Source: Microtetraspora malaysiensis
GTDB lineage: Bacteria > Actinomycetota > Actinomycetes > Streptosporangiales > Streptosporangiaceae
Assembly: GCF_001528665.1 (NCBI RefSeq)
Contig: NZ_BBYJ01000010.1
Location: forward strand, 124,001-188,000
Length of the DNA stretch: 64,000 nucleotides
Direction of reading: 5' to 3'
The notes under the pieces were generated by a model that was not told the origin of the DNA, did not search any database, and saw nothing but the letters and a program-made list of their open reading frames with translations. Shown here piece by piece: positions 1 to 64,000 of this stretch (its first letter is position 1; the number at the start of each line of letters is the position of its first letter). The position numbers and the translations under genes are program-made.

Positions 1-1067
1 ACCACGAACGTGACCACCGCCGCGTCGCGCTCCCCCTCGTTCGCGACGGCGGCCTGGACCGCCGACCCGAGTGTGGCCAGCAGCGCCAGCCCCGCCACCG
101 TCTCGATGAGCAGCGGCGGCGATCCGGCGATCAGCGAGACGGTCAGGCCGATGGACAGGCCGAGCACGATGTAGACGACCCCACCGGTGACCGAGGCGAT
201 CCAGCGCCGCTCCCGGTCGGGATGCGCGTCCGGGCCCGCCGCCAGCGCCGTCGTGATCGCCGCGAGGTTGACGGCGTGCCCGCCGAAGGGGGCCACGGCG
301 ATCGTGGCGAGCCCCGTCGAGGTCAGGATCGGCCGGAGCCTCGGGTGGTAGCCGTACGTCGCGAGCATGCTCATCCCGGCCACGTTCTGGGACGCCATCG
401 TGACGATGAACAGCGGGATCGCGATGCCGACCACGGCGCCGACCGAGAACGCGGGCGCCTCGACGGTCACCGCGGGCCACAGGCCGCCGCCGTGCTCCGC
501 CCGGGGCTGGGTGAGCAGGATGACGGCGACGGCGACGACCAGCGCACCCGGCACCGCCCACCTCCTGGCGAAGCGGAACAGCACCGCCCAGGCGACGACG
601 ATCGGTATCGCCGGCCCGGGGAACTGTACGACCGCCTGGACGGGGGCCAGGCACAGCGGCAGCAGCACTCCGGCGAGCATGGCCCCGGCCAGCGGGGCGG
701 GGATGGCGTGCAGCAGGCGGCTGAACCGGTCGGACAGCCCGGCCAGCACGAACAGCAGACCGGTGACGGCGAAGGCGCCCAGCGCGGCCCGGTAGTCGGC
801 TCGATGATCGGCGCCGTCCGACCCGATCGACGCCAGCAGCGCGGCGCCCGGCGTGGACCAGGCGACGCTCATCGGCATGCGGTAGCGCAGCCCGAGCACG
901 ATCCCGAGGATCCCCATCGCGAGGCAGAGCGCCAGCAGCCCGGACGTCGCCTGTGCCTGGTCGGCCCCGACGGCCCGTAGCCCGGCGAGCACGACGGCGA
1001 ACGAACTGGCGAAGCCCACGACGGCCAGGACGACCCCGGCGAGGATCGGCTGCAGCACGCGCCCCAT
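1..1067 (-). CDS. BenE-family benzoate/H+ symporter-like permease (3' end outside window)
   Basis: This is an integral membrane carrier of the BenE family, whose characterised member is a proton-coupled benzoate importer. About 355 residues are visible from an ATG at 1067, nearly the usual ~400. The protein is a run of hydrophobic segments rich in Gly, Ala and Pro. It begins MGRVLQPILAGVVLAVVG and contains the conserved PMSVAWSTPGAALL stretch near residue 65. It is transcribed away from the XRE-cupin regulator at 1156, with two matching inverted repeats in the 88-bp gap, so that regulator probably controls it. In many actinomycetes the same pairing of an XRE-cupin regulator with a BenE-like carrier is seen. 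The substrate is not certain: no aromatic catabolism genes lie in the window. The stop codon is beyond the left edge, so this is a truncation by the window and not a broken gene. Confidence 0.85.
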   Translation of the reverse strand, partial: MGRVLQPILAGVVLAVVGFASSFAVVLAGLRAVGADQAQATSGLLALCLAMGILGIVLGLRYRMPMSVAWSTPGAALLASIGSDGADHRADYRAALGAFAVTGLLFVLAGLSDRFSRLLHAIPAPLAGAMLAGVLLPLCLAPVQAVVQFPGPAIPIVVAWAVLFRFARRWAVPGALVVAVAVILLTQPRAEHGGGLWPAVTVEAPAFSVGAVVGIAIPLFIVTMASQNVAGMSMLATYGYHPRLRPILTSTGLATIAVAPFGGHAVNLAAITTALAAGPDAHPDRERRWIASVTGGVVYIVLGLSIGLTVSLIAGSPPLLIETVAGLALLATLGSAVQAAVANEGERDAAVVTFV

Positions 1068-1082
1068 GGCAGAACTCCGTTC

Positions 1083-1133
1083 GTTCCGTATACGGAACAC
1101 AGAGTTTATGCCGTCGCGTTCCGCAAACGGAAC
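1083..1133. promoter_or_regulatory. Paired operator-like inverted repeats between the permease and XRE-cupin genes
   Basis: Two related inverted repeats lie in the divergent promoter gap. The first, 1083-1098, is a perfect 16-bp palindrome, GTTCCGTATACGGAAC. The second, 1118-1133, has the same half-sites, GTTCCG and CGGAAC, at the same spacing but with a non-palindromic centre. Their centres are 35 bp apart. They are the obvious binding sites for the adjacent XRE-cupin protein, which would then control both itself and the permease. The binding is inferred and not shown. Confidence 0.7.
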
Positions 1134-1155
1134 GGATGAGCCTGATACTGGGCAC

Positions 1156-1737
1156 ATGAGGGAAAACTCCGCCGCCTTCGCCGCCGAGGTCGGCCGCCGC
1201 GTCCGGCGGTTGCGCGCCGAACGCGGCCTTTCCCTGTCTGAGCTGGCCCTGCGGGCGGGCGTCGGCAAGGCCACGCTGTCCGGACTGGAGGCCGGCACCC
1301 GCAACCCGACCGTCGAGACCCTCTACGCGATCACCGCCCAGCTCGACGTGCCCCTCGCGGCCCTGCTCACCGACGCGCCGACCGACCCCGCGCGGGGAAC
1401 CGTCCCGCCGGAGGCGGTCCACGGGGACGCGGTCTCCGCGGCGCTCCTGGAGACCTTCGTGGACGGCCGCGTCACGACCGAGCTCTACCGGCTGCGGATC
1501 AGGCCGGGCCGGGTGCAGATCTCCCCCGCCCACCCGCTGGGCGCCGTGGAGTTCCTCACCGTCTTCACCGGGACCGCCAAGGTGGGCCCGCTCGACCGCC
1601 CGATCGTCATCCCGGCCGGCGGCCACGCGAGCTGGGTGTCCGACATGCCGCACATGTACGCCGCGGAGACCGGCGAGGACGTGCACGCCTCCCTCGTCAT
1701 CCGCCACACCTCCCCGACGCCGCCGGAGAGGCCCTGA
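1156..1737 (+). CDS. XRE-family transcriptional regulator with C-terminal cupin domain
   Basis: A 193-residue DNA-binding regulator. Residues about 12-66 form an XRE-type helix-turn-helix (LSLSELALRAGVGKATLSGLE followed by NPTVETLYAI), and residues about 100-185 form a small beta-barrel cupin domain that in this family binds a ligand. The ATG at 1156 is chosen because the helix-turn-helix starts right after it; upstream in-frame codons would run through the operator palindromes. It is divergent from the BenE-like permease and likely regulates it and itself through the repeats at 1083-1133. It is followed by a strong hairpin at 1754-1797. The ligand is unknown; an aromatic acid would fit the neighbouring carrier, but this is an inference. 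Confidence 0.88.
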   Translation: MRENSAAFAAEVGRRVRRLRAERGLSLSELALRAGVGKATLSGLEAGTRNPTVETLYAITAQLDVPLAALLTDAPTDPARGTVPPEAVHGDAVSAALLETFVDGRVTTELYRLRIRPGRVQISPAHPLGAVEFLTVFTGTAKVGPLDRPIVIPAGGHASWVSDMPHMYAAETGEDVHASLVIRHTSPTPPERP

Positions 1738-1753
1738 AGCCCCGCGACGAGAA

Positions 1754-1797
1754 AGGGGCGTCCGCCCCGGTCGGGTGAGACCGGGGCGGACGCCCCT
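1754..1797. terminator. Bidirectional terminator hairpin
   Basis: A perfect 19-bp stem (left arm from 1754, right arm ending at 1797) closes a 6-base loop between the convergent XRE-cupin gene and the TPR gene. There is no long T tract, as is usual for high-GC actinobacterial terminators. Confidence 0.85.
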
Positions 1798-1836
1798 CAC
1801 GCTCTCGCGAGCTCTCCGTGGCCGGAGAGCCGGGAA

Positions 1837-4119
1837 TCAGAGGCCGTACTCCTTGGAGATGCGCTCGTGCCGCTCGATCTCGATCCCGACCTCACGGGCG
1901 AGGTCGAGCCAGGCGAGCGGGTGCACCCACTGCTCGGTCGCGTCGTCGAGCACCGCGTCCAGCTCGGCCGGGGCCACCGTCGGCGGCACCGCGATCCAGC
2001 CGAACACTCCGGGCAGCCGCTCACCGGTCGCCGGGTGGTTCACCTGGTAGTTCTCGTCGCTGTAGACCCACATCGGCCAGCCGCGCTCGGCGAGCAGCTC
2101 GTTGAACTCGGTCCACTCGTCCTCCGAGGGCGCCGCGCCGTCGAAGAACCAGCTCGTGTACCCGCCGGGGCGCAGCATCGTCACGCCCGCGAACGGGATG
2201 ACGAAGCTCTCCCGCTCCTCGGGGTCCTCCGGGACCGGCTCCAGCGGACGCGGGTCGATCACGACCACGTCGCCCGCGTTGTAGTCCATGCCGCGCGGCT
2301 GCGGGATCGCGAGGCGCGCCGTCGCCGGACCGGTCCGTACGGCGAGCACCTCCCGCTGGCTGCCGTCGGGCGCGGGCAGGATGGTGCGGACGAGGTGCCA
2401 CTCCTCCTCGATCGGCCCCTCCGCGGACTGGATCGGCATGCCCAGCTTGGCGGCGGCGGCGCGGACGGCGGTCCAGTCCTCGGCCGCGGTGGCCAGAACG
2501 ATGATCCGCCAGATGTCCTCCTCCTCCGCGTCGTCGGAGTCGAGGAGCGGCAGCATGACCTCGGCGCCCTTGGCGTTGTCGCCGAGCTGCTGCACGGCGC
2601 CCGACCAGAGTCGGCGGCCCTCGACGGCCGCTCCGGCGGCGACGGCCTGCTCCGCCTCGGCCGCGGTCTCCGGCCAGCGCTCGCGGGCGCGGTGCAGCCG
2701 GGCGAGGGCGAGGTGGGAGTGCCGCTCGGGCAGGCGGGCGGCGAGTTCCTCGACCCGCTCGTCCTGGTTCGCCTCGATCAGCAGGCCGGTGAGGTACGCG
2801 AGGTCCTCCTCGGCGGCGGCGGCCGGGTCGCCGTCCACCGTGATCATCTTCCAGTAGATGTCCGCCCCGGTGCCGGGGTAGCCGAGGAAGCCGAGCGTGG
2901 TGGCGTGGCGGCGGGTCGCCTCCAGGTCCCGGCCGGACAGCGGCCAGAGCCAGCCCACCCACCGCTCCGGGTCGGCCGTGCGGCCGTCGGCGGCGTCGAA
3001 GTAGGAGACCAGCTCCTCCTGCGGGCCGGGCGCGGGCAGGAGGGGGGCCGCGTCGATGGCGGCGCGCAGCGCGGCGATCCGCTCGGGGAGGCCCTCCGTG
3101 GTCTTGAGGTCGGCCAGCGCCGCCTCGGCCAGGTCGGCGAGCAGCCGGGCCTGCCACAGGGCCTGGCGGGCGACGGCCAGGTCGCCGGCGGCCAGCGCCA
3201 GCTCCACCCGGGCCCGGTGCCCGCCCATCGTCTCGAAGTACGCGAGCCACTGGCGCAGCACCCGGCCGAGCTGCCAGCTGTTGGAGATCGAGCCGCTGCC
3301 GGCCAGCTTGGCGACCGTCAGCGCCCACTCCACCCACTCGCGCGGGTGCTCGCCGACGACGTCGAGGTCGGGCAGCGCCTCGACGGCCTCGTCCGTACGG
3401 CCGAGCTCGATCAGGATGGCGGTGCGCAGCAGCGCCTCGCGGCGCGCCTTGGCGACCGGGTCGTCCGGCTTGAAACCGGTGGCCGCGTCGAGCGCGGCCA
3501 GGGCGGCCTCGGCCCGGCCGTCGGCGAGCAGCGCCCGCGCGGAGATCGCGCCCAGCTCCCAGCTCGCCTCGCGGCCGGCGGCCCGCAGCCGTTCGACCGC
3601 GGCCTCGGCGTAGGTGACCGCCTCGCCGGCCTTGCCCGCGTCGAGCAGGGCGGCGACGTACTGGGTGATGAGCCCCGGGAAGGCGAGCGAGTCCGGCTCC
3701 ATGCCGTCGAGCGCGGCGCCGACGGAGGCCAGCCGCTCATCGGCGTATCCGGGACCGTCCGTGTTCGCCTGGGCCATCGCCAGCACCTCGACCGCGACGG
3801 ACGCGGCCGGGCACTCCCGGACGTCGTCCCGCTGTGCGAACTCGAGGAGCTGCCGCGCGTCGTCGAGCGCGACCGCGCCGTTCGCCCGGTCGCCCACCCG
3901 GCCGATCATGTGCCAATAGCGGGCGAAGAGCTCCAGCCACGGCTTGCCGAGCACCTCCGCCTGCTGGGCGATGGCCGGGGCCACGACGTCGAGCTGCCCG
4001 TACCGCCCTTCGAGGGCCTGCGCCGGGACGTCACCCAGCGCCACGGCCAGACCGGCGTTGCCGGCTTCGTGCAGTTCCCGCTGGGTGCCGCCGACCCAGG
4101 CCCAGATGTCCACGTCCAT
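1837..4119 (-). CDS. Large TPR-like helical repeat protein of unknown function
   Basis: A 760-residue soluble protein without signal peptide or membrane segment. Residues about 1-560 are almost wholly alpha-helical with TPR-like pairs (for example GKAGEAVTYAEAAVERL, DGRAEAALAALDAA, GRTDEAVEALPDL), spaced every 35-40 residues. The last ~200 residues are different: acidic, with more strands and aromatics (SWFFDGAAP, WPMWVYSDENYQVNHP), and look like a separate globular domain that I do not recognise. It lies 82 bp downstream of dapF in the same direction, the place where hflX stands in several actinobacteria. Codon use is normal, so it is a real gene. It may serve as a protein-interaction scaffold, but nothing in the sequence gives a specific partner. 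Confidence 0.75.
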   Translation of the reverse strand: MDVDIWAWVGGTQRELHEAGNAGLAVALGDVPAQALEGRYGQLDVVAPAIAQQAEVLGKPWLELFARYWHMIGRVGDRANGAVALDDARQLLEFAQRDDVRECPAASVAVEVLAMAQANTDGPGYADERLASVGAALDGMEPDSLAFPGLITQYVAALLDAGKAGEAVTYAEAAVERLRAAGREASWELGAISARALLADGRAEAALAALDAATGFKPDDPVAKARREALLRTAILIELGRTDEAVEALPDLDVVGEHPREWVEWALTVAKLAGSGSISNSWQLGRVLRQWLAYFETMGGHRARVELALAAGDLAVARQALWQARLLADLAEAALADLKTTEGLPERIAALRAAIDAAPLLPAPGPQEELVSYFDAADGRTADPERWVGWLWPLSGRDLEATRRHATTLGFLGYPGTGADIYWKMITVDGDPAAAAEEDLAYLTGLLIEANQDERVEELAARLPERHSHLALARLHRARERWPETAAEAEQAVAAGAAVEGRRLWSGAVQQLGDNAKGAEVMLPLLDSDDAEEEDIWRIIVLATAAEDWTAVRAAAAKLGMPIQSAEGPIEEEWHLVRTILPAPDGSQREVLAVRTGPATARLAIPQPRGMDYNAGDVVVIDPRPLEPVPEDPEERESFVIPFAGVTMLRPGGYTSWFFDGAAPSEDEWTEFNELLAERGWPMWVYSDENYQVNHPATGERLPGVFGWIAVPPTVAPAELDAVLDDATEQWVHPLAWLDLAREVGIEIERHERISKEYGL

Positions 4120-4201
4120 GGGGAGTCAGTCTGCCAGCTCACCGACCATGCCCCAAACGCCGCGACCCATGTGTTAACCGGGCGTTGGGGAAAACGGTCG
4201 A

Positions 4202-5020
4202 TCAGAGGTCCAGTGCGGCGGGCCACTCTCCGGAGGCGACCAGGACGGCCGGGCCGGAGAGAAGGCTGGTCTCCTCGTCGAGGGTGACGGTCACGGTGCC
4301 GCCGAGCACGCGGACGGCCCAGGCTCCGGTACTCTCCCCGGCGGCGTGCGCGGCGGCCACGGCGGTCGCGACCGCCCCGGTGCCGCAGGATCGGGTCTCC
4401 CCCGACCCGCGCTCGTGCACGCGCATGGAGACGGTACGGTCGTCCACCCGGTTGATCAGCTCGACGTTGACCCCGTCGGGGTAGACGTCGCGGTCGAAGC
4501 CGGGCTGCGCGGTGAGGTCGAGCCCGGCCACCGGGTCGTCGATGAGGCAGGCCAGGTGCGGGTTGCCCATGTTCACGTTCAGGCCGCGGTATTCGCGGCC
4601 GTTCACGGTCGTACGGCTCTCGCCGAGGACGCGGGGCCGGCCCATGTCCACGGTGACGTCGCCTTCGGCGGCCAGCCGTACCCGCCTGACACCGGCCCGG
4701 GTGGCGACGCCGAACTCGCCGGGCGCGGCCAGCCCGGACGCGACGAGGTAGCGGGCGAAGACCCGAACGCCGTTGCCGCACATCTCGGCCACGCTGCCGT
4801 CGGCGTTGCGGTAGTCCATGAACCACTCGGCCCGGCCCGCCTGGTCGGCCACCTCGGGGCAGAGCTTGGTGCGCACCACGCGCAGGACGCCGTCGCCGCC
4901 GATCCCCGCGCGCCGATGGCACAGCGCCGCGACGGCCGCGGGCGTCAGATCGAGCGCCGCGTCCGGATCCGGGATGATGACGAAGTCGTTCTGGGTGCCG
5001 TGTCCCTTGACGAACCGCAT
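4202..5020 (-). CDS. dapF: Diaminopimelate epimerase
   Basis: Converts LL-2,6-diaminopimelate to the meso form, the penultimate step of lysine synthesis and the source of the peptidoglycan cross-linking residue; cytosolic. At 272 residues it has normal length. Both catalytic cysteines are present: Cys81 in EMCGNGVR and Cys212 in SCGTGAVA, the proton-shuttling pair of this cofactor-free epimerase. The ATG at 5020 gives MRFVKGHGTQNDF, the expected N-terminus. It follows miaA by 62 bp in the same direction, the classic actinobacterial miaA-dapF order, and is followed by the TPR gene instead of hflX. Confidence 0.97.
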   Translation of the reverse strand: MRFVKGHGTQNDFVIIPDPDAALDLTPAAVAALCHRRAGIGGDGVLRVVRTKLCPEVADQAGRAEWFMDYRNADGSVAEMCGNGVRVFARYLVASGLAAPGEFGVATRAGVRRVRLAAEGDVTVDMGRPRVLGESRTTVNGREYRGLNVNMGNPHLACLIDDPVAGLDLTAQPGFDRDVYPDGVNVELINRVDDRTVSMRVHERGSGETRSCGTGAVATAVAAAHAAGESTGAWAVRVLGGTVTVTLDEETSLLSGPAVLVASGEWPAALDL

Positions 5021-5082
5021 AACAGCGGATTTTAGTCGCCGCCGACCGCGCCGGACGCGGCCCGCCTCCGGCTGACGTGGGA

Positions 5083-5988
5083 CTACCGCCGGACCAGGGT
5101 GAGCGCCCGGTCCGTCAGGTCGGGGGCGTCGAAGGGCAGCCACACGACCCGGGGGTCGCGGCGGAACCACGACTCCTGGCGGCGGGCGAACCGGCGGGTG
5201 GCCCGGATCGTCTCGTCCCTGGCCTGTTCCTCGGTCCACTCCCCGTCGAGGAAGCGCAGCACCTGGGCGTAGCCGAGCGCACGGCTGGCCGTACGCCCCT
5301 CCGCCAGGCCGTGCTCGGCGAGCCGCCGCACCTCCTCGACGAGGCCGGCGTTCCACATGCGGTCCACCCGCAGGGCGATCCGCTCGTCCAGGATCGGCCT
5401 CGGCACCTCGACGCCGATCTGCACGCTGTCGTAGACCGAGTCGTACGACGGCATGGTGGCCGAGAAGGGCCGCCCGGACAGCTCGATCACCTCAAGCGCG
5501 CGGACGATCCGGCGGCCGTTGCTCGGCAGGATCTGGGCCGCCGCGACCGGGTCCTGCCGGGTGAGCCTCTCGTGGAGGGGGGCCGGTCCGATCTCGGCCA
5601 GCTCCTTCTCCAGTCGCTCGCGGATGGCCGGGTCGGTCCCCGGGAACTCCAGGTCGTCGAGCGCGGCCCGGACGTAGAGCCCGGAGCCGCCGGCGAGAAC
5701 CGCCGCCCGGTCCGCCGACCTGAGCCGGTCGATCAACGGCCGGACCAGCCCCTGGTACTCGGCGACGCTCGCGGTCCGGCTCACCGGCCAGATGTCCAGC
5801 AAATGGTGCGGCACGCCCCTGCGCTCGGAGACGGTCAGTTTCGCCGTTCCGACGTCCATGCCTCGGTAAAGCTGCATGGAATCGGTGTTGATGACGTCAC
5901 CGCCCAGCCGGAGCGCCAGATCGACGGCCAGGTCGGACTTTCCGGCCGCCGTGGCGCCCACAACGGCGATGACAGGTAGCGGTCCCAC
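5083..5988 (-). CDS. miaA: tRNA dimethylallyltransferase
   Basis: Adds an isopentenyl group from DMAPP to N6 of A37 in tRNAs reading UNN codons; MiaB (10551-12038) then methylthiolates the same base. The protein is 301 residues if started at the GTG at 5988, which places the P-loop GATAAGKSDL right at the N-terminus as in the family; a longer in-frame reading upstream adds non-family sequence. Other family signatures are DSMQLYRGMDVGTAK and the C-terminal RFARRQESWFRRD. A purine-rich GAGAG lies about 10 bases ahead of the GTG. It is divergent from the small gene at 6064 and upstream of dapF. Confidence 0.96.
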   Translation of the reverse strand: MGPLPVIAVVGATAAGKSDLAVDLALRLGGDVINTDSMQLYRGMDVGTAKLTVSERRGVPHHLLDIWPVSRTASVAEYQGLVRPLIDRLRSADRAAVLAGGSGLYVRAALDDLEFPGTDPAIRERLEKELAEIGPAPLHERLTRQDPVAAAQILPSNGRRIVRALEVIELSGRPFSATMPSYDSVYDSVQIGVEVPRPILDERIALRVDRMWNAGLVEEVRRLAEHGLAEGRTASRALGYAQVLRFLDGEWTEEQARDETIRATRRFARRQESWFRRDPRVVWLPFDAPDLTDRALTLVRR

Positions 5989-6063
5989 AACGATAAGTCT
6001 CTCAACTCCTGGGTAAGGGGGTGCCGTACGGCCCGGTCGCATCGAATCGGGGTGAATTTCACG

Positions 6064-6291
6064 ATGTCGATCATCGACAAGGTCAAGGAGATACTCAGCA
6101 ACACGGCCGAGAGGCTGCAGAGTATCCCGAAGCAGCGTCACGCCAAGATGCACGAGGACATGGAGCGCGACGTCAAGGACACCGCACGCGACACGTTCGA
6201 GGACGCCAAGGGCAAGCTCGGCGGGGAGTCGGGCAGGAGAGAAGGCCCTGGCGACATCACCGGCGGAACCGGTGGAGGCGGACCCCGCTGA
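6064..6291 (+). CDS. Small helical, charged protein of unknown function
   Basis: A 75-residue hydrophilic protein. It starts at the ATG at 6064, which has GGGGTG 9 bases ahead; an in-frame GTG 12 bases earlier would overlap that ribosome-binding site. Residues 1-55 form amphipathic helices (MSIIDKVKEILSNTAERLQ, then DMERDVKDTARDTFEDAKG) and the tail is Gly-rich and disordered. The pattern resembles the small actinobacterial proteins annotated as antitoxin-like (MT0933 type) or CsbD-like stress proteins, but no toxin gene is adjacent and I cannot assign it. It is divergent from miaA and ends at a strong hairpin facing ogt. Confidence 0.6.
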   Translation: MSIIDKVKEILSNTAERLQSIPKQRHAKMHEDMERDVKDTARDTFEDAKGKLGGESGRREGPGDITGGTGGGGPR

Positions 6292-6348
6292 GGCCGGTCG
6301 CGCCGACGGGCGCGAAGGGGGCCGCGTCGCCGCCCCCGAAAGGTCCCG

Positions 6349-6378
6349 GGTGCCGCTCCGCGAGGCCGGAGCGGCACC
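6349..6378. terminator. Bidirectional terminator hairpin
   Basis: Perfect 12-bp stem (GGTGCCGCTCCG with its complement) and a 6-base loop, between the convergent small gene and ogt. Confidence 0.8.
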
Positions 6379-6381
6379 GGA

Positions 6382-6909
6382 TCAGAGGGCCCAGTCGAGG
6401 GTGGGCTGCAGGTAGCCCTCAAGGGTGAGCAGCCAGCGCTTCGACTCCACGCCCTCTCCGCCGCTGAAGCCGCCCAGGCCGTTGCCCGCGACGACGCGAT
6501 GGCAGGGCACGATGATCGGGATGGGGTTGCTTCCCATGATCGATCCGATTCCGCGCGCGGGAACGCCGGTGCCGCTCCGGTCGGCCAGCTCGCCATATGT
6601 CACGACGTGTCCGTACGGGACCGTGGTGAAGAGCGTGCCGAGCACCCGGCGCTGAATGCTGGACATCAGCCGCCAGTCGAGCGCCACGCCGAACTCGCGT
6701 AGCTCGCCGGCGAAGTACGCCGCCAGCTCCTCCCGGACCGGCGCCGTGCGGTCCGGGTCCTCGACGACGGCCATCCGCAGCCGCTCGCTGATCCGCGCCC
6801 GAGTCTCGGGGCCGTCGTGGAACTGCGTGGCGGCGACGCCGTCCTCCGTCACGGCGGCGAGGACGTCGCCGACTTTCGTCGGGACGCTGCTGAAGGCGAC
6901 TGTCTCCAT
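6382..6909 (-). CDS. ogt: Methylated-DNA-[protein]-cysteine S-methyltransferase
   Basis: A suicide DNA-repair protein that transfers the alkyl group from O6-alkylguanine to its own cysteine. The 175-residue product carries the diagnostic PCHRV motif with acceptor Cys136, preceded by the helix-turn-helix and arginine finger (ARGIGSIMGSNPIPII). The DNA-binding domain is residues about 82-168, behind an N-terminal RNase-H-like fold. The ATG at 6909 has GGAAG about 10 bases ahead; another ATG at 6918 adds three residues (MER) and cannot be excluded. It is divergent from rnz with about 100 bp between them. Confidence 0.93.
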   Translation of the reverse strand: METVAFSSVPTKVGDVLAAVTEDGVAATQFHDGPETRARISERLRMAVVEDPDRTAPVREELAAYFAGELREFGVALDWRLMSSIQRRVLGTLFTTVPYGHVVTYGELADRSGTGVPARGIGSIMGSNPIPIIVPCHRVVAGNGLGGFSGGEGVESKRWLLTLEGYLQPTLDWAL

Positions 6910-7010
6910 ACGTTCCATTCTTCCGGTCCGTTCCGCCGCTGCGGACACCGTCTCAGCCCGGTACAAGCCGTGCTGAGGAGGATTCCCACCCATCGCGATA
7001 GTTTTCAGAC

Positions 7011-7934
7011 GTGCTGCGCGAACTCGTCGTCCTTGGAACCGCAAGCGCCGTGCCGACCCGGCGGCGCAACCACAACGGCTACCTGCTGCGCTGGGACGGC
7101 GAGGGATTCCTGTTCGACCCGGGCGAGGGCACCCAGCGGCAGATGCTGCACGCCGGGGTGAGCGCGCACGACATCACCTGGATCTGCGTCACGCACTTCC
7201 ACGGCGACCACTGCCTCGGGGTGCCCGGCGTCGTCCAGCGGATCGCCCGGGACCGCGTCGGCCACCAGGTCCAGGCGGCCTACCCCGCCGCGGGCCAGAC
7301 GTACTGGGAGCGGCTGCGCCACGCCTCGGCCTTCGCCGACACCTCCGTCATCAAGACGCGGCCGGTGTCCGGCGAGGTCGCGCACCTGCCCGCGGGACCG
7401 GTGACCCTCACCGCGCGACCGCTCTCGCACCCCGTCGCGTCGTACGGCTATCGCGTGGACGAGCCGGCCGGGCGACGGATGCTCCCCGCCGAGCTCGCCA
7501 GGCGCGGCGTGACCGGCCCCATGGTCGGGGAGCTGCAGCGGAACGGCACGGTGACCGCCCCCGACGGCTCCACCGTCCATCTCGCCGACTGCAGCGTGCC
7601 GCGCCCCGGCCAGAGCGCGGCGTTCGTGATGGACACCCGGCTCTGTGACGGCGTGTACGCGCTGGCCGAGGGCGTCGATCTGCTCGTCATCGAGTCCACG
7701 TTCCTGTCCGCCGAGGCGGCCCTGGCCACCGAGTACGGCCACCTCACCGCGGCCCAGGCGGGGAAGGCGGCGGCCGAGTGCGGCGTGCGGCGGCTCGTCC
7801 TGGCCCACTTCTCGGAGCGGTATTCGGCGGACGACGAGCCGCGCTTCCTCGACGAGGCGGGCGAGGCGTTCGGCGGCGAGATCGTCCTCGCCCGCGACCT
7901 CATGCGGGTCCCGGTGCCGAAGCGGCAGAGCTGA
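7011..7934 (+). CDS. rnz: Ribonuclease Z (tRNA 3' endonuclease), metallo-beta-lactamase fold
   Basis: Cuts tRNA precursors after the discriminator base to generate the 3' end. The 307-residue protein starts at a GTG with [20 protein letters not shown], the usual RNase Z N-terminus, and has the zinc-binding motif [10 protein letters not shown] near residue 63, further histidines in RPLSHPV, the Asp in VMDTR, and AHFSERY with the last His near residue 264. Length is normal for the short form of the enzyme. The stop lies 16 bp from the convergent gene at 7951. Confidence 0.94.
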
Positions 7935-7950
7935 TCGATCGACGGCGCGG

Positions 7951-8679
7951 TCAGGCGGCGTCCGCGGCGGACCACCGGGCCACCAGGTAGCCGACGCCGT
8001 AGGGGGCGTCCTGATAGAGCAGCTCGCCGCGCAGCCCGCCCGCGGCGATCGACTCGTCGCGGGCGCCCGCCGCGGCGGCGAGGGTCTGGAACACGGCCCG
8101 CCCGGCCACCCACAGATCCGCGGCCTCCGCCGGGTCGAGGACGGCGAGCCGGTCGACCCGGGCGTTCCCGAGCGCGTCCGCCAGCATCTCGTCGTACGGC
8201 GCCGCCGCCGGGTGCAGATAGCCCGGGGACTTCTCCGTCAGCCGGGCCGAGCCGTCCCCCATGGCGAGGACCGCGACCCGGTCGCCCGCCCGGGCGATCT
8301 TCGCGCCGAGCGCCGCGCACTCGTCGGGCGGCGCGTCGATGGCGACCGCCTCGAACCGCGCGGCCGGAACCGGCCCGGGAAGCTCCGCGCGGTCGAGCAG
8401 CCAGCGGCCGACGGTGAGTGACAGGGGGAGGACGGGGGCGCCCCGGCCCACCCGGACGTCCACGCCCCACGGCCGCAAGGTGCCCGCGGCGTCACCGGGA
8501 TACGAGGCGCTCCGGTCGGCGCCCCCGAGCACGACGATCACGTCGGGCCCGGATCGGACGAGGGACCGCAGCGCCTCCGTGCACGCCGTACGGAGCGGAT
8601 CGAGCTCGGACGCGGCCGATCCGGCGAGCTCGGGGACGATCAATGGCGGATGCGGGCATACCGCGGCGGCGACGAGCAC
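7951..8679 (-). CDS. Class III extradiol dioxygenase-like (LigB-fold) conserved protein
   Basis: A 242-residue soluble protein starting MLVAAAVCPHPPLIVPELAG, the signature of the LigB/MEMO-like fold, where the CPHPP stretch holds a metal-ligand histidine. GGADRSASY and VLAMGDGSARL are further fold elements. The family member encoded near miaB in mycobacteria (the Rv2728c position) has the same N-terminus, so this looks like the conserved tRNA-modification-region protein and not a catabolic dioxygenase. Its function is not established. It is followed at short distance by a convergent rnz and preceded on the same strand by the gene at 8738-9271. Confidence 0.8.
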   Translation of the reverse strand: MLVAAAVCPHPPLIVPELAGSAASELDPLRTACTEALRSLVRSGPDVIVVLGGADRSASYPGDAAGTLRPWGVDVRVGRGAPVLPLSLTVGRWLLDRAELPGPVPAARFEAVAIDAPPDECAALGAKIARAGDRVAVLAMGDGSARLTEKSPGYLHPAAAPYDEMLADALGNARVDRLAVLDPAEAADLWVAGRAVFQTLAAAAGARDESIAAGGLRGELLYQDAPYGVGYLVARWSAADAA

Positions 8680-8737
8680 CGCCCCAGGCTATCCGTCGCG
8701 CCATCGGCCGCCGACCGTCCCGCCGGACGGGCGCGGA

Positions 8738-9271
8738 TCAGTAACCGCCGGCGGGCTCTCCGGGCTCGACGACGCCGGCGCCTCCGGTGCGGTCCAGCCC
8801 GTCCGGGTCGTCCGTCCCGCCGGTGGACGGCTTGGCCGGCGACTTCCCGGTGGTGGACGACTTCGTCTCGTTCGGGGTGGCACCCTTGCGGCCGTTCCCG
8901 CCGGAGCCGGATCCGCCGCCGGACGCGGAGGAGCCTCCCGTGGTGGTCGAGCCGCCGCCCGCACCCGCGTCATCGGGCGCGTCGGCGTCCGGCGGGCTCG
9001 CGTCGTCCGCCCCGGCGTCGGCGGCCGGCGTGGGGCGGCTGTCCGCGGACTGGCCGCTCTCGGCCGGCCCGCCCGCTCCTCCCGAGCCCGCGACGGCGTA
9101 CACCACGCCGCCGGTGGCCAGGATCGCGACGAGCGCGGCCCCGGCGACGACGCGTTTGTCCAGACCGCTCCTGCGGCGGGATCGCGGACGGCCCGCCGAT
9201 CTCGGCGGGCTCGCGGGAGTGGGCCGGGTCGGCTCCTCCTCGTGGTGCGGCGGTCGATCGTGCGTGTCCAA
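8738..9271 (-). CDS. Single-pass membrane protein with disordered Gly/Ser/Thr-rich exterior
   Basis: A 177-residue protein: a charged cytoplasmic N-terminus (residues 1-40, rich in Pro, His, Arg), one membrane helix at about 41-60 (VVAGAALVAILATGGVVYAV), and an outer tail of ~115 residues made of Gly, Ser, Thr, Asp and Pro. No enzyme motif is visible. The start is a TTG at 9271 with AGGGAG 11 bases ahead; no ATG or GTG fits. It is divergent from the gene at 9535, which has the same topology. Possibly a cell-surface or envelope-associated protein; I do not recognise a family. Confidence 0.65.
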   Translation of the reverse strand: MDTHDRPPHHEEEPTRPTPASPPRSAGRPRSRRRSGLDKRVVAGAALVAILATGGVVYAVAGSGGAGGPAESGQSADSRPTPAADAGADDASPPDADAPDDAGAGGGSTTTGGSSASGGGSGSGGNGRKGATPNETKSSTTGKSPAKPSTGGTDDPDGLDRTGGAGVVEPGEPAGGY

Positions 9272-9534
9272 GGTGACAACAACTCCCTGCGGCTGGTCGG
9301 GGGAAATCTCCAGGCCCCCGAAGGGCCCGGCCAGCCTAGCCAGCAGAAGCCACCTTTCGCACATTAACCACACAAATAACATCACTTCATCGGAAATGAT
9401 CTCAAATCGCCCACAAGTGGAACGGGCCGGTGGAGCGAGATCGCCGAATCGGCGCCACGCGCCCGGCCGGTGCACCACACTGGTCCCGCCCGCCGTGACG
9501 GAGCGGCGTCGGCCGATCACGAAAGAGTCATGTT

Positions 9535-10431
9535 TTGTCAGGCTTGAGCGATTTTGCGGACGTCCCGCGACGACAGCACCCATGGCGTACGGGCATCGCC
9601 CTGGCGGGAGCCGCCGGCGTCGTCGCCCTGGGCGGGCTGGGCGTGCTGCTCGGCACCACCGGCGGTCCGGTGGAAGGCGACGACGGACATCGGCGTCATC
9701 CCTCGACCGGCGGGGCGGCCCTGGGAGCGCGGGACTCCGCGCGCGGCCCGGCGTCGCTCGGCCACGTTCGCGGCCGCGACCCCGCGCCCGGCGGGCCCGC
9801 ACTCGGAGGCACACCGGGGGCCGTGGACAGCTCGGCCACCGGCCGGAGCCACGGCGGGCACACCGGTACACCGGCCGACCGGAACGGCGGCGACTCCGCG
9901 GCGGACGCCTCCCGAGCCGGGACCGCCGCCACCGGCCCGACCGGATCGGACCGCACGCGGGCGAGCGCCGGCACAGACGGCGGGGAAACAGGCCACATCG
10001 GCACAGAAGGCCTGGTCCTGGACCCCGGAGGGCTCGGCACGGTCCGCCTCGACCCCGACGACCCGGGAACGACTCCGCGCTCCCTCACCCGGCTCACGCT
10101 GCCGCCGCCGTCGCGTCCCGTGACACGGATGTCGCCGATGCCGTTCCCTCCCCCGGTCCGGAGCACCGCCGACGCGCGGCCGTCGCCCGCGCCCGGAGAG
10201 CCGGCGACCCCGAAGCCGACGCCGACGAAACCGGCTCCCACGAAGACGGCGGGCGCCGGAGGTGCGTCGATCACCGGGAATACCGGGACCGCGCGACGGA
10301 GGTCCGCCACGCCGTCCGACCGCAGCCGGCCGCGTGGCCGGCTCTTCCCGGACCCCTGCGCGACCTTCCACGACTTCCGCCGGGACTTCTGCCACCGGTT
10401 CGTCGACAGCCTGATCGCGCCCCGCGCTTGA
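9535..10431 (+). CDS. Membrane-anchored low-complexity protein with a conserved-looking C-terminal Cys motif
   Basis: A 298-residue protein with a membrane helix at about 20-40 (GIALAGAAGVVALGGLGVLL), some 210 residues of disordered Gly, Thr, Pro and Asp, and a short basic C-terminus ending in DPCATFHDFRRDFCHRFVDS with two cysteines nine residues apart. The tail is unlike the rest and may be the functional or interacting part. It starts at a TTG at 9535 just downstream of an AT-rich stretch. Codon use is typical, so a real gene is likely despite the low complexity. It ends at a hairpin facing miaB. Confidence 0.6.
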   Translation: MSGLSDFADVPRRQHPWRTGIALAGAAGVVALGGLGVLLGTTGGPVEGDDGHRRHPSTGGAALGARDSARGPASLGHVRGRDPAPGGPALGGTPGAVDSSATGRSHGGHTGTPADRNGGDSAADASRAGTAATGPTGSDRTRASAGTDGGETGHIGTEGLVLDPGGLGTVRLDPDDPGTTPRSLTRLTLPPPSRPVTRMSPMPFPPPVRSTADARPSPAPGEPATPKPTPTKPAPTKTAGAGGASITGNTGTARRRSATPSDRSRPRGRLFPDPCATFHDFRRDFCHRFVDSLIAPRA

Positions 10432-10455
10432 GCCCCGTACGGCGGCACGACGCGA

Positions 10456-10475
10456 AAAGGGGCGGTCGCCCCTTT
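10456..10475. terminator. Terminator hairpin between convergent genes
   Basis: AAAGGGGCG paired with CGCCCCTTT around a 2-base centre, with T residues on the + side and A residues on the other, so it can serve both the gene at 9535 and miaB. Confidence 0.7.
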
Positions 10476-10550
10476 CAGAACGTTCGGAAGCCGCCGCCCG
10501 GGCTGACGGCCATGCCGCTCACCGGCCCTTGGCCACGCCGGGCGCCCGCC

Positions 10551-12038
10551 TCAGGGGTGGACGGAGCAGGCCGAGGAGGGAACGGCCTCGGCCGGCGGCC
10601 GGCCGATGGTCGGCATGCCCAGGCTGACCGCGCTCCCGGCGCTCGGCGCGGCCTGCCGCGCCTCCCACGCGTCCCCCGCGCGCGTCCGCCGTACGGAGAC
10701 GACCGTGTCGGCGACGAGGTGGTGCGGGGCGGCGTACGTCACCTCGGCGGTCACCATGTCGCCGGGACGGGCGTCCACGGCCGCGAGGTGCACCAGTCGG
10801 TTGTCGGCGGCGCGACCGGACAGGCGGTGCGTGGCGTCGTCCTTGCGGCCCTCACCCTCGGCGATCAGCACCTCGAGAGTGCGTCCGACCTGCTTCTTGT
10901 TCTCCTCCCAGGAGATCTCCTCCTGGAGGGCCACCAGGCGCTCGTAACGCTCCTGGACGACGGCCTTGGGCACCTGGTCCTCCATGGTCGCCGCCGGGGT
11001 GCCGGGGCGGATGGAGTACTGGAAGGTGAAGGCGTTGGCGAAGCGGGACGCGCGGACCACGTCGAGGGTCTGCTGGAAGTCCTCCTCGGTCTCGCCGGGG
11101 AAGCCCACGATGATGTCGGTCGAGATGGCCGCGTCGGGCATGGCGGCCCTGACCCGGTCGATGATGCCGAGGTAGCGCTCCGCGCGGTACGAGCGGCGCA
11201 TGGCCTTGAGCACCCGGTCGGAGCCCGACTGCAGCGGCATGTGCAACTGGTGCACGACGTTGGGCGTCTCGGCCATCGCGTGGATGACGTCGTCGGTGAA
11301 CGCCGCCGGGTGGGGCGACGTGAAGCGGACCCGCTCCAGCCCCTCGACGTCGCCGCAGGCGCGCAGCAGCTTGCCGAACGCGAGCCGGTCGCCGAACTCG
11401 ACGCCGTACGTGTTGACGTTCTGGCCGAGGAGGGTGATCTCCAGGACGCCCTGGTCGACCAGGGTGCGGATCTCGCTCAGGATGTCGCCGGGACGGCGGT
11501 CCTTCTCCTTGCCGCGCAGCGACGGCACGATGCAGAAGGTGCAGGTGTTGTTACACCCGACGGAGATGGCGACCCACGCGGCGTAGGCGGACTCGCGCCT
11601 GGTCGGGAGCGTCGAGGGGAAGGTCTCCAGCGAGTCCTTGATCTCGACCTGCGCCTCCTGGGCGATGCGGGCGCGTTCGAGCAGCACCGGAAGCGAGCCG
11701 ATGTTGTGCGTGCCGAAGACGACGTCCACCCACGGGGCCTTGCGGACGATCTCGCCCTGGTCCTTCTGGGCGAGGCAGCCGCCGACGGCGATCTGCATGC
11801 CCTCCCGGGCCATCTTGATCGGCCGTAGATGCCCGAGGTTGCCGTAGAGCCGGTTGTCCGCGTTCTCCCGCACGGCGCAGGTGTTGAACACGATGACGTC
11901 CGCCGTCTCCCCCTCCGGGGCGCGGACGTATCCGGCGTCCTCCAGCAGCCCGGAGAGCCGCTCGGAGTCGTGCACGTTCATCTGGCACCCATAGGTCCGT
12001 ACCTCGTACGTGCGGGCGCCTGCTTCGGTGACAGTCAT
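10551..12038 (-). CDS. miaB: tRNA-2-methylthio-N6-dimethylallyladenosine synthase
   Basis: A radical-SAM methylthiotransferase that converts i6A37 made by MiaA to ms2i6A37. The 495-residue protein has the three domains in order: N-terminal UPF0004 domain with cluster-binding cysteines ([23 protein letters not shown]), the radical-SAM core with [11 protein letters not shown], and a C-terminal TRAM domain. The ATG at 12038 gives [19 protein letters not shown]; the open frame continues far upstream without family sequence. It faces the gene at 9535 and is divergent from the permease at 12485. Confidence 0.96.
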
Positions 12039-12484
12039 CTCAACCAACAAGGGTAGGCGCTCCGGCGACCCCGGAACGCCTCCGCGGGCCCATCCCGGAT
12101 CGGGACAACGAAGATCCAAACCGAAGATGCCGACAATGGCCGGAAACAGATGGTCAAAGGGTCGGGTACGGCCCGTTTCCCGCCGACGCCCGGAAGCCGG
12201 GCTTGGCCGCCCGGTTCGGCCGGGCCGTAACCGCCGATGAGGCCCTGGCCGTACCCGCGTATGCGACCCGGTCCGTATCGGCGCGCGAGGCCCCCACGGC
12301 CCTTCACGGAGATCACGAGAGCCGCGTCCCACATATCGGTCGTCCTCCTCTTGCGACGGCTCGGGCGCTACGGGAAGATCTCTAAACGACTTTTTTGGCC
12401 AGAAGATGACATCCATTACGGATTGACTGCATTTTGGTCACATGTCTCCCTTGCATTGAGAAATAACGTTACGAGGAGGCTGTG
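12039..12484. other. Intergenic region between miaB and the APC permease
   Basis: 446 bp with no gene I can support. The right half is more AT-rich and includes TTGACT at 12423-12428, a plausible -35 element for the permease, and GAGGAGG just ahead of its start. Short open frames on both strands in 12035-12400 have Arg/Pro/Gly-biased translations with no recognisable family. Confidence 0.6.
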
Positions 12485-13879
12485 GTGCAGCCCCAGGAGA
12501 ATGTCGAGCAGTACGGATACCGGCAGGAATTACGCCGCCACATCGGGCTGACCGACCTGGTGTTCTACGGCCTGATCTTCATGGTGCCGATCGCGCCATT
12601 CGCGATTTTCGGCCAGGTGTACTCCATCTCCAAGGGCATGCCCGCCCTCACGTACGCGATCGGGATGATCGCACTGCTGTTCACCGCAGCCTCCTACGCA
12701 CAGATGGTCAAGGCGTTCCCGCTGTCGGGCTCGGTCTACAACTACGCCGGCCGCGGCATCGCGCCCCCTGTCGGTTTTATGACCGGATGGGCGATCCTGC
12801 TCGACTACATCATCGTCCCGAGCCTGCTTTACCTCGTCGCCTCGATGGCCATACACGCCTCGATTCCCGCGATCCCCGTCTGGGCGTGGCTGCTCTTCTT
12901 CGTGGTGGTCAACACGGTCATCAACCTGCGCGGCATCCGGATGACCATCTCGCTCACGAAGGCGCTGATCACGATCGAGCTGATCGTGCTCGGGCTGTTC
13001 CTCGCGGCCGGCATCTGGGCCCTGCTGCAGGGCAAGGGTCACGGGTTCAGCTTCGCGCCGTTGTTCAATCCGGACACCTTCTCCTGGCCCGTCGTGTTCG
13101 GCGCGGTCTCCGTGGCCGTCCTGTCCTTCCTCGGGTTCGACGGCATCAGCATGCTCGTCGAGGAGGCCAAGGGCGGCTCCGCCCAGGTCGGCAAGGCCAT
13201 GCGGCTGGCGCTGATCCTGGCCGGCGCGCTCTTCATCGTCCAGGTGTGGGTCGCCGCGCTGCTGGTCCCCGACCCGGCCGGCCTGATCGCGCACGGCGAC
13301 CCGGGCGACACCGCCTTCTACGACACGGCGGAGATCGCCGGAGGGAGCTGGCTCGCCCACGTCACGTCCACCGCGACCGCCGTCTCCTGGGGCGTTGCCG
13401 ACACGATGGTCGCGCAGGTGGCCGTCTCCCGGCTCCTCTACGCGATGGCGCGCGACCGGCAGCTCCCGTCCTTCCTGGCCAAGGTCTCGGTCAAGCGCTC
13501 CGTGCCGACCAACGCCACCCTCTTCGTCGCGGCGCTGTCCATCGTCGTCGGGCTGTGGATGTCGTCCCGCGACGACGGCGTCGGCCTGCTCAGCAGCCTG
13601 ATCAACATGGGCGCGCTGATCGCCTTCATCGTGCTGCACATCTCCGTCATCACGCACTACGTGATCCGCCGCAAGTCGACCGACTACTGGAGACACCTGG
13701 TCGTCCCGCTCATCGGCATGGCGATCCTGATCTTCGTCGTCGTCAACGCCAATATCCTGGCGCAGAAGGTGGGTCTGATCTGGCTCGCCATCGGCGCCCT
13801 GGTCCTGCTCGTCCTGTACGCCATGGGACGCAGGCCGACCCCGTCCGGCCTCACCGTCGCGGAGGAGCAGCACCAGTGA
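12485..13879 (+). CDS. APC-superfamily amino acid permease
   Basis: A 464-residue integral membrane transporter with about 12 hydrophobic segments, a typical amino acid-polyamine-organocation carrier. The N-terminal RRHIGLTDLVFYGLIFMVPIAP and the stretch NYAGRGIAPPVGFMTGW are family hallmarks (first helix and consensus after helix 2). I take the second of two adjacent GTG codons (12485) because AGGAGG lies five bases ahead; the GTG at 12482 would be only two bases away. The GPP34 gene follows after 124 bp in the same direction. The substrate cannot be told; the family imports amino acids or amines, often by proton symport. Confidence 0.88.
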   Translation: MQPQENVEQYGYRQELRRHIGLTDLVFYGLIFMVPIAPFAIFGQVYSISKGMPALTYAIGMIALLFTAASYAQMVKAFPLSGSVYNYAGRGIAPPVGFMTGWAILLDYIIVPSLLYLVASMAIHASIPAIPVWAWLLFFVVVNTVINLRGIRMTISLTKALITIELIVLGLFLAAGIWALLQGKGHGFSFAPLFNPDTFSWPVVFGAVSVAVLSFLGFDGISMLVEEAKGGSAQVGKAMRLALILAGALFIVQVWVAALLVPDPAGLIAHGDPGDTAFYDTAEIAGGSWLAHVTSTATAVSWGVADTMVAQVAVSRLLYAMARDRQLPSFLAKVSVKRSVPTNATLFVAALSIVVGLWMSSRDDGVGLLSSLINMGALIAFIVLHISVITHYVIRRKSTDYWRHLVVPLIGMAILIFVVVNANILAQKVGLIWLAIGALVLLVLYAMGRRPTPSGLTVAEEQHQ

Positions 13880-14003
13880 GCGGCGCCGTCGGCGGCCGGG
13901 CACCCGGCCCGCCCACAGGCCCGCACCCCGCTCAGGACCGGCCGGCACGGCACCCTGCCGATCCGCCGGTCCGGACGCCCCCAGCAGAGGACCCCCCGAC
14001 GTC

Positions 14004-14642
14004 ATGAACCGGCCGCCGCTCCATCACGACCTGTATCTGATCGCCCACGACCAGACCGGCAAACCCCTGATCCACCTGTCCTCGCTGGGCGTCGGGCTGG
14101 CGGGCGCGGTGCTGCTCGACCTGGCCCTGAGCGGCCGCCTGGAGATCACCCAGGGACGGCTCGCCGTCTATGACCGCAGCCCGACCGGGGACATGATCGC
14201 CGACAGCCTGATCCCGGTGATCCTCAAGGACCGCGACAACCGGGACGTCAAGTTCTGGCTCAAGAAGGTGGCCGAGGACGTCTACGACCGCGCCTGCGGA
14301 GGCCTGGTCGCCGCCGGCGTCCTCACCCGGGTGACCCGGAGGCGCATGGGCGTCATGTCGCAGACCCGGTACGAGCCGGCGGACGTCGCCCCCGTCGTAC
14401 GGGCGCGGGCCGGGGTGCGCGGCGCGGTCGAGGCCGGCGAGCAGCCGGACGCGCGGTGCGCCGCGCTGTGCGGCCTGGTCGGCGTGCTGCGGCTGGAGTC
14501 GGCGCTCCACCTCGCCCAGCCGTCCGGGCCGCTCGTCAACCGCCTGCGCGCCATCGCCCGGGAGTACCCCCGCCCGGTCAACGAGGTCATCGGCGTCGTC
14601 GAGACCCTCATCAGCGAGAACGCCATCGCCCTGTACCGGTGA
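14004..14642 (+). CDS. GPP34 (GOLPH3/Vps74-like) phosphoprotein-family protein
   Basis: A 212-residue, mostly helical protein of the GPP34 family. In eukaryotes GOLPH3/Vps74 binds phosphatidylinositol-4-phosphate; actinobacteria have many paralogues of unknown role. Diagnostic stretches are HHDLYLIAHDQTGKP, GAVLLDLALSGRLEI and the C-terminal NEVIGVVETLISENAIALYR. There is no signal peptide. It follows the APC permease in the same direction and precedes the histidine kinase, from which it is separated by a 99-bp promoter region with a short palindrome. Confidence 0.88.
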   Translation: MNRPPLHHDLYLIAHDQTGKPLIHLSSLGVGLAGAVLLDLALSGRLEITQGRLAVYDRSPTGDMIADSLIPVILKDRDNRDVKFWLKKVAEDVYDRACGGLVAAGVLTRVTRRRMGVMSQTRYEPADVAPVVRARAGVRGAVEAGEQPDARCAALCGLVGVLRLESALHLAQPSGPLVNRLRAIAREYPRPVNEVIGVVETLISENAIALYR

Positions 14643-14674
14643 CCCCGCCCCGCCGCACCAATCCCCCTCCAACC

Positions 14675-14687
14675 GGGACAAAGTCCC
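14675..14687. promoter_or_regulatory. Short palindrome upstream of the two-component operon
   Basis: GGGACAAAGTCCC, a perfect 5-bp inverted repeat with a 3-base centre, lies 55 bp ahead of the kinase GTG. It is a candidate site for the NarL-type response regulator of the same operon. It resembles half-sites of DosR/DevR boxes but its spacer is one base shorter. Confidence 0.45.
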
Positions 14688-14741
14688 ATCATTCTTGGCG
14701 GTGACGTCGCTAGCCTGAGCCAGGCGATCAGGGAGGTCACG

Positions 14742-16853
14742 GTGCGGCGTGCGGCATGGATCGTGTGCGCGGCCACGCTCCTGCTGGTCGTCGCCGCGCT
14801 CCTGCTCAGCGTGCGCAACGAGGCGGAGCCGCTCTCCCAGAGCCACCTGCTCTTCGTGGCCGCCTTCGGGGGCGTGGGCGGGCTGATCGGCGTACGGCGG
14901 CCCGGCAACGCGATCGGCCTCGTCATGGCGACCGGCGGCCTGTCCTTCGCCCTGCTCGACGCCTTCGGCCAGTATGCGATCTTCGCGCGTTCCGCCGGGG
15001 CTCCGCTGGCCGAGGCGGCGGCCTGGCCGCAGACCTGGCTGTGGATCCCGGCGAACGTCTCACTCGCCTCGGTCCCCCTCTTCTTTCCCGCCGGGCGGCT
15101 CCCCTCGCCGCGCTGGCGGCCGTTGCTGGGCGCGGTGGGCGTGATCTGCGTGGCGGCGATGGCGCTGAGCGCCGTACGGCCGGGGCCCAACGACCAGGCC
15201 GGGCTCGGCACCGCGGTGGTCAACCCGCTCGGCGTGCCCGCTCTCGCGGATCTCTCCCGGATCGCCGACCCGGTGACGACGGTCCTCTCGGGCGTGCTGT
15301 TCGTCGTCGGCGCGGCGGACCTCGTCCGCCGGTCCCGGCACGGCGGGCGGCGAGAGCGCGACCAGGTCAAATGGCTGGCGTACGCGACCGGGCTGGCCGG
15401 TCTGATCATCGCCGCCCGCCTGGTCGCCGGGCTCACCGACGACGTGCCGGAGGTCGTCTGGCCGGCGACCGACACGTTCTGGGAACTCGCGGGGACGCTG
15501 GGCGGCGCCCTCCTGCCGGTCGCGGTCGGCGTGGCCGTGCTCCAGCATCGGCTGCTCGACATCGACTTCGTCATCAACCGGACGTTCGTCTACCTCCTGC
15601 TCTCCGGATGCGTCGTCGGCGGATACGTCGCGACGGTCGGCTACCTCGGCGCGATCTTCGACTCCGAGGGCGCGCTGCCGGTCTCGATCGTGGCCGCCGG
15701 AGTGGTGGCGCTGGTCTTCGCCCCGCTGCGCGACCGCGTCCAACGCTGGATCAACCTGCTCATGTACGGCAGGCGCGACGATCCGTACGCCGCCCTGGCG
15801 CTGCTGGGCCGGCGGCTGGAGGAGACGGCGGAGCCCTCCGCCGTGCTGGCGGCGGTGGCCCGATCCGTGGCCGAGGCGCTACGGCTGCCGCACGTCGCGG
15901 TCGAGGCGGCCGGCGGCCCGTCCCACGCGCACGGCGTGCCCGCCCCCGATCCCGTACGGCTGCCGCTGGTCTACCACAACGAGCCCGTCGGGGAGCTCGT
16001 CCTGTCCCCGCGGCCGGGCGAGAGCGGGTTCGGGCCGAAGGACCGGCGCGTCCTCGCCGACCTGGCCAGGCAGACGGGCGTCGCCGTCCACTCCGTACGG
16101 CTGTCCGCCGACCTCCGGAGGTCGCGCGAGCGCCTGGTCGTCGCCCGGGAGGAGGAGCGCCGCCGGCTCCGCAGGGACCTGCACGACGGCCTCGGTCCCA
16201 CGCTCGCGGCGCTCACCATGCGGGCGGAGGCCCTGCAGGACATGGTCGAGGACGAGACGGCGAAAGCCATGCTGGAAGAGATCATGACCGACGCCCAGGC
16301 GGCCATGAACGACGTGCGCGCGTTGGTGGAGGGGCTGCGCCCGCCCGCGCTGGACACCCTCGGCCTGCTCGGCGCGATCCGCTCACACGTCGCGGACCTC
16401 CCGAGGAGCGCGCGGGCGCGGCTGGACGTGCGGGTGGAGTGCGCGGGAGAGCTGCCCGCGCTGCCCGCGGCGGTGGAGGTCGCCGCGTACCGGATCGCGG
16501 TGGAGGCGCTGGCCAACGTGCGCGGGCACTCCGGGGCCACGCGCGCCCTGGTCCGCCTGTCCGCGGCCGGCGGACGCCTGCGCCTGGAGGTCACCGACGA
16601 CGGACCCGACCCGGCGGGCCCGGACGCCGACCCGGCTTCGAGGGGGGTGGGCGCGGGCGTGGGGACGGCGTCGATGGGCGAGCGGGCGGCCGAGCTCGGC
16701 GGGTCGTGCCTGGTCGAGCCGCGGGCCGAGGGCGGCACCCGGGTGCTCGCCGAACTGCCTCTCGGCGCCGATCGAGAGACTCCCCCGGAGAGCCGGGAGA
16801 CGACGGAAGGAGAGCCGGAACCCGATGAACCCGATCCGCGTGCTGCTCGTTGA
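14742..16853 (+). CDS. NarL-type sensor histidine kinase with multi-TM N-terminus
   Basis: A 703-residue membrane histidine kinase. Residues about 1-300 hold 7-8 hydrophobic segments forming a membrane sensor; about 340-440 resemble a GAF domain; then comes a HisKA_3 dimerisation domain with EERRRLRRDLHDGLGP, phospho-acceptor His481, and a HATPase_c domain with VTDDGPD and GVGTASMGERAAELGG at 585-680. The signal is unknown. The GTG at 14742 has GGGAGG five bases ahead. The 3' end overlaps the response-regulator start by 29 bp, so the pair is translationally coupled. Confidence 0.9.
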   Translation: MRRAAWIVCAATLLLVVAALLLSVRNEAEPLSQSHLLFVAAFGGVGGLIGVRRPGNAIGLVMATGGLSFALLDAFGQYAIFARSAGAPLAEAAAWPQTWLWIPANVSLASVPLFFPAGRLPSPRWRPLLGAVGVICVAAMALSAVRPGPNDQAGLGTAVVNPLGVPALADLSRIADPVTTVLSGVLFVVGAADLVRRSRHGGRRERDQVKWLAYATGLAGLIIAARLVAGLTDDVPEVVWPATDTFWELAGTLGGALLPVAVGVAVLQHRLLDIDFVINRTFVYLLLSGCVVGGYVATVGYLGAIFDSEGALPVSIVAAGVVALVFAPLRDRVQRWINLLMYGRRDDPYAALALLGRRLEETAEPSAVLAAVARSVAEALRLPHVAVEAAGGPSHAHGVPAPDPVRLPLVYHNEPVGELVLSPRPGESGFGPKDRRVLADLARQTGVAVHSVRLSADLRRSRERLVVAREEERRRLRRDLHDGLGPTLAALTMRAEALQDMVEDETAKAMLEEIMTDAQAAMNDVRALVEGLRPPALDTLGLLGAIRSHVADLPRSARARLDVRVECAGELPALPAAVEVAAYRIAVEALANVRGHSGATRALVRLSAAGGRLRLEVTDDGPDPAGPDADPASRGVGAGVGTASMGERAAELGGSCLVEPRAEGGTRVLAELPLGADRETPPESRETTEGEPEPDEPDPRAAR

Positions 16854-17466
16854 CGACCACGCCGCATTCCGTGCCGGGCTGCGCGCGCTGCTCCGGTCCA
16901 CCGAGGGCGTGGAGGTGGCGGACGAGGCGGCCAGCGGCGAGCAGGCGCTGGCCCTCGTCACGAGGGTGCAACCCGACGTCGTCCTGATGGACCTGGCGAT
17001 GCCCGGCATGGGCGGCGTCGCGGCCACCGAGCGGATCGTGCGGGACCACCCCCACGTCAGGGTCCTCGTCCTCAGCATGTCGGACGACGACGACTCGGTG
17101 CTCGCCGCCGTACGCGCCGGGGCGAGGGGCTACGTGCTGAAGGGGGCGCGGCGGGCCGAGCTGGTCCGCTCGATCCAGGCGGTGGCCGAGGGCGAGGCCA
17201 TCTTCGGCGCCGCCCTGGCCGTACGGCTGACGGACTACTTCTCCCGGGGGTCCGGCGAGAAAGAGGTCTTCCCCGAGCTGACCCGGCGGGAACGGGAGAT
17301 CCTGGAGCTGCTCGCCTCCCACCTGACCAACCCGCAGATCGCCGCGCGGCTCGGCCTGAGCCAGAAGACCGTGCGCAACCACGTGTCGAGCATCCTGGCG
17401 AAGCTGCGGGCGGCCGACCGGGCCGAGGCGATCATCCGCGCCAGGGAGTCCGGTCTCGGTGGTTGA
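16825..17466 (+). CDS. NarL/LuxR-type response regulator
   Basis: The cognate regulator of the kinase at 14742. Its 213 residues split into a receiver domain (VLLVDDHAAFRAG with the acidic pair, phospho-acceptor Asp56 in VVLMDLAMPG, conserved Lys in YVLKGA) and a C-terminal LuxR-type helix-turn-helix (LTRREREILELLASHLTNPQ, then SQKTVRNHVSSILAKL). It overlaps the kinase by 29 bp. The convergent membrane-protein gene ends only 9 bp beyond it. Possible targets are its own promoter (palindrome at 14675) and the gene at 17476 (inverted repeat at 18201). Confidence 0.93.
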   Translation: MNPIRVLLVDDHAAFRAGLRALLRSTEGVEVADEAASGEQALALVTRVQPDVVLMDLAMPGMGGVAATERIVRDHPHVRVLVLSMSDDDDSVLAAVRAGARGYVLKGARRAELVRSIQAVAEGEAIFGAALAVRLTDYFSRGSGEKEVFPELTRREREILELLASHLTNPQIAARLGLSQKTVRNHVSSILAKLRAADRAEAIIRARESGLGG

Positions 17467-17475
17467 GGATCGGGA

Positions 17476-18120
17476 TCAGGCGGCCGCCCAGCCCGCCACG
17501 GGCATGCGCAGCACGCGCACCCCGACCCAACCGAACGCGGCGAGCTGGAACAGCGCTCCGATCGACTGGACGGCCGGCGTCTGGCCCATGGTCAGGAACG
17601 GTCCCACGATCCCCATGAGCGTCGCCGGGGGCAGCCACCACGGCCCGGCCTTGGCGAGGGCCAGGCCCGTCATGAGCGTGAGCACGCCGACGTGGGCGAG
17701 AAACCCCGGAAGCAGCATGCCGTACACGAAGCCGCCGAGCGCGCCGGCGGCCTCGGTCACCCGTACGGCCTGCTCGGCCGGCATGGTCTGGGCCAGCGCG
17801 AGGTCGTAGAAATCGGTGACGAAGAGGGCGACCGCGCTCGCGGCTCCGGTCAGCCCGATCGCGGCGCCCACATTGCCGGTGCGCGGCATGCGTCCGCGCA
17901 GCAGGTGCGCGAGCCCGAGTATCGCGGGGATCAGGGCCATGGCGGCCCACTGGAACAGCAGCGCGCTCGCCTGGACCTGCACCGGCCGGCTCGCGAAGAC
18001 CGCCGGGGTGTGGTCCGTGCCCGGCGGCGAGGTGAGGAAGGCCAGGAACTCCAGCACCGGCCAGGCCAGCATGGCGATCCCCGCGACATTCCTTCGGAAC
18101 AGATCGGAATCTTTCAGCAT
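17476..18120 (-). CDS. Small multi-pass membrane protein
   Basis: A 214-residue hydrophobic protein with about six membrane helices, starting MLKDSDLFRRNVAGIAMLAWPVLEF at an ATG at 18120. No transport or enzyme motif stands out. It resembles the uncharacterised membrane proteins often found next to two-component systems in actinomycetes. It is convergent with the response regulator at 9 bp distance and carries an inverted repeat 81-108 bp upstream of its start, so it may be part of that regulon. Function unknown. Confidence 0.7.
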   Translation of the reverse strand: MLKDSDLFRRNVAGIAMLAWPVLEFLAFLTSPPGTDHTPAVFASRPVQVQASALLFQWAAMALIPAILGLAHLLRGRMPRTGNVGAAIGLTGAASAVALFVTDFYDLALAQTMPAEQAVRVTEAAGALGGFVYGMLLPGFLAHVGVLTLMTGLALAKAGPWWLPPATLMGIVGPFLTMGQTPAVQSIGALFQLAAFGWVGVRVLRMPVAGWAAA

Positions 18121-18200
18121 CGATGACTCACCGCTTCTCCCCGGGCCGCTCTCGGCCGCTCTGGACGTATCACTACGAACCCAGCCAAGCGGCCCGCCGT

Positions 18201-18228
18201 CCCAGGACGGATGTGCCACCGTCCCGGG
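18201..18228. promoter_or_regulatory. Inverted repeat upstream of the small membrane-protein gene
   Basis: CCCAGGACGG and CCGTCCCGGG form a 10-bp inverted repeat with one mismatch and an 8-base centre, in the gap between the gene at 17476 and gluA. The inner GGACGG/CCGTCC arms are perfect. Candidate operator; which gene it serves is not clear. Confidence 0.4.
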
Positions 18229-18332
18229 GAATGCGGGAGAAATGGCCTGATGCGAGCACGTAGGCAGCCTGTGATCTGATCGGTACCGTGACCTAGTGAC
18301 ACGGCGACGTCGACGCCCCTACGTTGTTGACC

Positions 18333-19088
18333 ATGACCGAGCCTGGTGACCCCCGCACGCTTGTCAGCCTGAGAGGCGTCAACAAGAGCTTCGGCGCACT
18401 TCATGTGCTCAAAGACATCGACCTGAACGTCGCGCGCGGCGAGGTCGTCGTGGTCATCGGGCCGTCCGGCGGCGGCAAGTCCACCCTGTGCCGTCTGGTG
18501 AACCGCCTGGAGACCATCGACTCGGGCACGATCACCTTCGACGGTCAGGAGCTTCCCGCAGAGGGGAAGGCGTTGGCCCGGTTCCGTTCCGACGTCGGGA
18601 TGGTGTTCCAGTCCTTCAACCTCTTCTCGCACAAGACGATCCTGGAGAACGTCACCCTCGGGCCGATAAAGGTCCGCAAGGTCTCCAAGGAGGCGGCCGA
18701 GAAGCGCGGCATGGAGCTGCTTGAGCGGGTCGGCATCGCCTCGCAGGCCGCGAAATATCCGGCCCAGCTCTCCGGAGGCCAGCAGCAGCGCACCGCCATC
18801 GCCCGTGCGCTGGCCATGGACCCCAAGATGATCCTCTTCGACGAGCCCACCTCCGCACTGGACCCCGAGATGGTGCAGGAGGTGCTCGACGTCATGACCG
18901 GCCTGGCCCGTGACGGCATGACCATGATGGTCGTCACCCACGAGATGGGCTTCGCCCGCCGGGCCGCCAACCGCGTCGTCTTCATGGCGGGCGGTGAGGT
19001 CGTCGAAGAGGGCGCGCCCGACGAGTTCTTCGACAGTCCGCGCTCCGACCGGGCCAGGGACTTCCTTTCCAAGATCCTCACGCACTGA
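18333..19088 (+). CDS. gluA: Glutamate ABC transporter ATP-binding protein
   Basis: The 251-residue ATPase of a polar amino acid importer. Walker A is IGPSGGGKST, the signature is LSGGQQQRTAIARALAM, Walker B is MILFDEPTSALDPE, and the H-loop is VVTHEMGF. Actinobacterial GluA and Escherichia coli GlnQ/GltL have the same pattern. The ATG at 18333 is preferred over a TTG nine bases earlier; no clear ribosome-binding site is seen, so the mRNA could be leaderless. It begins the gluABCD operon: binding lipoprotein after 60 bp, then two permeases. The same gene order between recX and miaB is known in Streptomyces. Confidence 0.95.
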   Translation: MTEPGDPRTLVSLRGVNKSFGALHVLKDIDLNVARGEVVVVIGPSGGGKSTLCRLVNRLETIDSGTITFDGQELPAEGKALARFRSDVGMVFQSFNLFSHKTILENVTLGPIKVRKVSKEAAEKRGMELLERVGIASQAAKYPAQLSGGQQQRTAIARALAMDPKMILFDEPTSALDPEMVQEVLDVMTGLARDGMTMMVVTHEMGFARRAANRVVFMAGGEVVEEGAPDEFFDSPRSDRARDFLSKILTH

Positions 19089-19148
19089 TCAGGCGATCCT
19101 CCCCGAGCCGCGACCCGGCTCAGCGCACGGAAGAAGAAGGTGGCAGTT

Positions 19149-20009
19149 ATGCGAGCACGTCGAATCTGGGCGGCTCTCGCCGTCGCCGCCACAGCCGCGA
19201 GCCTGTCGGCCTGCGGCGGGGGCGACGAGAGCTACTCCAGCGTCGCCGAGAAGCTGGAGAAATCACAGAAGGTGGTCCTCGGCACCAAGTGGGACCAGCC
19301 CGGCCTGGGCCTGAAGAAGGGCTCCGAGCCCGAGGGCTTCGACGTCGACGTCGCCAAGTACGTCGTCAAGGAGCTCGCCGGCGGCAAGGACGTGGACATC
19401 ACGTGGAAGGAGTCCGCGTCGTCCAACCGCGAGGCGTTCCTCGCCAACGGCACCGTGGACATCATCTTCGCGTCCTACTCCATCACCGACAGCCGCAAGG
19501 AGAAGGTGACCTTCGGCGGGCCGTACATCGTGGCCCACCAGGACGTCATGGTCCGCAGCGACGACAGCGCGATCACCAAGCCGACCGACCTGAAGGGCAA
19601 GCGGATCTGCCAGGCCGCGGGCTCCAACTCCTACAAGCGGATCACCGACCCGCCGCCGGACGGCGAGCTCAACCTCGACGCCCAGCTCGTCGGCGCGGCG
19701 ACCTACTCCGAGTGCGTGAGCAAGCTCGGCGGTAACAACCTCGACGCCGTCACGACCGACGACCTGATCCTCGCCGGGTTCGCCGGCCAGGCCCCGGGCA
19801 AGTTCAAGATCCTCGGCCAGCCGTTCACCGACGAGAAGTACGGCGTCGGCCTGAAGAAGGGCGACACGAAGACCTGCGAAGCCGTCAACGCCGCCATCAC
19901 CAAGATGTACCAGGACGGCACCGCGGAACAGCTCTTCACCAAGTGGTTCGGCCAGGCACAGGGGCTCAAGGCCCCCACCGCTGCTCCGACGTTCGAGCCC
20001 TGCGCCTGA
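19149..20009 (+). CDS. gluB: Glutamate-binding lipoprotein of the ABC transporter
   Basis: A 286-residue extracellular substrate-binding protein (SBP_bac_3 family). The signal peptide ends in a lipobox, LSAC, near residue 22, so it is anchored to the membrane by lipidation. GFDVDVAKYVVKELAG and NREAFLANGTVDIIFASYSIT are typical of amino acid-binding members. The ATG at 19149 has AAGG eight bases upstream; a GTG at 19140 would overlap this site. It is followed by a very stable double hairpin (20012-20070) before gluC, which likely makes its transcript more abundant than that of the permeases. Confidence 0.94.
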   Translation: MRARRIWAALAVAATAASLSACGGGDESYSSVAEKLEKSQKVVLGTKWDQPGLGLKKGSEPEGFDVDVAKYVVKELAGGKDVDITWKESASSNREAFLANGTVDIIFASYSITDSRKEKVTFGGPYIVAHQDVMVRSDDSAITKPTDLKGKRICQAAGSNSYKRITDPPPDGELNLDAQLVGAATYSECVSKLGGNNLDAVTTDDLILAGFAGQAPGKFKILGQPFTDEKYGVGLKKGDTKTCEAVNAAITKMYQDGTAEQLFTKWFGQAQGLKAPTAAPTFEPCA

Positions 20010-20011
20010 CC

Positions 20012-20070
20012 GTGTCCTGAGGACACCTGACACGGCCGCCGCCGAGCCGGTTCCCCGGCCGGCGGCGGCC
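20012..20070 (+). terminator. Intra-operon hairpins between gluB and gluC
   Basis: Two hairpins in tandem: GTGTCC/GGACAC with a 3-base loop (20012-20026), and a nested 16-bp stem with one bulged A, closed by a TTCC loop (20034-20070). They lie between the binding-protein gene and the permease genes, where partial termination or 3'-end protection commonly sets a higher level of the binding protein. Their effect here is inferred. Confidence 0.65.
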
Positions 20071-20090
20071 TCCATCACCGGTGGAGCACG

Positions 20091-20759
20091 ATGGACGATC
20101 TGATCAAATACGCGCCGGACCTGCTGGCCGGCTTTCTGGAGAACGTCAAGCTCTCCCTGATCTGCGGGGCCCTGGCGCTGGTCCTCGGCACGGTCCTGGT
20201 GGCGGCGCGGGTCGCGCCGACCCCGGTTCTGCGTGCCGCCGGAACGCTGTACGTCAACGTCGTGCGCAACACGCCGCTGACGCTGGTGCTGGCCTTCTCC
20301 TCGCTTGGTCTCAGCGACACCATCGGGTTGACCTTCTCCGAAACCCCGAGCACCAACAGCTTCTGGCTGGTGGTCTTCGGGCTGTCCGCGTACACCGCGA
20401 CCTTCGTCTGCGAGGCACTGCGCGCGGGCATCAACACGGTGCCGCTCGGGCAGGCCGAGGCGGCGCGCGCCATCGGGCTGACGTTCCTGCAGTCCCTGCG
20501 GCTGATCATCCTGCCGCAGGCGTTCCGGACGGTCGTCGCGCCGCTGGGCAGCGTGATGATCGCGATGATCAAGAACACCACCGTGGCGATCGCCGGAGGC
20601 TACCTGATGGAATCGGCCTTCCGCATGAGGGACACCTTCGACGACACGGGCGTGTCGATCCCCATCTTCCTCGGGCTGGTCGTCGCCTTCATGGCCGTCA
20701 CCCTGCCGGTCGGGTTCGTCACCAGCCGCCTGGCGTCGAAGCTGGCGGTGGCCCGATGA
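20091..20759 (+). CDS. gluC: Glutamate ABC transporter permease
   Basis: A 222-residue membrane subunit of the His/Glu/Gln importer class, with about five helices and the EAA loop EAARAIGLTFLQSLRLIILPQA that contacts GluA. The ATG at 20091 follows GGTGGAG. Its stop overlaps the start of gluD by four bases (ATGA), showing translational coupling. It pairs with gluD as the two permeases of the transporter. Confidence 0.94.
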   Translation: MDDLIKYAPDLLAGFLENVKLSLICGALALVLGTVLVAARVAPTPVLRAAGTLYVNVVRNTPLTLVLAFSSLGLSDTIGLTFSETPSTNSFWLVVFGLSAYTATFVCEALRAGINTVPLGQAEAARAIGLTFLQSLRLIILPQAFRTVVAPLGSVMIAMIKNTTVAIAGGYLMESAFRMRDTFDDTGVSIPIFLGLVVAFMAVTLPVGFVTSRLASKLAVAR

Positions 20760-21625
20760 GCACGAACATCCTCTTCGACGCGCCAGGCCCGCGCGGACGG
20801 TTGCGCAACAACGTCCTGACCCTGCTGTCCGTGGTCGTCCTGGCCGCCGCCGCGTACTACGTCTACGCCAGGTTCGACGCCAAGGGGCAGTGGGAGGGCG
20901 AGATCTGGAAGCCCTTCCTCGACGTCTCCACCTGGACCGAGTACATCATCCCCGGACTGCTCGGCACGCTGAAGGCGGCCGGTATCAGCGCGGTCTGCGC
21001 GCTCGTCTTCGGCGCGATCTTCGGCCTGGCCCGACTCTCCGACCACCGATGGGTCCGGGGCGTCGCGGGCGCGGTCGTCGAGACGTTCCGCGCGATCCCG
21101 CTGCTGCTGCTGATCTTCTTCCTGTTCTTCCTCGCGCCGAGCGTGTTCGGCGGCGGCGACTACACGCTGATCGCGCTGGTGGCCGGGCTCACGCTGTACA
21201 ACGGGTCCGTGCTGGCCGAGATCGTCCGGGCCGGGGTCCGCGCCGTGCCGACCGGGCAGGCCGAGGCCGCGCAGGCGATCGGGTTGCGCAAGAGTCAGAT
21301 GATGCGGCTGGTCCTGCTCCCCCAGGCGGTCACCGCCATGATGCCGGCCATCGTGAGCCAGCTCGTCGTGCTGCTCAAGGACACGGCGCTCGGCTACATC
21401 ATCGCGTACGTGGACCTGCTGAACATGGGCTTCAAGCTCATCCCGGCGGTGTACTTCGGGTCGCTCATCCCGGCCGCGATCGTCATCGGCGTCATCTACA
21501 TCGCGCTCAACATGTCGCTCAGCGCGCTCGCGAACTGGCTGGAGCGGCGCACGAGGCACAGCAACCGTACGGCCGCGCAGCCGATCACCCCGCCCGTAGA
21601 CACCGGAGCCGGCATTCCCGCCTGA
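20756..21625 (+). CDS. gluD: Glutamate ABC transporter permease
   Basis: The second membrane subunit, 289 residues, with an extra N-terminal helix and a short extracytoplasmic segment (residues about 20-70) before the conserved permease core; the EAA loop reads EAAQAIGLRKSQMMRLVLLPQA. The start overlaps the stop of gluC. An orphan binding lipoprotein of the same family follows 172 bp further on. Confidence 0.94.
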   Translation: MSTNILFDAPGPRGRLRNNVLTLLSVVVLAAAAYYVYARFDAKGQWEGEIWKPFLDVSTWTEYIIPGLLGTLKAAGISAVCALVFGAIFGLARLSDHRWVRGVAGAVVETFRAIPLLLLIFFLFFLAPSVFGGGDYTLIALVAGLTLYNGSVLAEIVRAGVRAVPTGQAEAAQAIGLRKSQMMRLVLLPQAVTAMMPAIVSQLVVLLKDTALGYIIAYVDLLNMGFKLIPAVYFGSLIPAAIVIGVIYIALNMSLSALANWLERRTRHSNRTAAQPITPPVDTGAGIPA

Positions 21626-21797
21626 TCGTCGCCGGTCGGGCGATCCGCGCGGGAAGCTCGGCTGTCGCGATCGAGCGGCCGTGGGGTCGCGCTTCATCTC
21701 CGTGGCACGCGCCGTGGAACAGCGGGCCGGATTCTTTCCGGTTCCTTGTCGTGTCGCTGCTTGGCCTCGCGCCGGGCCCGCCCGGATCCTTGGGCTC

Positions 21798-22535
21798 GTG
21801 CGGCGTGTCGCGGCCCTGTTCCTGGGCCTTTCGGTGACGGTCGCCTCCCTCACCGCGTGCGGCAGGGGCGGCGTCCTCGTCATCGGCGTGCGCGTCGGCT
21901 ACCCCGGGCTGGTCGTCCGGCTCCCTGACGGCGGCTACACCGGCTTCGACATCGCGGTCGCCCAGTACGTGGCCCGCGAACTCGGCTACAGCGACCGGCA
22001 GACCGTCTACACCGGCGACCTGGACCAGGCCGACATCGTCGTCGGCGCGACCGACACCCCCGACGCCGCCGGGCCGTACCTCGTGACCGGCTCCGACCTC
22101 CTCGTACGCGCGCGGGACCTGACCATCGCCGGCCCGAAGGACCTGCGGGACAGACGCGTGTGCGGCACCCCCGCGGACGCGGCTCCGCTGGTCCGCAAGC
22201 TGGGGGCGGCGTGGAAGGCCGCGTTCCTCGCCGTGGCGAACGTGCCCGCCGCGTGCGCTCCGCTGCTGGCGAAGGGAACGGTCGACGCCATCGTGGCCGA
22301 CGCGCCGGTCCTGGTGGGGCTCGACGCGCAGTACCCCGGCAGGTTCCGGCTCTGCGGCCGTTCGCTCGCCGTCCACCGGTACGGCATCCGCGCCGACGCG
22401 GAGGAGACACGGGAGGAGATCGACGCCGCCCTGCGGCAGATGTTCGACGACGGCGCCTGGCAGCGGGCGGTGATCGGCCATCTCGGCGTGCTCGCCGCCC
22501 GTTACACCACCCCTCCCGCTCTCGACCCGCGATAG
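21798..22535 (+). CDS. Orphan SBP_bac_3-type binding lipoprotein
   Basis: A 245-residue extracellular binding protein related to gluB but shorter. The GTG at 21798 gives a signal peptide ending in the lipobox LTAC near residue 20. Typical family stretches are GYTGFDIAVAQYVARELGY and the paired RRVCGTPADA and GTVDAIVADAP elements. It has no ATPase or permease of its own; it may feed the neighbouring GluACD permease with another ligand or act as a sensor. A longer open frame upstream gives non-family sequence and was not used. Confidence 0.8.
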   Translation: MRRVAALFLGLSVTVASLTACGRGGVLVIGVRVGYPGLVVRLPDGGYTGFDIAVAQYVARELGYSDRQTVYTGDLDQADIVVGATDTPDAAGPYLVTGSDLLVRARDLTIAGPKDLRDRRVCGTPADAAPLVRKLGAAWKAAFLAVANVPAACAPLLAKGTVDAIVADAPVLVGLDAQYPGRFRLCGRSLAVHRYGIRADAEETREEIDAALRQMFDDGAWQRAVIGHLGVLAARYTTPPALDPR

Positions 22536-22628
22536 CGCTCGCCGTTCCCGGACGTGGTGCTGCCTGTGCTCCTGTGTCTGGAGGGGGTGAGCGGACACGG
22601 CGCCCTTCCTTCCGCCAGGATGGGAGGC

Positions 22629-24545
22629 ATGTCCCCCGAGCCCATGCCGCACGGCGCCTGGCCATCGCCGATCTCGACCACCGACGTCGCCCGGTCGGGG
22701 CTGTCACTCGGCTTCCCCACCGTGCTGGGCGACCAGCTGTGGTGGGAGGAGGACCGGCCGGCGGAGGGCGGGCGGCGCACGGTCGTCCACCGTGACGCCG
22801 AAGGGATCCTGCACGAACTGCTCCCCGCCCCCTGGGACGCGCGCACCCGCGTCCACGAGTACGGCGGGCGTTCCTACGCCGTCGTGCCGGGGCGGGGCAT
22901 CGTCTTCGCCGACCACGCCGACCAGCGGCTCTATCTCGCCGCCGCCGAGACCGATCCGTGGCCGCTCACGCCGGAGCCCGACCGTCCCGGCGGGCTGCGC
23001 TACGCCGACCTGCTCGTCCACGAGAGCCCCGACGGCCCCGAGTTGTGGTGCGTACGCGAAGGCCACCACGACGACGGGGCGGTCAGCCGCTCCATCGTCT
23101 CCCTATCTCTCGCGACGGCGTCCCTGGCGGCGGCGCACGAGGGCCGGACGGACGGGATCGTCGAGCGGGTGAGCGGAAGCGACTTCTACGCCTTCCCCAC
23201 GCTCTCCCCCGATGGGCGGCACCTCGCCTACATCTGCTGGGACCACCCGGCCATGCCGTGGACCGGCACCGAGCTGCGGGTGACCCGGATCTCCGACGGG
23301 CACACCGTGGCGATCGCGGGCGGCACCGACGAGTCCGTGCTCGCCCCGTGCTGGCGCGACGACCGCACCCTCTACTTCGTCTCGGACCGTTCGGGCTGGT
23401 GGAACCTCTGCCAGTCCGACCTCCTCGGCGGCGCGCGCCGGGCGCTCCACCCGGCCGAGGAAGAGTTCGCCGGACCGCTCTGGCAGCTCGGCGGCCGGCC
23501 GTACCAGCCGTTGGGCGACGGCCGGATCGCGGTGCTGCACGGGCGCGGCGACCTGCGGCTCGGCATCCTCGACCCGGCCGCCGGGACGCTCTCCGACGTC
23601 GAGGTCCCCTACACCGGCTGGCTCCCCGCGCTGGCCTGCGACGGGCGCACCATCGCCGGCATCGCGTACGGCCCGGGCCTGCCCAGGGCGGTCGTCCGGA
23701 TCGCCGCCGGCAGCGGCCGGGTCGAACTGCTGTGCGGCGACATCGCCGAACTGCCCGACGCCGCCTACCTCCCGACGCCACGCGCCGTCGAGATCACGAG
23801 CGGCGACGGCCGCTCCGTCCACGCGTTCCTGTACCCGCCCTCCGGTCCCGGCGCGGCCGAGTCGACCGCCGCGCCATACGTCGTGTTCGTGCACGGCGGT
23901 CCGACCGGGCACGCGACGACCGAGCTCAGCCTGGAGAAGGCGTTCTTCACCAGCCGCGGCATCGGCGTGCTCGACCTCAACTACGGCGGTTCGACCGGGT
24001 ACGGCCGCGCCTACCGGGAGCGGCTGCGCGGGCAGTGGGGGATCATCGACGTCGAGGACGCCGTCGCGGCGGCGCGGTGGCTCGCGGCGGCGAACCTGGC
24101 CGACCCGGCGCGCATCGCGATCAGGGGCGGCAGCGCGGGCGGCTGGACCGTGATGGCGGCCTGCTGCGCCTCCGACGTCTTCGCCGGAGGCGTGTCGATC
24201 GCCGGGGTCAGCGCCCTCGCCCCGCTCGTCGCCGTCACGCACGACTTCGAGTCCCGCTACATCGACTGGCTGGTCGGCCCCGAGGCGCTGTACGGCTCCC
24301 GCGAGCCGCTGGCCAGGGCGGGCGAGATCGGCTGCCCGATGCTGCTGATGCAGGGGCTGGCCGACCCGGTGGTGCCGCCCGCCCAGTCGGAGGCGTTCGC
24401 CGACACGATGTCGGCGCGCGGCGTGCCCTGCACCTATCTCACCTTCGAAGGCGAGTCCCACGGTTTCCGCCGCCAGGAGACCAAGGCCACCGCCCTGGCC
24501 GCGGAGCTCTCCTTCTATCTGCAGATCTTCACCGCGATGGCCTGA
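22629..24545 (+). CDS. S9-family (prolyl oligopeptidase-like) serine peptidase
   Basis: A 638-residue cytosolic hydrolase: residues about 15-370 form a beta-propeller (repeats such as SDFYAFPTLSPDGRHLAYI and LYFVSDRSGWWNLC), and residues about 390-635 are an alpha/beta-hydrolase domain with nucleophile Ser502 in GGSAGGW, Asp in QGLADPVVPP and His in EGESHGF. The propeller restricts substrates to short peptides in this family. No signal peptide. The start is uncertain: ATG 22629 is taken, and ATG 22644 (MPHGAWPSPIS) would match the usual family N-terminus just as well. A decayed DUF2079 fragment follows directly. Confidence 0.9.
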   Translation: MSPEPMPHGAWPSPISTTDVARSGLSLGFPTVLGDQLWWEEDRPAEGGRRTVVHRDAEGILHELLPAPWDARTRVHEYGGRSYAVVPGRGIVFADHADQRLYLAAAETDPWPLTPEPDRPGGLRYADLLVHESPDGPELWCVREGHHDDGAVSRSIVSLSLATASLAAAHEGRTDGIVERVSGSDFYAFPTLSPDGRHLAYICWDHPAMPWTGTELRVTRISDGHTVAIAGGTDESVLAPCWRDDRTLYFVSDRSGWWNLCQSDLLGGARRALHPAEEEFAGPLWQLGGRPYQPLGDGRIAVLHGRGDLRLGILDPAAGTLSDVEVPYTGWLPALACDGRTIAGIAYGPGLPRAVVRIAAGSGRVELLCGDIAELPDAAYLPTPRAVEITSGDGRSVHAFLYPPSGPGAAESTAAPYVVFVHGGPTGHATTELSLEKAFFTSRGIGVLDLNYGGSTGYGRAYRERLRGQWGIIDVEDAVAAARWLAAANLADPARIAIRGGSAGGWTVMAACCASDVFAGGVSIAGVSALAPLVAVTHDFESRYIDWLVGPEALYGSREPLARAGEIGCPMLLMQGLADPVVPPAQSEAFADTMSARGVPCTYLTFEGESHGFRRQETKATALAAELSFYLQIFTAMA

Positions 24546-24549
24546 TCCG

Positions 24550-24741
24550 GATTTCTCGGTCCTCGGCGACCACTGGTCGCCCATCCTGGCCTCGCTCGCG
24601 CCGTTCTACTGGCTGCACGACGGGCCGGAAACCCTGCTCGCCCTCCAAGGGGTGCTGCTGGCCGCGGCGATCCCGCCGCTGTGGCTGCTCTCGCGGCGGC
24701 GGCTCGGCGGACCCGGCCAAGGCCCGTGGACACCCCGCTAG
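24550..24741 (+). pseudogene. Remnant of a DUF2079 membrane-protein gene
   Basis: Immediately after the peptidase stop, a 63-codon open stretch without a start codon reads DFSVLGDHWSPILASLAPFY, then continues to AAAIPPLWLLSRR and stops at TAG 24739-24741. The LGDHxSPI and LAPFY pattern followed by a hydrophobic helix is the core of the actinobacterial DUF2079 membrane proteins, which are several hundred residues long. Both ends are missing, so only an internal scrap survives. Its stop overlaps the rny stop on the other strand. Identification is from memory of the family. Confidence 0.65.
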
Positions 24742-26360
24742 CGAGCGAACTCGGTGGCGCGGGACTCGCGGACGACGGTGATACGGATCTGACCGGGGTA
24801 AATCAGCTCCTCCTCCACCTGCTTGGCGACATCGCGGGCGATGACCTGGGCTTGGATGTCGTCCACGGCGTCGGGGCGGACCATGACCCGGATCTCGCGC
24901 CCGGCCTGCATCGCGAACACCTTCTCCACGCCGTCGTACGACTGGGCGATCTCCTCCAGCCGCTCCAGCCGCTTCACGTACGCCTCAAGCGACTCGCGCC
25001 GGGCCCCGGGGCGGCTGCCGCTGATCGCGTCGGCCGCCTGGGTGAGCACCGCCTCGACCGTGCGTACCTCGACCTCGTTGTGGTGCGCCTCGATGGCGTG
25101 GACGACGTCCTCGTGCTCGCCGTACCGACGGGCGATCTCCGCGCCGATCAGGGCGTGGCTGCCCTCGACCTCGTGGGTCAGCGCCTTGCCGATGTCGTGC
25201 AGCAGGGCGCAGCGCTTCACCAGGTCGCGGTCGATCCGCAGCTCAGAGGCCATGATCCCGGCGATGTGCGCGGACTCGATCAGGTGCTTGAGCACGTTCT
25301 GCCCGTACGACGTCCGGTAGCGGAGCTGGCCGAGCAGCGTGATCAGCTCGGGATGCATCTCGGTGATGCCGAGCTCGACCAGGGCGTCCTCACCCGCTCG
25401 CACGCACAGGTCACGCACCTCGGCCTTGCTGCGCTCGTACGCCTCCTCGATGCGCTGCGGATGGATGCGGCCGTCGAGGACGAGCCGATCCAGCGTCAGC
25501 CGGGCGGTCTCCCGCCGGACCGGGTCGAAACAGGAGAGAAGCACCGCCTCGGGCGTATCGTCGATGATCAGGTTGACCCCGGTCGTGGACTCGAACGCCC
25601 TGATGTTGCGGCCCTCGCGCCCGATGATGCGGCCCTTCATGTCGTCGCCGGGCAGGTGCAGCACGCTGACCACGGACTCCGTGGTCTGTTCGGTGGCGAC
25701 CCGCTGAACCGCCAGCGTCACGATCTTGCAGGCGCGTTTCTCGCCCTCTTTGCGCGCTTCGCTCTCGATCTCGCGGACGATCAGGGCGGCCTCGCGTTTG
25801 GCCTGGTTCTCGATCTCTTTGACCAGCTCGCTCTTGGCCTGCTCGGCGGTGAGTCCCGCCACTCGCTCCAGGATCTTTTTCCGGTTGTCGGCGACCTGGT
25901 CGAGCTCGACCCGTCGATCGGCCAGCTCGGTCTCGGTCTCGGCCAGCTTGCGCGCCCGATCGGCCTGCCTGCGCGCCTCCTCGTCGAGCCGTTGCTCCCG
26001 CTCGACCAGGCGGCTCTCCCGGCGTTCAAGATCGGAGCGTAGCTCTTTGACCTCGCTTTTGAGGAGCCGCCCCTCCTCCTCGACTTCCTTGCGCATCAGC
26101 GCGGCGCTCTCGGCGACGGACTCGGACCTCTTGACGATCTCGCCCGCGTCTCTCTCCGCCTGCCCCCGGATCTCCTCCGCCTGACGCCTCGCCTGCTCAA
26201 GCTCCTCGTTCACCTCGGCCTCGGCCGCGGCGACTTGCTCAGGGGAAGGGCCTTTACGCCGGGAGACTCCGGTGTGGCGCACCACCATGACGAGCGCGGC
26301 GATCGCTACGAGCGTCAGCAGCACCACCGCCAGCGCCAGAACGATCACGATCGAATTCAT
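24738..26360 (-). CDS. rny: Ribonuclease Y
   Basis: A membrane-anchored endoribonuclease that starts mRNA decay. The 540-residue protein has an N-terminal helix (MNSIVIVLALAVVLLTLVAI), a long Glu/Arg-rich coiled coil (about 45-215), a KH domain with GRIIGREGRNIRAFE, and an HD domain with the metal-binding HDIGKALTHEVEGSH pair and EAHHNEVE. Length and order are standard. It follows recX in the same direction after 384 bp, a spacing that suggests its own promoter. Confidence 0.96.
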   Translation of the reverse strand: MNSIVIVLALAVVLLTLVAIAALVMVVRHTGVSRRKGPSPEQVAAAEAEVNEELEQARRQAEEIRGQAERDAGEIVKRSESVAESAALMRKEVEEEGRLLKSEVKELRSDLERRESRLVEREQRLDEEARRQADRARKLAETETELADRRVELDQVADNRKKILERVAGLTAEQAKSELVKEIENQAKREAALIVREIESEARKEGEKRACKIVTLAVQRVATEQTTESVVSVLHLPGDDMKGRIIGREGRNIRAFESTTGVNLIIDDTPEAVLLSCFDPVRRETARLTLDRLVLDGRIHPQRIEEAYERSKAEVRDLCVRAGEDALVELGITEMHPELITLLGQLRYRTSYGQNVLKHLIESAHIAGIMASELRIDRDLVKRCALLHDIGKALTHEVEGSHALIGAEIARRYGEHEDVVHAIEAHHNEVEVRTVEAVLTQAADAISGSRPGARRESLEAYVKRLERLEEIAQSYDGVEKVFAMQAGREIRVMVRPDAVDDIQAQVIARDVAKQVEEELIYPGQIRITVVRESRATEFAR

Positions 26361-26744
26361 GCGCGCTCACCCCTCCTCGCGTCGCAACTTCGAGCTAGCG
26401 AGGGGGTAACGCGCACAGCACGGCAGAGCTCGGCGACGTCAACGGAACGTCGTGAAATCCGGCAGCCCTGGGGGCTGCCGTCATATCCGGCAAGCCGGTC
26501 GATATCTCTCGTTCTGTCATCCACCGATATGGCAATCCGCACTGCGGAGTAACTCCTCACTGCGGTCGAGATTAAGCGTCAGCGAGGTAACGGGCAAGCA
26601 AAGGAGTGGCGTCAAATCGCTTCCCCCGGTCAGATCCGGCGTCAGAACCGGTCCGGCCTCCGGGTCCGGCGCGCGGCGAGGGCCCGGTCAGCCCGCCCGA
26701 CACGCCCTCAGCGCGAGTCGCCGGCGCATCGCCCTACCGCACCG
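26361..26744. other. Intergenic region between recX and rny
   Basis: 384 bp without a supportable gene. It holds a hairpin at 26460-26480 (separate entry) and AT-richer sequence around 26490-26580 that probably contains the rny promoter. Confidence 0.6.
26460..26480 (-). terminator. Hairpin downstream of recX / upstream of rny
   Basis: A 9-bp stem (CGGCAGCCC paired with GGGCTGCCG) with a 3-base loop, 265 bp past the recX stop and 100 bp ahead of the rny start. Could end recX transcription or lie in the rny leader. Confidence 0.45.
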
Positions 26745-27722
26745 TCACCGCAGGTCGCCGTCGAAGAAGTCGTCGACCTCGCTGCCCTCGCCTTCCAGCG
26801 CCTCGCGGACGACCCGGAAGGCGAGCCCGGGACCGTACCCCTTGCGGGCGAGCATCCCGACGAGCCGGCGCGTACGGGTCTGCGGGTTGAGGCCGCGCGT
26901 GCCCGAAAGCTTGCGGGCGACCAGCCTGCGCGCCGTCTCCACCTCCTGTTCGGAGTCGAGCTGGTCGACGGCTTCGTTGACCGTGTCCTCGTCCACTCCC
27001 CGGTGGCGCAGCTCCTGTGCGAGCGCCCGCCGTGCGAGACCGCGCCCGGCATGCCGGGAGCTGACCCATGCCGCCGCGAACGCCTGGTCGTCGATGAGCC
27101 CCACTTCGGAGAAGCGCTCAAGCACGGCCTGCGCGGCTTCCTCGGGCACTTCCCGCTTTCGCAGGGCTTCGGCGAGCTGGGCCCTGGTCTTCGGCGCCAT
27201 GGTGAGCAGCCGAAGGCAGATCGCCCTGGCCACGGCCTCCGGGTCGGCGGACGGCCCGTGCTCCGCGGAGAACTCCTCACCACGGGCAGCACCGCGCCCA
27301 CGGCGAGAACGACGCTCGCCCTCAGGCCCGGACTCCCCGAAGAGATCCCCGCCGTCGAATGCACCGCGCCCACGGCGGGAGCGACGCTTCCGCTCAGGGC
27401 CTCGTTCCTCTGGAGAGTCGCCGTCGGCGAAAAGGCTCCCGAGGTGAGGAGCTCCGGCCTGGCCGTCTGGAGTCCAGCGGTCGCGAGCCCCCGCACCGTC
27501 GAAGGCGTCCGCGCCCTCGAAGGCGGCGGCGCGATCCGCACCGCGCGAGGAACGACGAGGTCGCTCCCCCGGGGCCGCGCCCTCCGAGCGGAACCCGCGC
27601 TCGCGCACCCGGATCTCCTCCCGAAGTGCCTCCAGCGAGGGGACACCCGACGCCGGAGGCCCGGACTCGGCGTCTCCCGGCCACGGCTCGTCGGCGGAGC
27701 CGGGAGACTCGTCACGCCTCAC
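26745..27722 (-). CDS. recX: Regulatory protein RecX with long disordered N-terminal extension
   Basis: RecX binds RecA filaments and limits their activity. The conserved three-helix-repeat RecX domain occupies residues about 165-310 (ICLRLLTMAPKTRAQLAEAL, then DDQAFAAAWVSSRH and ARKGYGPGLAFRVVREAL). The first ~160 residues are not part of the family core: charged, Arg/Gly/Glu-rich and containing a 24-residue tandem duplication around RRSRRGRGA. The GTG at 27722 lies 8 bp from the recA stop, so the two are co-transcribed. The true start could be further inside the extension, but codon use stays gene-like throughout. Confidence 0.92.
   Translation of the reverse strand: MRRDESPGSADEPWPGDAESGPPASGVPSLEALREEIRVRERGFRSEGAAPGERPRRSSRGADRAAAFEGADAFDGAGARDRWTPDGQAGAPHLGSLFADGDSPEERGPERKRRSRRGRGAFDGGDLFGESGPEGERRSRRGRGAARGEEFSAEHGPSADPEAVARAICLRLLTMAPKTRAQLAEALRKREVPEEAAQAVLERFSEVGLIDDQAFAAAWVSSRHAGRGLARRALAQELRHRGVDEDTVNEAVDQLDSEQEVETARRLVARKLSGTRGLNPQTRTRRLVGMLARKGYGPGLAFRVVREALEGEGSEVDDFFDGDLR
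27274..27420. repeat. 72-bp tandem duplication inside recX
   Basis: Two imperfect 72-bp units in tandem; the shared stretch ACCGCGCCCACGGCG begins at 27291 and again at 27363. They encode two 24-residue copies around GPExxRRSRRGRGA in the disordered N-terminus of RecX. Confidence 0.7.
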
Positions 27723-27730
27723 GGCCGTGC

Positions 27731-28825
27731 TCAGACATCACCCGGTTTGGGCGTGGCCGCCTTGGATCCGCGTCCGCCGGAGGGAGCCGTTGCCGCCGGA
27801 GCGGGAGCGGGCGCCTCGGCGGCGTCCAGGCGCGGCCCGACCCCGAGCTTCTCCTTGATCTTCTTCTCGATCTCGTTGGCGATGTCGGGGTTGTTCTTCA
27901 GGAAGTTGCGGGCGTTCTCCTTGCCCTGGCCGAGCTGATCGCCCTCGTAGGTGTACCAGGCGCCGGCCTTGCGCACGAAGCCGTGCTCGACGCCCATGTC
28001 GATGAGGCCGCCCTCACGGGAGATGCCCATCCCGTACAGGATGTCGAAGTCGGCCTGGCGGAAGGGCGGCGCCATCTTGTTCTTGACGACCTTCACGCGG
28101 GTGCGGTTGCCGACCGGCTCGGTGCCGTCCTTGAGCGTCTCGATGCGCCGGACGTCCAGCCGGACCGAGGCGTAGAACTTCAGCGCCTTACCACCCGTGG
28201 TGGTCTCGGGCGAGCCGAACATGACGCCGATCTTCTCGCGGAGCTGGTTGATGAAGATGGCGGTGGTGCGGGTCTGGTTGAGCGCGCCGGCGACCTTCCG
28301 CAGGGCCTGGGACATCAGGCGGGCCTGGAGGCCGACGTGGCTGTCGCCCATCTCGCCCTCGATCTCGGCCTTGGGCACCAGGGCGGCGACGGAGTCGATG
28401 ACGATGATGTCGACCGCGCCGGAGCGGATCAGCATGTCGGCGATCTCGAGGGCCTGCTCACCGGTGTCCGGCTGGGAGACGAGCAGCGCGTCGACGTCGA
28501 CGCCGAGCTTCTTCGCGTACTCCGGGTCGAGGGCGTGCTCGGCGTCGATGAACGCGGCGATGCCGCCGGCCCGCTGCGCGTTGGCCACGGCGTGGAGCGC
28601 GACGGTCGTCTTACCGCTGGACTCCGGCCCGTAGACCTCGACGATGCGACCGCGCGGGAAGCCGCCGATGCCGAGAGCGACGTCGAGGGCGATCGCGCCG
28701 GTGGGGATCACCTCGACCGGTGCGCGCGCGTCGTCGCCGAGGCGCATGACGGAGCCCTTGCCGAACTGCCGCTCGATCTGTGCGAGGGCGGTCTCAAGGG
28801 CCTTCTCGCGGTCGTTGATTGCCAT
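27731..28825 (-). CDS. recA: Recombinase RecA
   Basis: The strand-exchange protein that also triggers LexA self-cleavage. The 364-residue product has Walker [10 protein letters not shown], the Walker B region [15 protein letters not shown], loop L1 near [19 protein letters not shown], loop L2 near [19 protein letters not shown], and a disordered Ala/Pro/Lys tail. There is no intein, unlike some mycobacterial RecAs. It lies upstream of recX (8-bp gap). Its promoter has a LexA-type box at 29020-29033, about 195 bp ahead of the ATG, so it is expected to be SOS-induced. Confidence 0.98.
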
Positions 28826-29310
28826 TGGGTGCCCCCTGGGGGTCGTGGTCTGTTGGTCACCGGAAAGCTACGGGGTGCCACCGACATTTTCCGGAGTTCC
28901 GCGGGCCGGCACCCGGGAACCGATGCCGAACGCCCCGGGAAGCACCGAGGAGTCCCGGAAAGCGGCTGCGGCTGCCGGGCGGACGCGGCACACCCTGCGG
29001 CGGCGGGTTCAAATATAGCCGAACGACTGTTCGATCACATCGGGAACGTCCGGCGAGTCGGGCGCGCCGTCCGCTGATGCCGTACGGCACGGCCTCGGGC
29101 GGCCGGGCGGCATCACCGACGAGGGCTCTGGGCACGGAGACGGCCCGCACGCCTGGCCGCACATCGATGCCCGCCGACAGCCGCTGGGCCGCGCCGCCGC
29201 CCCACCCCAACCACGAAGTCACATTCATGGGCATTCCGTCACCGCTGTTGCCTGGCCGGTGACCTGTGGCGATCCTGAGGGAAAGCCGGTTCTCTCCTCA
29301 AGGCGGCCAT
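28826..29310. other. recA upstream region
   Basis: 485 bp between recA and the divergent small gene at 29311. It contains the LexA-type box and a -10-like TATATT (29012-29033). An open frame on the minus strand at 28857-29234 is compositionally biased and unrelated to anything I know; I do not call it. Confidence 0.6.
29012..29033 (-). promoter_or_regulatory. LexA-type SOS box and -10 element of recA
   Basis: CGAACGACTGTTCG at 29020-29033 matches the actinobacterial/Gram-positive LexA box (CGAAC, four bases, GTTCG). Read on the minus strand it is followed at once by TATATT (29017-29012), a good -10 element, so bound LexA would cover the promoter. The leader to the recA ATG is then about 180 nt. 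Confidence 0.85.
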
Positions 29311-29646
29311 GTGACGAGCACCAGCACCTACGGACCGCAGCGACGTACGCACCTGGAGGAACTCGCCGGACGGCTCCCCGAGCGCGGGCTCGTCGGTCGC
29401 ATGCTGGGCGGAGACGACCCCGTGCTGTGGGTGTGGCACCCCGAGACCGGGAACCAGACGATCATCTTCGCCGCGCCGACGATCGACGGCTGGATGTTCC
29501 TGTGGTCTCCCGACGGCCAGGAGAGCGCCGAGGACCCGGGAAAGACGGCCGACGCCGTGACGCACCTGCTCTCCGGTACCGGCCGAGGCGGGCCGGGGCC
29601 GGATGGCTCAGATGGCGATGACGACCTTGCCGAACGCCTCCCCTGA
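29311..29646 (+). CDS. Small hypothetical protein
   Basis: A 111-residue soluble protein beginning MTSTSTYGPQRRTHLEELAG at a GTG with AAGGCGG four bases ahead; an earlier in-frame GTG (29266) lacks such a site. The middle is rich in aromatics and strands (PVLWVWHPETGNQTIIFAAP, then GWMFLWSPDGQ), and the tail is acidic. I do not recognise a family. Its last 39 bp overlap the 3' end of the convergent oxidoreductase gene. It opens the accessory stretch between recA and DUF3046. Confidence 0.6.
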   Translation: MTSTSTYGPQRRTHLEELAGRLPERGLVGRMLGGDDPVLWVWHPETGNQTIIFAAPTIDGWMFLWSPDGQESAEDPGKTADAVTHLLSGTGRGGPGPDGSDGDDDLAERLP

Positions 29647-30612
29647 GGCGTAGTACCGGTAGGCGGCGGGGGCGTCGTCGAAGGCGAACACCCGGTCGAT
29701 GACCGGACGCAGCCCATTGGCCTCGATGACGCGGTTCATCTCGAGGAACTGCGCCCGGCTGCCGACCGCGACGGCGCGCAGGGTCGCGCCGGAGGCGAAC
29801 AGCGCCCGAGGGTCGATCGGCCGCGCGGTGCCGGAGACGAAGCCCACACAGGCCACATGGCCCGCCATCGCGACCGCTTTCAGCGACTGTTCCAGCAGAC
29901 CGGCGACGTCGACGACGCGGTCGGCGCCGCGCCCTCCGGTCAGCTCACGGACCTCACCGGGCCAGTCGGGTGTGGCCCGGTAGTCGACGACCTCGTCGGC
30001 GCCGAGCTCGGCCAGGCGTGACGCCTTCGCCGGGCCGCTCGTCGTGGCGATCACCCGGGCTCCGAGAGCCTTGGCGAAACGCAGCGCGAACAGCGACACC
30101 CCGCCGGATCCCTGCAATACGACGGTCTGACCGGCGCGCAGTCCGGCGCCGTCGCCGGTCAGGGCGTTCCAGGCGGTGACCGCGGCGCAGGGAAGCGTCG
30201 CGGCCTCCTGGTAGGAGAGGTGAGCGGGAATCGGCACAAGGGCCTTCTCGTCGAGCAGCGCGAGTTCGGTCAGCATGCCGTCCAGAGACCCGCCCAGTTG
30301 CGCGAGGTGCTCGACCCCGAACGGGCCGTCCTGCCAGCTGGGGAAGAGCGTGGCCGTCACTCGGTCGCCGGCACGCACCGAGCTCACGCCGGGTCCGAGC
30401 GCCACGACCTCGCCGGCTCCGTCCGACACCGGCACCACATCCGGCTTCACCGGCAGAACGTAGTCGCCGCGCACCACCATCAGCTCGCGGAAACTCAGCG
30501 ATGCGGCCCGTACGGCGACCAGCACCTGCCCCGGGCCGGGGACGGGGTCCTCATGCTTCCTGATCGACAGGCCGTCCAGCCCGGCGCCACTGTCGAGGTG
30601 ATAGCTCCGCAT
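29608..30612 (-). CDS. MDR-superfamily NAD(P)-dependent oxidoreductase (quinone oxidoreductase-like)
   Basis: A 334-residue medium-chain dehydrogenase/reductase. The GroES-like N-domain contains VPVSDGAGEVVALGPGV and the Rossmann domain has the nucleotide-binding stretch VLQGSGGVSLFALRFAKALG. The catalytic and structural zinc-ligand cysteines of classical alcohol dehydrogenases are missing: SLSFRELMVVRGDY stands where a Cys would be, so a zinc-free quinone-reductase-type activity on carbonyls or enones is more likely. The ATG at 30612 has AAGGA upstream. It is probably co-transcribed with the SnoaL-like gene 33 bp upstream. Confidence 0.85.
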   Translation of the reverse strand: MRSYHLDSGAGLDGLSIRKHEDPVPGPGQVLVAVRAASLSFRELMVVRGDYVLPVKPDVVPVSDGAGEVVALGPGVSSVRAGDRVTATLFPSWQDGPFGVEHLAQLGGSLDGMLTELALLDEKALVPIPAHLSYQEAATLPCAAVTAWNALTGDGAGLRAGQTVVLQGSGGVSLFALRFAKALGARVIATTSGPAKASRLAELGADEVVDYRATPDWPGEVRELTGGRGADRVVDVAGLLEQSLKAVAMAGHVACVGFVSGTARPIDPRALFASGATLRAVAVGSRAQFLEMNRVIEANGLRPVIDRVFAFDDAPAAYRYYASGEAFGKVVIAI

Positions 30613-30645
30613 CAATGGGTTCCTTCTGCTCCCGGCGCCCGGCGC

Positions 30646-31044
30646 TCAGCCGTCCAGGCCAGTCTCGGCGGCCAGCGGGACTTCGCCGGCGGTCTTGCTG
30701 TAGCCGAGCGCCTCGATGATCTGGCCATGGCGCACGTGCATGAGGTTCACCCCGCGCACCGAGTCGGCGGGGCCGTCGCCGAAGCGGTAGCGCCAGCGGA
30801 TCGTCGCCCGGTCGCCCGCGACCACCACCTCCTCGGGCTCGAACTGCGTGGTGCGGTCCTCGGCGAGCGCCTGCCAGAAGGCCAGGCAGGCTTCGCGACC
30901 TTCGTACCGGTCGCCGTCGGGTGCCGGCTGAACAGCCTCCATCACGCAGTCGTCGCCGATCAGGTCGGCGAGCACGGACGGGTCGTGGTGGACGAAAGCC
31001 TGGTTGAACCGGTCGATCACGTCGGCGGTGGTGCGCTCGGACAT
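30646..31044 (-). CDS. SnoaL-like / NTF2-fold protein
   Basis: A 132-residue NTF2-like protein: helix RFNQAFVHHDPSVLADLIGDD, followed by the strand pattern DRATIRWRYRFGDG and RGVNLMHVRHGQIIEALGY that closes the cone-shaped barrel. Such proteins bind or transform small polyketide-like or steroid-like ligands; the substrate is unknown. It is first in a two-gene operon with the MDR oxidoreductase, with AAGGAG just upstream of the ATG. The promoter region holds palindromes typical of TetR-type operators, but no TetR gene is nearby. Confidence 0.82.
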   Translation of the reverse strand: MSERTTADVIDRFNQAFVHHDPSVLADLIGDDCVMEAVQPAPDGDRYEGREACLAFWQALAEDRTTQFEPEEVVVAGDRATIRWRYRFGDGPADSVRGVNLMHVRHGQIIEALGYSKTAGEVPLAAETGLDG

Positions 31045-31062
31045 ACGGCCTCCAAGGAGATA

Positions 31063-31088
31063 GAACGTTCGGTATACGCATATGTATA
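31063..31088. promoter_or_regulatory. Operator-like palindromes upstream of the SnoaL-oxidoreductase operon
   Basis: GAACGTTC (31063-31070) followed by TATAC-6 bases-GTATA (31073-31088), in an AT-rich stretch 19-44 bp ahead of the SnoaL-like start. The shape fits a TetR-family site overlapping the promoter; the regulator is not in the window. Confidence 0.4.
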
Positions 31089-31118
31089 TCGACCGGTTGT
31101 TCTACTCGTCAAACACAC

Positions 31119-31174
31119 GAAGACCTCCGTGTGTGGCGTGGAGCTCGGGCATCTCCACCACACCGGAGGTCTTC
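31119..31174 (-). terminator. Terminator hairpin downstream of hmp
   Basis: GAAGACCTCCG and CGGAGGTCTTC form an 11-bp outer stem, continued by inner pairings (GTGG/CCAC, GGAG/CTCC). It separates hmp from the SnoaL-oxidoreductase operon. Confidence 0.75.
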
Positions 31175-31218
31175 CTGTTGATCAAGCGGAGCCGTCGACG
31201 ACGCTCATGGTCCGTGGG

Positions 31219-32400
31219 TCAGAGGCCCTCGTCCGGGCTGAAGATCTCGTAGTGGATGCGGTCGGCGGGGACGCCCAGGTCGAGCAGGCGCGTCCGCACC
31301 GCGCGCATGAACGGCACAGGACCGCAGAGGTAGGCGCGGGTGCCGTCGAGGATCTCGACGCCGCCCAGGTCGACCAGGCCCGTACGCTCGGCGGGCCACC
31401 CCTCCCCCGGCTCCTCGTACCAGACGTGCGTGACGGCGTGGGGGATCTTCTCGCTGAGCAGTTCCAGCTCGCCGCGGAAGGGGTGGGTGAGCGGGGAGCG
31501 GTCGCCGTGCACCACGGTCACCGGCCGGGTGGTCGCGGTCGCGGCGAGGTGGGCCATCATGCTGATGATCGGGGTGGCGCCGATGCCGGCGGAGGCGAGC
31601 AGCAGGGGGCAGTCCCCCTCATCGAGGGCGACGTCGCCGAAGGGGGCGCTCACGCGGAGGATGTCCCCCTCGCGGACGTTCGCGTGCAGCCAGTTCGAGA
31701 CCTCGCCTTCGGGGTCGCCCGCCACCCGCTTGACCGAGATCCAGTGGTCGGAGCCACCCGGCGCGCAGGACAGGCTGTACTGCCGGATCTGGCGCGCCCC
31801 GTCCGGAAGCTCCACCTGGACCGAGACGTACTGGCCGGGCCGGAAGGGCGGCGTCGGGCCGCGGTCGGCGGGCCGCAACATGAAGGTGGCGACGTCAGGG
31901 GTCTCCTCGACCCGCCCGACCACGCGCCACGGCCGCCACACGTCGCCGTCGGCGACGCCGGACTCGGCGTACAGGCGCGCCTCCAGGGCGATCAGCGCGC
32001 CGGCCATCAGCCAGTAGACCTCGTCCCACGCCGCCGCCACCTCCGGGGTCACCGCGTCCCCGAGCACCTCGGCGATCGCGGCGAACAGGTGGCGGTGCAC
32101 GATGCCGTACTGCTCCGCGGTGATGCCGAGCGAGGCGTGCTTGTGCGCGATGCGCTCGAGCAACTGCTCGGGACGGGTGTCCGGGTGCTCCAGCAGCGCC
32201 ACCGCGAAGGTGGCGATGGAACCGGCCAGCGCCCGGCCCTGTGCGCCGTTGGCCTGGTTGCCCCTGTTGAAGAGGTCGCGCAGCAGCTCCGGGTGGGCGG
32301 TGAACATCTTGCGATAGAAGATCGGGGTGATGTCGTTGATCGCCCCTCCGACGGCGGGCAGGGTCGCGCGGACGACGGCGGCCGATTCTGCTGAGAGCAT
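31219..32400 (-). CDS. hmp: Flavohaemoglobin, nitric oxide dioxygenase
   Basis: Oxidises NO to nitrate using O2 and NAD(P)H, the main aerobic NO defence. The 393-residue protein has a globin domain (1-137; proximal His in RIAHKHASLGI), an FAD-binding domain with RQYSLSCAPG (about 150-255) and an NAD-binding domain (LLLASAGIGATPIISM to AYLCGPVPFM). The ATG at 32400 has AAGGAG six bases ahead. A 23-bp sequence resembling the Streptomyces NsrR site lies just upstream, and the nsrR gene itself follows upstream in the same direction, so NO-induced derepression is very likely. Confidence 0.95.
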   Translation of the reverse strand: MLSAESAAVVRATLPAVGGAINDITPIFYRKMFTAHPELLRDLFNRGNQANGAQGRALAGSIATFAVALLEHPDTRPEQLLERIAHKHASLGITAEQYGIVHRHLFAAIAEVLGDAVTPEVAAAWDEVYWLMAGALIALEARLYAESGVADGDVWRPWRVVGRVEETPDVATFMLRPADRGPTPPFRPGQYVSVQVELPDGARQIRQYSLSCAPGGSDHWISVKRVAGDPEGEVSNWLHANVREGDILRVSAPFGDVALDEGDCPLLLASAGIGATPIISMMAHLAATATTRPVTVVHGDRSPLTHPFRGELELLSEKIPHAVTHVWYEEPGEGWPAERTGLVDLGGVEILDGTRAYLCGPVPFMRAVRTRLLDLGVPADRIHYEIFSPDEGL

Positions 32401-32412
32401 GACGAACTCCTT

Positions 32413-32435
32413 AACATGATTTTGAGATACCAATT
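32413..32435 (-). promoter_or_regulatory. NsrR-like operator of hmp
   Basis: On the minus strand this 23-bp element begins AATTGGTA and ends ATCATGTT, an imperfect 11-1-11 inverted repeat. From memory it shares about 17 of 23 positions with one strand of the hmpA1 site bound by Streptomyces coelicolor NsrR. It lies 13 bp ahead of the hmp ATG, overlapping the leader or promoter. Confidence 0.65.
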
Positions 32436-32480
32436 TCAGCCGCGCCGTTCACCGCAGCCGGAAAGGAGTGTGGACGAGGG

Positions 32481-32927
32481 TCAGGCGGGTGGAGAGGTGA
32501 GCAGCTGGAGGAGCATCGGCCTGGAGGAGTCGCCGACCAGATCGCGTACGGTCAGCGGATCGAGTGAGGAGTAGAACGCCTCCTGGGCGTCACGCAGCGC
32601 GCCGCGCAGGCGGCACGCTCCTCGCAACGGGCAGGGCGGCTCGTCGTCGCATCCGACCACGTCATCGGCGCCCTCCAGTTGGCGCACCAGCCAGCCGACG
32701 GAGGCGTCGCGACCGACTCCGGTGATCCCAAGACCGCCTCCCCTCCCCCGCCGGGTTTCCAGGACGCCGAGGTGCTGCAGCCGGCTGACCACCTTGGCGA
32801 CGTGCGTGTACGGCGCGGCCACGGAAGCGGCCACCTCCCTGGAGGTGGGCAGCTCCTCCGCTCCGTCTATCACCGCCAAGCGCATGGTCACCCGGAGCGC
32901 GAGGTCGGTGAACTTCGTCAACCGCAC
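32481..32927 (-). CDS. nsrR: Rrf2-family NO-sensing repressor NsrR
   Basis: A 148-residue winged-helix repressor holding an NO-sensitive iron-sulphur cluster. The helix-turn-helix is at 28-52 (TSREVAASVAAPYTHVAKVVSRL). The cluster ligands of Streptomyces NsrR are all found at the same positions: Cys93, Cys99, Cys105 (CDDEPPCPLRGAC) and Asp8. The start is a GTG at 32927; the nearby ATG is out of frame. It is directly upstream of hmp, its expected target. No clear ribosome-binding site is visible, so it may be leaderless. Confidence 0.93.
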   Translation of the reverse strand: MRLTKFTDLALRVTMRLAVIDGAEELPTSREVAASVAAPYTHVAKVVSRLQHLGVLETRRGRGGGLGITGVGRDASVGWLVRQLEGADDVVGCDDEPPCPLRGACRLRGALRDAQEAFYSSLDPLTVRDLVGDSSRPMLLQLLTSPPA

Positions 32928-33038
32928 GTCATAAAAGCTAGCAAATCGGCATCTGAGGGTCCAATTTGGGGCCCCACATACGACCAGGATGGGGAGCCAC
33001 GGACGCGTCCGGGCGTGAGGTGGGTGCTAGGCGCCTGA

Positions 33039-33233
33039 TCAGCGAAGCTTGGGGTCCACGTCGACGACCGTGCAGACGGCGCGCCAGACCCGCTTGGCGG
33101 CCACGCCGTCGGCGAGGGCCTGCTCGACGGTCTTGCCGTCGAGATCGGCGATGACATAGTCCTTCGCCCACGATTCGGCGTACGCCTCGCCGAAGTGGCG
33201 GTGCATACGACTCCAGAAGTCCGTCAGGCGCAT
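33039..33233 (-). CDS. DUF3046 family small protein
   Basis: A 64-residue protein that matches the actinobacterial DUF3046 family along its length: MRLTDFWSRMHRHFGEAYAE, then DLDGKTVEQALADG and KRVWRAVCTVVDV. The function is unknown. In mycobacteria and many relatives it sits immediately upstream of recA; here about 4.2 kb of accessory genes separate the two. The ATG at 33233 is preceded by GGGGG. Confidence 0.92.
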   Translation of the reverse strand: MRLTDFWSRMHRHFGEAYAESWAKDYVIADLDGKTVEQALADGVAAKRVWRAVCTVVDVDPKLR

Positions 33234-33762
33234 CCCCCAAGTATGCTGCCGCGCCAGAGTGGCCTCAAATGCCGGGAGAGCCGTGCGTCTCGCCGAACGG
33301 GGCGGCGCGCAGCGAGGCGGGGCGCCGCCGGCCGGAGAAGATCGCATCCGTTTTTGTCGGAGGGCGCAGGCATGATGGCGACCTGACATCCCTCGCCCGC
33401 GGCGACGCCTCGCCGCCCCCTGTTGAGGAGGACGACGTTGAGTGCTCCCCGGCCTCTTCGCGCCGCCCGCGGCAGCGCAGGCTCGGCGACTGCGACGCTG
33501 CGCCAGAGGTCGATGGGGTGGCGTAACGGCCGCGGCGCATGCGCGGGTCCGGGCAGCGGCGAGCCGTTACGCGAGAGATGGCCATAGCCTGGGAGAAGCC
33601 CCGGAGCGCCCGCCGCGAGCCGGCCGTCGGCCCAGTGCGTGACCATGCGACAGCCACGCTGAAACCGGAGAGCCGGGAGAACCTGGAGACCACCATGCGA
33701 GACCGTTCCGCGGTTCCTCTTCGCCCCGACGGGCCGGGCCCGTACGCCGCCGCGGGTGTCCG
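33234..33762. other. Intergenic region upstream of lhr
   Basis: 529 bp with no supportable gene. It contains a 10-bp inverted repeat, GCGTAACGGC at 33521-33530 and its complement at 33563-33572 with a 32-bp spacer, of unknown role. Open frames on both strands have no recognisable translation. Confidence 0.55.
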
Positions 33763-36700
33763 ATGAACGTGCTCGACCACTTCGGGCCGGTGACCAGGGA
33801 GTGGTTCACCGGCGCCTTCGCCGCGCCGACGGCCGCGCAGGAGGGCGCCTGGTCGTCGATCGCGCGCGGCGACAACACGCTGGTCGTCGCTCCGACCGGT
33901 TCGGGCAAGACGCTGGCGGCCTTCCTGTGGTCGCTCGACCGGCTCGCCACCGAGCATGCCGGTGCCACACCGGAGCCGGACAAGGCGCCCGGACGGCTGT
34001 GCCGGGTGGTGTACGTCTCCCCGCTCAAGGCGTTGGCCGTCGACGTCGAACGGAACCTGCGCGCGCCGCTCACCGGGATCAGGCAGACCGCCCGCAGGCT
34101 CGGCCTCCCCGCGCCGGAGATCTCCGTGGCGATCCGATCGGGTGACACGTCCGCCGAGGACCGGCGCCGCTTCGCGACCCGCCCGTCGGACATCCTGATC
34201 ACCACACCCGAGTCGCTGTTCCTCATTCTCACCTCGCAGGCGCGCGAAGCCCTGCGGGGGGTGGAGACGGTCATCGTCGACGAGGTGCACGCGGTCGCGG
34301 CCACCAAGCGCGGGGCCCACCTCGCGCTGTCGCTGGAGCGGCTCGACGCGCTGCTGCCCCGTCCCGCGCAGCGCGTCGGCCTGTCCGCGACCGTACGGCC
34401 GGTGTCCGAGGTGGCGACCTTCCTCGGCGGATCACGCCCCGCCACAGTGGTCCAGCCGCCCTCGGAGAAGGTCATCGAGGTCGACGTGGTCGTCCCGGTC
34501 GAGGACATGACGGAGCTGGCGCCTCCTCCTCCCGGCATGGACGGCGAGCCGGCCGAGCACCGGCGGAGCATCTGGCCGCACGTGGAGGAGCACCTGCTCG
34601 ACCTCATCGAGGCCCACCGGTCCACGATCGTCTTCGCGAACTCGCGCCGCCTCTCGGAGCGGCTCTGCACCCGCCTCAACGAGCTGGCGGACGAGCGCGC
34701 GTCCGCCGAACCGGCGGCGGGGCCGGGCCGGCCCGGCGGTCCGGGGTCTCCGCCGGGACAGGGGCCATCCGCGCCGCCACCGGGTCGCGGCGGAACGGTC
34801 GACGACGAAACCGCCGCCGGGTCACGCCCCCGCGGCTCTCTCGGCACCCCGGACGAGATGATGGCGCAGGCCGGGGCGTCCCGCGGCGCGCCCGCCGAGA
34901 TCGTGCGCGCGCACCACGGCTCCGTGTCGAAGGAGGAGCGGTCCCAGATCGAGGAGGCGCTGAAGTCGGGGCGGCTGCCCGCCGTCGTCGCGACCTCCAG
35001 CCTGGAGCTGGGCATCGACATGGGGTCGGTCGATCTCGTCGCGTGCGTGGAGTCGCCTCCGAGCGTGGCCAGCGGCCTGCAGCGCATCGGCCGCGCCGGG
35101 CACCAGGTCGGGGCCGTCTCCCGCGGGGTGATCTTCCCGAAATACCGCGGCGACCTCGTCCAGACGGCGGTCGTCGCCGAACGCATGAAGAGCGGCCAGA
35201 TCGAGGAGCTGCGCTACCCGCGCAACCCTCTCGACGTGCTGGCCCAGCACATCGTCGCGATGACCGCGCTCGACGAGTGGACGGTGGACTCGCTGGAGGC
35301 CCTCGTCAAGCAGGCCGCGCCGTACGCGACGCTGCCCCGGAGCGCCCTTGAGGCGACGCTCGACATGCTCGCGGGCCGCTACCCCAGCGAGGAGTTCGCC
35401 GAGCTGCGGCCGCGCATCGTGTGGGACCGGGTGACCGGAACCCTGCGCGGCCGGCCCGGCGCACAGCGGCTGGCCGTGACCAACGGCGGCACGATCCCCG
35501 ACCGCGGGCTCTTCGGTGTCTTCCTCGTCGGCGAGCGGGCCTCCCGGGTCGGCGAGCTGGACGAGGAGATGGTCTACGAGTCCCGCGTGGGCGACGTCTT
35601 CGTGCTCGGCGCGACGTCCTGGCGGATCGAGGACATCACCGCCGACCGCGTGCTCGTCTCCCCCGCCCCCGGACAGCCGGGCAAGCTGCCGTTCTGGCAC
35701 GGTGACGCCCCCGGCCGCCCCGCCGAGCTGGGCCGGGCCGTCGGCGCGTTCGTCCGGGAGCTGTCCGGTGCGGGGCTCCCGGCCGACGGCGGCCGTAAGC
35801 CCGGTGGAAAGGACCGGCGGCCGGAGGCGTCCGCCGCGGCCCGGGTCAGCCAGGCCGGGCTGGACGAGTTCGCCACCGGCAACCTGCTGGCCTACCTGGC
35901 CGAGCAGCGCGAGGCCACCGGATACGTGCCGGACGATCGCACCCTGCTCGTCGAGCGCTTCCACGACGAGCTGGGCGACTGGCGGGTGGTGATCCACTCG
36001 CCGTACGGGGCGCGTGTGCACGCGCCGTGGGCGCTCGCCATCGGGCGGCGGCTGCGCGAGCGGTACGGCCTCGACGTGCAGGCGATCCACTCCGACGACG
36101 GCATCGTGCTGCGCATCCCGGACACGCTCGACGAGCCGCCCTCGGATGTCGCGGCGTTCGACGCCGACGAGATCGAGCAGATCGTCACCGAGGAGCTCGG
36201 CGGCTCGGCCCTGTTCGCCGCCCGCTTCCGTGAGTGCGCCGGGCGCTCCCTGCTGCTGCCGCGCCGTACGCCGGGGCGGCGGACGCCCCTGTGGCAGCAA
36301 CGCCAGCGCGCCGCGCACCTGCTGGCCGTGGCGAGCAAGTACGCCGGGTTCCCGGTCGTGCTGGAAACCATGCGCGAATGCCTTCAGGACGTCTTCGACG
36401 TGCCCGGGCTGGTCCGGTTGATGCGCGACATCGCGGCCCGGCGGGTCCGGCTGGTCGAGGTCGAGACCGCCCAGGCGTCGCCGTTCGCCGCGTCGCTGCT
36501 GTTCAACTACGTCGGCGCGTTCATGTACGAGGGCGACGCGCCGCTCGCCGAGCGCCGCGCGCAGGCCCTGGCCCTCGACACCGCGCTGCTCGCCGAGTTG
36601 CTCGGCCAGGCGGATCTGCGCGAGCTGCTCGACCCCGACGTGATCGCCGAGGTCGAGCGCGAGCTGGCCCGGCTGGACCGGCCGCTCCGCGATCCCGAGG

Positions 36701-38616
36701 ATCTGGCCGACCTGCTCCGCACCCACGGTCCGCTGCTCGCGCAGGACGTGTCGATCCGCGAGGGCGACCCCGCCTGGCTGACCGAGCTGGAGCGGGCCCG
36801 CAGGGCCATCCGGGTGCGGGTGGCGGGCGAGGAGCAGTGGGCCGCGATCGAGGACGCCTGGCGGCTGCGCGACGCCCTCGGCACCCCGCTTCCCGTCGGG
36901 GTTCCGCAGGAGTTCCTCGATGCCCCGGCCGCCGCCTCGGGTCCCGGTTCCACCGCACGGCCCGATCCGCTGGCCGACCTGATCGCCCGACATGCCCGCA
37001 CGCGCGGCCCTTTCCCCGCCGACACGGCCGCCGCCCGGTTCGGGATCGGCGGCGCGGTGGCCGGCGACGCGCTGAGACGCCTGGCCGCGAGCGGGCGGGT
37101 CGTCTCGGGCGAGTTCCGCCCCGGCGGGCGCGGCGAGGAGTGGTGCGACGCCGAGGTGCTGCGGATGCTGCGCCGCAGGTCGCTGGCCCGGCTCCGCAAG
37201 GAGGTGGAGCCGGTCCCGCCCGAGACGCTGGCCACGTTCCTGCCCGCCTGGCACGGCGTCACGCCCGCCCGGCCGTCCCACGAGCACGGCGCCGACGGAG
37301 GGCGGCGCGGCGGCCCCACGCGGGCCATGGACGACCTGGTCAACGCGATCGAGCGGCTCCAAGGGGCGGCGGTGCCCGCTTCGGCGCTGGAGACGCTGAT
37401 CCTGCCCGGGCGGGTGCCGGGCTACTCTCCCGCGCTCCTGGACGAGCTGACCGCGTCCGGCGACGTCATCTGGTCGGGCCAGGGGTCTCTGCCGGGCGGC
37501 GACGGCTGGGTGTCGCTCTACTTCGCCGACACGGCTCCGCTGCTGCTCCCCGAGCCCGCCCAGATCACGATGACGCCGCTGCACGAGAGCATCCTGAGCG
37601 TGCTGAGCGGCGGCGGCGCACTCTTCTTCCGTGAGCTGTCCAACCGGGTCGCGTCCCTGGCGATCGGCGCGGCCGGGCCGGGCGAGGCCGTTCCGGACGA
37701 CCCGGCCCTGGCCGCGGCGCTGTGGGACCTGGTCTGGTCGGGACGGGTCACCGGCGACACGCTGGCTCCGTTGCGGGCGGCGCTCGGCTCCGGGCGGCCC
37801 GCGCACCGGCCCCCGGCGAGCCGTTCGCTCCGTGCCCGGCGCGCGGTGCTGCCGACGCGCAGCGGGCCGCCGACGGTCAGCGGCCGATGGTGGCCGCTGC
37901 CGGCTCCCGCCGTCGACGGCACCCAGCGGGCGCACGCGCAGGCCGAGATCCTGCTCGAACGGCACGGCGTGTTGACGCGGGGCGCGGTGGGCGCGGAACG
38001 GCTGCCGGGCGGGTTCTCCGCGGTTTACCAGGTGTTGCGGGCGTTCGAGGAGAGCGGCCGCTGCCGCCGGGGCTACTTCGTCGAGGGGCTCGGCGGCGCG
38101 CAGTTCGCGCTGCCCGGGGCGGTGGACCGGATGCGCGCCATGTCCCCGGGCGGCTCCGCCGCGTCGTCCACGGCCGGCGCGCCCGCGTTGGAGGACCTGT
38201 GGACGACCCCGCCGCCGCGCGCACCCCGGCGTGTGGTCGTGCTGGCCGCCGCCGATCCGGCCAACCCGTACGGCGCGGCGCTGCCCTGGCCCGACCGGCC
38301 CGGGGAGATCACGCACAAGCCGGGCCGCAAGGCGGGCGCGCTGGTGGTCCTGGTCGAGGGGCGGCTCGTGCTCTACGTGGAGCGCGGCGGCAAGACGCTG
38401 CTCTCCTTCGGCTCCGGGGAAGCCGGGGGCGGCCTCGACGGCGACGACCTCCAGTCGGCGATCGACGCGCTGGCCCAGGCGGTGCGAGACGGGGCGCTGG
38501 GCAAGCTCACCGTCGAGCGGGCCGACGGGGCGGCGATCATCGACTCGCCCCTGGCGGCGGCCCTGGAGGCGGCGGGCTTCCATCCGACGCCCAAGGGCCT
38601 GCGCATCCGCGCCTGA
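33763..38616 (+). CDS. lhr: ATP-dependent helicase Lhr (large helicase-related)
   Basis: A 1617-residue superfamily-2 3'-to-5' DNA/RNA:DNA helicase implicated in repair. Motifs in order: Walker A APTGSGKT (about 44-51), DEVH box (173-176), SATVRP, and motif VI QRIGRAGHQVG (about 444-454), then the winged-helix and Lhr-core domains and the large C-terminal Lhr domain. It is about 100 residues longer than mycobacterial Lhr, partly because of a Pro/Gly-rich insert at about 310-370 in the second RecA fold. The ATG at 33763 lacks a strong ribosome-binding site but the sequence from MNVLDHFGPVTREWF matches the family. It ends in a terminator shared with the next gene. Confidence 0.95.
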   Translation: MNVLDHFGPVTREWFTGAFAAPTAAQEGAWSSIARGDNTLVVAPTGSGKTLAAFLWSLDRLATEHAGATPEPDKAPGRLCRVVYVSPLKALAVDVERNLRAPLTGIRQTARRLGLPAPEISVAIRSGDTSAEDRRRFATRPSDILITTPESLFLILTSQAREALRGVETVIVDEVHAVAATKRGAHLALSLERLDALLPRPAQRVGLSATVRPVSEVATFLGGSRPATVVQPPSEKVIEVDVVVPVEDMTELAPPPPGMDGEPAEHRRSIWPHVEEHLLDLIEAHRSTIVFANSRRLSERLCTRLNELADERASAEPAAGPGRPGGPGSPPGQGPSAPPPGRGGTVDDETAAGSRPRGSLGTPDEMMAQAGASRGAPAEIVRAHHGSVSKEERSQIEEALKSGRLPAVVATSSLELGIDMGSVDLVACVESPPSVASGLQRIGRAGHQVGAVSRGVIFPKYRGDLVQTAVVAERMKSGQIEELRYPRNPLDVLAQHIVAMTALDEWTVDSLEALVKQAAPYATLPRSALEATLDMLAGRYPSEEFAELRPRIVWDRVTGTLRGRPGAQRLAVTNGGTIPDRGLFGVFLVGERASRVGELDEEMVYESRVGDVFVLGATSWRIEDITADRVLVSPAPGQPGKLPFWHGDAPGRPAELGRAVGAFVRELSGAGLPADGGRKPGGKDRRPEASAAARVSQAGLDEFATGNLLAYLAEQREATGYVPDDRTLLVERFHDELGDWRVVIHSPYGARVHAPWALAIGRRLRERYGLDVQAIHSDDGIVLRIPDTLDEPPSDVAAFDADEIEQIVTEELGGSALFAARFRECAGRSLLLPRRTPGRRTPLWQQRQRAAHLLAVASKYAGFPVVLETMRECLQDVFDVPGLVRLMRDIAARRVRLVEVETAQASPFAASLLFNYVGAFMYEGDAPLAERRAQALALDTALLAELLGQADLRELLDPDVIAEVERELARLDRPLRDPEDLADLLRTHGPLLAQDVSIREGDPAWLTELERARRAIRVRVAGEEQWAAIEDAWRLRDALGTPLPVGVPQEFLDAPAAASGPGSTARPDPLADLIARHARTRGPFPADTAAARFGIGGAVAGDALRRLAASGRVVSGEFRPGGRGEEWCDAEVLRMLRRRSLARLRKEVEPVPPETLATFLPAWHGVTPARPSHEHGADGGRRGGPTRAMDDLVNAIERLQGAAVPASALETLILPGRVPGYSPALLDELTASGDVIWSGQGSLPGGDGWVSLYFADTAPLLLPEPAQITMTPLHESILSVLSGGGALFFRELSNRVASLAIGAAGPGEAVPDDPALAAALWDLVWSGRVTGDTLAPLRAALGSGRPAHRPPASRSLRARRAVLPTRSGPPTVSGRWWPLPAPAVDGTQRAHAQAEILLERHGVLTRGAVGAERLPGGFSAVYQVLRAFEESGRCRRGYFVEGLGGAQFALPGAVDRMRAMSPGGSAASSTAGAPALEDLWTTPPPRAPRRVVVLAAADPANPYGAALPWPDRPGEITHKPGRKAGALVVLVEGRLVLYVERGGKTLLSFGSGEAGGGLDGDDLQSAIDALAQAVRDGALGKLTVERADGAAIIDSPLAAALEAAGFHPTPKGLRIRA

Positions 38617-38673
38617 ACGGCTCGTCTCGCCCGGAACGCCCCCGCCGGGTCCGGACGAGACGAGCCGTTCAGG
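38612..38673. terminator. Bidirectional terminator that includes both stop codons
   Basis: A perfect 18-bp stem (38612-38629 with 38656-38673) and a loop that itself pairs CCCGG with CCGGG. The TGA of lhr (38614-38616) and the TGA of the E2 gene on the other strand (38671-38669) lie opposite each other near the base of the stem. Confidence 0.9.
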
Positions 38674-39976
38674 AGACCACCTTCTCCGGTGCTTCGAGCA
38701 GCTCCTTCAACGCGCGAAGGAACAGCGCCGCGTCTCTGCCGTTGATCAGGCGGTGGTCGTAGGCGAGGCCGATGTTGGTGACGGTGCGGCTCACCACAGC
38801 TCCCGCTTCGAGCCGTAGCTCGTCCTGCGGCGCCGTCACGGCGAGGGCGCACACGTTCCCCGGGAAGATCAGCGGGATCGCGAGCGTCACGTCACCGTCA
38901 TGGTGCAGGGTCACCACGATGTTGGCCCCGGCCAGGTCGCTCTCCCGGAAGTCCCCGGTGATGGCGGCCAGGCGATACTTCATGAGCAGGTGCGCGACCT
39001 CCCGCACCGGCCGGCGGGCGGCGTCGTGGACGACCGGCACGTACAGGCCCTCGCCGGCGTCGAAGGTGACGCCCACGTTCGGAACCTCCGCGGGCATGGC
39101 ATGGCCGTCGTCGACGAGCGTGGCGAAGAACAGCGGGAACGTCTCGTGGAGCCGGGCCACCGCGCACGTCACGAGTTCGGGCAGGCTGACGGGCCGTCTG
39201 ACCTCCCTCGTCAACCCGGCCGACAGTTCGAGCGCCGCTCCGACGTCGGCCCGCACGACCGTGTACGCCGCCGGAACGGTCTCGTGTGACGTTCGGACCG
39301 CCCGAGCGACCGCCCGTTGCACCCGCGAGAGCGGGTACGGAACGCCGCCGGGGGCCGAAACGGATTCGGCACCGGACGCGGAGCCGGGCGGCCCTCCGGG
39401 CGTCTGGGCGGACGCCCCACGGGGCGGCCCATCGGAGGGGTCGGAGCGTGCCGGGCGATCGGCCACGAGCCGTTCGATGTCCGCGCGGCGGACCACGGAG
39501 ACGCCGAGACGGCGTACCTCCGCCGGATCGATGCCCAGCTCGTCGATCAGCTCCTGCGCGGGTCCGGTGACCAGCGGCCGGTGAGCGCTCCGGTCGCCGG
39601 ACACGGGCCCCGAGCCCGCCTCCGCGGCGGAGGCCGGATCGGCCTCCGGACCCGGGCCGAAGGCGTCCGGGCGCCCGTCACGGGGGTCCGCGGCGAGGGC
39701 GCTCCCGCCGGCCGTGGCATTCGGCGCGGGCGTGGGGCGCGCGTTCTCGGGGGTGAGGCGGGCGATCACGGTCCCCGGAGGGCAGTCGGCGTTCACGGGG
39801 ACGGCCTGCCAGACGAATCCGTCCTGCTCGGCGACCAGTTCCTCCGTGGCCTTCGACGTCTCCAGAACCGCGATCGGGTCGCCCGTCCCGGCCCGCTGCC
39901 CGTCCTCGACGAGCCACTCCACCAAGACGTAGGAGCTGTCGTTGCTGTTGAACTTGGGCACCCGGATGTCAGTCAC
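38669..39976 (-). CDS. Lipoyl acyltransferase (E2) of a 2-oxoacid dehydrogenase-like complex
   Basis: A 435-residue E2 subunit. Lipoyl domain at 1-80 with attachment Lys42 in LETSKATEEL; a ~60-residue Ala/Pro/Gly linker; a weak peripheral-subunit-binding domain at about 135-170 (LIDELGIDPAEVRRLGVSVV); another linker; and a catalytic acyltransferase domain at about 210-435. The active-site His is present in DHRLING, but the usual Asp of HRxxDG is Asn. The complex would move an acyl group made by E1 from lipoate to a thiol acceptor, normally CoA and here possibly the cluster's ACP. The GTG start overlaps the E1-beta stop by 8 bp. No E3 gene is in the cluster, so the housekeeping lipoamide dehydrogenase would be needed if lipoate must be reoxidised. 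Confidence 0.88.
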   Translation of the reverse strand: MTDIRVPKFNSNDSSYVLVEWLVEDGQRAGTGDPIAVLETSKATEELVAEQDGFVWQAVPVNADCPPGTVIARLTPENARPTPAPNATAGGSALAADPRDGRPDAFGPGPEADPASAAEAGSGPVSGDRSAHRPLVTGPAQELIDELGIDPAEVRRLGVSVVRRADIERLVADRPARSDPSDGPPRGASAQTPGGPPGSASGAESVSAPGGVPYPLSRVQRAVARAVRTSHETVPAAYTVVRADVGAALELSAGLTREVRRPVSLPELVTCAVARLHETFPLFFATLVDDGHAMPAEVPNVGVTFDAGEGLYVPVVHDAARRPVREVAHLLMKYRLAAITGDFRESDLAGANIVVTLHHDGDVTLAIPLIFPGNVCALAVTAPQDELRLEAGAVVSRTVTNIGLAYDHRLINGRDAALFLRALKELLEAPEKVVS

Positions 39977-41012
39977 GCAGGGCCTCCAGCACGGCGTCGT
40001 AGATGGTGGACTCCCCTACGAGGACGGCGCTCTCCAGGTGGGCGGCGGCGGGGATGACACTGCCGACGGAGTTGACCTGCGCCACCGGCCGCCGGAGATC
40101 CCGCCACATCAGGCGGTGGATCTGGTGCGCCACCTCGCTCCCCCAGGTTCCGCCCGCGGTCCCCTCTTCCACGACGAGTACGGCTCTCGCCCGGCGCAAC
40201 GCGGGCCCGAGCCGTCCCGCGCCGACGGCCCGGGCGCCGGAGTCAGTGAGGTCGAAGGGGTCGAAGGGGTACAGCCGCGAGGGCACGTACAGGCAGCAGG
40301 TGATCTCGTGGTCCAGCAGCAGGGCGCGCATCGCGCGGGTCACCCGGTCGACCATGCCGCCGGGCGCGATGATGACGCAGTCGGCCTCCTCGGGGTCGTC
40401 CAGGAAGACGCGCGCCACGCCCGGCCCGGTGTGCCCCGCCGGGATCATGTCGGAGCGGAACGGGTCGGGGACGTCGTACATCCTCCGCGTATAGAGCACT
40501 TTGTCCTCGAAGAACACGGACGGCTCGCCCGAGGCCAGCATGGCGTTCATGACCGCCCGGTTGTCGTGGAGCGGCGACATCTCGTAGACGGACAGCCCCG
40601 GCACACCGATGAAGTGCTTCTGCAGGCTCTGGCTGTGGGTCGGGCCGTACCCGCGGCCTCCACCGGTCGGGCAGCGGACGACCATCCGCATCGGGACGCG
40701 GGTGCCGTACATCGAGCACGACTTGGCGGCGAAGTTGACGATCTGGTCGAAGGCGAGGGCGACGAAGTCGCCGAACATGATCTCCACGATGGCCGTGTCG
40801 CCGCACAGCGCGAGACCGGCGGCCAGCCCGGTGATGCCCGCCTCGCTGATCGGCGTGCCGAGCACACGCCCCGGGAACCGGCTGGAGAGCCCCTTGGTGA
40901 TCTTGAACGCCCCGCCGTAGGGGTCGAGGATGTCCTCACCGATGACGTACGCGGCCGGGTCGGCCTCCAGGACGCCGTGGAGGGCCGCGTTGAGATTCTC
41001 GGCTACCCGCAT
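39969..41012 (-). CDS. E1-beta subunit (transketolase pyrimidine-domain type) of the dehydrogenase-like complex
   Basis: A 347-residue E1-beta protein: pyrimidine-binding domain (YVIGEDILDPYGGAFKITKG, then TPISEAGITGLAAGLAL with the conserved Glu) and C-terminal transketolase domain (VLVVEEGTAGGTWGSEVAHQ). It pairs with E1-alpha for ThDP-dependent decarboxylation of a 2-oxoacid or cleavage of a ketose. The ATG at 41012 has GAGGTGGG ahead; a GTG at 41021 is possible. It overlaps E1-alpha by 10 bp and E2 by 8 bp, so the three subunits are coupled. Confidence 0.9.
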   Translation of the reverse strand: MRVAENLNAALHGVLEADPAAYVIGEDILDPYGGAFKITKGLSSRFPGRVLGTPISEAGITGLAAGLALCGDTAIVEIMFGDFVALAFDQIVNFAAKSCSMYGTRVPMRMVVRCPTGGGRGYGPTHSQSLQKHFIGVPGLSVYEMSPLHDNRAVMNAMLASGEPSVFFEDKVLYTRRMYDVPDPFRSDMIPAGHTGPGVARVFLDDPEEADCVIIAPGGMVDRVTRAMRALLLDHEITCCLYVPSRLYPFDPFDLTDSGARAVGAGRLGPALRRARAVLVVEEGTAGGTWGSEVAHQIHRLMWRDLRRPVAQVNSVGSVIPAAAHLESAVLVGESTIYDAVLEALRD

Positions 41013-41929
41013 GGTTCCCACCTCGACAGCGGGCGCGCGGAGATCTCGCGGACGATCGCGGCGACCCGGTCCCGCTGGATCTCGTCGGCCCGCGCGAACC
41101 TGCCGGCATCGGCCTGCGCGTACCGGCGGTACCAGTCGTGCGCCTCGGCCTCCCGTACGGCGTCGCGGGGGCGGGTGTCGTCGCCCTTGCTGTGCGGGCC
41201 GAGCCGGTGGGTGGCGAACTCGACGACCAGCGGCCGGTTCTCCAGCCGCACCTCCGACACAAGGGGCGCCAGCTCGTCCCTGATCACTCCGATGTCGGTG
41301 GTGTCGACCCGGTGGTGGCGCGCCCCGAACGCCTCGGCGCGGGCGGCGACGGTCCCGGCCATCTGCCGGGCGGTCGGGGTGGACTGCGCGATCCCGTTGT
41401 TCTCGACGACCACGAGCAACGGGAGCCGCCAGAGCGAGGCGATGTTGAGCGCCTCGTAGACGGCGCCCTCGCCCCAGGTGCCGTCGCCGATGAAAGCGCA
41501 GGCCAGCGCGCCCGGAGAGGTGTTCTTCAGATGCAGGGCGACCCCGGTGGCCACCGGCAGGCTCTCCCCCTGGACGCCGGTGGACATGTAGCGATCGCGG
41601 TAGACATGCTGGCTGCCGCCCACACCTCGGCAGACGGCCCCTTCCCTGCCCATGATCTCGGCGAGCAGCCCGGCCGGGTCCTCGAACCGGGCGAGGTAAT
41701 GGCCGTGGCCGCGATGGTTGCTGAAGACGAAGTCGTCCGCCCCGAGCAGCGGCCGGAGGGAGACCGGCACGTACTCCTGGCCGAGGCAGGTGTGCGTGGT
41801 GCCGGCGAGCAGGCCCTGGCCGAAGAGGTCGAGCAGCGCCAGTTCGAAGTGCCTGATCAGAAGCAGCAGGTCGAGATCGCCGTCGTCCGGGAGCGGCGGG
41901 CGGGCGAGTACGGCGGACGGCTCGGTCAC
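41003..41929 (-). CDS. E1-alpha subunit (ThDP-dependent) of the dehydrogenase-like complex
   Basis: A 308-residue E1-alpha subunit with the ThDP motif GDGTWGEG (148-155) ending in NN (177-178), and the family stretches CLGQEYVPVSLRPLL and FSNHRGHGHYLARF. It is shorter than PDH E1-alpha (~350) mainly at the N-terminus. It overlaps the upstream C-PCP gene by four bases (GTGA), so it belongs to the biosynthetic operon and not to central metabolism. The substrate is unknown; precedents in natural-product pathways use such complexes to supply acyl or two-carbon hydroxyacyl units. Confidence 0.9.
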   Translation of the reverse strand: MTEPSAVLARPPLPDDGDLDLLLLIRHFELALLDLFGQGLLAGTTHTCLGQEYVPVSLRPLLGADDFVFSNHRGHGHYLARFEDPAGLLAEIMGREGAVCRGVGGSQHVYRDRYMSTGVQGESLPVATGVALHLKNTSPGALACAFIGDGTWGEGAVYEALNIASLWRLPLLVVVENNGIAQSTPTARQMAGTVAARAEAFGARHHRVDTTDIGVIRDELAPLVSEVRLENRPLVVEFATHRLGPHSKGDDTRPRDAVREAEAHDWYRRYAQADAGRFARADEIQRDRVAAIVREISARPLSRWEPCG

Positions 41930-43485
41930 CGGCCGCCGTCCACGCCGACCGGCTCCTCGCCCGCGGCGCCCTCGATGCTCCGCAGCACGCCCGCGATGGT
42001 GGGCGTGTCGAAGAAGACGTCGAGCGACACCTCGACGCCCAGCCGCTTGCGCATGCGGGCGATGATCTGGGTGATCGTCAGCGAGTGGCCGCCCAGGTCG
42101 AAGAGGTCCTCGTCGTCGCCGATCTCGTCGATGCCGAGCACTTCCTGCCAGATGGCCCTGATGTCGTCGGCCGGGCCGGGCGCTCCGGTGCGGGCCACGC
42201 CCGAGGACGCGGGGCTGTCACCCGAGAAGGTCGGTCGGTCGCCCGTCAGGATGTCTCCGATGGCGGAGTCCGGATTATTCATGATCGCTGTCAGGTCCTT
42301 CGCTGTCTGGGTGACTCCCGCGACCGCGCGCGGGTCGTACTGCATGATCACGTCGAGTCCGTCGGGGCCGTCGACGGCCTGAATGTGCAGGACACTGCGG
42401 ACGGAACCGGTGAAGACCGCCCAGTCGACCGCCGTCCGCAGCCCGGCGAACTGGGGCTCCGGCCCCCGCCTTCGGTAGCTCAGGGAGACCGGCGCCATCG
42501 CCGTACGGGGCCGGAGCCCGCGTACGGCCCGGGCCAGGGGCACCGGCCGGAACCGGTACATCAGCCGCAGTTCCGCGTGGAGCTGTGTGGCGAGTTCGGC
42601 GACGGTGGTGCGCGGCGACGGCGCCGACGCCACCGGCAGCTCGTTGACGAAGAGGCCGATGTGGTCGCGCGACTCCGGCGTCCGCGTGGACATGTCCACC
42701 GCGCACACCGGCTCCTCGTTCCCGTACGCGTACAGCAGCGCGTGCACGGAGGCGAGGAAGAGCTCGAAACGCGAGACCCGCGGCGCCCCGGGTACAGCGG
42801 CGGCGGCCGGGCCGCCGTCGAGAAGGCCGGGCACCCGGAAGGTGTGGACCGCCCCCCGCGCCGCTCCTCGCGACCGCGCCGTCCCGTCCGGCGGAGCGGA
42901 CAGGCCGGGCAGGAGCACTTCTCCGGGTTCGCGCCGGCGTTCCCGCCAGAACTCGCGGGCGTCCACGAGCAGCCTCTCCATCCGCGCGCGTTCGGCCGCC
43001 GCGTGGTCGGCGTATGTCCCGGACAGCGGGGAGATCGGGTCGCCGTTGTAGAGCGCGGCCAGGTCGCGGAGCAGGATGTCCTTGGACTCGCCGTCGAAGA
43101 CCAGATGGTGCGCGACGATGATCAGAACGTGCCGGGCGGGCGCGACCCGGACGAGCCGGAACCGGACCAGCGGCCCCGCCTCGACGTCGAACGGCCGCTG
43201 GACCTCCTCGCGGACCAGATCGTCGAGGTCTCCGGCGAGGGTCACGTCGATGCTCGGGGGCAGGCCGGGCACCTCCACCGGCACGCCGTCGTGCTCCCGG
43301 ATCGCGGTCGCCAGGACGGGATGGCGGTCGGCCAGCACCTCACACGCCTCGATCAGCCGGGGGGCGTCCAGATGCCCCTCGAAGGTCACCAGCAGCGGCA
43401 TCCGGTAGGCCGTACCCGCCCGGCCCATGCGCTCGGTGATCCACATGCCGACCTGGGCGGGTGACGCCGGCGTCGGGACGTTCAT
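41926..43485 (-). CDS. NRPS condensation-PCP didomain protein
   Basis: A 519-residue NRPS fragment without an adenylation domain. The condensation domain (about 5-420) has the intact active site HHLVFDG (His126-His127, Asp131, Gly132). After a linker comes a peptidyl carrier domain with phosphopantetheine Ser468 in LGGHSLT. It needs another enzyme to load its PCP, most simply the acyl-AMP ligase encoded just upstream, with which it overlaps by 4 bp (ATGA). It would form an amide or ester between two carrier-bound units. A longer open frame upstream is only an alternative reading of the ligase gene. Confidence 0.92.
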   Translation of the reverse strand: MNVPTPASPAQVGMWITERMGRAGTAYRMPLLVTFEGHLDAPRLIEACEVLADRHPVLATAIREHDGVPVEVPGLPPSIDVTLAGDLDDLVREEVQRPFDVEAGPLVRFRLVRVAPARHVLIIVAHHLVFDGESKDILLRDLAALYNGDPISPLSGTYADHAAAERARMERLLVDAREFWRERRREPGEVLLPGLSAPPDGTARSRGAARGAVHTFRVPGLLDGGPAAAAVPGAPRVSRFELFLASVHALLYAYGNEEPVCAVDMSTRTPESRDHIGLFVNELPVASAPSPRTTVAELATQLHAELRLMYRFRPVPLARAVRGLRPRTAMAPVSLSYRRRGPEPQFAGLRTAVDWAVFTGSVRSVLHIQAVDGPDGLDVIMQYDPRAVAGVTQTAKDLTAIMNNPDSAIGDILTGDRPTFSGDSPASSGVARTGAPGPADDIRAIWQEVLGIDEIGDDEDLFDLGGHSLTITQIIARMRKRLGVEVSLDVFFDTPTIAGVLRSIEGAAGEEPVGVDGGR

Positions 43486-44954
43486 GGGCGCGCCCGCAGG
43501 GCCCGCTTGTCCACCTTGCCGCCGGCGTTCCTGGGCAGGGCGTCCACGGTGACGATCCGGGAGGGGATCTCGTGCTGGGCCAGCCGCTCCGCCAGGAAGG
43601 CGCGCAGCGCCGCGAGGGACACGTCGCCGTCTTCCGGCGCACCCTCGCTCGACCGGTCCGGCCCGGGAGCGCGCGGGACGACGGCCGCCGCCACGGCCAT
43701 GCCGAGCACGGGGTGCGGGAGGCCGTAGGCGGCCGCCTCCGCCACGGCAGGGTGGGCGTGCAGCGCCTCCTCGACCTTGAGCGTGGAGACCTTGAACGCT
43801 CCCGACTTGATCACGTCGCTCTCCCTGTCGACCAGGTAGAGGTAACCGTCCTCGTCGATGTAGCCGAGGTCCCCCATCCGGATCCAGCCGCCCCGGAAGA
43901 CGTCGGAGGCCGCGTCGGAGTCGTTGTAGTACGAGCGGGGCACGGCGGGCGAGCGCATCCACACCTCGCCGGTCTCTCCCGTGGCGACCGCCTCTCCTTC
44001 CGGCGAGGCGATCCGTACGGCGCCGCCCGCCGCCGCCCTGCCGACGGACCCCGGCCGCTCCGGGTCGACGATCATGATCGTCTGGGCGGGCGCGGCCTCG
44101 GTCGAGGTGTAGTAGTTCGCGATCGTCGCGTTGGGGAACATCCCCGCCAGCCGGGTGGCGACCGCCGTGGGCAGCGGCGCCGCGGCGGAGCCGAGCAACA
44201 GGACGCTCGACAGGTCGTGCTCCTCGCGGCGGCCCAGCAGTTCGGCCGCCATCGCGGGGACCAGGAACACCGTGCCCGCACGGTGGTCCGCGATGAGCCG
44301 GGCGAAACGGTCGGGGGTGAACCGGGGCAGGGTGACCACGGCCGGATGCGCGTTGAGCGCGTTGACGAGCATCATCTGCCCCGCGTTCGTCCCGATCGGG
44401 AAGGCGTGGACCAGGTGCCGCGAGTGGGCGAACATCCGCATCCCGGGACGGCGCGGGTTGAGCACGGCGCCGAAGGCCAGGTTGGCGTGCGTGGCGGCGA
44501 CGCCCTTGGCCGTACCCGTGGTGCCCGACGTGTAGAGGATCTGCGCGACGGCGTCCGGCTCGTTCGGCAGTCCGGGCGGCTCCGCCGAGGCCCGGGGCAG
44601 GTCGGCGAGTTCGCCGATCGTCATGGAGATCGAGCAGTGTGCCGCGATCCGCGCGACGTCCGCCGCCGGTGCGCGGTCCGCGAGGGGCACGGCCACCGCA
44701 CCGGCCTTGAGCACTCCCATGAACGCGATCGCGTAGTCGATCCAGCGCGCGGCGGGGAAGATCAGCCCGATGCGCTCTCCGCGTCCGATCCCCATGGAGA
44801 GCAGGGCGCCCGCGACCTCGTTCGAGCGCCGCTCCCACTCCTCGAAGGTCAACTCGCCGGTTCCCTGGACGATCATGGCGACCTTCCCGGGCTCCGCGGC
44901 GGCCCGGGCCGCGAGCAGGGCGGGAAGCGCCGGCGTTTCGAGCGCGGTCCTCAC
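43482..44954 (-). CDS. Acyl-AMP ligase / stand-alone adenylation enzyme
   Basis: A 490-residue ANL-superfamily enzyme: P-loop YTSGTTGTAKG, the A5-type YYTSTEAAP, A7-type MGDLGYIDEDGYLYLVDR, and the C-terminal catalytic Lys in NAGGKVDK. At the position where amino-acid-activating domains have Asp to hold the alpha-amine, the sequence is HAFPIGTNAG, so the substrate is probably a carboxylic acid without an alpha-amino group (aliphatic, aromatic or hydroxy acid). It starts at a GTG at 44954, first in the leftward operon, divergent from the NRPS-MFS gene. It likely loads the PCP at 41926 or the free ACP at 50589. Confidence 0.85.
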   Translation of the reverse strand: MRTALETPALPALLAARAAAEPGKVAMIVQGTGELTFEEWERRSNEVAGALLSMGIGRGERIGLIFPAARWIDYAIAFMGVLKAGAVAVPLADRAPAADVARIAAHCSISMTIGELADLPRASAEPPGLPNEPDAVAQILYTSGTTGTAKGVAATHANLAFGAVLNPRRPGMRMFAHSRHLVHAFPIGTNAGQMMLVNALNAHPAVVTLPRFTPDRFARLIADHRAGTVFLVPAMAAELLGRREEHDLSSVLLLGSAAAPLPTAVATRLAGMFPNATIANYYTSTEAAPAQTIMIVDPERPGSVGRAAAGGAVRIASPEGEAVATGETGEVWMRSPAVPRSYYNDSDAASDVFRGGWIRMGDLGYIDEDGYLYLVDRESDVIKSGAFKVSTLKVEEALHAHPAVAEAAAYGLPHPVLGMAVAAAVVPRAPGPDRSSEGAPEDGDVSLAALRAFLAERLAQHEIPSRIVTVDALPRNAGGKVDKRALRARP

Positions 44955-45012
44955 AGAACGACTCCGAACGATCCGATGAATGATTCTCAGCCGCCGACCT
45001 GTCCGGCGCTTT

Positions 45013-45033
45013 ACTGGAAAGATTCTTTCCAGT
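45013..45033. promoter_or_regulatory. Operator-like palindrome near the acyl-AMP ligase start
   Basis: ACTGGAAAG and CTTTCCAGT, perfect 9-bp arms with a 3-base centre, 59-79 bp ahead of the ligase GTG. It could also form a hairpin, but its place in a divergent promoter favours a protein-binding site. Confidence 0.6.
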
Positions 45034-45170
45034 TATGTCGGGACCGGATTCTGACACGCCGACGCGACAGCCGACAAGGGGGCGATCAGATCACCCGGCA
45101 GCACCGGTCGCACCGCCGCCGAAGGGGTTGTGGCCGAAAGGATCTGATGCCACACTTGACCTCCCGATAA

Positions 45171-45199
45171 CTGATAAGAAACTTTCCTATTCTTTTCAG
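45171..45199. promoter_or_regulatory. Operator-like inverted repeat near the NRPS-MFS start
   Basis: CTGATAAGAA and TTCTTTTCAG form 10-bp arms with one mismatch and a 9-base centre that includes CTTTCC, also found in the palindrome at 45013-45033. It lies 60-88 bp ahead of the NRPS start. Confidence 0.5.
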
Positions 45200-45258
45200 C
45201 CGACATCCGCCTCGGCCGTTTCGGGCTGCGGTCATTCGATCCGTTGGAGGCGTACGCC

Positions 45259-48200
45259 TTGACGCTTGCCATCTCCGACATCCCGCTGTCCCTCGGGCAG
45301 GAGCGGCTCTGGTTCCTGCACGAGCTGAACCCGGGCGACGCCTCCTACAACATCTGCGTCACCGAACGGCTCCGCGGGCCGCTCGACCCCGTCGCCCTGG
45401 AGCACGCCCTCGGTGCGGTCATCCGGCGCCACGACGTGCTGCGGACCCGCTACCCCGCGGTGGACGGGCGCCCCGTACAGGTGGTCGAGGACGGCGTCCC
45501 CGCGCTGGAGCGCGTCACCGCCCCGGACGAGGAGCGGGCGGCGGAGCTGGTCGCCGAGCTGACCAACCAGCCGTTCGACCTCGCCCACGGCCCCGTGATC
45601 CGGGCCCGCCTGATCACGCTCGGCGACACGGGGAACGAGACGCCCACGGCGGCCGAGGCCGAGCACGTCCTCGTCGTCGTCCTGCACCACATCGCGGGTG
45701 ACGGCTGGTCGCTTGGGGTGCTGTTCCGCGAGCTGGCGGCCCATTACGCGGCCTTCCTGGACGGCGCGCCGCCCGCCGTCCCCGACCTGCCGATCCGGTA
45801 CGCCGACCACGCGATCCGCCAGCGCGCCACGGACGACACCCGGGAACGCGACCGCTCCCTGGCGCACTGGAAGGAACGGCTGGCCGGGGTGCCGGTCCTC
45901 GCCCTGCCCACCGACCGGCCGCGCCCCCGGGTACGGAGCTCGCGGGGCGAGTGCGTCACCCTCCGGCTGCCCGCCTCCCTGACCGAGGGGCTCACGCGGC
46001 TCGCGCGGGCCGAGCGGGTCACGCCGTTCATGCTGCTGCTCACCGCCTTCCAGACCCAGCTCTCGCGATACTCCGGCCAGCCGGATTTCTGCGTCGGGTC
46101 CCCGGTGGCCGCGCGCGAGGACGAGGAGACCGAGCACCTGATCGGCTTCTTCCTCAACACCCTCGCCATCAGGGCCGACCTCTCCGGCGACCCCACCTTC
46201 CGGGAGCTGCTCCGCCGTACCCGCTCGACCGTGGTGGAGGCGCTGGTCCACCAGGACACCCCGTTCGATCGGCTGGTCAGCGAGCTCGGCGTCCAACGCG
46301 ATCTGAGCCGGACCCCGGTCTTCCAGACGCAGTTCAGCCTGCGCAACGAGACGAACGACCGCCTGAGCCTCGCGGGTGTCGTCGCCGAGCGGTACGACCC
46401 CGGATTCCGGCAGGCGAAGTTCGACCTGTCGCTGGAGATCGTCCCGGCCGGGGACACCCTCGACGCGTTCTTCGTCTACAGCGCCGACCTCTTCCACCGC
46501 GAGACCGTGGAGCGGTTCGCCGCCAACTTCGCGACCCTGCTGCGGTCGGTGACCGGCGATCCCGAAACACGGGTCTCCGAGCTTGCGCTGCTCGCGCCCG
46601 CCGAGCACGCGCTTCTCGACGGATGGAGCCGCTGCCCCGACGTCCCCGAGCCGCCCGCGCCGACGCTTCCCGAGATGGTCGCCGCGACGGCTCGCCGCTC
46701 TCCCACCACTGTGGCGGTACGATACGGCGCGGACGAGCTGACCTACGGCGAGCTGGAGGAGCGGGCCGGAGGGCTGGCGGGCCGGCTCAGGGATCTCGGT
46801 GTCGGCCCCGACGTCCTTGTCGGGATCCGCCTGGAGCAGTCCCTCGACCAGGCCGTGGCCATCCTCGCCGTGCTGAAGGCGGGCGGCGCGTACGTGCCGC
46901 TCGACCCGGAACAGCCCGGGGAACGCCTGCGGCACATGCTCGACGGCGTGGCCGTGCTGATCGCCGGGACCGACGGCGTCCAGGAGGGCCCCGAGAGCGC
47001 GACGGCCGCTCCCCCGCCCGGCTTCACCGGGCCCGTGGTCGATCCGGACGAGACCGGCACGGGTGACGCCGGCGCGCCGCCGTCCCCGGACGATCTCGCC
47101 TATGTGATCTACACGTCCGGGTCGACCGGACGCCCGAAGGGCGTGGCCGTACAGCACCGGCAGGTCATGAACTACCTGGCCGACGTACGGGACCGGTTCG
47201 GCGTCGCCGAGGGCGGCAGCTTCGCCCTGCTCCAGTCGCTCACCTTCGACTTCGGCATGACCGTGTTCTACCTGGCGCTCATGACCGGGGGCACGCTGCA
47301 CCTGCTGCCGTCGCGGATCTCCGCCCCCGAGCTGGCCGCGCGCATGCCGGAGATCGACGTTCTCAAGATGACGCCGTCCCACCTCGGCGCGCTGGCGGCG
47401 GACGTCGCCGCGCGGGATCTCCTTCCCCGGCGGCTGCTGATCCTGGGCGGCGAGGGGTCGAGCTGGGAATGGGCGCGCGACCTGGCCGCGCTCGGCGCCT
47501 GCCGGGTGGTCAACCACTACGGCCCGACCGAGGCGACCATCGGCGTCACCACGTACGACGTCGAGGCGGGCGCCGAGCCGACCGGGCCGGTCACCCCGAT
47601 CGGCCGGCCCCTCGGCCACGCGCGCGCCTTCGTCCTCGACGCGCACCTGCGACCGGTGCCGGTCGGCGTGCCCGGCGAGCTGTGCGTCGGCGGCGACCGG
47701 CTGGCCCGCGGATACCTCGGCCGGCCCGATCTCACCGCCGAGGCGTTCGTCGAGTCGGAACGGCACGGCCGGATCTACCGGACCGGCGACCTGGCCCGGT
47801 GGCTTCCGGACGGCACCCTCGAGTTCCTCGGCCGCCGCGACCTGCAGGTGAAGATCCGCGGCTACCGGGTCGAGCTCGGCGAGGTGGACGAGGCGCTGCG
47901 GCGCTGCCGGGGCGTCGGCCACGCGGTGACCGACACCCGGCACGGCGAGCTGGTCGCGTATCTGGTGGCCGAGGACGGCTTCGCGGCGGCGGACCTGCCG
48001 GGCGTCGCCGAGCTGCGCCGCGACCTCGGCGCGCGGCTGCCCGACTACATGGTGCCGACCCGCTACACCTGGCTCGACACGCTTCCGCTGAAGGGGCACG
48101 GCAAGGTCGACCGGGCCGCGCTGCCCGATCCGGAGGGCGACCGTCCGGACCAGGAGGTCCCGTTCGAGCCGCCGGCCGACCCGGTCGAGGAGATCATCGC

Positions 48201-50544
48201 CGCGGCCTGGTGTGACGTGCTCGGCCTGCGGCGGGTGGGCGTGCTCGACGACTTCTTCGATCTCGGCGGCCATTCGCTGCTGGCCACCCGGGTCGTGGCC
48301 CGGCTGCGTCGCGAGCTGCCGCCCGGAAGTCATCCGATCGCCCTCATGGACCTCTTCCAGCGGACCACCGTCCGCGAGCTGGCCGAGCTCGCGCGAAGCG
48401 GCGGCGGCCCGCGCGGCCTGCTGTACGAGCTGACCCCGCCGCGCGCGGGGCGGGTCGCCTCGACCCTGGTCTGCGTGCCGTACGGCGGGGGGAGCGCGGT
48501 CGTCTACCAGCCGCTCGCCGACGCGCTGCCGGAGACGTGGGCGCTCTTCTCGGTCGCCGTTCCGGGGCACGATCTCGGGCTGGCCGAGGACCCGCGTCCG
48601 CTGGGGGAGGTCGCGGAGCGATGCGTCGCGGAGATCACGGAGAAGGTGGCCGGCCCGCTCGTGCTGTACGGCCACTGCGGGGTCGGCGGCGCGCTGACCG
48701 TCGAGATCGCCCGGAGGCTGGAGGCGGCGGGGAGGGCGGTGGATGCGATCTACCTGGGCGGCGTCTTCCCCTTCGCCCGTCCGGTGAAGGGGCTGCTCGG
48801 GCGGTGGGCCGCGCTGACCCGGCTGGAGCGGCTGCGCAGCGACCGCGCGGACGTCAACTGGCTGACCGCGCTCGGCGCCGACCTGTCGGACCTGGACGAC
48901 GAGCAGAAGGCGTTCGTCGTGCGGAACATGCGGCGGGACGCCCGCGAGGCCGAGGACTACTTCACCCGGCTGATCGACGAGGGCACCGACCGGCTGTCCG
49001 CACCGATCATCTCGGTGGTCGGCGAGTACGACCCGGCGACGGACTACTACGAGGAGCGCTATCGGGAATGGGGGTTCCTCACTGACACGACCGCCCTGGT
49101 CGTCCTGGACGAAGGCGGCCACTATTTCCTGAAATATCGGGCGAATGAGCTGGCGGCCGTCGTCACCTCCCCCCATCGGGGGCTCTCCGAGAGCGACCCC
49201 CCGAGCGACGCGGAGCGGGACCCCCGAAGCAGGACAACCACCACCGGCCAAACCACGGGCCAAACCATCGGCCACACCGCCGGACCCGACCCCTCGGTGC
49301 GCCGGTTCCTCGCGGTCGCCCTCGGTCAGATGGCCTGCCTGATCGGCTCCACGCTGACCGAGTTCGCCCTCCCGGTGTGGGCGTACCTCAAGACCGGCTC
49401 CATGGCGCAGTATGCCGTGCTCCAGATCCTCGCCGTGATCCCGGGCATCCTGGCCGCGCCCCTCGCGGGCGCGATCGTGGACCGGTCGAGCCGCCGTACG
49501 GTGATGATCGCCGGAAACGTGGCCGCGCTCACGATCCAGACGGTCGCCGCGCTGCTCCTGTGGGCCGGCCGCCTCGGCATCGGGCCCCTGTACGTCCTGC
49601 TCACCGCGTTGTCGGTCGCGTTGACCTTCCAGCGGCTGGCGTTCACGTCGGCCGTGCCGCAGATCGTGCCGAAGCGGTATCTCGGGCACGCGAACGGCGT
49701 CACGCAGACCACCCTCGGCGTCGCGCAGTTCATCGCGCCGCTCGCCGCCGTGGGCCTGCTGTCGGCCGCGGGGCTGGAGGGCATCCTCGTCCTCGACGTG
49801 GCGGGGCACGTGTTCACGCTGGTCGTTCTCGCGCTCGTGGCCTTCCCCGCGACGATGGCGCACCGCCGCAGGGAGAGCGTCGGCCGGGAGATCGCGGAGG
49901 GGTTCCGGCTGTCGATGGGCAACCGGAGCTTCCGCGCCATGGTGATCTTCTTCGCCCTGCTGTCGCTCGGCCTCTCGCCGGTGTTCATGATGTACTCGCC
50001 CCTCGTGCTGTCCTTCGGCACGCTGACCGACGCGGGCGTGATCGCGGTCGTCGCGGGCGCGGGGGCGGTGTGCGGTGGCCTGACGATGGCCCTCTGGGGC
50101 GGCCCCGCCCGCGGGCGGATGCGCGCGATGCTGCTGACCACGGCGTTCATCGCCGCGTCCTGCCTGGTCGTGGGGCTCGACACCTCGCTGGTCCTGATCG
50201 GCGTGGGCGCCTTCGGGGTCTCGTACGGCCTGGCCCTGGTCAACGGCGTCTACGCGACGATCATCCAGGTGAAGGTGCCGCAGCGTTTCCACGGCCGGGT
50301 GTTCGCGCTCAATCAGATGGTCGCCTGGTCGACGATCCCGCTGGGGGTCGGCGTGATCGCCCCGCTCGGCACCCGGCTGCTCGGCGACATCGGCGCGATG
50401 TACCTGGTGTTCGCGGCGTACATCGCGGCCGTCACCCTCGGCGCGCTCCGCACCCGCGTCCTGGCCCGCTTCGACGCCGAGGTGCCGGACGCCACGCCCG
50501 ACGACCTCGTCGGACTCGAACGGCGATCGGGCGGATCGGCATGA
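45259..50544 (+). CDS. Single-module NRPS (C-A-PCP-TE) fused to an MFS exporter
   Basis: A 1761-residue fusion. Condensation domain ~5-430 with HHIAGDG (His143-His144, Asp148). Adenylation domain ~470-950 with YTSGSTGRPKG, NHYGPTE and GKVDR; the pocket residues I read are D-F-T-K-I-G-H-I-G-K, closest to the published aspartate code. PCP with Ser1006 in LGGHSLL. Thioesterase ~1060-1300 with GHCGVGG, so nucleophile Cys1140 in place of Ser, plus Asp1258 and His1288. After a ~40-residue Thr/Ser-rich linker, residues ~1345-1750 form an MFS transporter with about 12 helices (MACLIGSTLTEFALPVW to GALRTRVLARF). The TTG at 45259 has GGAGG eight bases ahead. Its stop overlaps an ATG reading into the ACP. 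No MbtH gene is nearby. Similar NRPS/MFS fusions exist in actinomycete annotations, but the products are mostly unknown. Confidence 0.93.
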   Translation: MTLAISDIPLSLGQERLWFLHELNPGDASYNICVTERLRGPLDPVALEHALGAVIRRHDVLRTRYPAVDGRPVQVVEDGVPALERVTAPDEERAAELVAELTNQPFDLAHGPVIRARLITLGDTGNETPTAAEAEHVLVVVLHHIAGDGWSLGVLFRELAAHYAAFLDGAPPAVPDLPIRYADHAIRQRATDDTRERDRSLAHWKERLAGVPVLALPTDRPRPRVRSSRGECVTLRLPASLTEGLTRLARAERVTPFMLLLTAFQTQLSRYSGQPDFCVGSPVAAREDEETEHLIGFFLNTLAIRADLSGDPTFRELLRRTRSTVVEALVHQDTPFDRLVSELGVQRDLSRTPVFQTQFSLRNETNDRLSLAGVVAERYDPGFRQAKFDLSLEIVPAGDTLDAFFVYSADLFHRETVERFAANFATLLRSVTGDPETRVSELALLAPAEHALLDGWSRCPDVPEPPAPTLPEMVAATARRSPTTVAVRYGADELTYGELEERAGGLAGRLRDLGVGPDVLVGIRLEQSLDQAVAILAVLKAGGAYVPLDPEQPGERLRHMLDGVAVLIAGTDGVQEGPESATAAPPPGFTGPVVDPDETGTGDAGAPPSPDDLAYVIYTSGSTGRPKGVAVQHRQVMNYLADVRDRFGVAEGGSFALLQSLTFDFGMTVFYLALMTGGTLHLLPSRISAPELAARMPEIDVLKMTPSHLGALAADVAARDLLPRRLLILGGEGSSWEWARDLAALGACRVVNHYGPTEATIGVTTYDVEAGAEPTGPVTPIGRPLGHARAFVLDAHLRPVPVGVPGELCVGGDRLARGYLGRPDLTAEAFVESERHGRIYRTGDLARWLPDGTLEFLGRRDLQVKIRGYRVELGEVDEALRRCRGVGHAVTDTRHGELVAYLVAEDGFAAADLPGVAELRRDLGARLPDYMVPTRYTWLDTLPLKGHGKVDRAALPDPEGDRPDQEVPFEPPADPVEEIIAAAWCDVLGLRRVGVLDDFFDLGGHSLLATRVVARLRRELPPGSHPIALMDLFQRTTVRELAELARSGGGPRGLLYELTPPRAGRVASTLVCVPYGGGSAVVYQPLADALPETWALFSVAVPGHDLGLAEDPRPLGEVAERCVAEITEKVAGPLVLYGHCGVGGALTVEIARRLEAAGRAVDAIYLGGVFPFARPVKGLLGRWAALTRLERLRSDRADVNWLTALGADLSDLDDEQKAFVVRNMRRDAREAEDYFTRLIDEGTDRLSAPIISVVGEYDPATDYYEERYREWGFLTDTTALVVLDEGGHYFLKYRANELAAVVTSPHRGLSESDPPSDAERDPRSRTTTTGQTTGQTIGHTAGPDPSVRRFLAVALGQMACLIGSTLTEFALPVWAYLKTGSMAQYAVLQILAVIPGILAAPLAGAIVDRSSRRTVMIAGNVAALTIQTVAALLLWAGRLGIGPLYVLLTALSVALTFQRLAFTSAVPQIVPKRYLGHANGVTQTTLGVAQFIAPLAAVGLLSAAGLEGILVLDVAGHVFTLVVLALVAFPATMAHRRRESVGREIAEGFRLSMGNRSFRAMVIFFALLSLGLSPVFMMYSPLVLSFGTLTDAGVIAVVAGAGAVCGGLTMALWGGPARGRMRAMLLTTAFIAASCLVVGLDTSLVLIGVGAFGVSYGLALVNGVYATIIQVKVPQRFHGRVFALNQMVAWSTIPLGVGVIAPLGTRLLGDIGAMYLVFAAYIAAVTLGALRTRVLARFDAEVPDATPDDLVGLERRSGGSA

Positions 50545-50588
50545 GAAGCGCCGGGATGTTCGCACGGAACCGCACAGAAAGGGACGAA

Positions 50589-50825
50589 ATGCTGAAGGAA
50601 CGGCTGGCCGAGCTGGTGTCGGAGTCGTGCGACGGCGAGATCAGCAAAGCCGAGGCCCTGGACGCGACCGTGCCGCTGTCCTACCTCGGCGTCACCTCAC
50701 TGGCCCAGATGCGCCTGATCGACGCGATCGAACGCGAGTACGGCGTGGAGGTCGACCTCGGTGGCGACGTCTCCTTCCTCGACAGCGTCGACGGGCTGGC
50801 CACGTGGCTCGCGGCGGCACGGTGA
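50589..50825 (+). CDS. Free-standing acyl/peptidyl carrier protein
   Basis: A 78-residue carrier protein, MLKERLAELVSESCDG through to GLATWLAAAR. The phosphopantetheine Ser37 lies in LGVTSL, with Thr instead of the usual Asp before it. The ATG at 50589 is preferred because AAAGGGA precedes it and it gives the standard ACP length; an ATG at 50541, overlapping the NRPS stop by four bases, is the alternative and adds 16 residues. It overlaps the next gene by 4 bp (GTGA). It may carry the acyl group produced by the E1/E2 enzymes or by the acyl-AMP ligase. Confidence 0.87.
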   Translation: MLKERLAELVSESCDGEISKAEALDATVPLSYLGVTSLAQMRLIDAIEREYGVEVDLGGDVSFLDSVDGLATWLAAAR

Positions 50826-52126
50826 TCTCCTTCGCGGGCACGCGCTCGGGCACCGCGCCGCTCACGTGGGGCCAGCGCGCCATCTGGCAGGCCATCCTGC
50901 GCACGGCGCCCGACGACCATTACTTCAACTTCGGCCGGGTGGTCGAGGTGCCGAGAGGCGCCCGGCCCGCCTCGGCCGCACAGGTGTCGCGCGGGATCGG
51001 CCTGCTCGTGGAGCGGCACGAGGCACTCCGCACACTCGTCGGGCCGGGCCCGTGCCAGGACCTGCGCGACCGCGGCGAGCTGCCGATCCGGGTCGCGGCG
51101 GACGCCGACCCGGCCGCGCTCCTGGCCGAGCTGTCCGCCACCGCCTTCGACTACGCCGAGGAGTGGCCGCTCCGGGTGGCGCTCGTGACCACGGGCGGAC
51201 CCCTCCGCGCGGAGGAGGTCACGCACGTGGTGCTCGTCTTCTGCCATCTGGCCGCGGACGGGCACGGCGCCGAGCAGGTCGTCCGCGACCTGCGGCTGTT
51301 CCTCCTGCGCGGCGCGATCCCCGGCGACCCGCCGCGGCAGCCCCGCGACCTGGCGCGGTGGCAGGGGTCCCCGGACGGGAGGAGGCAGGCGGCCGGCGCC
51401 GCCGCCCTCTGGGAGCGCGAGTACGGCAGGATCCCGCCCACCATGTTCGGCCGGCCGTCCGGCGTCCCCGAGCGGCCGCCCATCCGGCGGGCCGTCCTCA
51501 CGTCGCCGGCCGTCCACCTGGCCACCCAGCGGCTCGCCCTGCGGTACGGCGCCAGCACCTCGACGGTCCTCCTCACGGCGGTGACCGCGCTCGTCGGCGA
51601 GGTGACCGGACACGAGAACGTCGCCGTCCTGCCGATCGTGAGCAACCGCTTCGGCCGGGACACCCGGACCGCGGTGACCACTCTCTCCCAGGAAGGGCTG
51701 TTCGTCCTCGGCTCCGCCCCCCGCGCCGGACTCGGGGGCGCCTTCCCCGACCTGCTCGCCGCGGCCCGCCCGGCCGTGCTGCGGGCCTACCGGAGCGGGT
51801 ACCACGATCCGGACGACCGGGAGCGGATCACCGCCGAGGCCGGCCGGGAACGCGGCGTCCCCGTCCACCCGTACTGCTGCTTCAACGACATGCGGTTCGC
51901 GGAGCGGGTGGAGGAGCACGACGACGAGCTGATCCGGCGGGCCCGCGCGGAGACCTCGATGTCCTGGCCTCTCAGCCAGAACGAGCTCAACTGCCGGTTC
52001 TGCGTCCACGTGAGCGAGGCGACGCGGATCTCGGTCACGGCCGACACCCGATGGCTTTCGGCGGCGGACGTCGAGCGATACCTGCTCGATCTGGAGCGGC
52101 TGCTCGTCGAGGAGGCCCTGCGGTGA
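50822..52126 (+). CDS. Free-standing condensation-domain protein
   Basis: A 434-residue condensation-domain homologue, beginning MISFAGTRSGTAPLTWGQRA at a GTG. The active-site motif reads CHLAADG (Cys141, His142, Asp146, Gly147): the first His of HHxxxDG is Cys, but the catalytic second His and the Asp-Gly are kept, so it may be active. The C-terminal half (ELNCRFCVHVSEATRISVTAD) completes the chloramphenicol-acetyltransferase-like fold. It is coupled by 4-bp overlaps to the ACP upstream and the DMFase-like gene downstream. It may join the ACP-bound unit to the PCP-bound chain, or form an ester or amide off-line. Confidence 0.83.
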   Translation: MISFAGTRSGTAPLTWGQRAIWQAILRTAPDDHYFNFGRVVEVPRGARPASAAQVSRGIGLLVERHEALRTLVGPGPCQDLRDRGELPIRVAADADPAALLAELSATAFDYAEEWPLRVALVTTGGPLRAEEVTHVVLVFCHLAADGHGAEQVVRDLRLFLLRGAIPGDPPRQPRDLARWQGSPDGRRQAAGAAALWEREYGRIPPTMFGRPSGVPERPPIRRAVLTSPAVHLATQRLALRYGASTSTVLLTAVTALVGEVTGHENVAVLPIVSNRFGRDTRTAVTTLSQEGLFVLGSAPRAGLGGAFPDLLAAARPAVLRAYRSGYHDPDDRERITAEAGRERGVPVHPYCCFNDMRFAERVEEHDDELIRRARAETSMSWPLSQNELNCRFCVHVSEATRISVTADTRWLSAADVERYLLDLERLLVEEALR

Positions 52127-54090
52127 CCGCTCGCGTGCGCGCATACGCGACCCCCACCTCGTGCGGGCAGGGCGAGTCGCTGGAGTTCCGCCTGGAGGGC
52201 CCGCCCGAGATGGGCCCCGAGATGAGTGTCGCCGTCCATGACGCGACCTGCGACCGGCTCATGCTGACGACGTCCGTACAGGGGCCGTCGTGGCGGCTCG
52301 ACGTGCCGCCGGACTGGCCCAGTTCGCTCTACCGGGCCAGGTTCGTCGCCGGCCCTCCCGAGCCGGACGTGTCCGTGCCCCGCGCCTCCGGCGAGCTTCC
52401 CGGCACGGCGACGTCCTCGGACGACGAGGTCTACTTCGTCGTACGGCAGGCCGTCCCGGGCACCACGTCGCCGATCCTCGTCTCGATCCCGTTCGCCACA
52501 TGGCAGGCCTACAACCGGGCGGGCGTCCCCGGGGAGAGCGTGTACTGGACCGAGCAGCCGGACCGCGCGGCGCGCGTGTCGTTCGACCGGCCCGGCGGCG
52601 GGCCCCCGCCCGAGCGCTGGGAGGACGGCCTGCTGCGATGGCTCGGCCCGGCGGGGTACACCGTGGAGTACTGCTCGGGCCTGGACCTCGATCTCGGCCT
52701 GCTGTCCCGCTACCGGCTGCTCGTCGTCAACGGGCACGACGAGTACTGGACGGCCGGGATGCGCGACGCCTGCGAGGAGTTCGCCCGGCGCGGCGGGAAC
52801 ATCGCCTTCCTCTCCGGGAACACCTGCTGGTGGCAGATCCGCATGGAGGGCCGGACCATGGTCTGCCACCGCGACCCGGTGAGCGACCCGGTCGAGGACC
52901 CCCGCCTGACCACGGTGGAGTGGTCGAGCGCGCCGGTCTCCCGCCCGGAGAACGCGCTGACCGGGGTGAGCTTCCGCAACGGAGCGGGCACGTGGGGGCC
53001 GTCCATGCCGCTCATGCGGGAGGAGCCGTACACCGCGAGGTTCGCCGCGCACTGGGTCTTCGAGGGCACCGGGCTGACGGACGGCGACAAGTTCGGCCAG
53101 GGTGCGCTCGGCTACGAGACCGACGCGGCCGAGTTCACCGAGATCATGGGGGTGCCCCGGGTCACCTGCCGCGACGGCACCCCGCCGTCGTTCGTCGTGC
53201 TCGCGACGGCCGACCTGCGGCACTGGAGCACCTGCGGGCAGGGCGGCTGGGCCACCATGGGCGTCTTCTCCCTGGGCCGCGGCACAGTCTTCAACGCCGC
53301 CACGGTCAACTGGGGCAACACCCTGCACGACCCGGTCGTGAACCGGATCACGCGCAACGTCCTGGACCGGCTCGCACGACCGGCGCGGCCACGCTGGGAA
53401 GTGATCGGCCCGGCCGCAGACATCCGCGCGCTCGCCGCCTGGCGCTCCACCCTGTACGCAGTGGGCGCCGACGGCGGCCTCCTGACCCGCGAGCTGTGCG
53501 GACAGAACCTGCCCTGGCGGCCGATCGGCTCCGGCGGCGGGGTGATCTGCCTGGACACGCCGCGGGAGGCCGCCGCCGGCCTCGGCACCGGCCTGTACGG
53601 CGTGACCGCGGACGGGATGCTGCGCTATCGCGAGGCGGAGGCGGGTCCCGCGGAATGGACGGACGTGGGACCGGCTCCTCGGGGCACGATCGCCCTCGCG
53701 GTGCATGACGGCGCGTTCTTCGCCGCCACGTCGGGCGGCCGCCTGTGGACGGCGCCCTTCGGCGACATGGCCGCCGACGCGCCCGTCTGGCGCGACATCG
53801 GCGACTCAGGCGGCGCGATCTGCCTGAGCGGGAGCAACGGCCGTCTCTACGCCCTGGGCGCGGACGGGCGGGTCCGCACCCGCCTCCCGGTGACCGGGCC
53901 GGAGCCCTGGTCGGACCTCTGCGGGGCGCCGGGGGCGGCGGTGCTCGCCGCCCACGCGGGCCTGATGGTGTCGGCCGGTGGAGGCCGGGAACTGATGTGG
54001 CGGACCGCCCAGAAGCCGGTCGTTCAGAAGCCGGTCGTTCAGAAGCCGGTCGTTCAGAAGCCGGCCGCTCAGAAGCCGACCGGGCCGTAG
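52123..54090 (+). CDS. N,N-dimethylformamidase beta-like protein with beta-propeller-like tail
   Basis: A 655-residue protein in two parts. Residues about 1-420 follow the N,N-dimethylformamidase large (beta) subunit pattern: PFATWQAYNRAG, RVSFDRPGG, RYRLLVVNGHDEYWTAGMRD and GGNIAFLSGNTCWWQ. That enzyme is an iron-dependent amidohydrolase; I cannot assign the metal ligands here with certainty. Residues about 425-630 are repeats of ~40 residues (LYAVGADGGLLTREL, LYGVTADGMLRYRE, LYALGADGRVRTRL) like a tectonin-type propeller. The tail is a run of QKPVV repeats. There is no signal peptide. The GTG overlaps the previous stop. It could cut or form an amide in the product; this is an inference from operon position. 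Confidence 0.78.
   Translation: MTARVRAYATPTSCGQGESLEFRLEGPPEMGPEMSVAVHDATCDRLMLTTSVQGPSWRLDVPPDWPSSLYRARFVAGPPEPDVSVPRASGELPGTATSSDDEVYFVVRQAVPGTTSPILVSIPFATWQAYNRAGVPGESVYWTEQPDRAARVSFDRPGGGPPPERWEDGLLRWLGPAGYTVEYCSGLDLDLGLLSRYRLLVVNGHDEYWTAGMRDACEEFARRGGNIAFLSGNTCWWQIRMEGRTMVCHRDPVSDPVEDPRLTTVEWSSAPVSRPENALTGVSFRNGAGTWGPSMPLMREEPYTARFAAHWVFEGTGLTDGDKFGQGALGYETDAAEFTEIMGVPRVTCRDGTPPSFVVLATADLRHWSTCGQGGWATMGVFSLGRGTVFNAATVNWGNTLHDPVVNRITRNVLDRLARPARPRWEVIGPAADIRALAAWRSTLYAVGADGGLLTRELCGQNLPWRPIGSGGGVICLDTPREAAAGLGTGLYGVTADGMLRYREAEAGPAEWTDVGPAPRGTIALAVHDGAFFAATSGGRLWTAPFGDMAADAPVWRDIGDSGGAICLSGSNGRLYALGADGRVRTRLPVTGPEPWSDLCGAPGAAVLAAHAGLMVSAGGGRELMWRTAQKPVVQKPVVQKPVVQKPAAQKPTGP
54010..54084 (+). 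repeat. 15-bp tandem repeat at the 3' end of the DMFase-like gene
   Basis: Five copies in tandem of CAGAAGCCGGTCGTT, the first three identical and the last two diverged. They encode the (QKPVV)n tail. Copies 4 and 5 reach into the 3' end of the convergent dipeptidase gene. Confidence 0.9.
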
Positions 54091-54713
54091 ATCGCGGCGG
54101 AGGCGCCCGTCGTCATGGCCCAGTAGCGGTCGCCGTAGGACCAGTGCCACCACTCGGTCGGGTAGTTCACCAGCCCGACGGCCTCCAGGGCGGCCCCGAG
54201 GACCTTGCGGTTCTGCCGGGCGTCGTCGCCGATCCCGGGCGCGTCGGTGTAGCAGGCGCCGCCGCTCTGCTCGGGGTTGTCGTTCACCGCGGTGCCCATG
54301 TCGAGTTCGACGCCGTCGTCGCCGCACAGCGTGAGATCCACCGCCGCGCCGGCGGTGTGCGGCGCGACCTCGATCGGCGAGACGTACCGGCTGGCGGCGC
54401 TGTGCAGCTCCTCGGGCGACATTTCGGGAAACGCCGCCCGGAGCTCGTCCTTGTAGTCCTCGAAGTACGTACGCTGCAACGCGGGCGGGCGATATCCCTC
54501 CACGACCACGATGTGGTACCCGGCCGGCAGCAGGGCCTGCGCGTCCTCAAGCCGGGCCAGCACCCCTTCCCGCAGGTGCGCGTACGCCCCGGCGTCGTCG
54601 GCGAGACGACCGTCCACGCGGAGCCTGCCTCGGACGTCGTGGAGCGGCTCGCCGCACTCCTCGACGGGCAGGGAGGTCACGCGGGGGTCGGAGATGAGGA
54701 CGATGTCAGACAT
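54069..54713 (-). CDS. D-alanyl-D-alanine dipeptidase (VanX family)
   Basis: A 214-residue zinc dipeptidase that splits D-Ala-D-Ala. The zinc ligands His119 and Asp126 (APHTAGAAVDLTL) and His190 (EWWHW), the catalytic Glu187 and substrate Arg75 (EGYRPP) all match the family. No signal peptide, so cytosolic as in VanX. Without vanH/vanA partners it more likely serves cell-wall turnover than vancomycin resistance. Its last 22 bp overlap the DMFase-like gene of the convergent biosynthetic operon, in the repeat region; the C-terminal PVGF is thus encoded opposite the QKP repeats. The ATG at 54713 is preferred over a TTG two codons earlier. Confidence 0.9.
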   Translation of the reverse strand: MSDIVLISDPRVTSLPVEECGEPLHDVRGRLRVDGRLADDAGAYAHLREGVLARLEDAQALLPAGYHIVVVEGYRPPALQRTYFEDYKDELRAAFPEMSPEELHSAASRYVSPIEVAPHTAGAAVDLTLCGDDGVELDMGTAVNDNPEQSGGACYTDAPGIGDDARQNRKVLGAALEAVGLVNYPTEWWHWSYGDRYWAMTTGASAAIYGPVGF

Positions 54714-54779
54714 GACCAAAAACCTACCCTGCTCTTGCCGACGCGCGGGCTGAGCGGACCCGAGGGCTGCCGCAGGCGA

Positions 54780-55940
54780 TCAGACCGTGGACGAGAAGAC
54801 CTGCTCCCGCGCCTGATCCAGCGCCGCGACCAGGGCGCCCCGCAGGATGGGGTCGCCCTCGACCTGGGTGACCGCGACCTTGGGGCGGCTCGGGCAGATC
54901 CGGGCCACCGCCTCTTCCACCCGGCGGGCCAGTTCCCAGCCCCCGGCCCGCCCGATGTCGCCGCTGAGGACGACCAGCCCGGGGTCGAGCACCACCGCCA
55001 CCGCCGCCACCCCCACCGCGAGCCGCCGGGCCAGATCCTCCAGGAAGCCGGAGTTGCCCGTGGCGACGGCCGTCCGGACGAGGTCGGTGACGGGCGCGGC
55101 GGCGAGGCCGTGCCCGGCCGCGATCTCGGTCAGAGCCGTGTTCCCGACCAACCGCTGGAACGAGCCGGACTGGGGGTCCGTGACGTCCGCCGGCAGCGGC
55201 TCACCGGGGACGGGAAGCCAGCCGAGCTCGCCCGCGCCGCCGGAGATGCCCCGATGAAGCCGCCCGCCCAGCATCACGCCGAGCCCCTGACCGACGCCGG
55301 TCCACAGGATGACGAAGTCGTCCACACCCTTGGCGACGCCGTACGCCTGCTCGGCGAGGGCGACCAGGTTGACGTCGTTCTCGATGGCCACCGACCCGCC
55401 GAGCTCGGCCCGCAGCCCGGCGAGGACGCCGACGTGCCAGGCGGGCAGGTCGAACGAGTAGCGCACGTCACCGGTCGCCGGGTCGACCACGCCGCGCGTG
55501 CCTATCACGAAGGACCGCAGCCGGGCCATGTCCACGCTCGCCGTCGCGCAGGCGCGGAGCACGGCGTTGCGCACGATGCCCACCGGATCGGCGGCCTCGC
55601 TGGGGTCGACGGTCACCTCGGCCACCACCGTCCCCGTGATGTCCGCGACGAGGGCGGTGACGCTGTCCGGCACCACCTCCAGAGCCGCGACGTACGCGCT
55701 GGTGGGGTCGACGGCGTACAGCGCCGCGTTGGGGCCGCGGCCGCCCGGCCGCTCGCCCGCCATGGTCACCAGACCCCGTTCCTCCAGCCGCGCCAGCAGC
55801 TGGCCCGAGGTGACCCTGGAGAGCCCGGTCAGCTCTCCCAGCTCGCCCCTGGTCAGCGGGCCGTGCGCGACGAGCAGTTCCAGCGCGGCCCGGTCGTTCA
55901 TCTGACGCAGCAGCCGGGGTGTTCCCGGTCGTAGTGACAC
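54780..55940 (-). CDS. ROK-family transcriptional repressor
   Basis: A 386-residue ROK regulator: N-terminal winged helix-turn-helix (LTRGELGELTGLSRVTSGQLLARLEERGLV, about residues 28-58) followed by the two-lobed ROK sugar-binding domain (IENDVNLVALAEQ; GVMLGGRLHRGISGGAGELGWLPV). The catalytic and zinc-site pattern of sugar kinases is incomplete, as usual for regulators. It is divergent from the sugar ABC operon at 56101 with operator-like sequence in the gap, so it likely represses it. It is a paralogue of the regulator at 60950 (both with NDRAALELL near the N-terminus). Confidence 0.92.
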   Translation of the reverse strand: MSLRPGTPRLLRQMNDRAALELLVAHGPLTRGELGELTGLSRVTSGQLLARLEERGLVTMAGERPGGRGPNAALYAVDPTSAYVAALEVVPDSVTALVADITGTVVAEVTVDPSEAADPVGIVRNAVLRACATASVDMARLRSFVIGTRGVVDPATGDVRYSFDLPAWHVGVLAGLRAELGGSVAIENDVNLVALAEQAYGVAKGVDDFVILWTGVGQGLGVMLGGRLHRGISGGAGELGWLPVPGEPLPADVTDPQSGSFQRLVGNTALTEIAAGHGLAAAPVTDLVRTAVATGNSGFLEDLARRLAVGVAAVAVVLDPGLVVLSGDIGRAGGWELARRVEEAVARICPSRPKVAVTQVEGDPILRGALVAALDQAREQVFSSTV

Positions 55941-55987
55941 CGGCCGCGTCTCCTCTCGTCACGATCCGCTAACGGCATGTTTTTTTT

Positions 55988-56011
55988 AATAAAGTTTATT
56001 GTTAGTTTAGC
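55988..56011. promoter_or_regulatory. Operator-like element between ROK regulator and sugar ABC operon
   Basis: AATAAAGTTTATT (55988-56000) is a perfect palindrome around one base. The stretch 55991-56011 also shares 16 of 21 positions with 62188-62208 ahead of the second ROK gene: AAAGTTT, then TG, AG and TTAGC at identical spacing. It lies 51 bp from the ROK start. Confidence 0.65.
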
Positions 56012-56100
56012 CCCAGCCGCCCCGGAGGCAAGCGATCAGGCCACGGGACGCGCCAACCGAGCGCCACCCCGACGTGAAGCCGGGAAGGGAGAAACCCAAC

Positions 56101-57435
56101 GTGAAGTTCGTGAAGATCACGGCCGCCACCACCGCGACCGCCGCTTTGGCCCTGGGTCTCGCCGCTTGCAGCAGCGAGGACAAGCCCGCGACGCAGCAGA
56201 CCGCCGCCGCGTCCGACGCCGCGTCCGGCCCCAAGTACGCCGGGCAGACCCTCACCGTGTGGCGCCTCGGCGCTCCCACTGAGGTCTCCGACAAGTACAT
56301 GGCCGACCTGGGCGCCAAGTTCAAGGAGGTCACCGGCGCGGAGGCCAAGGTCCAGTACATCCCGTGGCCCGACGCCCAGAAGAAGTGGACCGCCGCGCTC
56401 GCCGGCGGCGAGGGCCCGGACGTCACCGAGTTCGGCAACGACCAGGTCGCCGCGTGGGTGCAGCAGGAGGCGCTCTCCGACATCACCGACCTGACCAAGA
56501 GCGACGCGGACCTGCAGCAGATCCCGCAGAACCTGTGGAGCTACGAGACCATCGACGGCAAGATCTACGCGGCGCCCTGGGGCGGCGGCACCCGCGCCGT
56601 GCTGTACCGCAAGGACTGGTTCGACAAGCTCGGCATCTCCGTGCCGACGAACTGGGACGAGCTGGTCTCCGCGGCCAAGAAGATCGTCGAGAAGCAGGGC
56701 AAGGACGTGGACGGCTTCGCCTTCAACGGCGGGTCGGACGCCAACATGTCGCTCTCGCCGTTCGTCTGGTCGGCCGGCGGCGACTTCGCCGCCTTCGAGG
56801 GCGGCAAGTGGGTCGGCAAGCTGACCGAGCCCGCCTTCAAGGAGGGCTTCCAGTTCTACACGGACCTGGTCGCCAAGGACGGCGTCTCCGGCAAGGGCCG
56901 CCTGACCCAGAACTCCGTCGACATCTCCCAGCGCTTCGCCGCGGGCAAGGTCGGCATGTACGTCACCGGCGGTTGGGACATCGCCGCCATCAAGGAGCAG
57001 AGCAAGGGCAAGATCGACGAGTCGAAGATGGCGTTCTTCTCGCTCCCCGCGAAGGACGGCAGCGGCCCGGCCCCGGCCTTCCAGGGCGGCAACGACATCG
57101 CCATCTGGAAGGACGCCAAGAACCCCGAGCTGGCCGCCGAGTATCTGAAGCTCGCCGCGGGCAAGGAGTTCGGCGTCCGGTACGCCAAGGAGGGCGGCCT
57201 GCTCCCGCTCTACCCGGACGCGCTCGCCGAGCTGGGCAACGACCCGGCGCAGAAGCCGTTCACCGACACCTTCAAGGTCGCGAAGGGCTTCCCCGCCAGC
57301 CCCAACTGGGCTGAGGCCAACGACACCAAGGCGGTGCTGCAGAACGCGGCCCGCTCCGTGATCGACGGCAAGAAGAACGTGGACCAGGCTCTGGCGGACG
57401 CCAACACCGAGCTCGAGAACATCCTCAACCAGTAA
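56101..57435 (+). CDS. Sugar ABC transporter binding lipoprotein
   Basis: A 444-residue extracellular sugar-binding protein (SBP_bac_1 family). The signal peptide ends in the lipobox LAAC near residue 23, followed by a Thr/Ala/Ser-rich spacer. LTVWRLGAPTEVSDKYM and GKIYAAPWGGGTRAVLYRKD are typical of carbohydrate-binding members. The GTG at 56101 follows GGGAGAAA. It heads the operon with two permeases and a GH3 enzyme; no ATPase is present, so a shared MsiK-type ATPase is expected. The GH3 neighbour suggests an N-acetylglucosamine-containing disaccharide, chitobiose or muropeptide-derived. Confidence 0.9.
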   Translation: MKFVKITAATTATAALALGLAACSSEDKPATQQTAAASDAASGPKYAGQTLTVWRLGAPTEVSDKYMADLGAKFKEVTGAEAKVQYIPWPDAQKKWTAALAGGEGPDVTEFGNDQVAAWVQQEALSDITDLTKSDADLQQIPQNLWSYETIDGKIYAAPWGGGTRAVLYRKDWFDKLGISVPTNWDELVSAAKKIVEKQGKDVDGFAFNGGSDANMSLSPFVWSAGGDFAAFEGGKWVGKLTEPAFKEGFQFYTDLVAKDGVSGKGRLTQNSVDISQRFAAGKVGMYVTGGWDIAAIKEQSKGKIDESKMAFFSLPAKDGSGPAPAFQGGNDIAIWKDAKNPELAAEYLKLAAGKEFGVRYAKEGGLLPLYPDALAELGNDPAQKPFTDTFKVAKGFPASPNWAEANDTKAVLQNAARSVIDGKKNVDQALADANTELENILNQ

Positions 57436-57439
57436 CGCC

Positions 57440-58462
57440 ATGACGACTCACACGTCGACAGCGGCCCGGGGCGGGGACAACTCCTCCGCCCCGGCGCGGC
57501 GCCCGCGACAGTCACCGCACAGATCCAGCGGGCTCCCCGACTGGGTCGTTCCGTACGTCCTGCTCCTACCCGGTCTCCTGGTCATCGCGGCGCTGCTGCT
57601 CTACCCGCTGTACCAGATAATCGACATGTCCTTCCACAAGGTCGGACTGGCGCAGATCAAAGCGATCAACCCGCGCCCCGCGGAGTTCGTGGGGGTGGAC
57701 AACTACACCCACATCTTCGAGTCCGACCTGTTCTGGCCGTCGCTGCGTAACACCATCCTGTTCGCCGCCGTCACGGTCGCCCTGACGCTGATCCTCGGAA
57801 CGCTCGTCGGCCTGCTGCTCAACAAGCTCGGCAAGAAGATGTCGATGCTCGTCATCGTCGGCATCATGGCCGCCTGGGCGACCCCGCCCACCGCGCAGAG
57901 CGTGGTCTGGAAGTGGATATTCGACTCGGACTCCGGCGTGGTGAACTGGTCGCTGAACCTGGTCCCCACCTGGCTGTCCGAACTGGTCTTCGGGGTCTCC
58001 GACTGGAGCGGGCACCCCTGGTTCAACAGCACGATCACCATCTACTTCGTGTTCGTCCTCATGGTGGTCTGGGGGGCCTTCCCGTTCATCGCGGTGTCGG
58101 TCCTCGCCGGTCTGAAGAGCATCCCCAGCGAGCTGTACGAGGCCGCCCAGATGGACGGCTCCGGCCCCTTCACCACGTTCAGGAAGGTCACCTTCCCGCT
58201 GCTCAAGCCGGTGTTCTCGGTTCTGATGGTGCTGTCCATCATCTGGGACTTCAAGGTCTTCACCCAGCTCTACCTGTTGGGTGGCGGCACCGTGAACCGG
58301 GACGCGTTCAACCTCTCCCTGTGGAGCTACGCCGAGGCGTTCAGCAACCCGCCGAAGATGGGCATCGGCGCCGCGATCGCCGTCGTGCTGACGGCCATCC
58401 TGCTGGTGATCACCTTCGTGTACGTCCGGCAGATCGTGAAGACGGAGGACGACATCCGATGA
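57440..58462 (+). CDS. Sugar ABC transporter permease (MalF-type)
   Basis: A 340-residue permease with a cytoplasmic N-tail of ~35 residues, six helices, and the EAA loop ELYEAAQMDGSGPFTTFRKVTFPLLKP at its typical place. It lies 4 bp after the binding-protein gene and overlaps the next permease by 4 bp (ATGA). Confidence 0.92.
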   Translation: MTTHTSTAARGGDNSSAPARRPRQSPHRSSGLPDWVVPYVLLLPGLLVIAALLLYPLYQIIDMSFHKVGLAQIKAINPRPAEFVGVDNYTHIFESDLFWPSLRNTILFAAVTVALTLILGTLVGLLLNKLGKKMSMLVIVGIMAAWATPPTAQSVVWKWIFDSDSGVVNWSLNLVPTWLSELVFGVSDWSGHPWFNSTITIYFVFVLMVVWGAFPFIAVSVLAGLKSIPSELYEAAQMDGSGPFTTFRKVTFPLLKPVFSVLMVLSIIWDFKVFTQLYLLGGGTVNRDAFNLSLWSYAEAFSNPPKMGIGAAIAVVLTAILLVITFVYVRQIVKTEDDIR

Positions 58463-59313
58463 ACGACGGTCTGACCCGCAAGCGTCTCGGGCGCGCCGCG
58501 CTCAACGGAGCCGGGATCGTCGTGTTCCTGTTCGCGGTGTTCCCCGTCTACTGGATGATCTCCACCGCGTTCAAACCGAACGACCAGATCTTCACCACCG
58601 AGTTCATCCCGTTCCCCAGCCCGCCGTCGCTCGACCACATCTCCCGGGTGTTCACCAAGGGCGTCGCCGGGCACTCGATCTGGCAGTACCTGCTGAACAG
58701 CGCGATCGTGGCGGTCAGCGCCGTCGCGCTCGGCGCGGTCTTCGCGCTGCTCGCCGCGACCGCGGTGGCCAGGTTCAGGTTCCGGTTCCGCACCTCGTTC
58801 CTGATCCTGCTGCTGATCGTGCAGATGGTGCCCGCCGAGGCCCTGCTGATCTCGCTGTTCACCATGGTGAAGCGGCTCGGCATGTACGACCAGCTCATCG
58901 GCTTGGTCGTGATCAACGTCGGGCTCACCCTGCCCTTCTCCGTCTGGATGCTGCGCACGTTCGTCGCCGCGGTGCCCAAGGAGGTGGAGGAGGCGGCCTG
59001 GATCGACGGCGCCAGCCGGTTCTCGACCTTCTGGCGGGTGCTGTTCCCGCTGGTGGCTCCCGGCCTGGTCGCGACCAGCATCTTCTCGTTCATCACCACC
59101 TGGAACGAGTTCGCCTACGCGTTGACGCTGATCAACGACCAGGGCAAGTACACGATGCCGGTCGCCCTGCAGTTCTTCGTCGGCCAGCGCTCGACGGACT
59201 GGGGCGGCATCATGGCCGCCTCGACGTTGATGACCATCCCGGTCCTCATCTTCTTCCTCCTGGTGCAGCGGCGCATGGTCTCCGGACTCGTCGCGGGCGC
59301 CGTCAAGGGCTGA
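58459..59313 (+). CDS. Sugar ABC transporter permease (MalG-type)
   Basis: A 284-residue second permease with six helices and the EAA loop EVEEAAWIDGASRFSTFWRVLFPLVAP. Together with the gene at 57440 it forms the channel. A stable hairpin follows before the GH3 gene. Confidence 0.92.
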   Translation: MNDGLTRKRLGRAALNGAGIVVFLFAVFPVYWMISTAFKPNDQIFTTEFIPFPSPPSLDHISRVFTKGVAGHSIWQYLLNSAIVAVSAVALGAVFALLAATAVARFRFRFRTSFLILLLIVQMVPAEALLISLFTMVKRLGMYDQLIGLVVINVGLTLPFSVWMLRTFVAAVPKEVEEAAWIDGASRFSTFWRVLFPLVAPGLVATSIFSFITTWNEFAYALTLINDQGKYTMPVALQFFVGQRSTDWGGIMAASTLMTIPVLIFFLLVQRRMVSGLVAGAVKG

Positions 59314-59365
59314 ACCCGCCCCTCACCACCGCGCGCTGAACCATCAGCGCCATCCACGCCATCTC

Positions 59366-59396
59366 GTACGGCTCCGGCATATCGCGGGAGCCGTAC
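59366..59396 (+). terminator. Intra-operon hairpin between permease and GH3 gene
   Basis: GTACGGCTCC and GGAGCCGTAC pair perfectly (10 bp) around an 11-base loop, 53 bp after the permease stop and just ahead of the GH3 start. Probably a partial terminator or processing element. Confidence 0.55.
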
Positions 59397-59406
59397 CACG
59401 ACAGTC

Positions 59407-60879
59407 ATGGAGCCGAAGACAGCCATGTCCGACTTCTCCGCGAGCATCGGCAACCGGGGGCTATACCGTCTCGCGGCCGGCACGCTGCTCGTCGCCTTCC
59501 CCGGCACGACCGCCCCGGACTGGGTTCTCCACGAACTGGAGAACGGCCTCGGCGGTGTCACCCTCTTCGGATTCAACGTGGAGAGCCCCGAGCAGCTCTC
59601 CCGCCTCACCGCGCAGCTCGGCGGAGCGGGCCACCCGGTGGTCTCGCTCGACGAGGAGGGGGGCGACGTCACCCGCATCGCGTACCACACCGGCAGCCCG
59701 TACCCGGGCAACGCGGCGCTGGGCGCGGTCGACGACGTCGAACTCACCGAGCGGGTCTACCGCTCGATCGCGGCGGACCTGGCCAGGTCCGGCGTCAACC
59801 TCGACATGGGCCCGGTGGCCGACGTGAACTCCGCGGACGACAACCCGGTGATCGGCACCAGGTCCTTCGGCGCGTCCACCGAGCTGGTCTCCCGGCACAC
59901 CGTGGCCGCCGTACGCGGGCTGCAGGCGCTCGGGATCGCGGCCTGCGTCAAGCACTTCCCCGGGCACGGCGCCACCCGGCAGGACTCCCACCTGGAGATC
60001 CCGCGGGTGGACGTTCCGCGCGACCTCCTCTGGGAGCGCGAGCTGGCGCCCTTCCGCGCCGCCATCGAAGCGGACACCAAGTCGATCATGACGGCGCACG
60101 TGGCGGTCCCCCACCTCACCGGTACGGCTCCCGCCACGCTCTCCCCCGCCGCGCTGACCACGCTGCTGCGCGGGGAGATGGGCTACGACGGCGTCGTGAT
60201 CTCCGACGCCCTCGACATGCACGCGATCTCCAAGAGCGTCGGGCTCGGCGGCGGCGCCGTGCTCTCCCTGGCCGCGGGCGCCGACCTGCTCTGCCTCGGA
60301 CCGCTCCCGACACAGCAGGAGATCCACGGCCTCCTGGACGAGATCATCCGGGCCGTGGCCGACGGCCGGCTACCGCTCGCCCGCCTTGAGGAGGCCGCCG
60401 ACCGCGTCGCGCGACTGCGCGAGTGGTTCGCGCTCGCGCGCGACGAGGCGGCGGAGAGCGACATCATCGGCCTGGACGCCGCCCGCCGCGCCGTCACCCT
60501 CTCCGGATCGCCGGCACCCCTGGTGGATCCGTTCGTGATCGAGGTGGACACCCCGCCGACGATCGCGGTCGGGGACGTCCCGTGGGGCGTCGCGCCGTGG
60601 CTGCCCGAGGCCGAGATCGTCCGGATCAAGCCGGACGCGGCCCAGCCCGCCGAGCTGCTCGGCCGCGCCAAGGGCCGCTCGCTGGTCATCGTGGTCAAGG
60701 ACGCGCACCGGTATCCCCTCAGCCGCGACCTCGTGTCCACCCTCCTCGCCGAACGCCCCGACGGGGTGGTGGTCGAGATGGGGCTGCCCGTCTGGCGACC
60801 CCGGGCGGCGGCGTACATCGCGACCTACGGAGCCGCGCGGGCCAACGCCCAGGCGGCCGTGGAGCTGCTCACGGTCTAG
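59407..60879 (+). CDS. Glycoside hydrolase family 3, NagZ-type beta-N-acetylglucosaminidase
   Basis: A 490-residue GH3 enzyme without signal peptide, so cytosolic. It carries the motif that defines N-acetylglucosaminidases in GH3, KHFPGHGATRQDSH (182-195), with the general acid His/Asp pair, and nucleophile Asp267 in VISDALD. A C-terminal region beyond residue ~350 resembles the second GH3 domain but is short. It would cleave the imported GlcNAc disaccharide or muropeptide. Start: ATG 59407 or ATG 59425 (MSDFSASIG); both lack a strong ribosome-binding site. It is in the sugar ABC operon and convergent with the second ROK gene. Confidence 0.9.
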   Translation: MEPKTAMSDFSASIGNRGLYRLAAGTLLVAFPGTTAPDWVLHELENGLGGVTLFGFNVESPEQLSRLTAQLGGAGHPVVSLDEEGGDVTRIAYHTGSPYPGNAALGAVDDVELTERVYRSIAADLARSGVNLDMGPVADVNSADDNPVIGTRSFGASTELVSRHTVAAVRGLQALGIAACVKHFPGHGATRQDSHLEIPRVDVPRDLLWERELAPFRAAIEADTKSIMTAHVAVPHLTGTAPATLSPAALTTLLRGEMGYDGVVISDALDMHAISKSVGLGGGAVLSLAAGADLLCLGPLPTQQEIHGLLDEIIRAVADGRLPLARLEEAADRVARLREWFALARDEAAESDIIGLDAARRAVTLSGSPAPLVDPFVIEVDTPPTIAVGDVPWGVAPWLPEAEIVRIKPDAAQPAELLGRAKGRSLVIVVKDAHRYPLSRDLVSTLLAERPDGVVVEMGLPVWRPRAAAYIATYGAARANAQAAVELLTV

Positions 60880-60898
60880 CTCCAGGAACAGCATGGAC

Positions 60899-60929
60899 GC
60901 CCGGCCCGCGCGCACCCGCGCGGCCGGGC
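60899..60929. terminator. Bidirectional terminator hairpin
   Basis: A 13-bp GC stem with one bulged C and a short loop between the convergent GH3 gene and the second ROK gene. Confidence 0.75.
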
Positions 60930-60949
60930 TTCCGCCGTACCCGGACGCG

Positions 60950-62143
60950 CTAAGAAGCGAAGATCTCCTCGCGGGCCTGTTCGAGCGCGGCCAGGACGGC
61001 GCCGCGGAGCACCGGGTTGCCCTCGACCTCGGTGGTGGCCACCTTGGGGCGGATCAGGCAGATCCGCGCGACCGCCTCCTCCACCCGCGCGGTCAGCTCC
61101 GTGCCTCCCGCCCGGCCGACCTCTCCGGCGAGGACCACCAGCCCCGGGTCGAGCACCACGCACACCGACGCGACGCCGAGGGCCAGCCGGGAGGCGATCT
61201 CGTCCAGCAGCGGCCCGCCGGGCTCCCCGGCCTCCACCGCCACCGTCACGCACTCGGCCGCGCTGCCGCCGACGAACCCGTACTCGCGAGCCAGCTCGGT
61301 CACCGCCTCGGAGCTGACCAGGGACTGCAGGCCGCCGGCGAGCGAGGGCAGCCGCCCGGGCGTCGCCTTCACGGTCTCGGCCAGCGGCACGCCGGGCACG
61401 GGGAGGTAGCCGATCTCGCCCGCGCTCCCGGTCCGGCCGCGGTGCAACCGGCCGCCGAGGACGACGGCGAGGCCGATGCCGCGGCCCACCCAGACAAGCA
61501 CGAAGTCCTCGTCGTTCCGGGCCGCCCCGTTGGCACGTTCCGCGACCGCCACGAGGTTGACGTCGTTCTCTATGGTGACCTCGCGACGCAGGTCGCGGGC
61601 CAGCGCCGCGTGGATGCCCTCGTGCCAGTGCGGCAGGTCGAAGGAGAACCGCACGTCGCCGCTCCGCGGGTCCACGACGCCGGGTGTGCCGATCACGACG
61701 CCGCGCAGCCGCGACAGCGCCACCTTGGCCGACCGGCACGCCTTGACGACGGCGCTGTGGACCGCGGAGACCGGGTCCTCGTGCTCGCCGGGCTCCACGG
61801 TCACCTGGGCGACCACCTTGCCGTTGATGTCGGCGATCGCCGCCGCGACCCGCCGCGGGCCCACGTCCAGCCCCGCGACGTACCCGCAGGAGGGGACCAC
61901 GCCGTACAGAGCGGCGTTCGGGCCCCTGTTGCCCGCCTGCTCGCCGACGACCTCGACGAGGCCGCGCTCCTCCAGCCGGGCGAGCGTCTGCGACGCGGTG
62001 ACCTTGGACAGCCCGGTCAGCTCGCCGATCTGGCCCCTGGTGAGCGGCCCCGAGGCGAGGAGCAGTTCGAGCGCGGCCCGATCGTTGATCTCCCGTAGCA
62101 GCCTCGGGACGCCGGGACGTCGCTCCACCGTCCTACTTTCCAT
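60950..62143 (-). CDS. ROK-family transcriptional regulator (paralogue of 54780)
   Basis: A 397-residue ROK regulator with helix-turn-helix LTRGQIGELTGLSKVTASQT (about 38-57) and a ROK domain (IENDVNLVAVAERA; VVLGGRLHRGRTGSAGEIGYLPV). It aligns with the regulator at 54780 over its full length. The ATG at 62143 starts MESRTVERRPGVPRLLRE. It closes the sugar locus on the right, convergent with the GH3 gene, and is divergent from the membrane EEP protein. Its upstream region shares a 21-bp element with that of the first ROK gene. Confidence 0.92.
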   Translation of the reverse strand: MESRTVERRPGVPRLLREINDRAALELLLASGPLTRGQIGELTGLSKVTASQTLARLEERGLVEVVGEQAGNRGPNAALYGVVPSCGYVAGLDVGPRRVAAAIADINGKVVAQVTVEPGEHEDPVSAVHSAVVKACRSAKVALSRLRGVVIGTPGVVDPRSGDVRFSFDLPHWHEGIHAALARDLRREVTIENDVNLVAVAERANGAARNDEDFVLVWVGRGIGLAVVLGGRLHRGRTGSAGEIGYLPVPGVPLAETVKATPGRLPSLAGGLQSLVSSEAVTELAREYGFVGGSAAECVTVAVEAGEPGGPLLDEIASRLALGVASVCVVLDPGLVVLAGEVGRAGGTELTARVEEAVARICLIRPKVATTEVEGNPVLRGAVLAALEQAREEIFAS

Positions 62144-62187
62144 GCTCGCCCCCGAAAATCCGTTAGGTGCGCCCGCGACCAATCAGC

Positions 62188-62208
62188 AAAGTTTCCTGCC
62201 AGCTTAGC
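62188..62208. promoter_or_regulatory. Shared ROK-associated element upstream of the second ROK gene
   Basis: The 21-bp stretch has the same AAAGTTT, TG, AG and TTAGC blocks at the same spacing as 55991-56011. It lies 45 bp from the ROK start, nearly the same distance as its counterpart (51 bp). Confidence 0.55.
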
Positions 62209-62312
62209 GATCAGGCAATCCCCCCGCATCGGACGGAAACCCTGAGACCTCGCTATTGCCCTCCCGATCAAGAAGTACGAGGATCGCTCATGTCTTCGGC
62301 AGAGGAGAGCGC

Positions 62313-64000
62313 ATGGCCGGACAGGTCACCGAAAATCGCGACACCCCCATCGTGGGCCGGCTCACTCCCCGGGCCGCGACCCCCGTCGCCATCGCCCTGG
62401 GCGTCCTGCTGCTCAGCGACGTGCTGCGGGGCTTCCTGCCCTCCCTGATCACCCTGTACGGCAGGGCCGGCGAGACCCCACCGGAACAGATGGGACTCTT
62501 CGCCGCGCTGTGGTTCGCGCTGCCCTTCGCCGCGGCACCGGTCGCGCGTCTCACGGGCGTCCGCCCGATCCTGCTCTTCGGCGCCGTCGCCCTGGTCGCG
62601 GCCCGGATCGGCCTCCAGACGACCGACGGCGGCGACCCACAGCTCTACCTCTCCGCGATCGGCGTGTGCGCCGGCCTGCTCTTCCTGTACGGCGCCGCCC
62701 GCACGGCCGCGCGCGACGCCGCCCCCGTCGGCATCGCGGCCGGACTCGCGGCCTCCACCGTCGTCCACCTGCTGCTCGACCGGATGGACCTGGTCTGGCG
62801 GGACGGCCCGCTCCCCTGGATCGCCGTACTCGCCTTCTGCGCCGCCTTCCTGGCCGCCGTCCTCACGTCCGTACGGCTCGCGCACCGGCCGGGCGACCTC
62901 GCCCCCGCCGCCGTGTGGCTCCTCGCCGGTCCGGCCCTGATGCTCACCGGCATGTTCTCCGGCGGCCCCGGATTTCTCGAACTCGGCCAGGACTGGGCCG
63001 CGCTCTTGTCCTTCGACGTGGCGCTGCGCGTCGTGCTGGTGTGCTGGGGCGTCGTGTGCGCCCGGACGGCCCCGTGGAGCGGCTGGGCCGGGCTCATCCT
63101 GATCGTCGCGGCGTCCGCCCAGGCCACCGACCTGGCGGGCGGCCTCGTCATCGTCACGCCGGTCGTCCTGGGCGCCTGCCTCGGCCAGGCCGCGCGCGGC
63201 GACCTCCCCACCGGCCGGCCACCCAGGAACGGCGCGGCCGTCCTCGGCGGCATGGCGGTGTTCCTCGTCGGCACATTCCTCTACTACGCGGCCTACGACA
63301 CGAACCTCGGCTTCCCCAACGTGGTGATCCCGATCGCCGCCGCGGTCCTGGTCGCGGTGACGGGCACGCGGATCTCCCGGCGCCGCCCCGCCGTACCGGC
63401 CGGGCGGCCGGCGATGCGGTGGCTCGCGTTCGCCCTGCCGCTGGCCCTGGTCGCCGGGGTGCTCTCCTGGCGGCCCGCCCCCGGCACGCGGGCGGCGGAC
63501 GGGCCCGAGTTCACCCTGATCACCTACAACATCCGCATGGGGTTCGGCCTGAAGGGACGGCTCGACCTGGACCGGATCGCCGACTGGGCCCGCGCGCAGC
63601 GCCCGGACGTGGTGCTGCTCAGCGAGGTGGACCGGGGCTGGATGCTCAACGGCGGGCACGACGACCTGGCCAGGATCGCCGCGGGCCTCGGCATGCGCTA
63701 CTACTTCGCCCCCGCGGCCGACCCGCTCTGGGGCGACGCGCTGCTGACGAACCTGCCGGTCCGGCAGATCGTCTCGCACCCCCTGGGCCGGCACGACTAC
63801 CCGACCGGAGCCCAGGCCCAGGCGATCGTGCTCACCGTCGGCGGCACGGAGGTCGGCATCGTCAACACCCACCTGCAGGCCCCGCCCGGGCAGGCTCCGG
63901 AGGCGGCCGCGATCGTCCGCGCCCTCGCGCAGCCGAGAGGCGGTACGGCACGGCCGGTGCTCCTCGCCGGCGACCTCAACACCACGCCGGACGATCCGGC
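62313..64000 (+). CDS. Multi-pass membrane protein with C-terminal endonuclease/exonuclease/phosphatase domain (3' end outside window)
   Basis: At least 562 residues are visible from an ATG at 62313, which has AGGAG five bases ahead. Residues about 20-395 contain about ten hydrophobic helices (for example VAIALGVLLLSDVLRGFLP and MRWLAFALPLALVAGVLSW). From about 405 a soluble extracytoplasmic EEP domain follows: FTLITYNIRMGF, PDVVLLSEVDRGW (with the metal-binding Glu), GIVNTHLQAPPG and LLAGDLNTTPDD. EEP domains act as phosphodiesterases on nucleic acids or phospholipids; membrane fusions of this type are common in actinobacteria, with unknown substrate. It is divergent from the second ROK gene. 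The window ends shortly after the DLN motif, so only the last third of the EEP domain is missing. Confidence 0.85.
   Translation, partial: MAGQVTENRDTPIVGRLTPRAATPVAIALGVLLLSDVLRGFLPSLITLYGRAGETPPEQMGLFAALWFALPFAAAPVARLTGVRPILLFGAVALVAARIGLQTTDGGDPQLYLSAIGVCAGLLFLYGAARTAARDAAPVGIAAGLAASTVVHLLLDRMDLVWRDGPLPWIAVLAFCAAFLAAVLTSVRLAHRPGDLAPAAVWLLAGPALMLTGMFSGGPGFLELGQDWAALLSFDVALRVVLVCWGVVCARTAPWSGWAGLILIVAASAQATDLAGGLVIVTPVVLGACLGQAARGDLPTGRPPRNGAAVLGGMAVFLVGTFLYYAAYDTNLGFPNVVIPIAAAVLVAVTGTRISRRRPAVPAGRPAMRWLAFALPLALVAGVLSWRPAPGTRAADGPEFTLITYNIRMGFGLKGRLDLDRIADWARAQRPDVVLLSEVDRGWMLNGGHDDLARIAAGLGMRYYFAPAADPLWGDALLTNLPVRQIVSHPLGRHDYPTGAQAQAIVLTVGGTEVGIVNTHLQAPPGQAPEAAAIVRALAQPRGGTARPVLLAGDLNTTPDDP

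Follow-up and report, generated by a model that had tools for sequence, protein, structure and literature searches.

A candidate glycolicacyl-type orphan NRPS cluster with an exporter-fused assembly enzyme in Microtetraspora malaysiensis

Closest described systems

The glycolicacyl systems of quinocarcin and naphthyridinomycin, the genes of the latter being named NapB/D, belong to a tetrahydroisoquinoline NRPS context. The related sets QncL/M/N, from quinocarcin, and SclQ1-4, from scleric acid, are reported in the sections cited to form a glycolicacyl-carrier (PMC6335953). The locus described here resembles the quinocarcin and naphthyridinomycin systems in this proposed carrier formation (PMC6335953, PMC5384830, in the parts cited), but those systems have other domain fusions. 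The renieramycin proteins RenH/RenI (MK748464) share its E1 motifs and E2 layout; their E1-alpha and E1-beta are fused, however, and they stand in a P450 and alkaloid NRPS context.

The closest characterised pathway that we found is that of scleric acid (scl), (2-(benzoyloxy)acetyl)-L-proline, in Streptomyces sclerotialus. According to the sections cited, SclQ1-4 (ACP, E1a, E1b and E2) are required for scleric acid by knock-out, and an ATP-grasp enzyme, not a C domain, is proposed to attach the acyl group after release (PMC6335953, PMC13307308). The glycolyl-proline intermediate was still detected in the sclQ1-4 deletion (PMC6335953), so such genes may not be the only source of glycolate. As in scl, our locus has a carrier with E1-alpha, E1-beta and E2 for a putative glycolic acid unit, one C-A-T module, a thioesterase (TE) and an MFS exporter, and its predicted product would likewise be an acylated glycolyl unit on an amino acid (PMC6335953, PMC13307308). 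The scl pathway differs in using Pro, whereas the code here is Asp-like, in using the ATP-grasp enzyme SclG in place of an AMP ligase and C domains, in having separate TE and MFS proteins that are fused here, and in its dedicated benzoate genes; a DMFase-like protein and a free C domain are not mentioned in the cited parts of the scl descriptions (PMC6335953, PMC13307308). By A-domain code and Pfam, neither a Pro-activating C-A-T module nor an ATP-grasp ligase nor benzoate genes were found among our nine genes. The original prediction had presented the gene combination as unusual and as matching no characterised pathway known to have exactly this set; since close parallels such as scleric acid exist, the underlying logic is less singular than was proposed, and uniqueness of the nine-gene set itself is ruled out by its recurrence in the loci of relatives. 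Dynaplanin was set aside as unrelated, going by the part of its description cited (PMC9239090).

Organisation and spread of the nine genes

The window, the whole stretch of 64,000 nucleotides of M. malaysiensis DNA that was analysed, contains nine genes in two divergent operons with overlapping ends, between an Lhr helicase gene (33763-38616) on the left and a VanX-like M15 peptidase gene (54069..54713, minus strand; PF01427) on the right. ORFs and neighbours confirmed this predicted layout. All nine ORFs are open and coding by GC position (GC-based gene caller). On the minus strand lie an E2-like acyltransferase (38669..39976; PF00364 and PF00198), the TPP enzyme E1-beta (39969..41021; PF02779/PF02780 and motif table), E1-alpha (41003..41929; PF00676 and E1-alpha+beta tree), a C-T didomain (41926..43485; PF00668 and PF00550) and an acyl-AMP ligase (43482..44954; PF00501/PF13193). 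The plus strand encodes a C-A-T-TE-MFS protein of 1766 aa, an NRPS-exporter fusion (45244..50544; Pfam), a free carrier protein (50541..50825; PF00550 and gene call), a free-standing divergent condensation domain (50822..52126; PF00668, E 1.1e-8) and a DMFase-like amidohydrolase (52123..54090; PF20254). Pfam bore out the domain labels of the prediction, whose description of a compact divergent NRPS-like biosynthetic cluster is supported, and revealed a thioesterase inside the 1766-aa NRPS that had been missed. With these starts, neighbours overlap by 4 to 19 bases inside each operon; the gene caller gave alternative starts for the carrier (50589) and the free C domain (50804), and the end of the VanX-like gene overlaps the DMFase-like gene by 22 bases. 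The divergent intergenic region holds a palindrome, ACTGGAAAG-ATT-CTTTCCAGT (45013..45033), which is a candidate operator and, with 0-1 mismatch between the arms, was found in three of the nine relatives' intergenic regions tested (L114, L116, L120). Scanning this region for sigma-70 promoters gave no sites.

We surveyed 345 genomes of the order, taking genes less than 25 kb apart on one contig as linked and using GC-based gene calls made in this analysis for the relatives. E1-alpha was present in 102 of the 345 genomes, and E1 and the DMFase-like gene were both present in 73 (Fisher p about 2e-45, kinship ignored). Co-occurrence of the two operons elsewhere had been set beforehand as a refutation test, and 67 of 79 DMFase-like genes lay less than 25 kb from an E1-alpha of this kind. 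These counts speak against the reading that the E1/E2 operon and the T-C-DMFase operon are separate pathways sharing a locus by chance, which we regard as very improbable even though DMFase-like genes occur without E1 in 4/345 genomes, E1 without a DMFase-like gene in 29/345, and 12/79 DMFase places lack an E1 linked in this sense. The cluster genes are found together across many genera, and because the same genes recur jointly, their grouping is not due to chance. The cluster is real and widely shared among actinomycetes; its components have known relatives, and the family itself is an orphan. BLAST picked out a carrier in 47 of 60 E1 regions, and Pfam detected one in L125 and L126 as well. 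BLAST detected an NRPS-type gene in 56 of these 60 regions and none in four (L149, L155, L159, L172). The Planotetraspora clusters (L037-L039) have no Asp module at the corresponding place.

The E1/E2 genes and the proposed loading of the carrier

The E2 protein consists of an N-terminal lipoyl domain (Lys42 in ETSKA), a linker region and a catalytic domain with DHRxxNG. In its family, 56/56 rows keep both the lipoyl Lys and the DHR-motif His, and 55/56 keep DHRxxNG; the motif and tree counts cover E2 rows of 300-560 aa and E1 rows of set lengths. E1-beta carries the glycolicacyl-type motifs RGYGPTHSQ and IMFGDF, and E1-alpha carries SNHRGHGH, GGSQH and HSKGDDTR; these motifs are common to RenH and a Paenibacillus cluster and absent from PDH/acetoin E1. 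In the E1-alpha+beta tree a bipartition (100/99) separated 61 rows from 4 and grouped RenH away from PDH/acetoin E1, with RenH as the only reference from a described pathway and with RenH, the Paenibacillus E1 and the outgroups on long branches, of which the program warned. As in glycolicacyl systems, TPP-dependent E1-alpha and E1-beta and a lipoyl E2 stand in a biosynthetic cluster with no E3 among the nine genes, and a dedicated carrier adjoins them, C-T overlapping E1-alpha. Two full-score E3 genes are located elsewhere in the same genome.

The original prediction had called the E1/E2 set a 2-oxoacid-dehydrogenase-like complex. As a true branch of that kind, it would bring an acetyl or branched acyl group, formed by oxidative decarboxylation of pyruvate or a branched 2-oxoacid, onto a carrier, following the logic of pepteridine or pristinamycin; the domain names and best NCBIfam hits (PDH subunits) agree with this, and the E2-T-C of pepteridine is a precedent for direct carrier loading, which also speaks for the glycolyl reading. 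However, these hits are far below the cut-offs (E1-alpha best 185.6 vs 393.85 bits), the E1 groups with RenH and not, as would be expected of PDH/BCKDH, with PDH/acetoin-type E1, and an acetyl group on C-T would offer the C domain no nucleophile, whereas a glycolyl group has one. As the E1 belongs with glycolicacyl-type E1, the 2-oxoacid dehydrogenase reading is unsupported and in our judgement unlikely, and PDH-type acetyl loading was abandoned as first choice on the NCBIfam scores, motifs and tree. Nothing relevant on E1/E2 or keto-acid dehydrogenase genes with C and T domains was found in the open-access literature searched.

The C-T protein, with the condensation motif HHLVFDG, provides the presumed glycolyl carrier. 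It gave hits in 59 loci, of which 42 passed the length filter (25 C-T, 17 C-A-T) and 17 were dropped by length. E1-alpha was found in the same locus in 21 of the 25 C-T loci and in three more (L033, L036, L046) through contigs of equal length in differently named loci; the remaining locus ends early. In the 17 Streptomyces, Kitasatospora and Catellatospora clusters, a C-A(Gly-like)-T protein replaces C-T and no E1 lies within the locus (0/17); such an E1 is absent altogether from 14 of these genomes, and in three a 65% copy lies away from the locus. The C domains sampled from C-T and C-A-T proteins (11 + 10) form one group. This swap supports the glycolyl-loading model, and the exchange of E1/E2 for a glycine-like A domain could serve as a natural model for how assembly lines change an ester into an amide.

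Release, export and the proposed pathway

The NRPS comprises C (residues 12-458), A (481-960), T (984-1049), TE (about 1065-1330; 48436..49233, plus strand, supported by BLAST relatives and PDB match) and MFS (1355-1712; 49306..50379, plus strand; PF07690, E 2e-17, with a TIGR00900 match below cut-off). Pfam places the MFS domain behind the TE in one ORF, and the predicted NRPS-exporter fusion is supported; no report of an NRPS/TE/MFS-domain fusion was found in the open-access literature searched. The A-domain code is DFTKIGHIG, which we take to be Asp-like and which agrees with the aspartate derivative expected in the original prediction. The codes cover 9/10 positions and were obtained through BLAST alignments.

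The TE has the triad Cys1145-Asp1263-His1293, with Asp in the ObiF/SulM position II. Its closest PDB match was ObiF1 (6n8e; E 6.7e-38, 133.8 bits), and weaker matches were 6vap (86.3), SulM (71.6) and RifR (52.8 bits). Among 104 distinct BLAST relatives including the window (duplicates removed, selection by BLAST alone), the position-II Asp and the His were present in 104/104 and Asp at position I in none; the nucleophile was Cys in 96, Ser in 7 and a gap in one. An MFS-like tail in the same ORF (hydrophobic, at least 7 segments) followed 96 of the 104 TEs, 92 with Cys and 4 with Ser. L229 has no tail, probably because the examined stretch stops there. An MFS-like tail is lacking in three distant Ser-TEs (L238-L240), whose code is unassigned, and the nucleophile of L242 is Cys.

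Instead of hydrolysing, the cysteine TE might cyclise the terminal residue (beta-lactone from Ser, thiolactone from Cys, anhydride or imide from Asp or Asn) and give an electrophilic product, which we consider rather unlikely. The window TE shares the Cys nucleophile and the position-II Asp 30 residues before His with ObiF1 (obafluorin) and SulM (sulfazecin), as far as the cited parts describe them (PMC6668435, PMC11298585), and ObiF1 is its best match. Almost every terminal code ahead of a Cys-TE with a tail is Asp-, Asn-, Ser- or Cys-like (of 63 Cys-TE codes in the first sample, 5 were unreadable and 7 partial, with one of two letters only), and the only change to Ser in the MFS-tailed set goes with a Lys-like code, a link that counts as one event because its four sequences form one clade. 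As to a beta nucleophile on the terminal residue, the code is Asp-like in the window and Ser/Cys-like in some relatives. With Asp, however, the ring would be an unstable anhydride; moreover, the spacing from C to Asp is 118 instead of 108, Cys also occurs with one Orn-like and one unassigned code, and position-II triads also occur in the hydrolytic RifR. Unlike in ObiF1 and SulM, a fused MFS follows the TE here and the terminal residue is Asp-like, ring closure being hypothetical. Distinctly unlikely is the wider idea of an uncharted large actinomycete family of glycolyl- or glycyl-capped amino acids, closed into rings by an ObiF-type cysteine TE and passed to a fused exporter, with the DMFase-like protein as a deprotecting or immunity amidohydrolase. 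If true, a single chain would select, activate, close and export an electrophilic metabolite.

Our preferred reading is glycolyl loading followed by release. From the domains, kinship, conservation and linkage observed directly, we think it moderately likely that this orphan NRPS cluster is of glycolicacyl type, with an acyl-O-glycolyl-aspartate pathway whose substrates, order and product are deduced from sequence. The probable role of the cluster is to build a small molecule from an acid, a two-carbon glycolic acid unit and aspartate and to send it out through the exporter fused to the assembly enzyme. On the TPP of E1-alpha/beta, a ketose (or hydroxypyruvate) would give up a two-carbon unit, which the lipoyl arm of E2 would oxidise and hand as glycolyl to the C-T carrier, a housekeeping E3 recycling the lipoyl group. 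The acid, loaded by the AMP ligase on the free carrier, would be joined to the glycolyl hydroxyl as an ester by the C domain of C-T, and the C-A-T module would couple the acyl-glycolyl unit to aspartate. The cysteine TE would then release the product for export by the fused MFS domain. The expected core is acyl-O-CH2-CO-Asp, a scleric-acid-like acyloxyacetyl amino acid. The cluster thus unites three rare features, namely the proposed glycolyl loading from central metabolism, a cysteine TE of the ring-closing type and a TE-fused exporter, and the predictions that follow are glycolate in the product and a thiol-trappable ring. The best PDB match of the AMP ligase was the fatty-acid-CoA ligase FadD5; of the 36 regions having the ligase, 35 also have the C domain of C-T, and no acid-making genes were found among the nine genes. 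The free C domain has the motif CHLAADG, with H142 and D146 kept in 23/23 rows, and brings the number of C domains to three, one more than three building blocks require. Together with the DMFase-like amidohydrolase it probably makes and/or cuts a further amide, in tailoring or protection.

DMFase holds its iron by two Tyr and one Glu. The DMFase-like protein, named as such in the original prediction and supported by PF20254 and by its fold, has an amidohydrolase part like DMFase and N-acetyl-beta-phenylalanine acylase (residues 1-422), followed by a C-terminal beta-propeller (422-635). Its AlphaFold model (pLDDT 87) matched the DMFase and acylase chains with Z 32.5-33.2. The likeness to DMFase (6lvb) and N-acetyl-(R)-beta-phenylalanine acylase (8huy) extends over residues 1-422, but identity is about 22-24% and the propeller is extra. 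Glu207 is invariant in 28 rows and aligns to DMFase Glu521; the pairing of Tyr130 (at least 90% kept) with Tyr399 is confined to a segment scored -0.5, and the counterpart of Tyr440 lies beyond the aligned region. Y440A and E521A mutants of DMFase are named in PDB titles. Nothing relevant on DMFase together with NRPS clusters was found in the open-access literature searched. The neighbouring VanX-like gene is the only match in the genome. It is present in 37 of 80 loci of the DMFase-like gene, also in L070 and L101, whose loci lack the biosynthetic genes.

Gene set, neighbours and distribution

As the original prediction had described, nine ORFs lie in two divergent operons. E2, E1-beta, E1-alpha, a condensation-carrier protein (C-T) and an AMP ligase are on the minus strand (38669-44954) and the C-A-T-thioesterase-MFS NRPS, a carrier, a free C domain and the DMFase-like protein on the plus strand (45244-54090). 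All nine were open and had positive coding scores, with overlaps of 4-19 bases at the given starts. Pfam confirmed the predicted domain labels and added a thioesterase (TE) between the carrier and the MFS part of the large NRPS. The predicted placement also held, with Lhr on one side and the VanX-like M15 peptidase (54069-54713), adjacent to the DMFase-like gene, on the other. This peptidase was present in 37 of 80 DMFase loci among the matches listed, and even at relatives' loci where other cluster genes were absent (L070, L101). The adjoining ROK regulators, transporter solute-binding protein and permease, and GH3 glycosidase (54780-62143) are probably unrelated to the cluster, and a flavohaemoprotein-like gene with globin and FAD/NAD domains (31219-32433) lies upstream of Lhr. 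Between the operons, a palindrome, ACTGGAAAG-ATT-CTTTCCAGT (45013-45033), is a candidate operator that was kept in three of nine relatives tested (L114, L116, L120). One further occurrence of its core pattern was seen in L145.

Scanning 84,980 species genomes with the DMFase-like protein gave at least 80 loci, with Microtetraspora fusca as the nearest named relative (94% identical). Among the matches listed, Streptosporangiaceae genera made up more than half of the loci, the remainder being mainly Streptomyces, Kitasatospora, Dactylosporangium and Catellatospora, with two remote MAG matches at 32%; a free-C match was found in 70/80 and a C-T match in 59/80 of these loci, many of which are incomplete. 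In 345 genomes of the order (matches at E 1e-80 or better), E1-alpha of the window kind occurred in 102 and the DMFase-like gene in 77; both were present in 73, the DMFase-like gene only in 4, E1 only in 29 and neither in 239. The expectation that the two operons co-occur in other genomes was borne out, as E1 lay within 25 kb of 67 of the 79 DMFase-like places. The cluster represents a real and conserved pathway family that is uncharacterised. Its parts are of kinds already known, and we know of no earlier instance of their combination, of the TE-MFS fusion or of the glycolyl/glycyl swap described below.

Probable glycolyl loading and its apparent exchange for glycine activation

Motifs of the SNHR.HGH, GGSQH, GVQG, HSKGDDTR, PYGGAFK, MF[GS]DF and RGYGPTHS type are common to the E1 family, RenH of the renieramycin plasmid and a Paenibacillus PKS cluster, whereas PDH- and acetoin-type E1 differ at these motifs. 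In a tree built from 65 rows of concatenated E1, for which the program warns of long branches, 61 rows (the family, RenH and Paenibacillus) fell on one side with support of 100/99. The lipoyl lysine was kept in 56/56 E2 of the family, and 55/56 had DHRxxNG at the site of DHRxxDG in Shinella PDH E2, in contrast to DHRxxTG in renieramycin RenI. Two full-score E3 genes are located elsewhere in the M. malaysiensis genome. According to PMC6335953, SclQ1-4 are the ACP, E1-alpha, E1-beta and E2 of scleric acid and relatives of QncN/L/M, for which it describes the formation and attachment of a glycolicacyl unit as demonstrated; a glycolyl-proline intermediate was still detected after sclQ1-4 deletion. 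For pepteridine, whose cluster has no E3, PMC5384830 proposes that E2 primes the T domain directly. Based on these motifs, tree, precedents and E3 genes, the C-T carrier is taken as the putative glycolyl carrier.

The Paenibacillus polymyxa plasmid PKS cluster (L174, 11432-20306), with ACPs, E1-alpha, E1-beta, E2 and a thioester reductase, is a possible glycolyl-type unit outside Actinomycetes. At L126, Pfam showed E1-alpha followed by a carrier and by a single ORF that fuses E1-beta with E2; L170 and L171 have the same arrangement, judged from gene sizes and BLAST.

A length filter left 42 of the 59 DMFase-anchored loci with a C-T match among the matches listed; 25 have C-T and 17, in Streptomyces, Kitasatospora and Catellatospora, have C-A-T with glycine-like codes (DI[VL]QLGV[IV]W in 12, near variants in the others). 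E1-alpha lay within 21 of the 25 C-T loci and, for L033, L036 and L046, on a further stretch that comes from a contig of equal length, the stretch of L104 being incomplete. No E1 was found within any of the 17 C-A-T loci; 14 of their genomes had no such E1 anywhere and three had a 65% copy outside the locus. Sampled C domains of C-T and C-A-T (11 + 10) formed one well-supported group, separate from the NRPS C and free C domains. From this absence of E1 and the common C-domain group, it seems that one and the same position is served either by glycolyl loading or by glycine activation. The swap does not hold throughout Streptomycetaceae, because L056, L098 and L105 retain E1 of the window kind.

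The E1/E2 clusters L118, L121 and L138 showed neither the AMP ligase nor the C domain of C-T. L118 and L121 retain the carrier, E1/E2, NRPS and tailed TE. In L118 a GT4-type glycosyltransferase separates the carrier from E1 and a GH1 enzyme follows E2, which hints that the glycolyl hydroxyl may be glycosylated in such clusters instead of acylated. A second E1/E2 NRPS cluster in the M. malaysiensis genome (L113, G000:C9:276000-295999) has GH1 and aldose epimerase genes and no DMFase-like gene within this 20 kb stretch.

Proposed assembly, release and the DMFase-like protein

In the best-supported order, glycolyl would first be placed on the C-T carrier and an acid loaded on the free carrier, after which the C domain of C-T would form the ester between them, an amide would be formed with Asp, the TE would release the product and the fused MFS would export it. 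The AMP ligase and the C domain of C-T go together in 35/36 regions with the ligase. The free C domain should be active, since His142 and Asp146 were kept in 23/23. With its carrier it resembles VibH-type amide synthases, and amide synthesis of this kind would match the amidohydrolase of the same operon.

The A-domain code, DFTKIGHIG, is presumably Asp-like, and the TE triad is Cys1145, Asp1263 and His1293. BLAST across the fetched loci gave 104 distinct TE sequences, the window included, with Cys (96), Ser (7) or a gap (1, a remote stand-alone match) as nucleophile; Asp at position II of the triad and His occurred in 104/104, and Asp at the alternative position I in 0/104. According to PMC6668435 and PMC11298585, the TEs of ObiF and SulM, closing a beta-lactone and a beta-lactam, have Cys and position-II Asp in common, as does the window TE. 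A nine-sequence TE profile ranked ObiF1 (6.7e-38), 6vap (2.0e-23), SulM (6.4e-19) and RifR (3.4e-13).

In 96 of the 104 (92 Cys, 4 Ser), the ORF continues beyond the TE with at least seven hydrophobic segments. As we read them, the codes preceding the 63 distinct first-sample Cys-TEs, all tailed, were Asp-like (39), Asn-like (3), Cys-like (3), Ser-like (13; 6 full, 7 partial) or unread (5); in the second sample, with 29 tailed Cys-TEs, 26 codes were Asp-, Asn-, Ser- or Cys-like, one was Orn-like, one unread and one unassigned. The tailed Ser-TEs (L206, L209, L210, L212), a single clade with MFS-like tails, follow Lys-like codes and are a natural control for the proposed ring closure by the Cys-TEs. 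This pattern of nucleophiles and codes fits such closure without proving it; a ring with Asp would be an anhydride, and closure there is doubtful. TEs of the window kind were found at five places in the M. malaysiensis genome and, at E 1e-25, in 30 of 394 genomes sampled from the class. Three further NRPS ORFs of the genome (L214, L218, L219; contigs G000:C45 and G000:C13) have a Cys-TE with a hydrophobic MFS-like tail.

In the AlphaFold model of the DMFase-like protein (pLDDT 87.3), residues 1-422 match N-acetyl-beta-phenylalanine acylase and DMFase (Z 32.5-33.2). Glu207, invariant in 28 rows, pairs with DMFase Glu521, and Tyr130 pairs with DMFase Tyr399 in an insignificant alignment segment only. 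An active metal amidohydrolase is plausible. The separate C-terminal beta-propeller (53386-54027) matches glutaminyl cyclases best (Z 18.6), with other propellers at or below this value.
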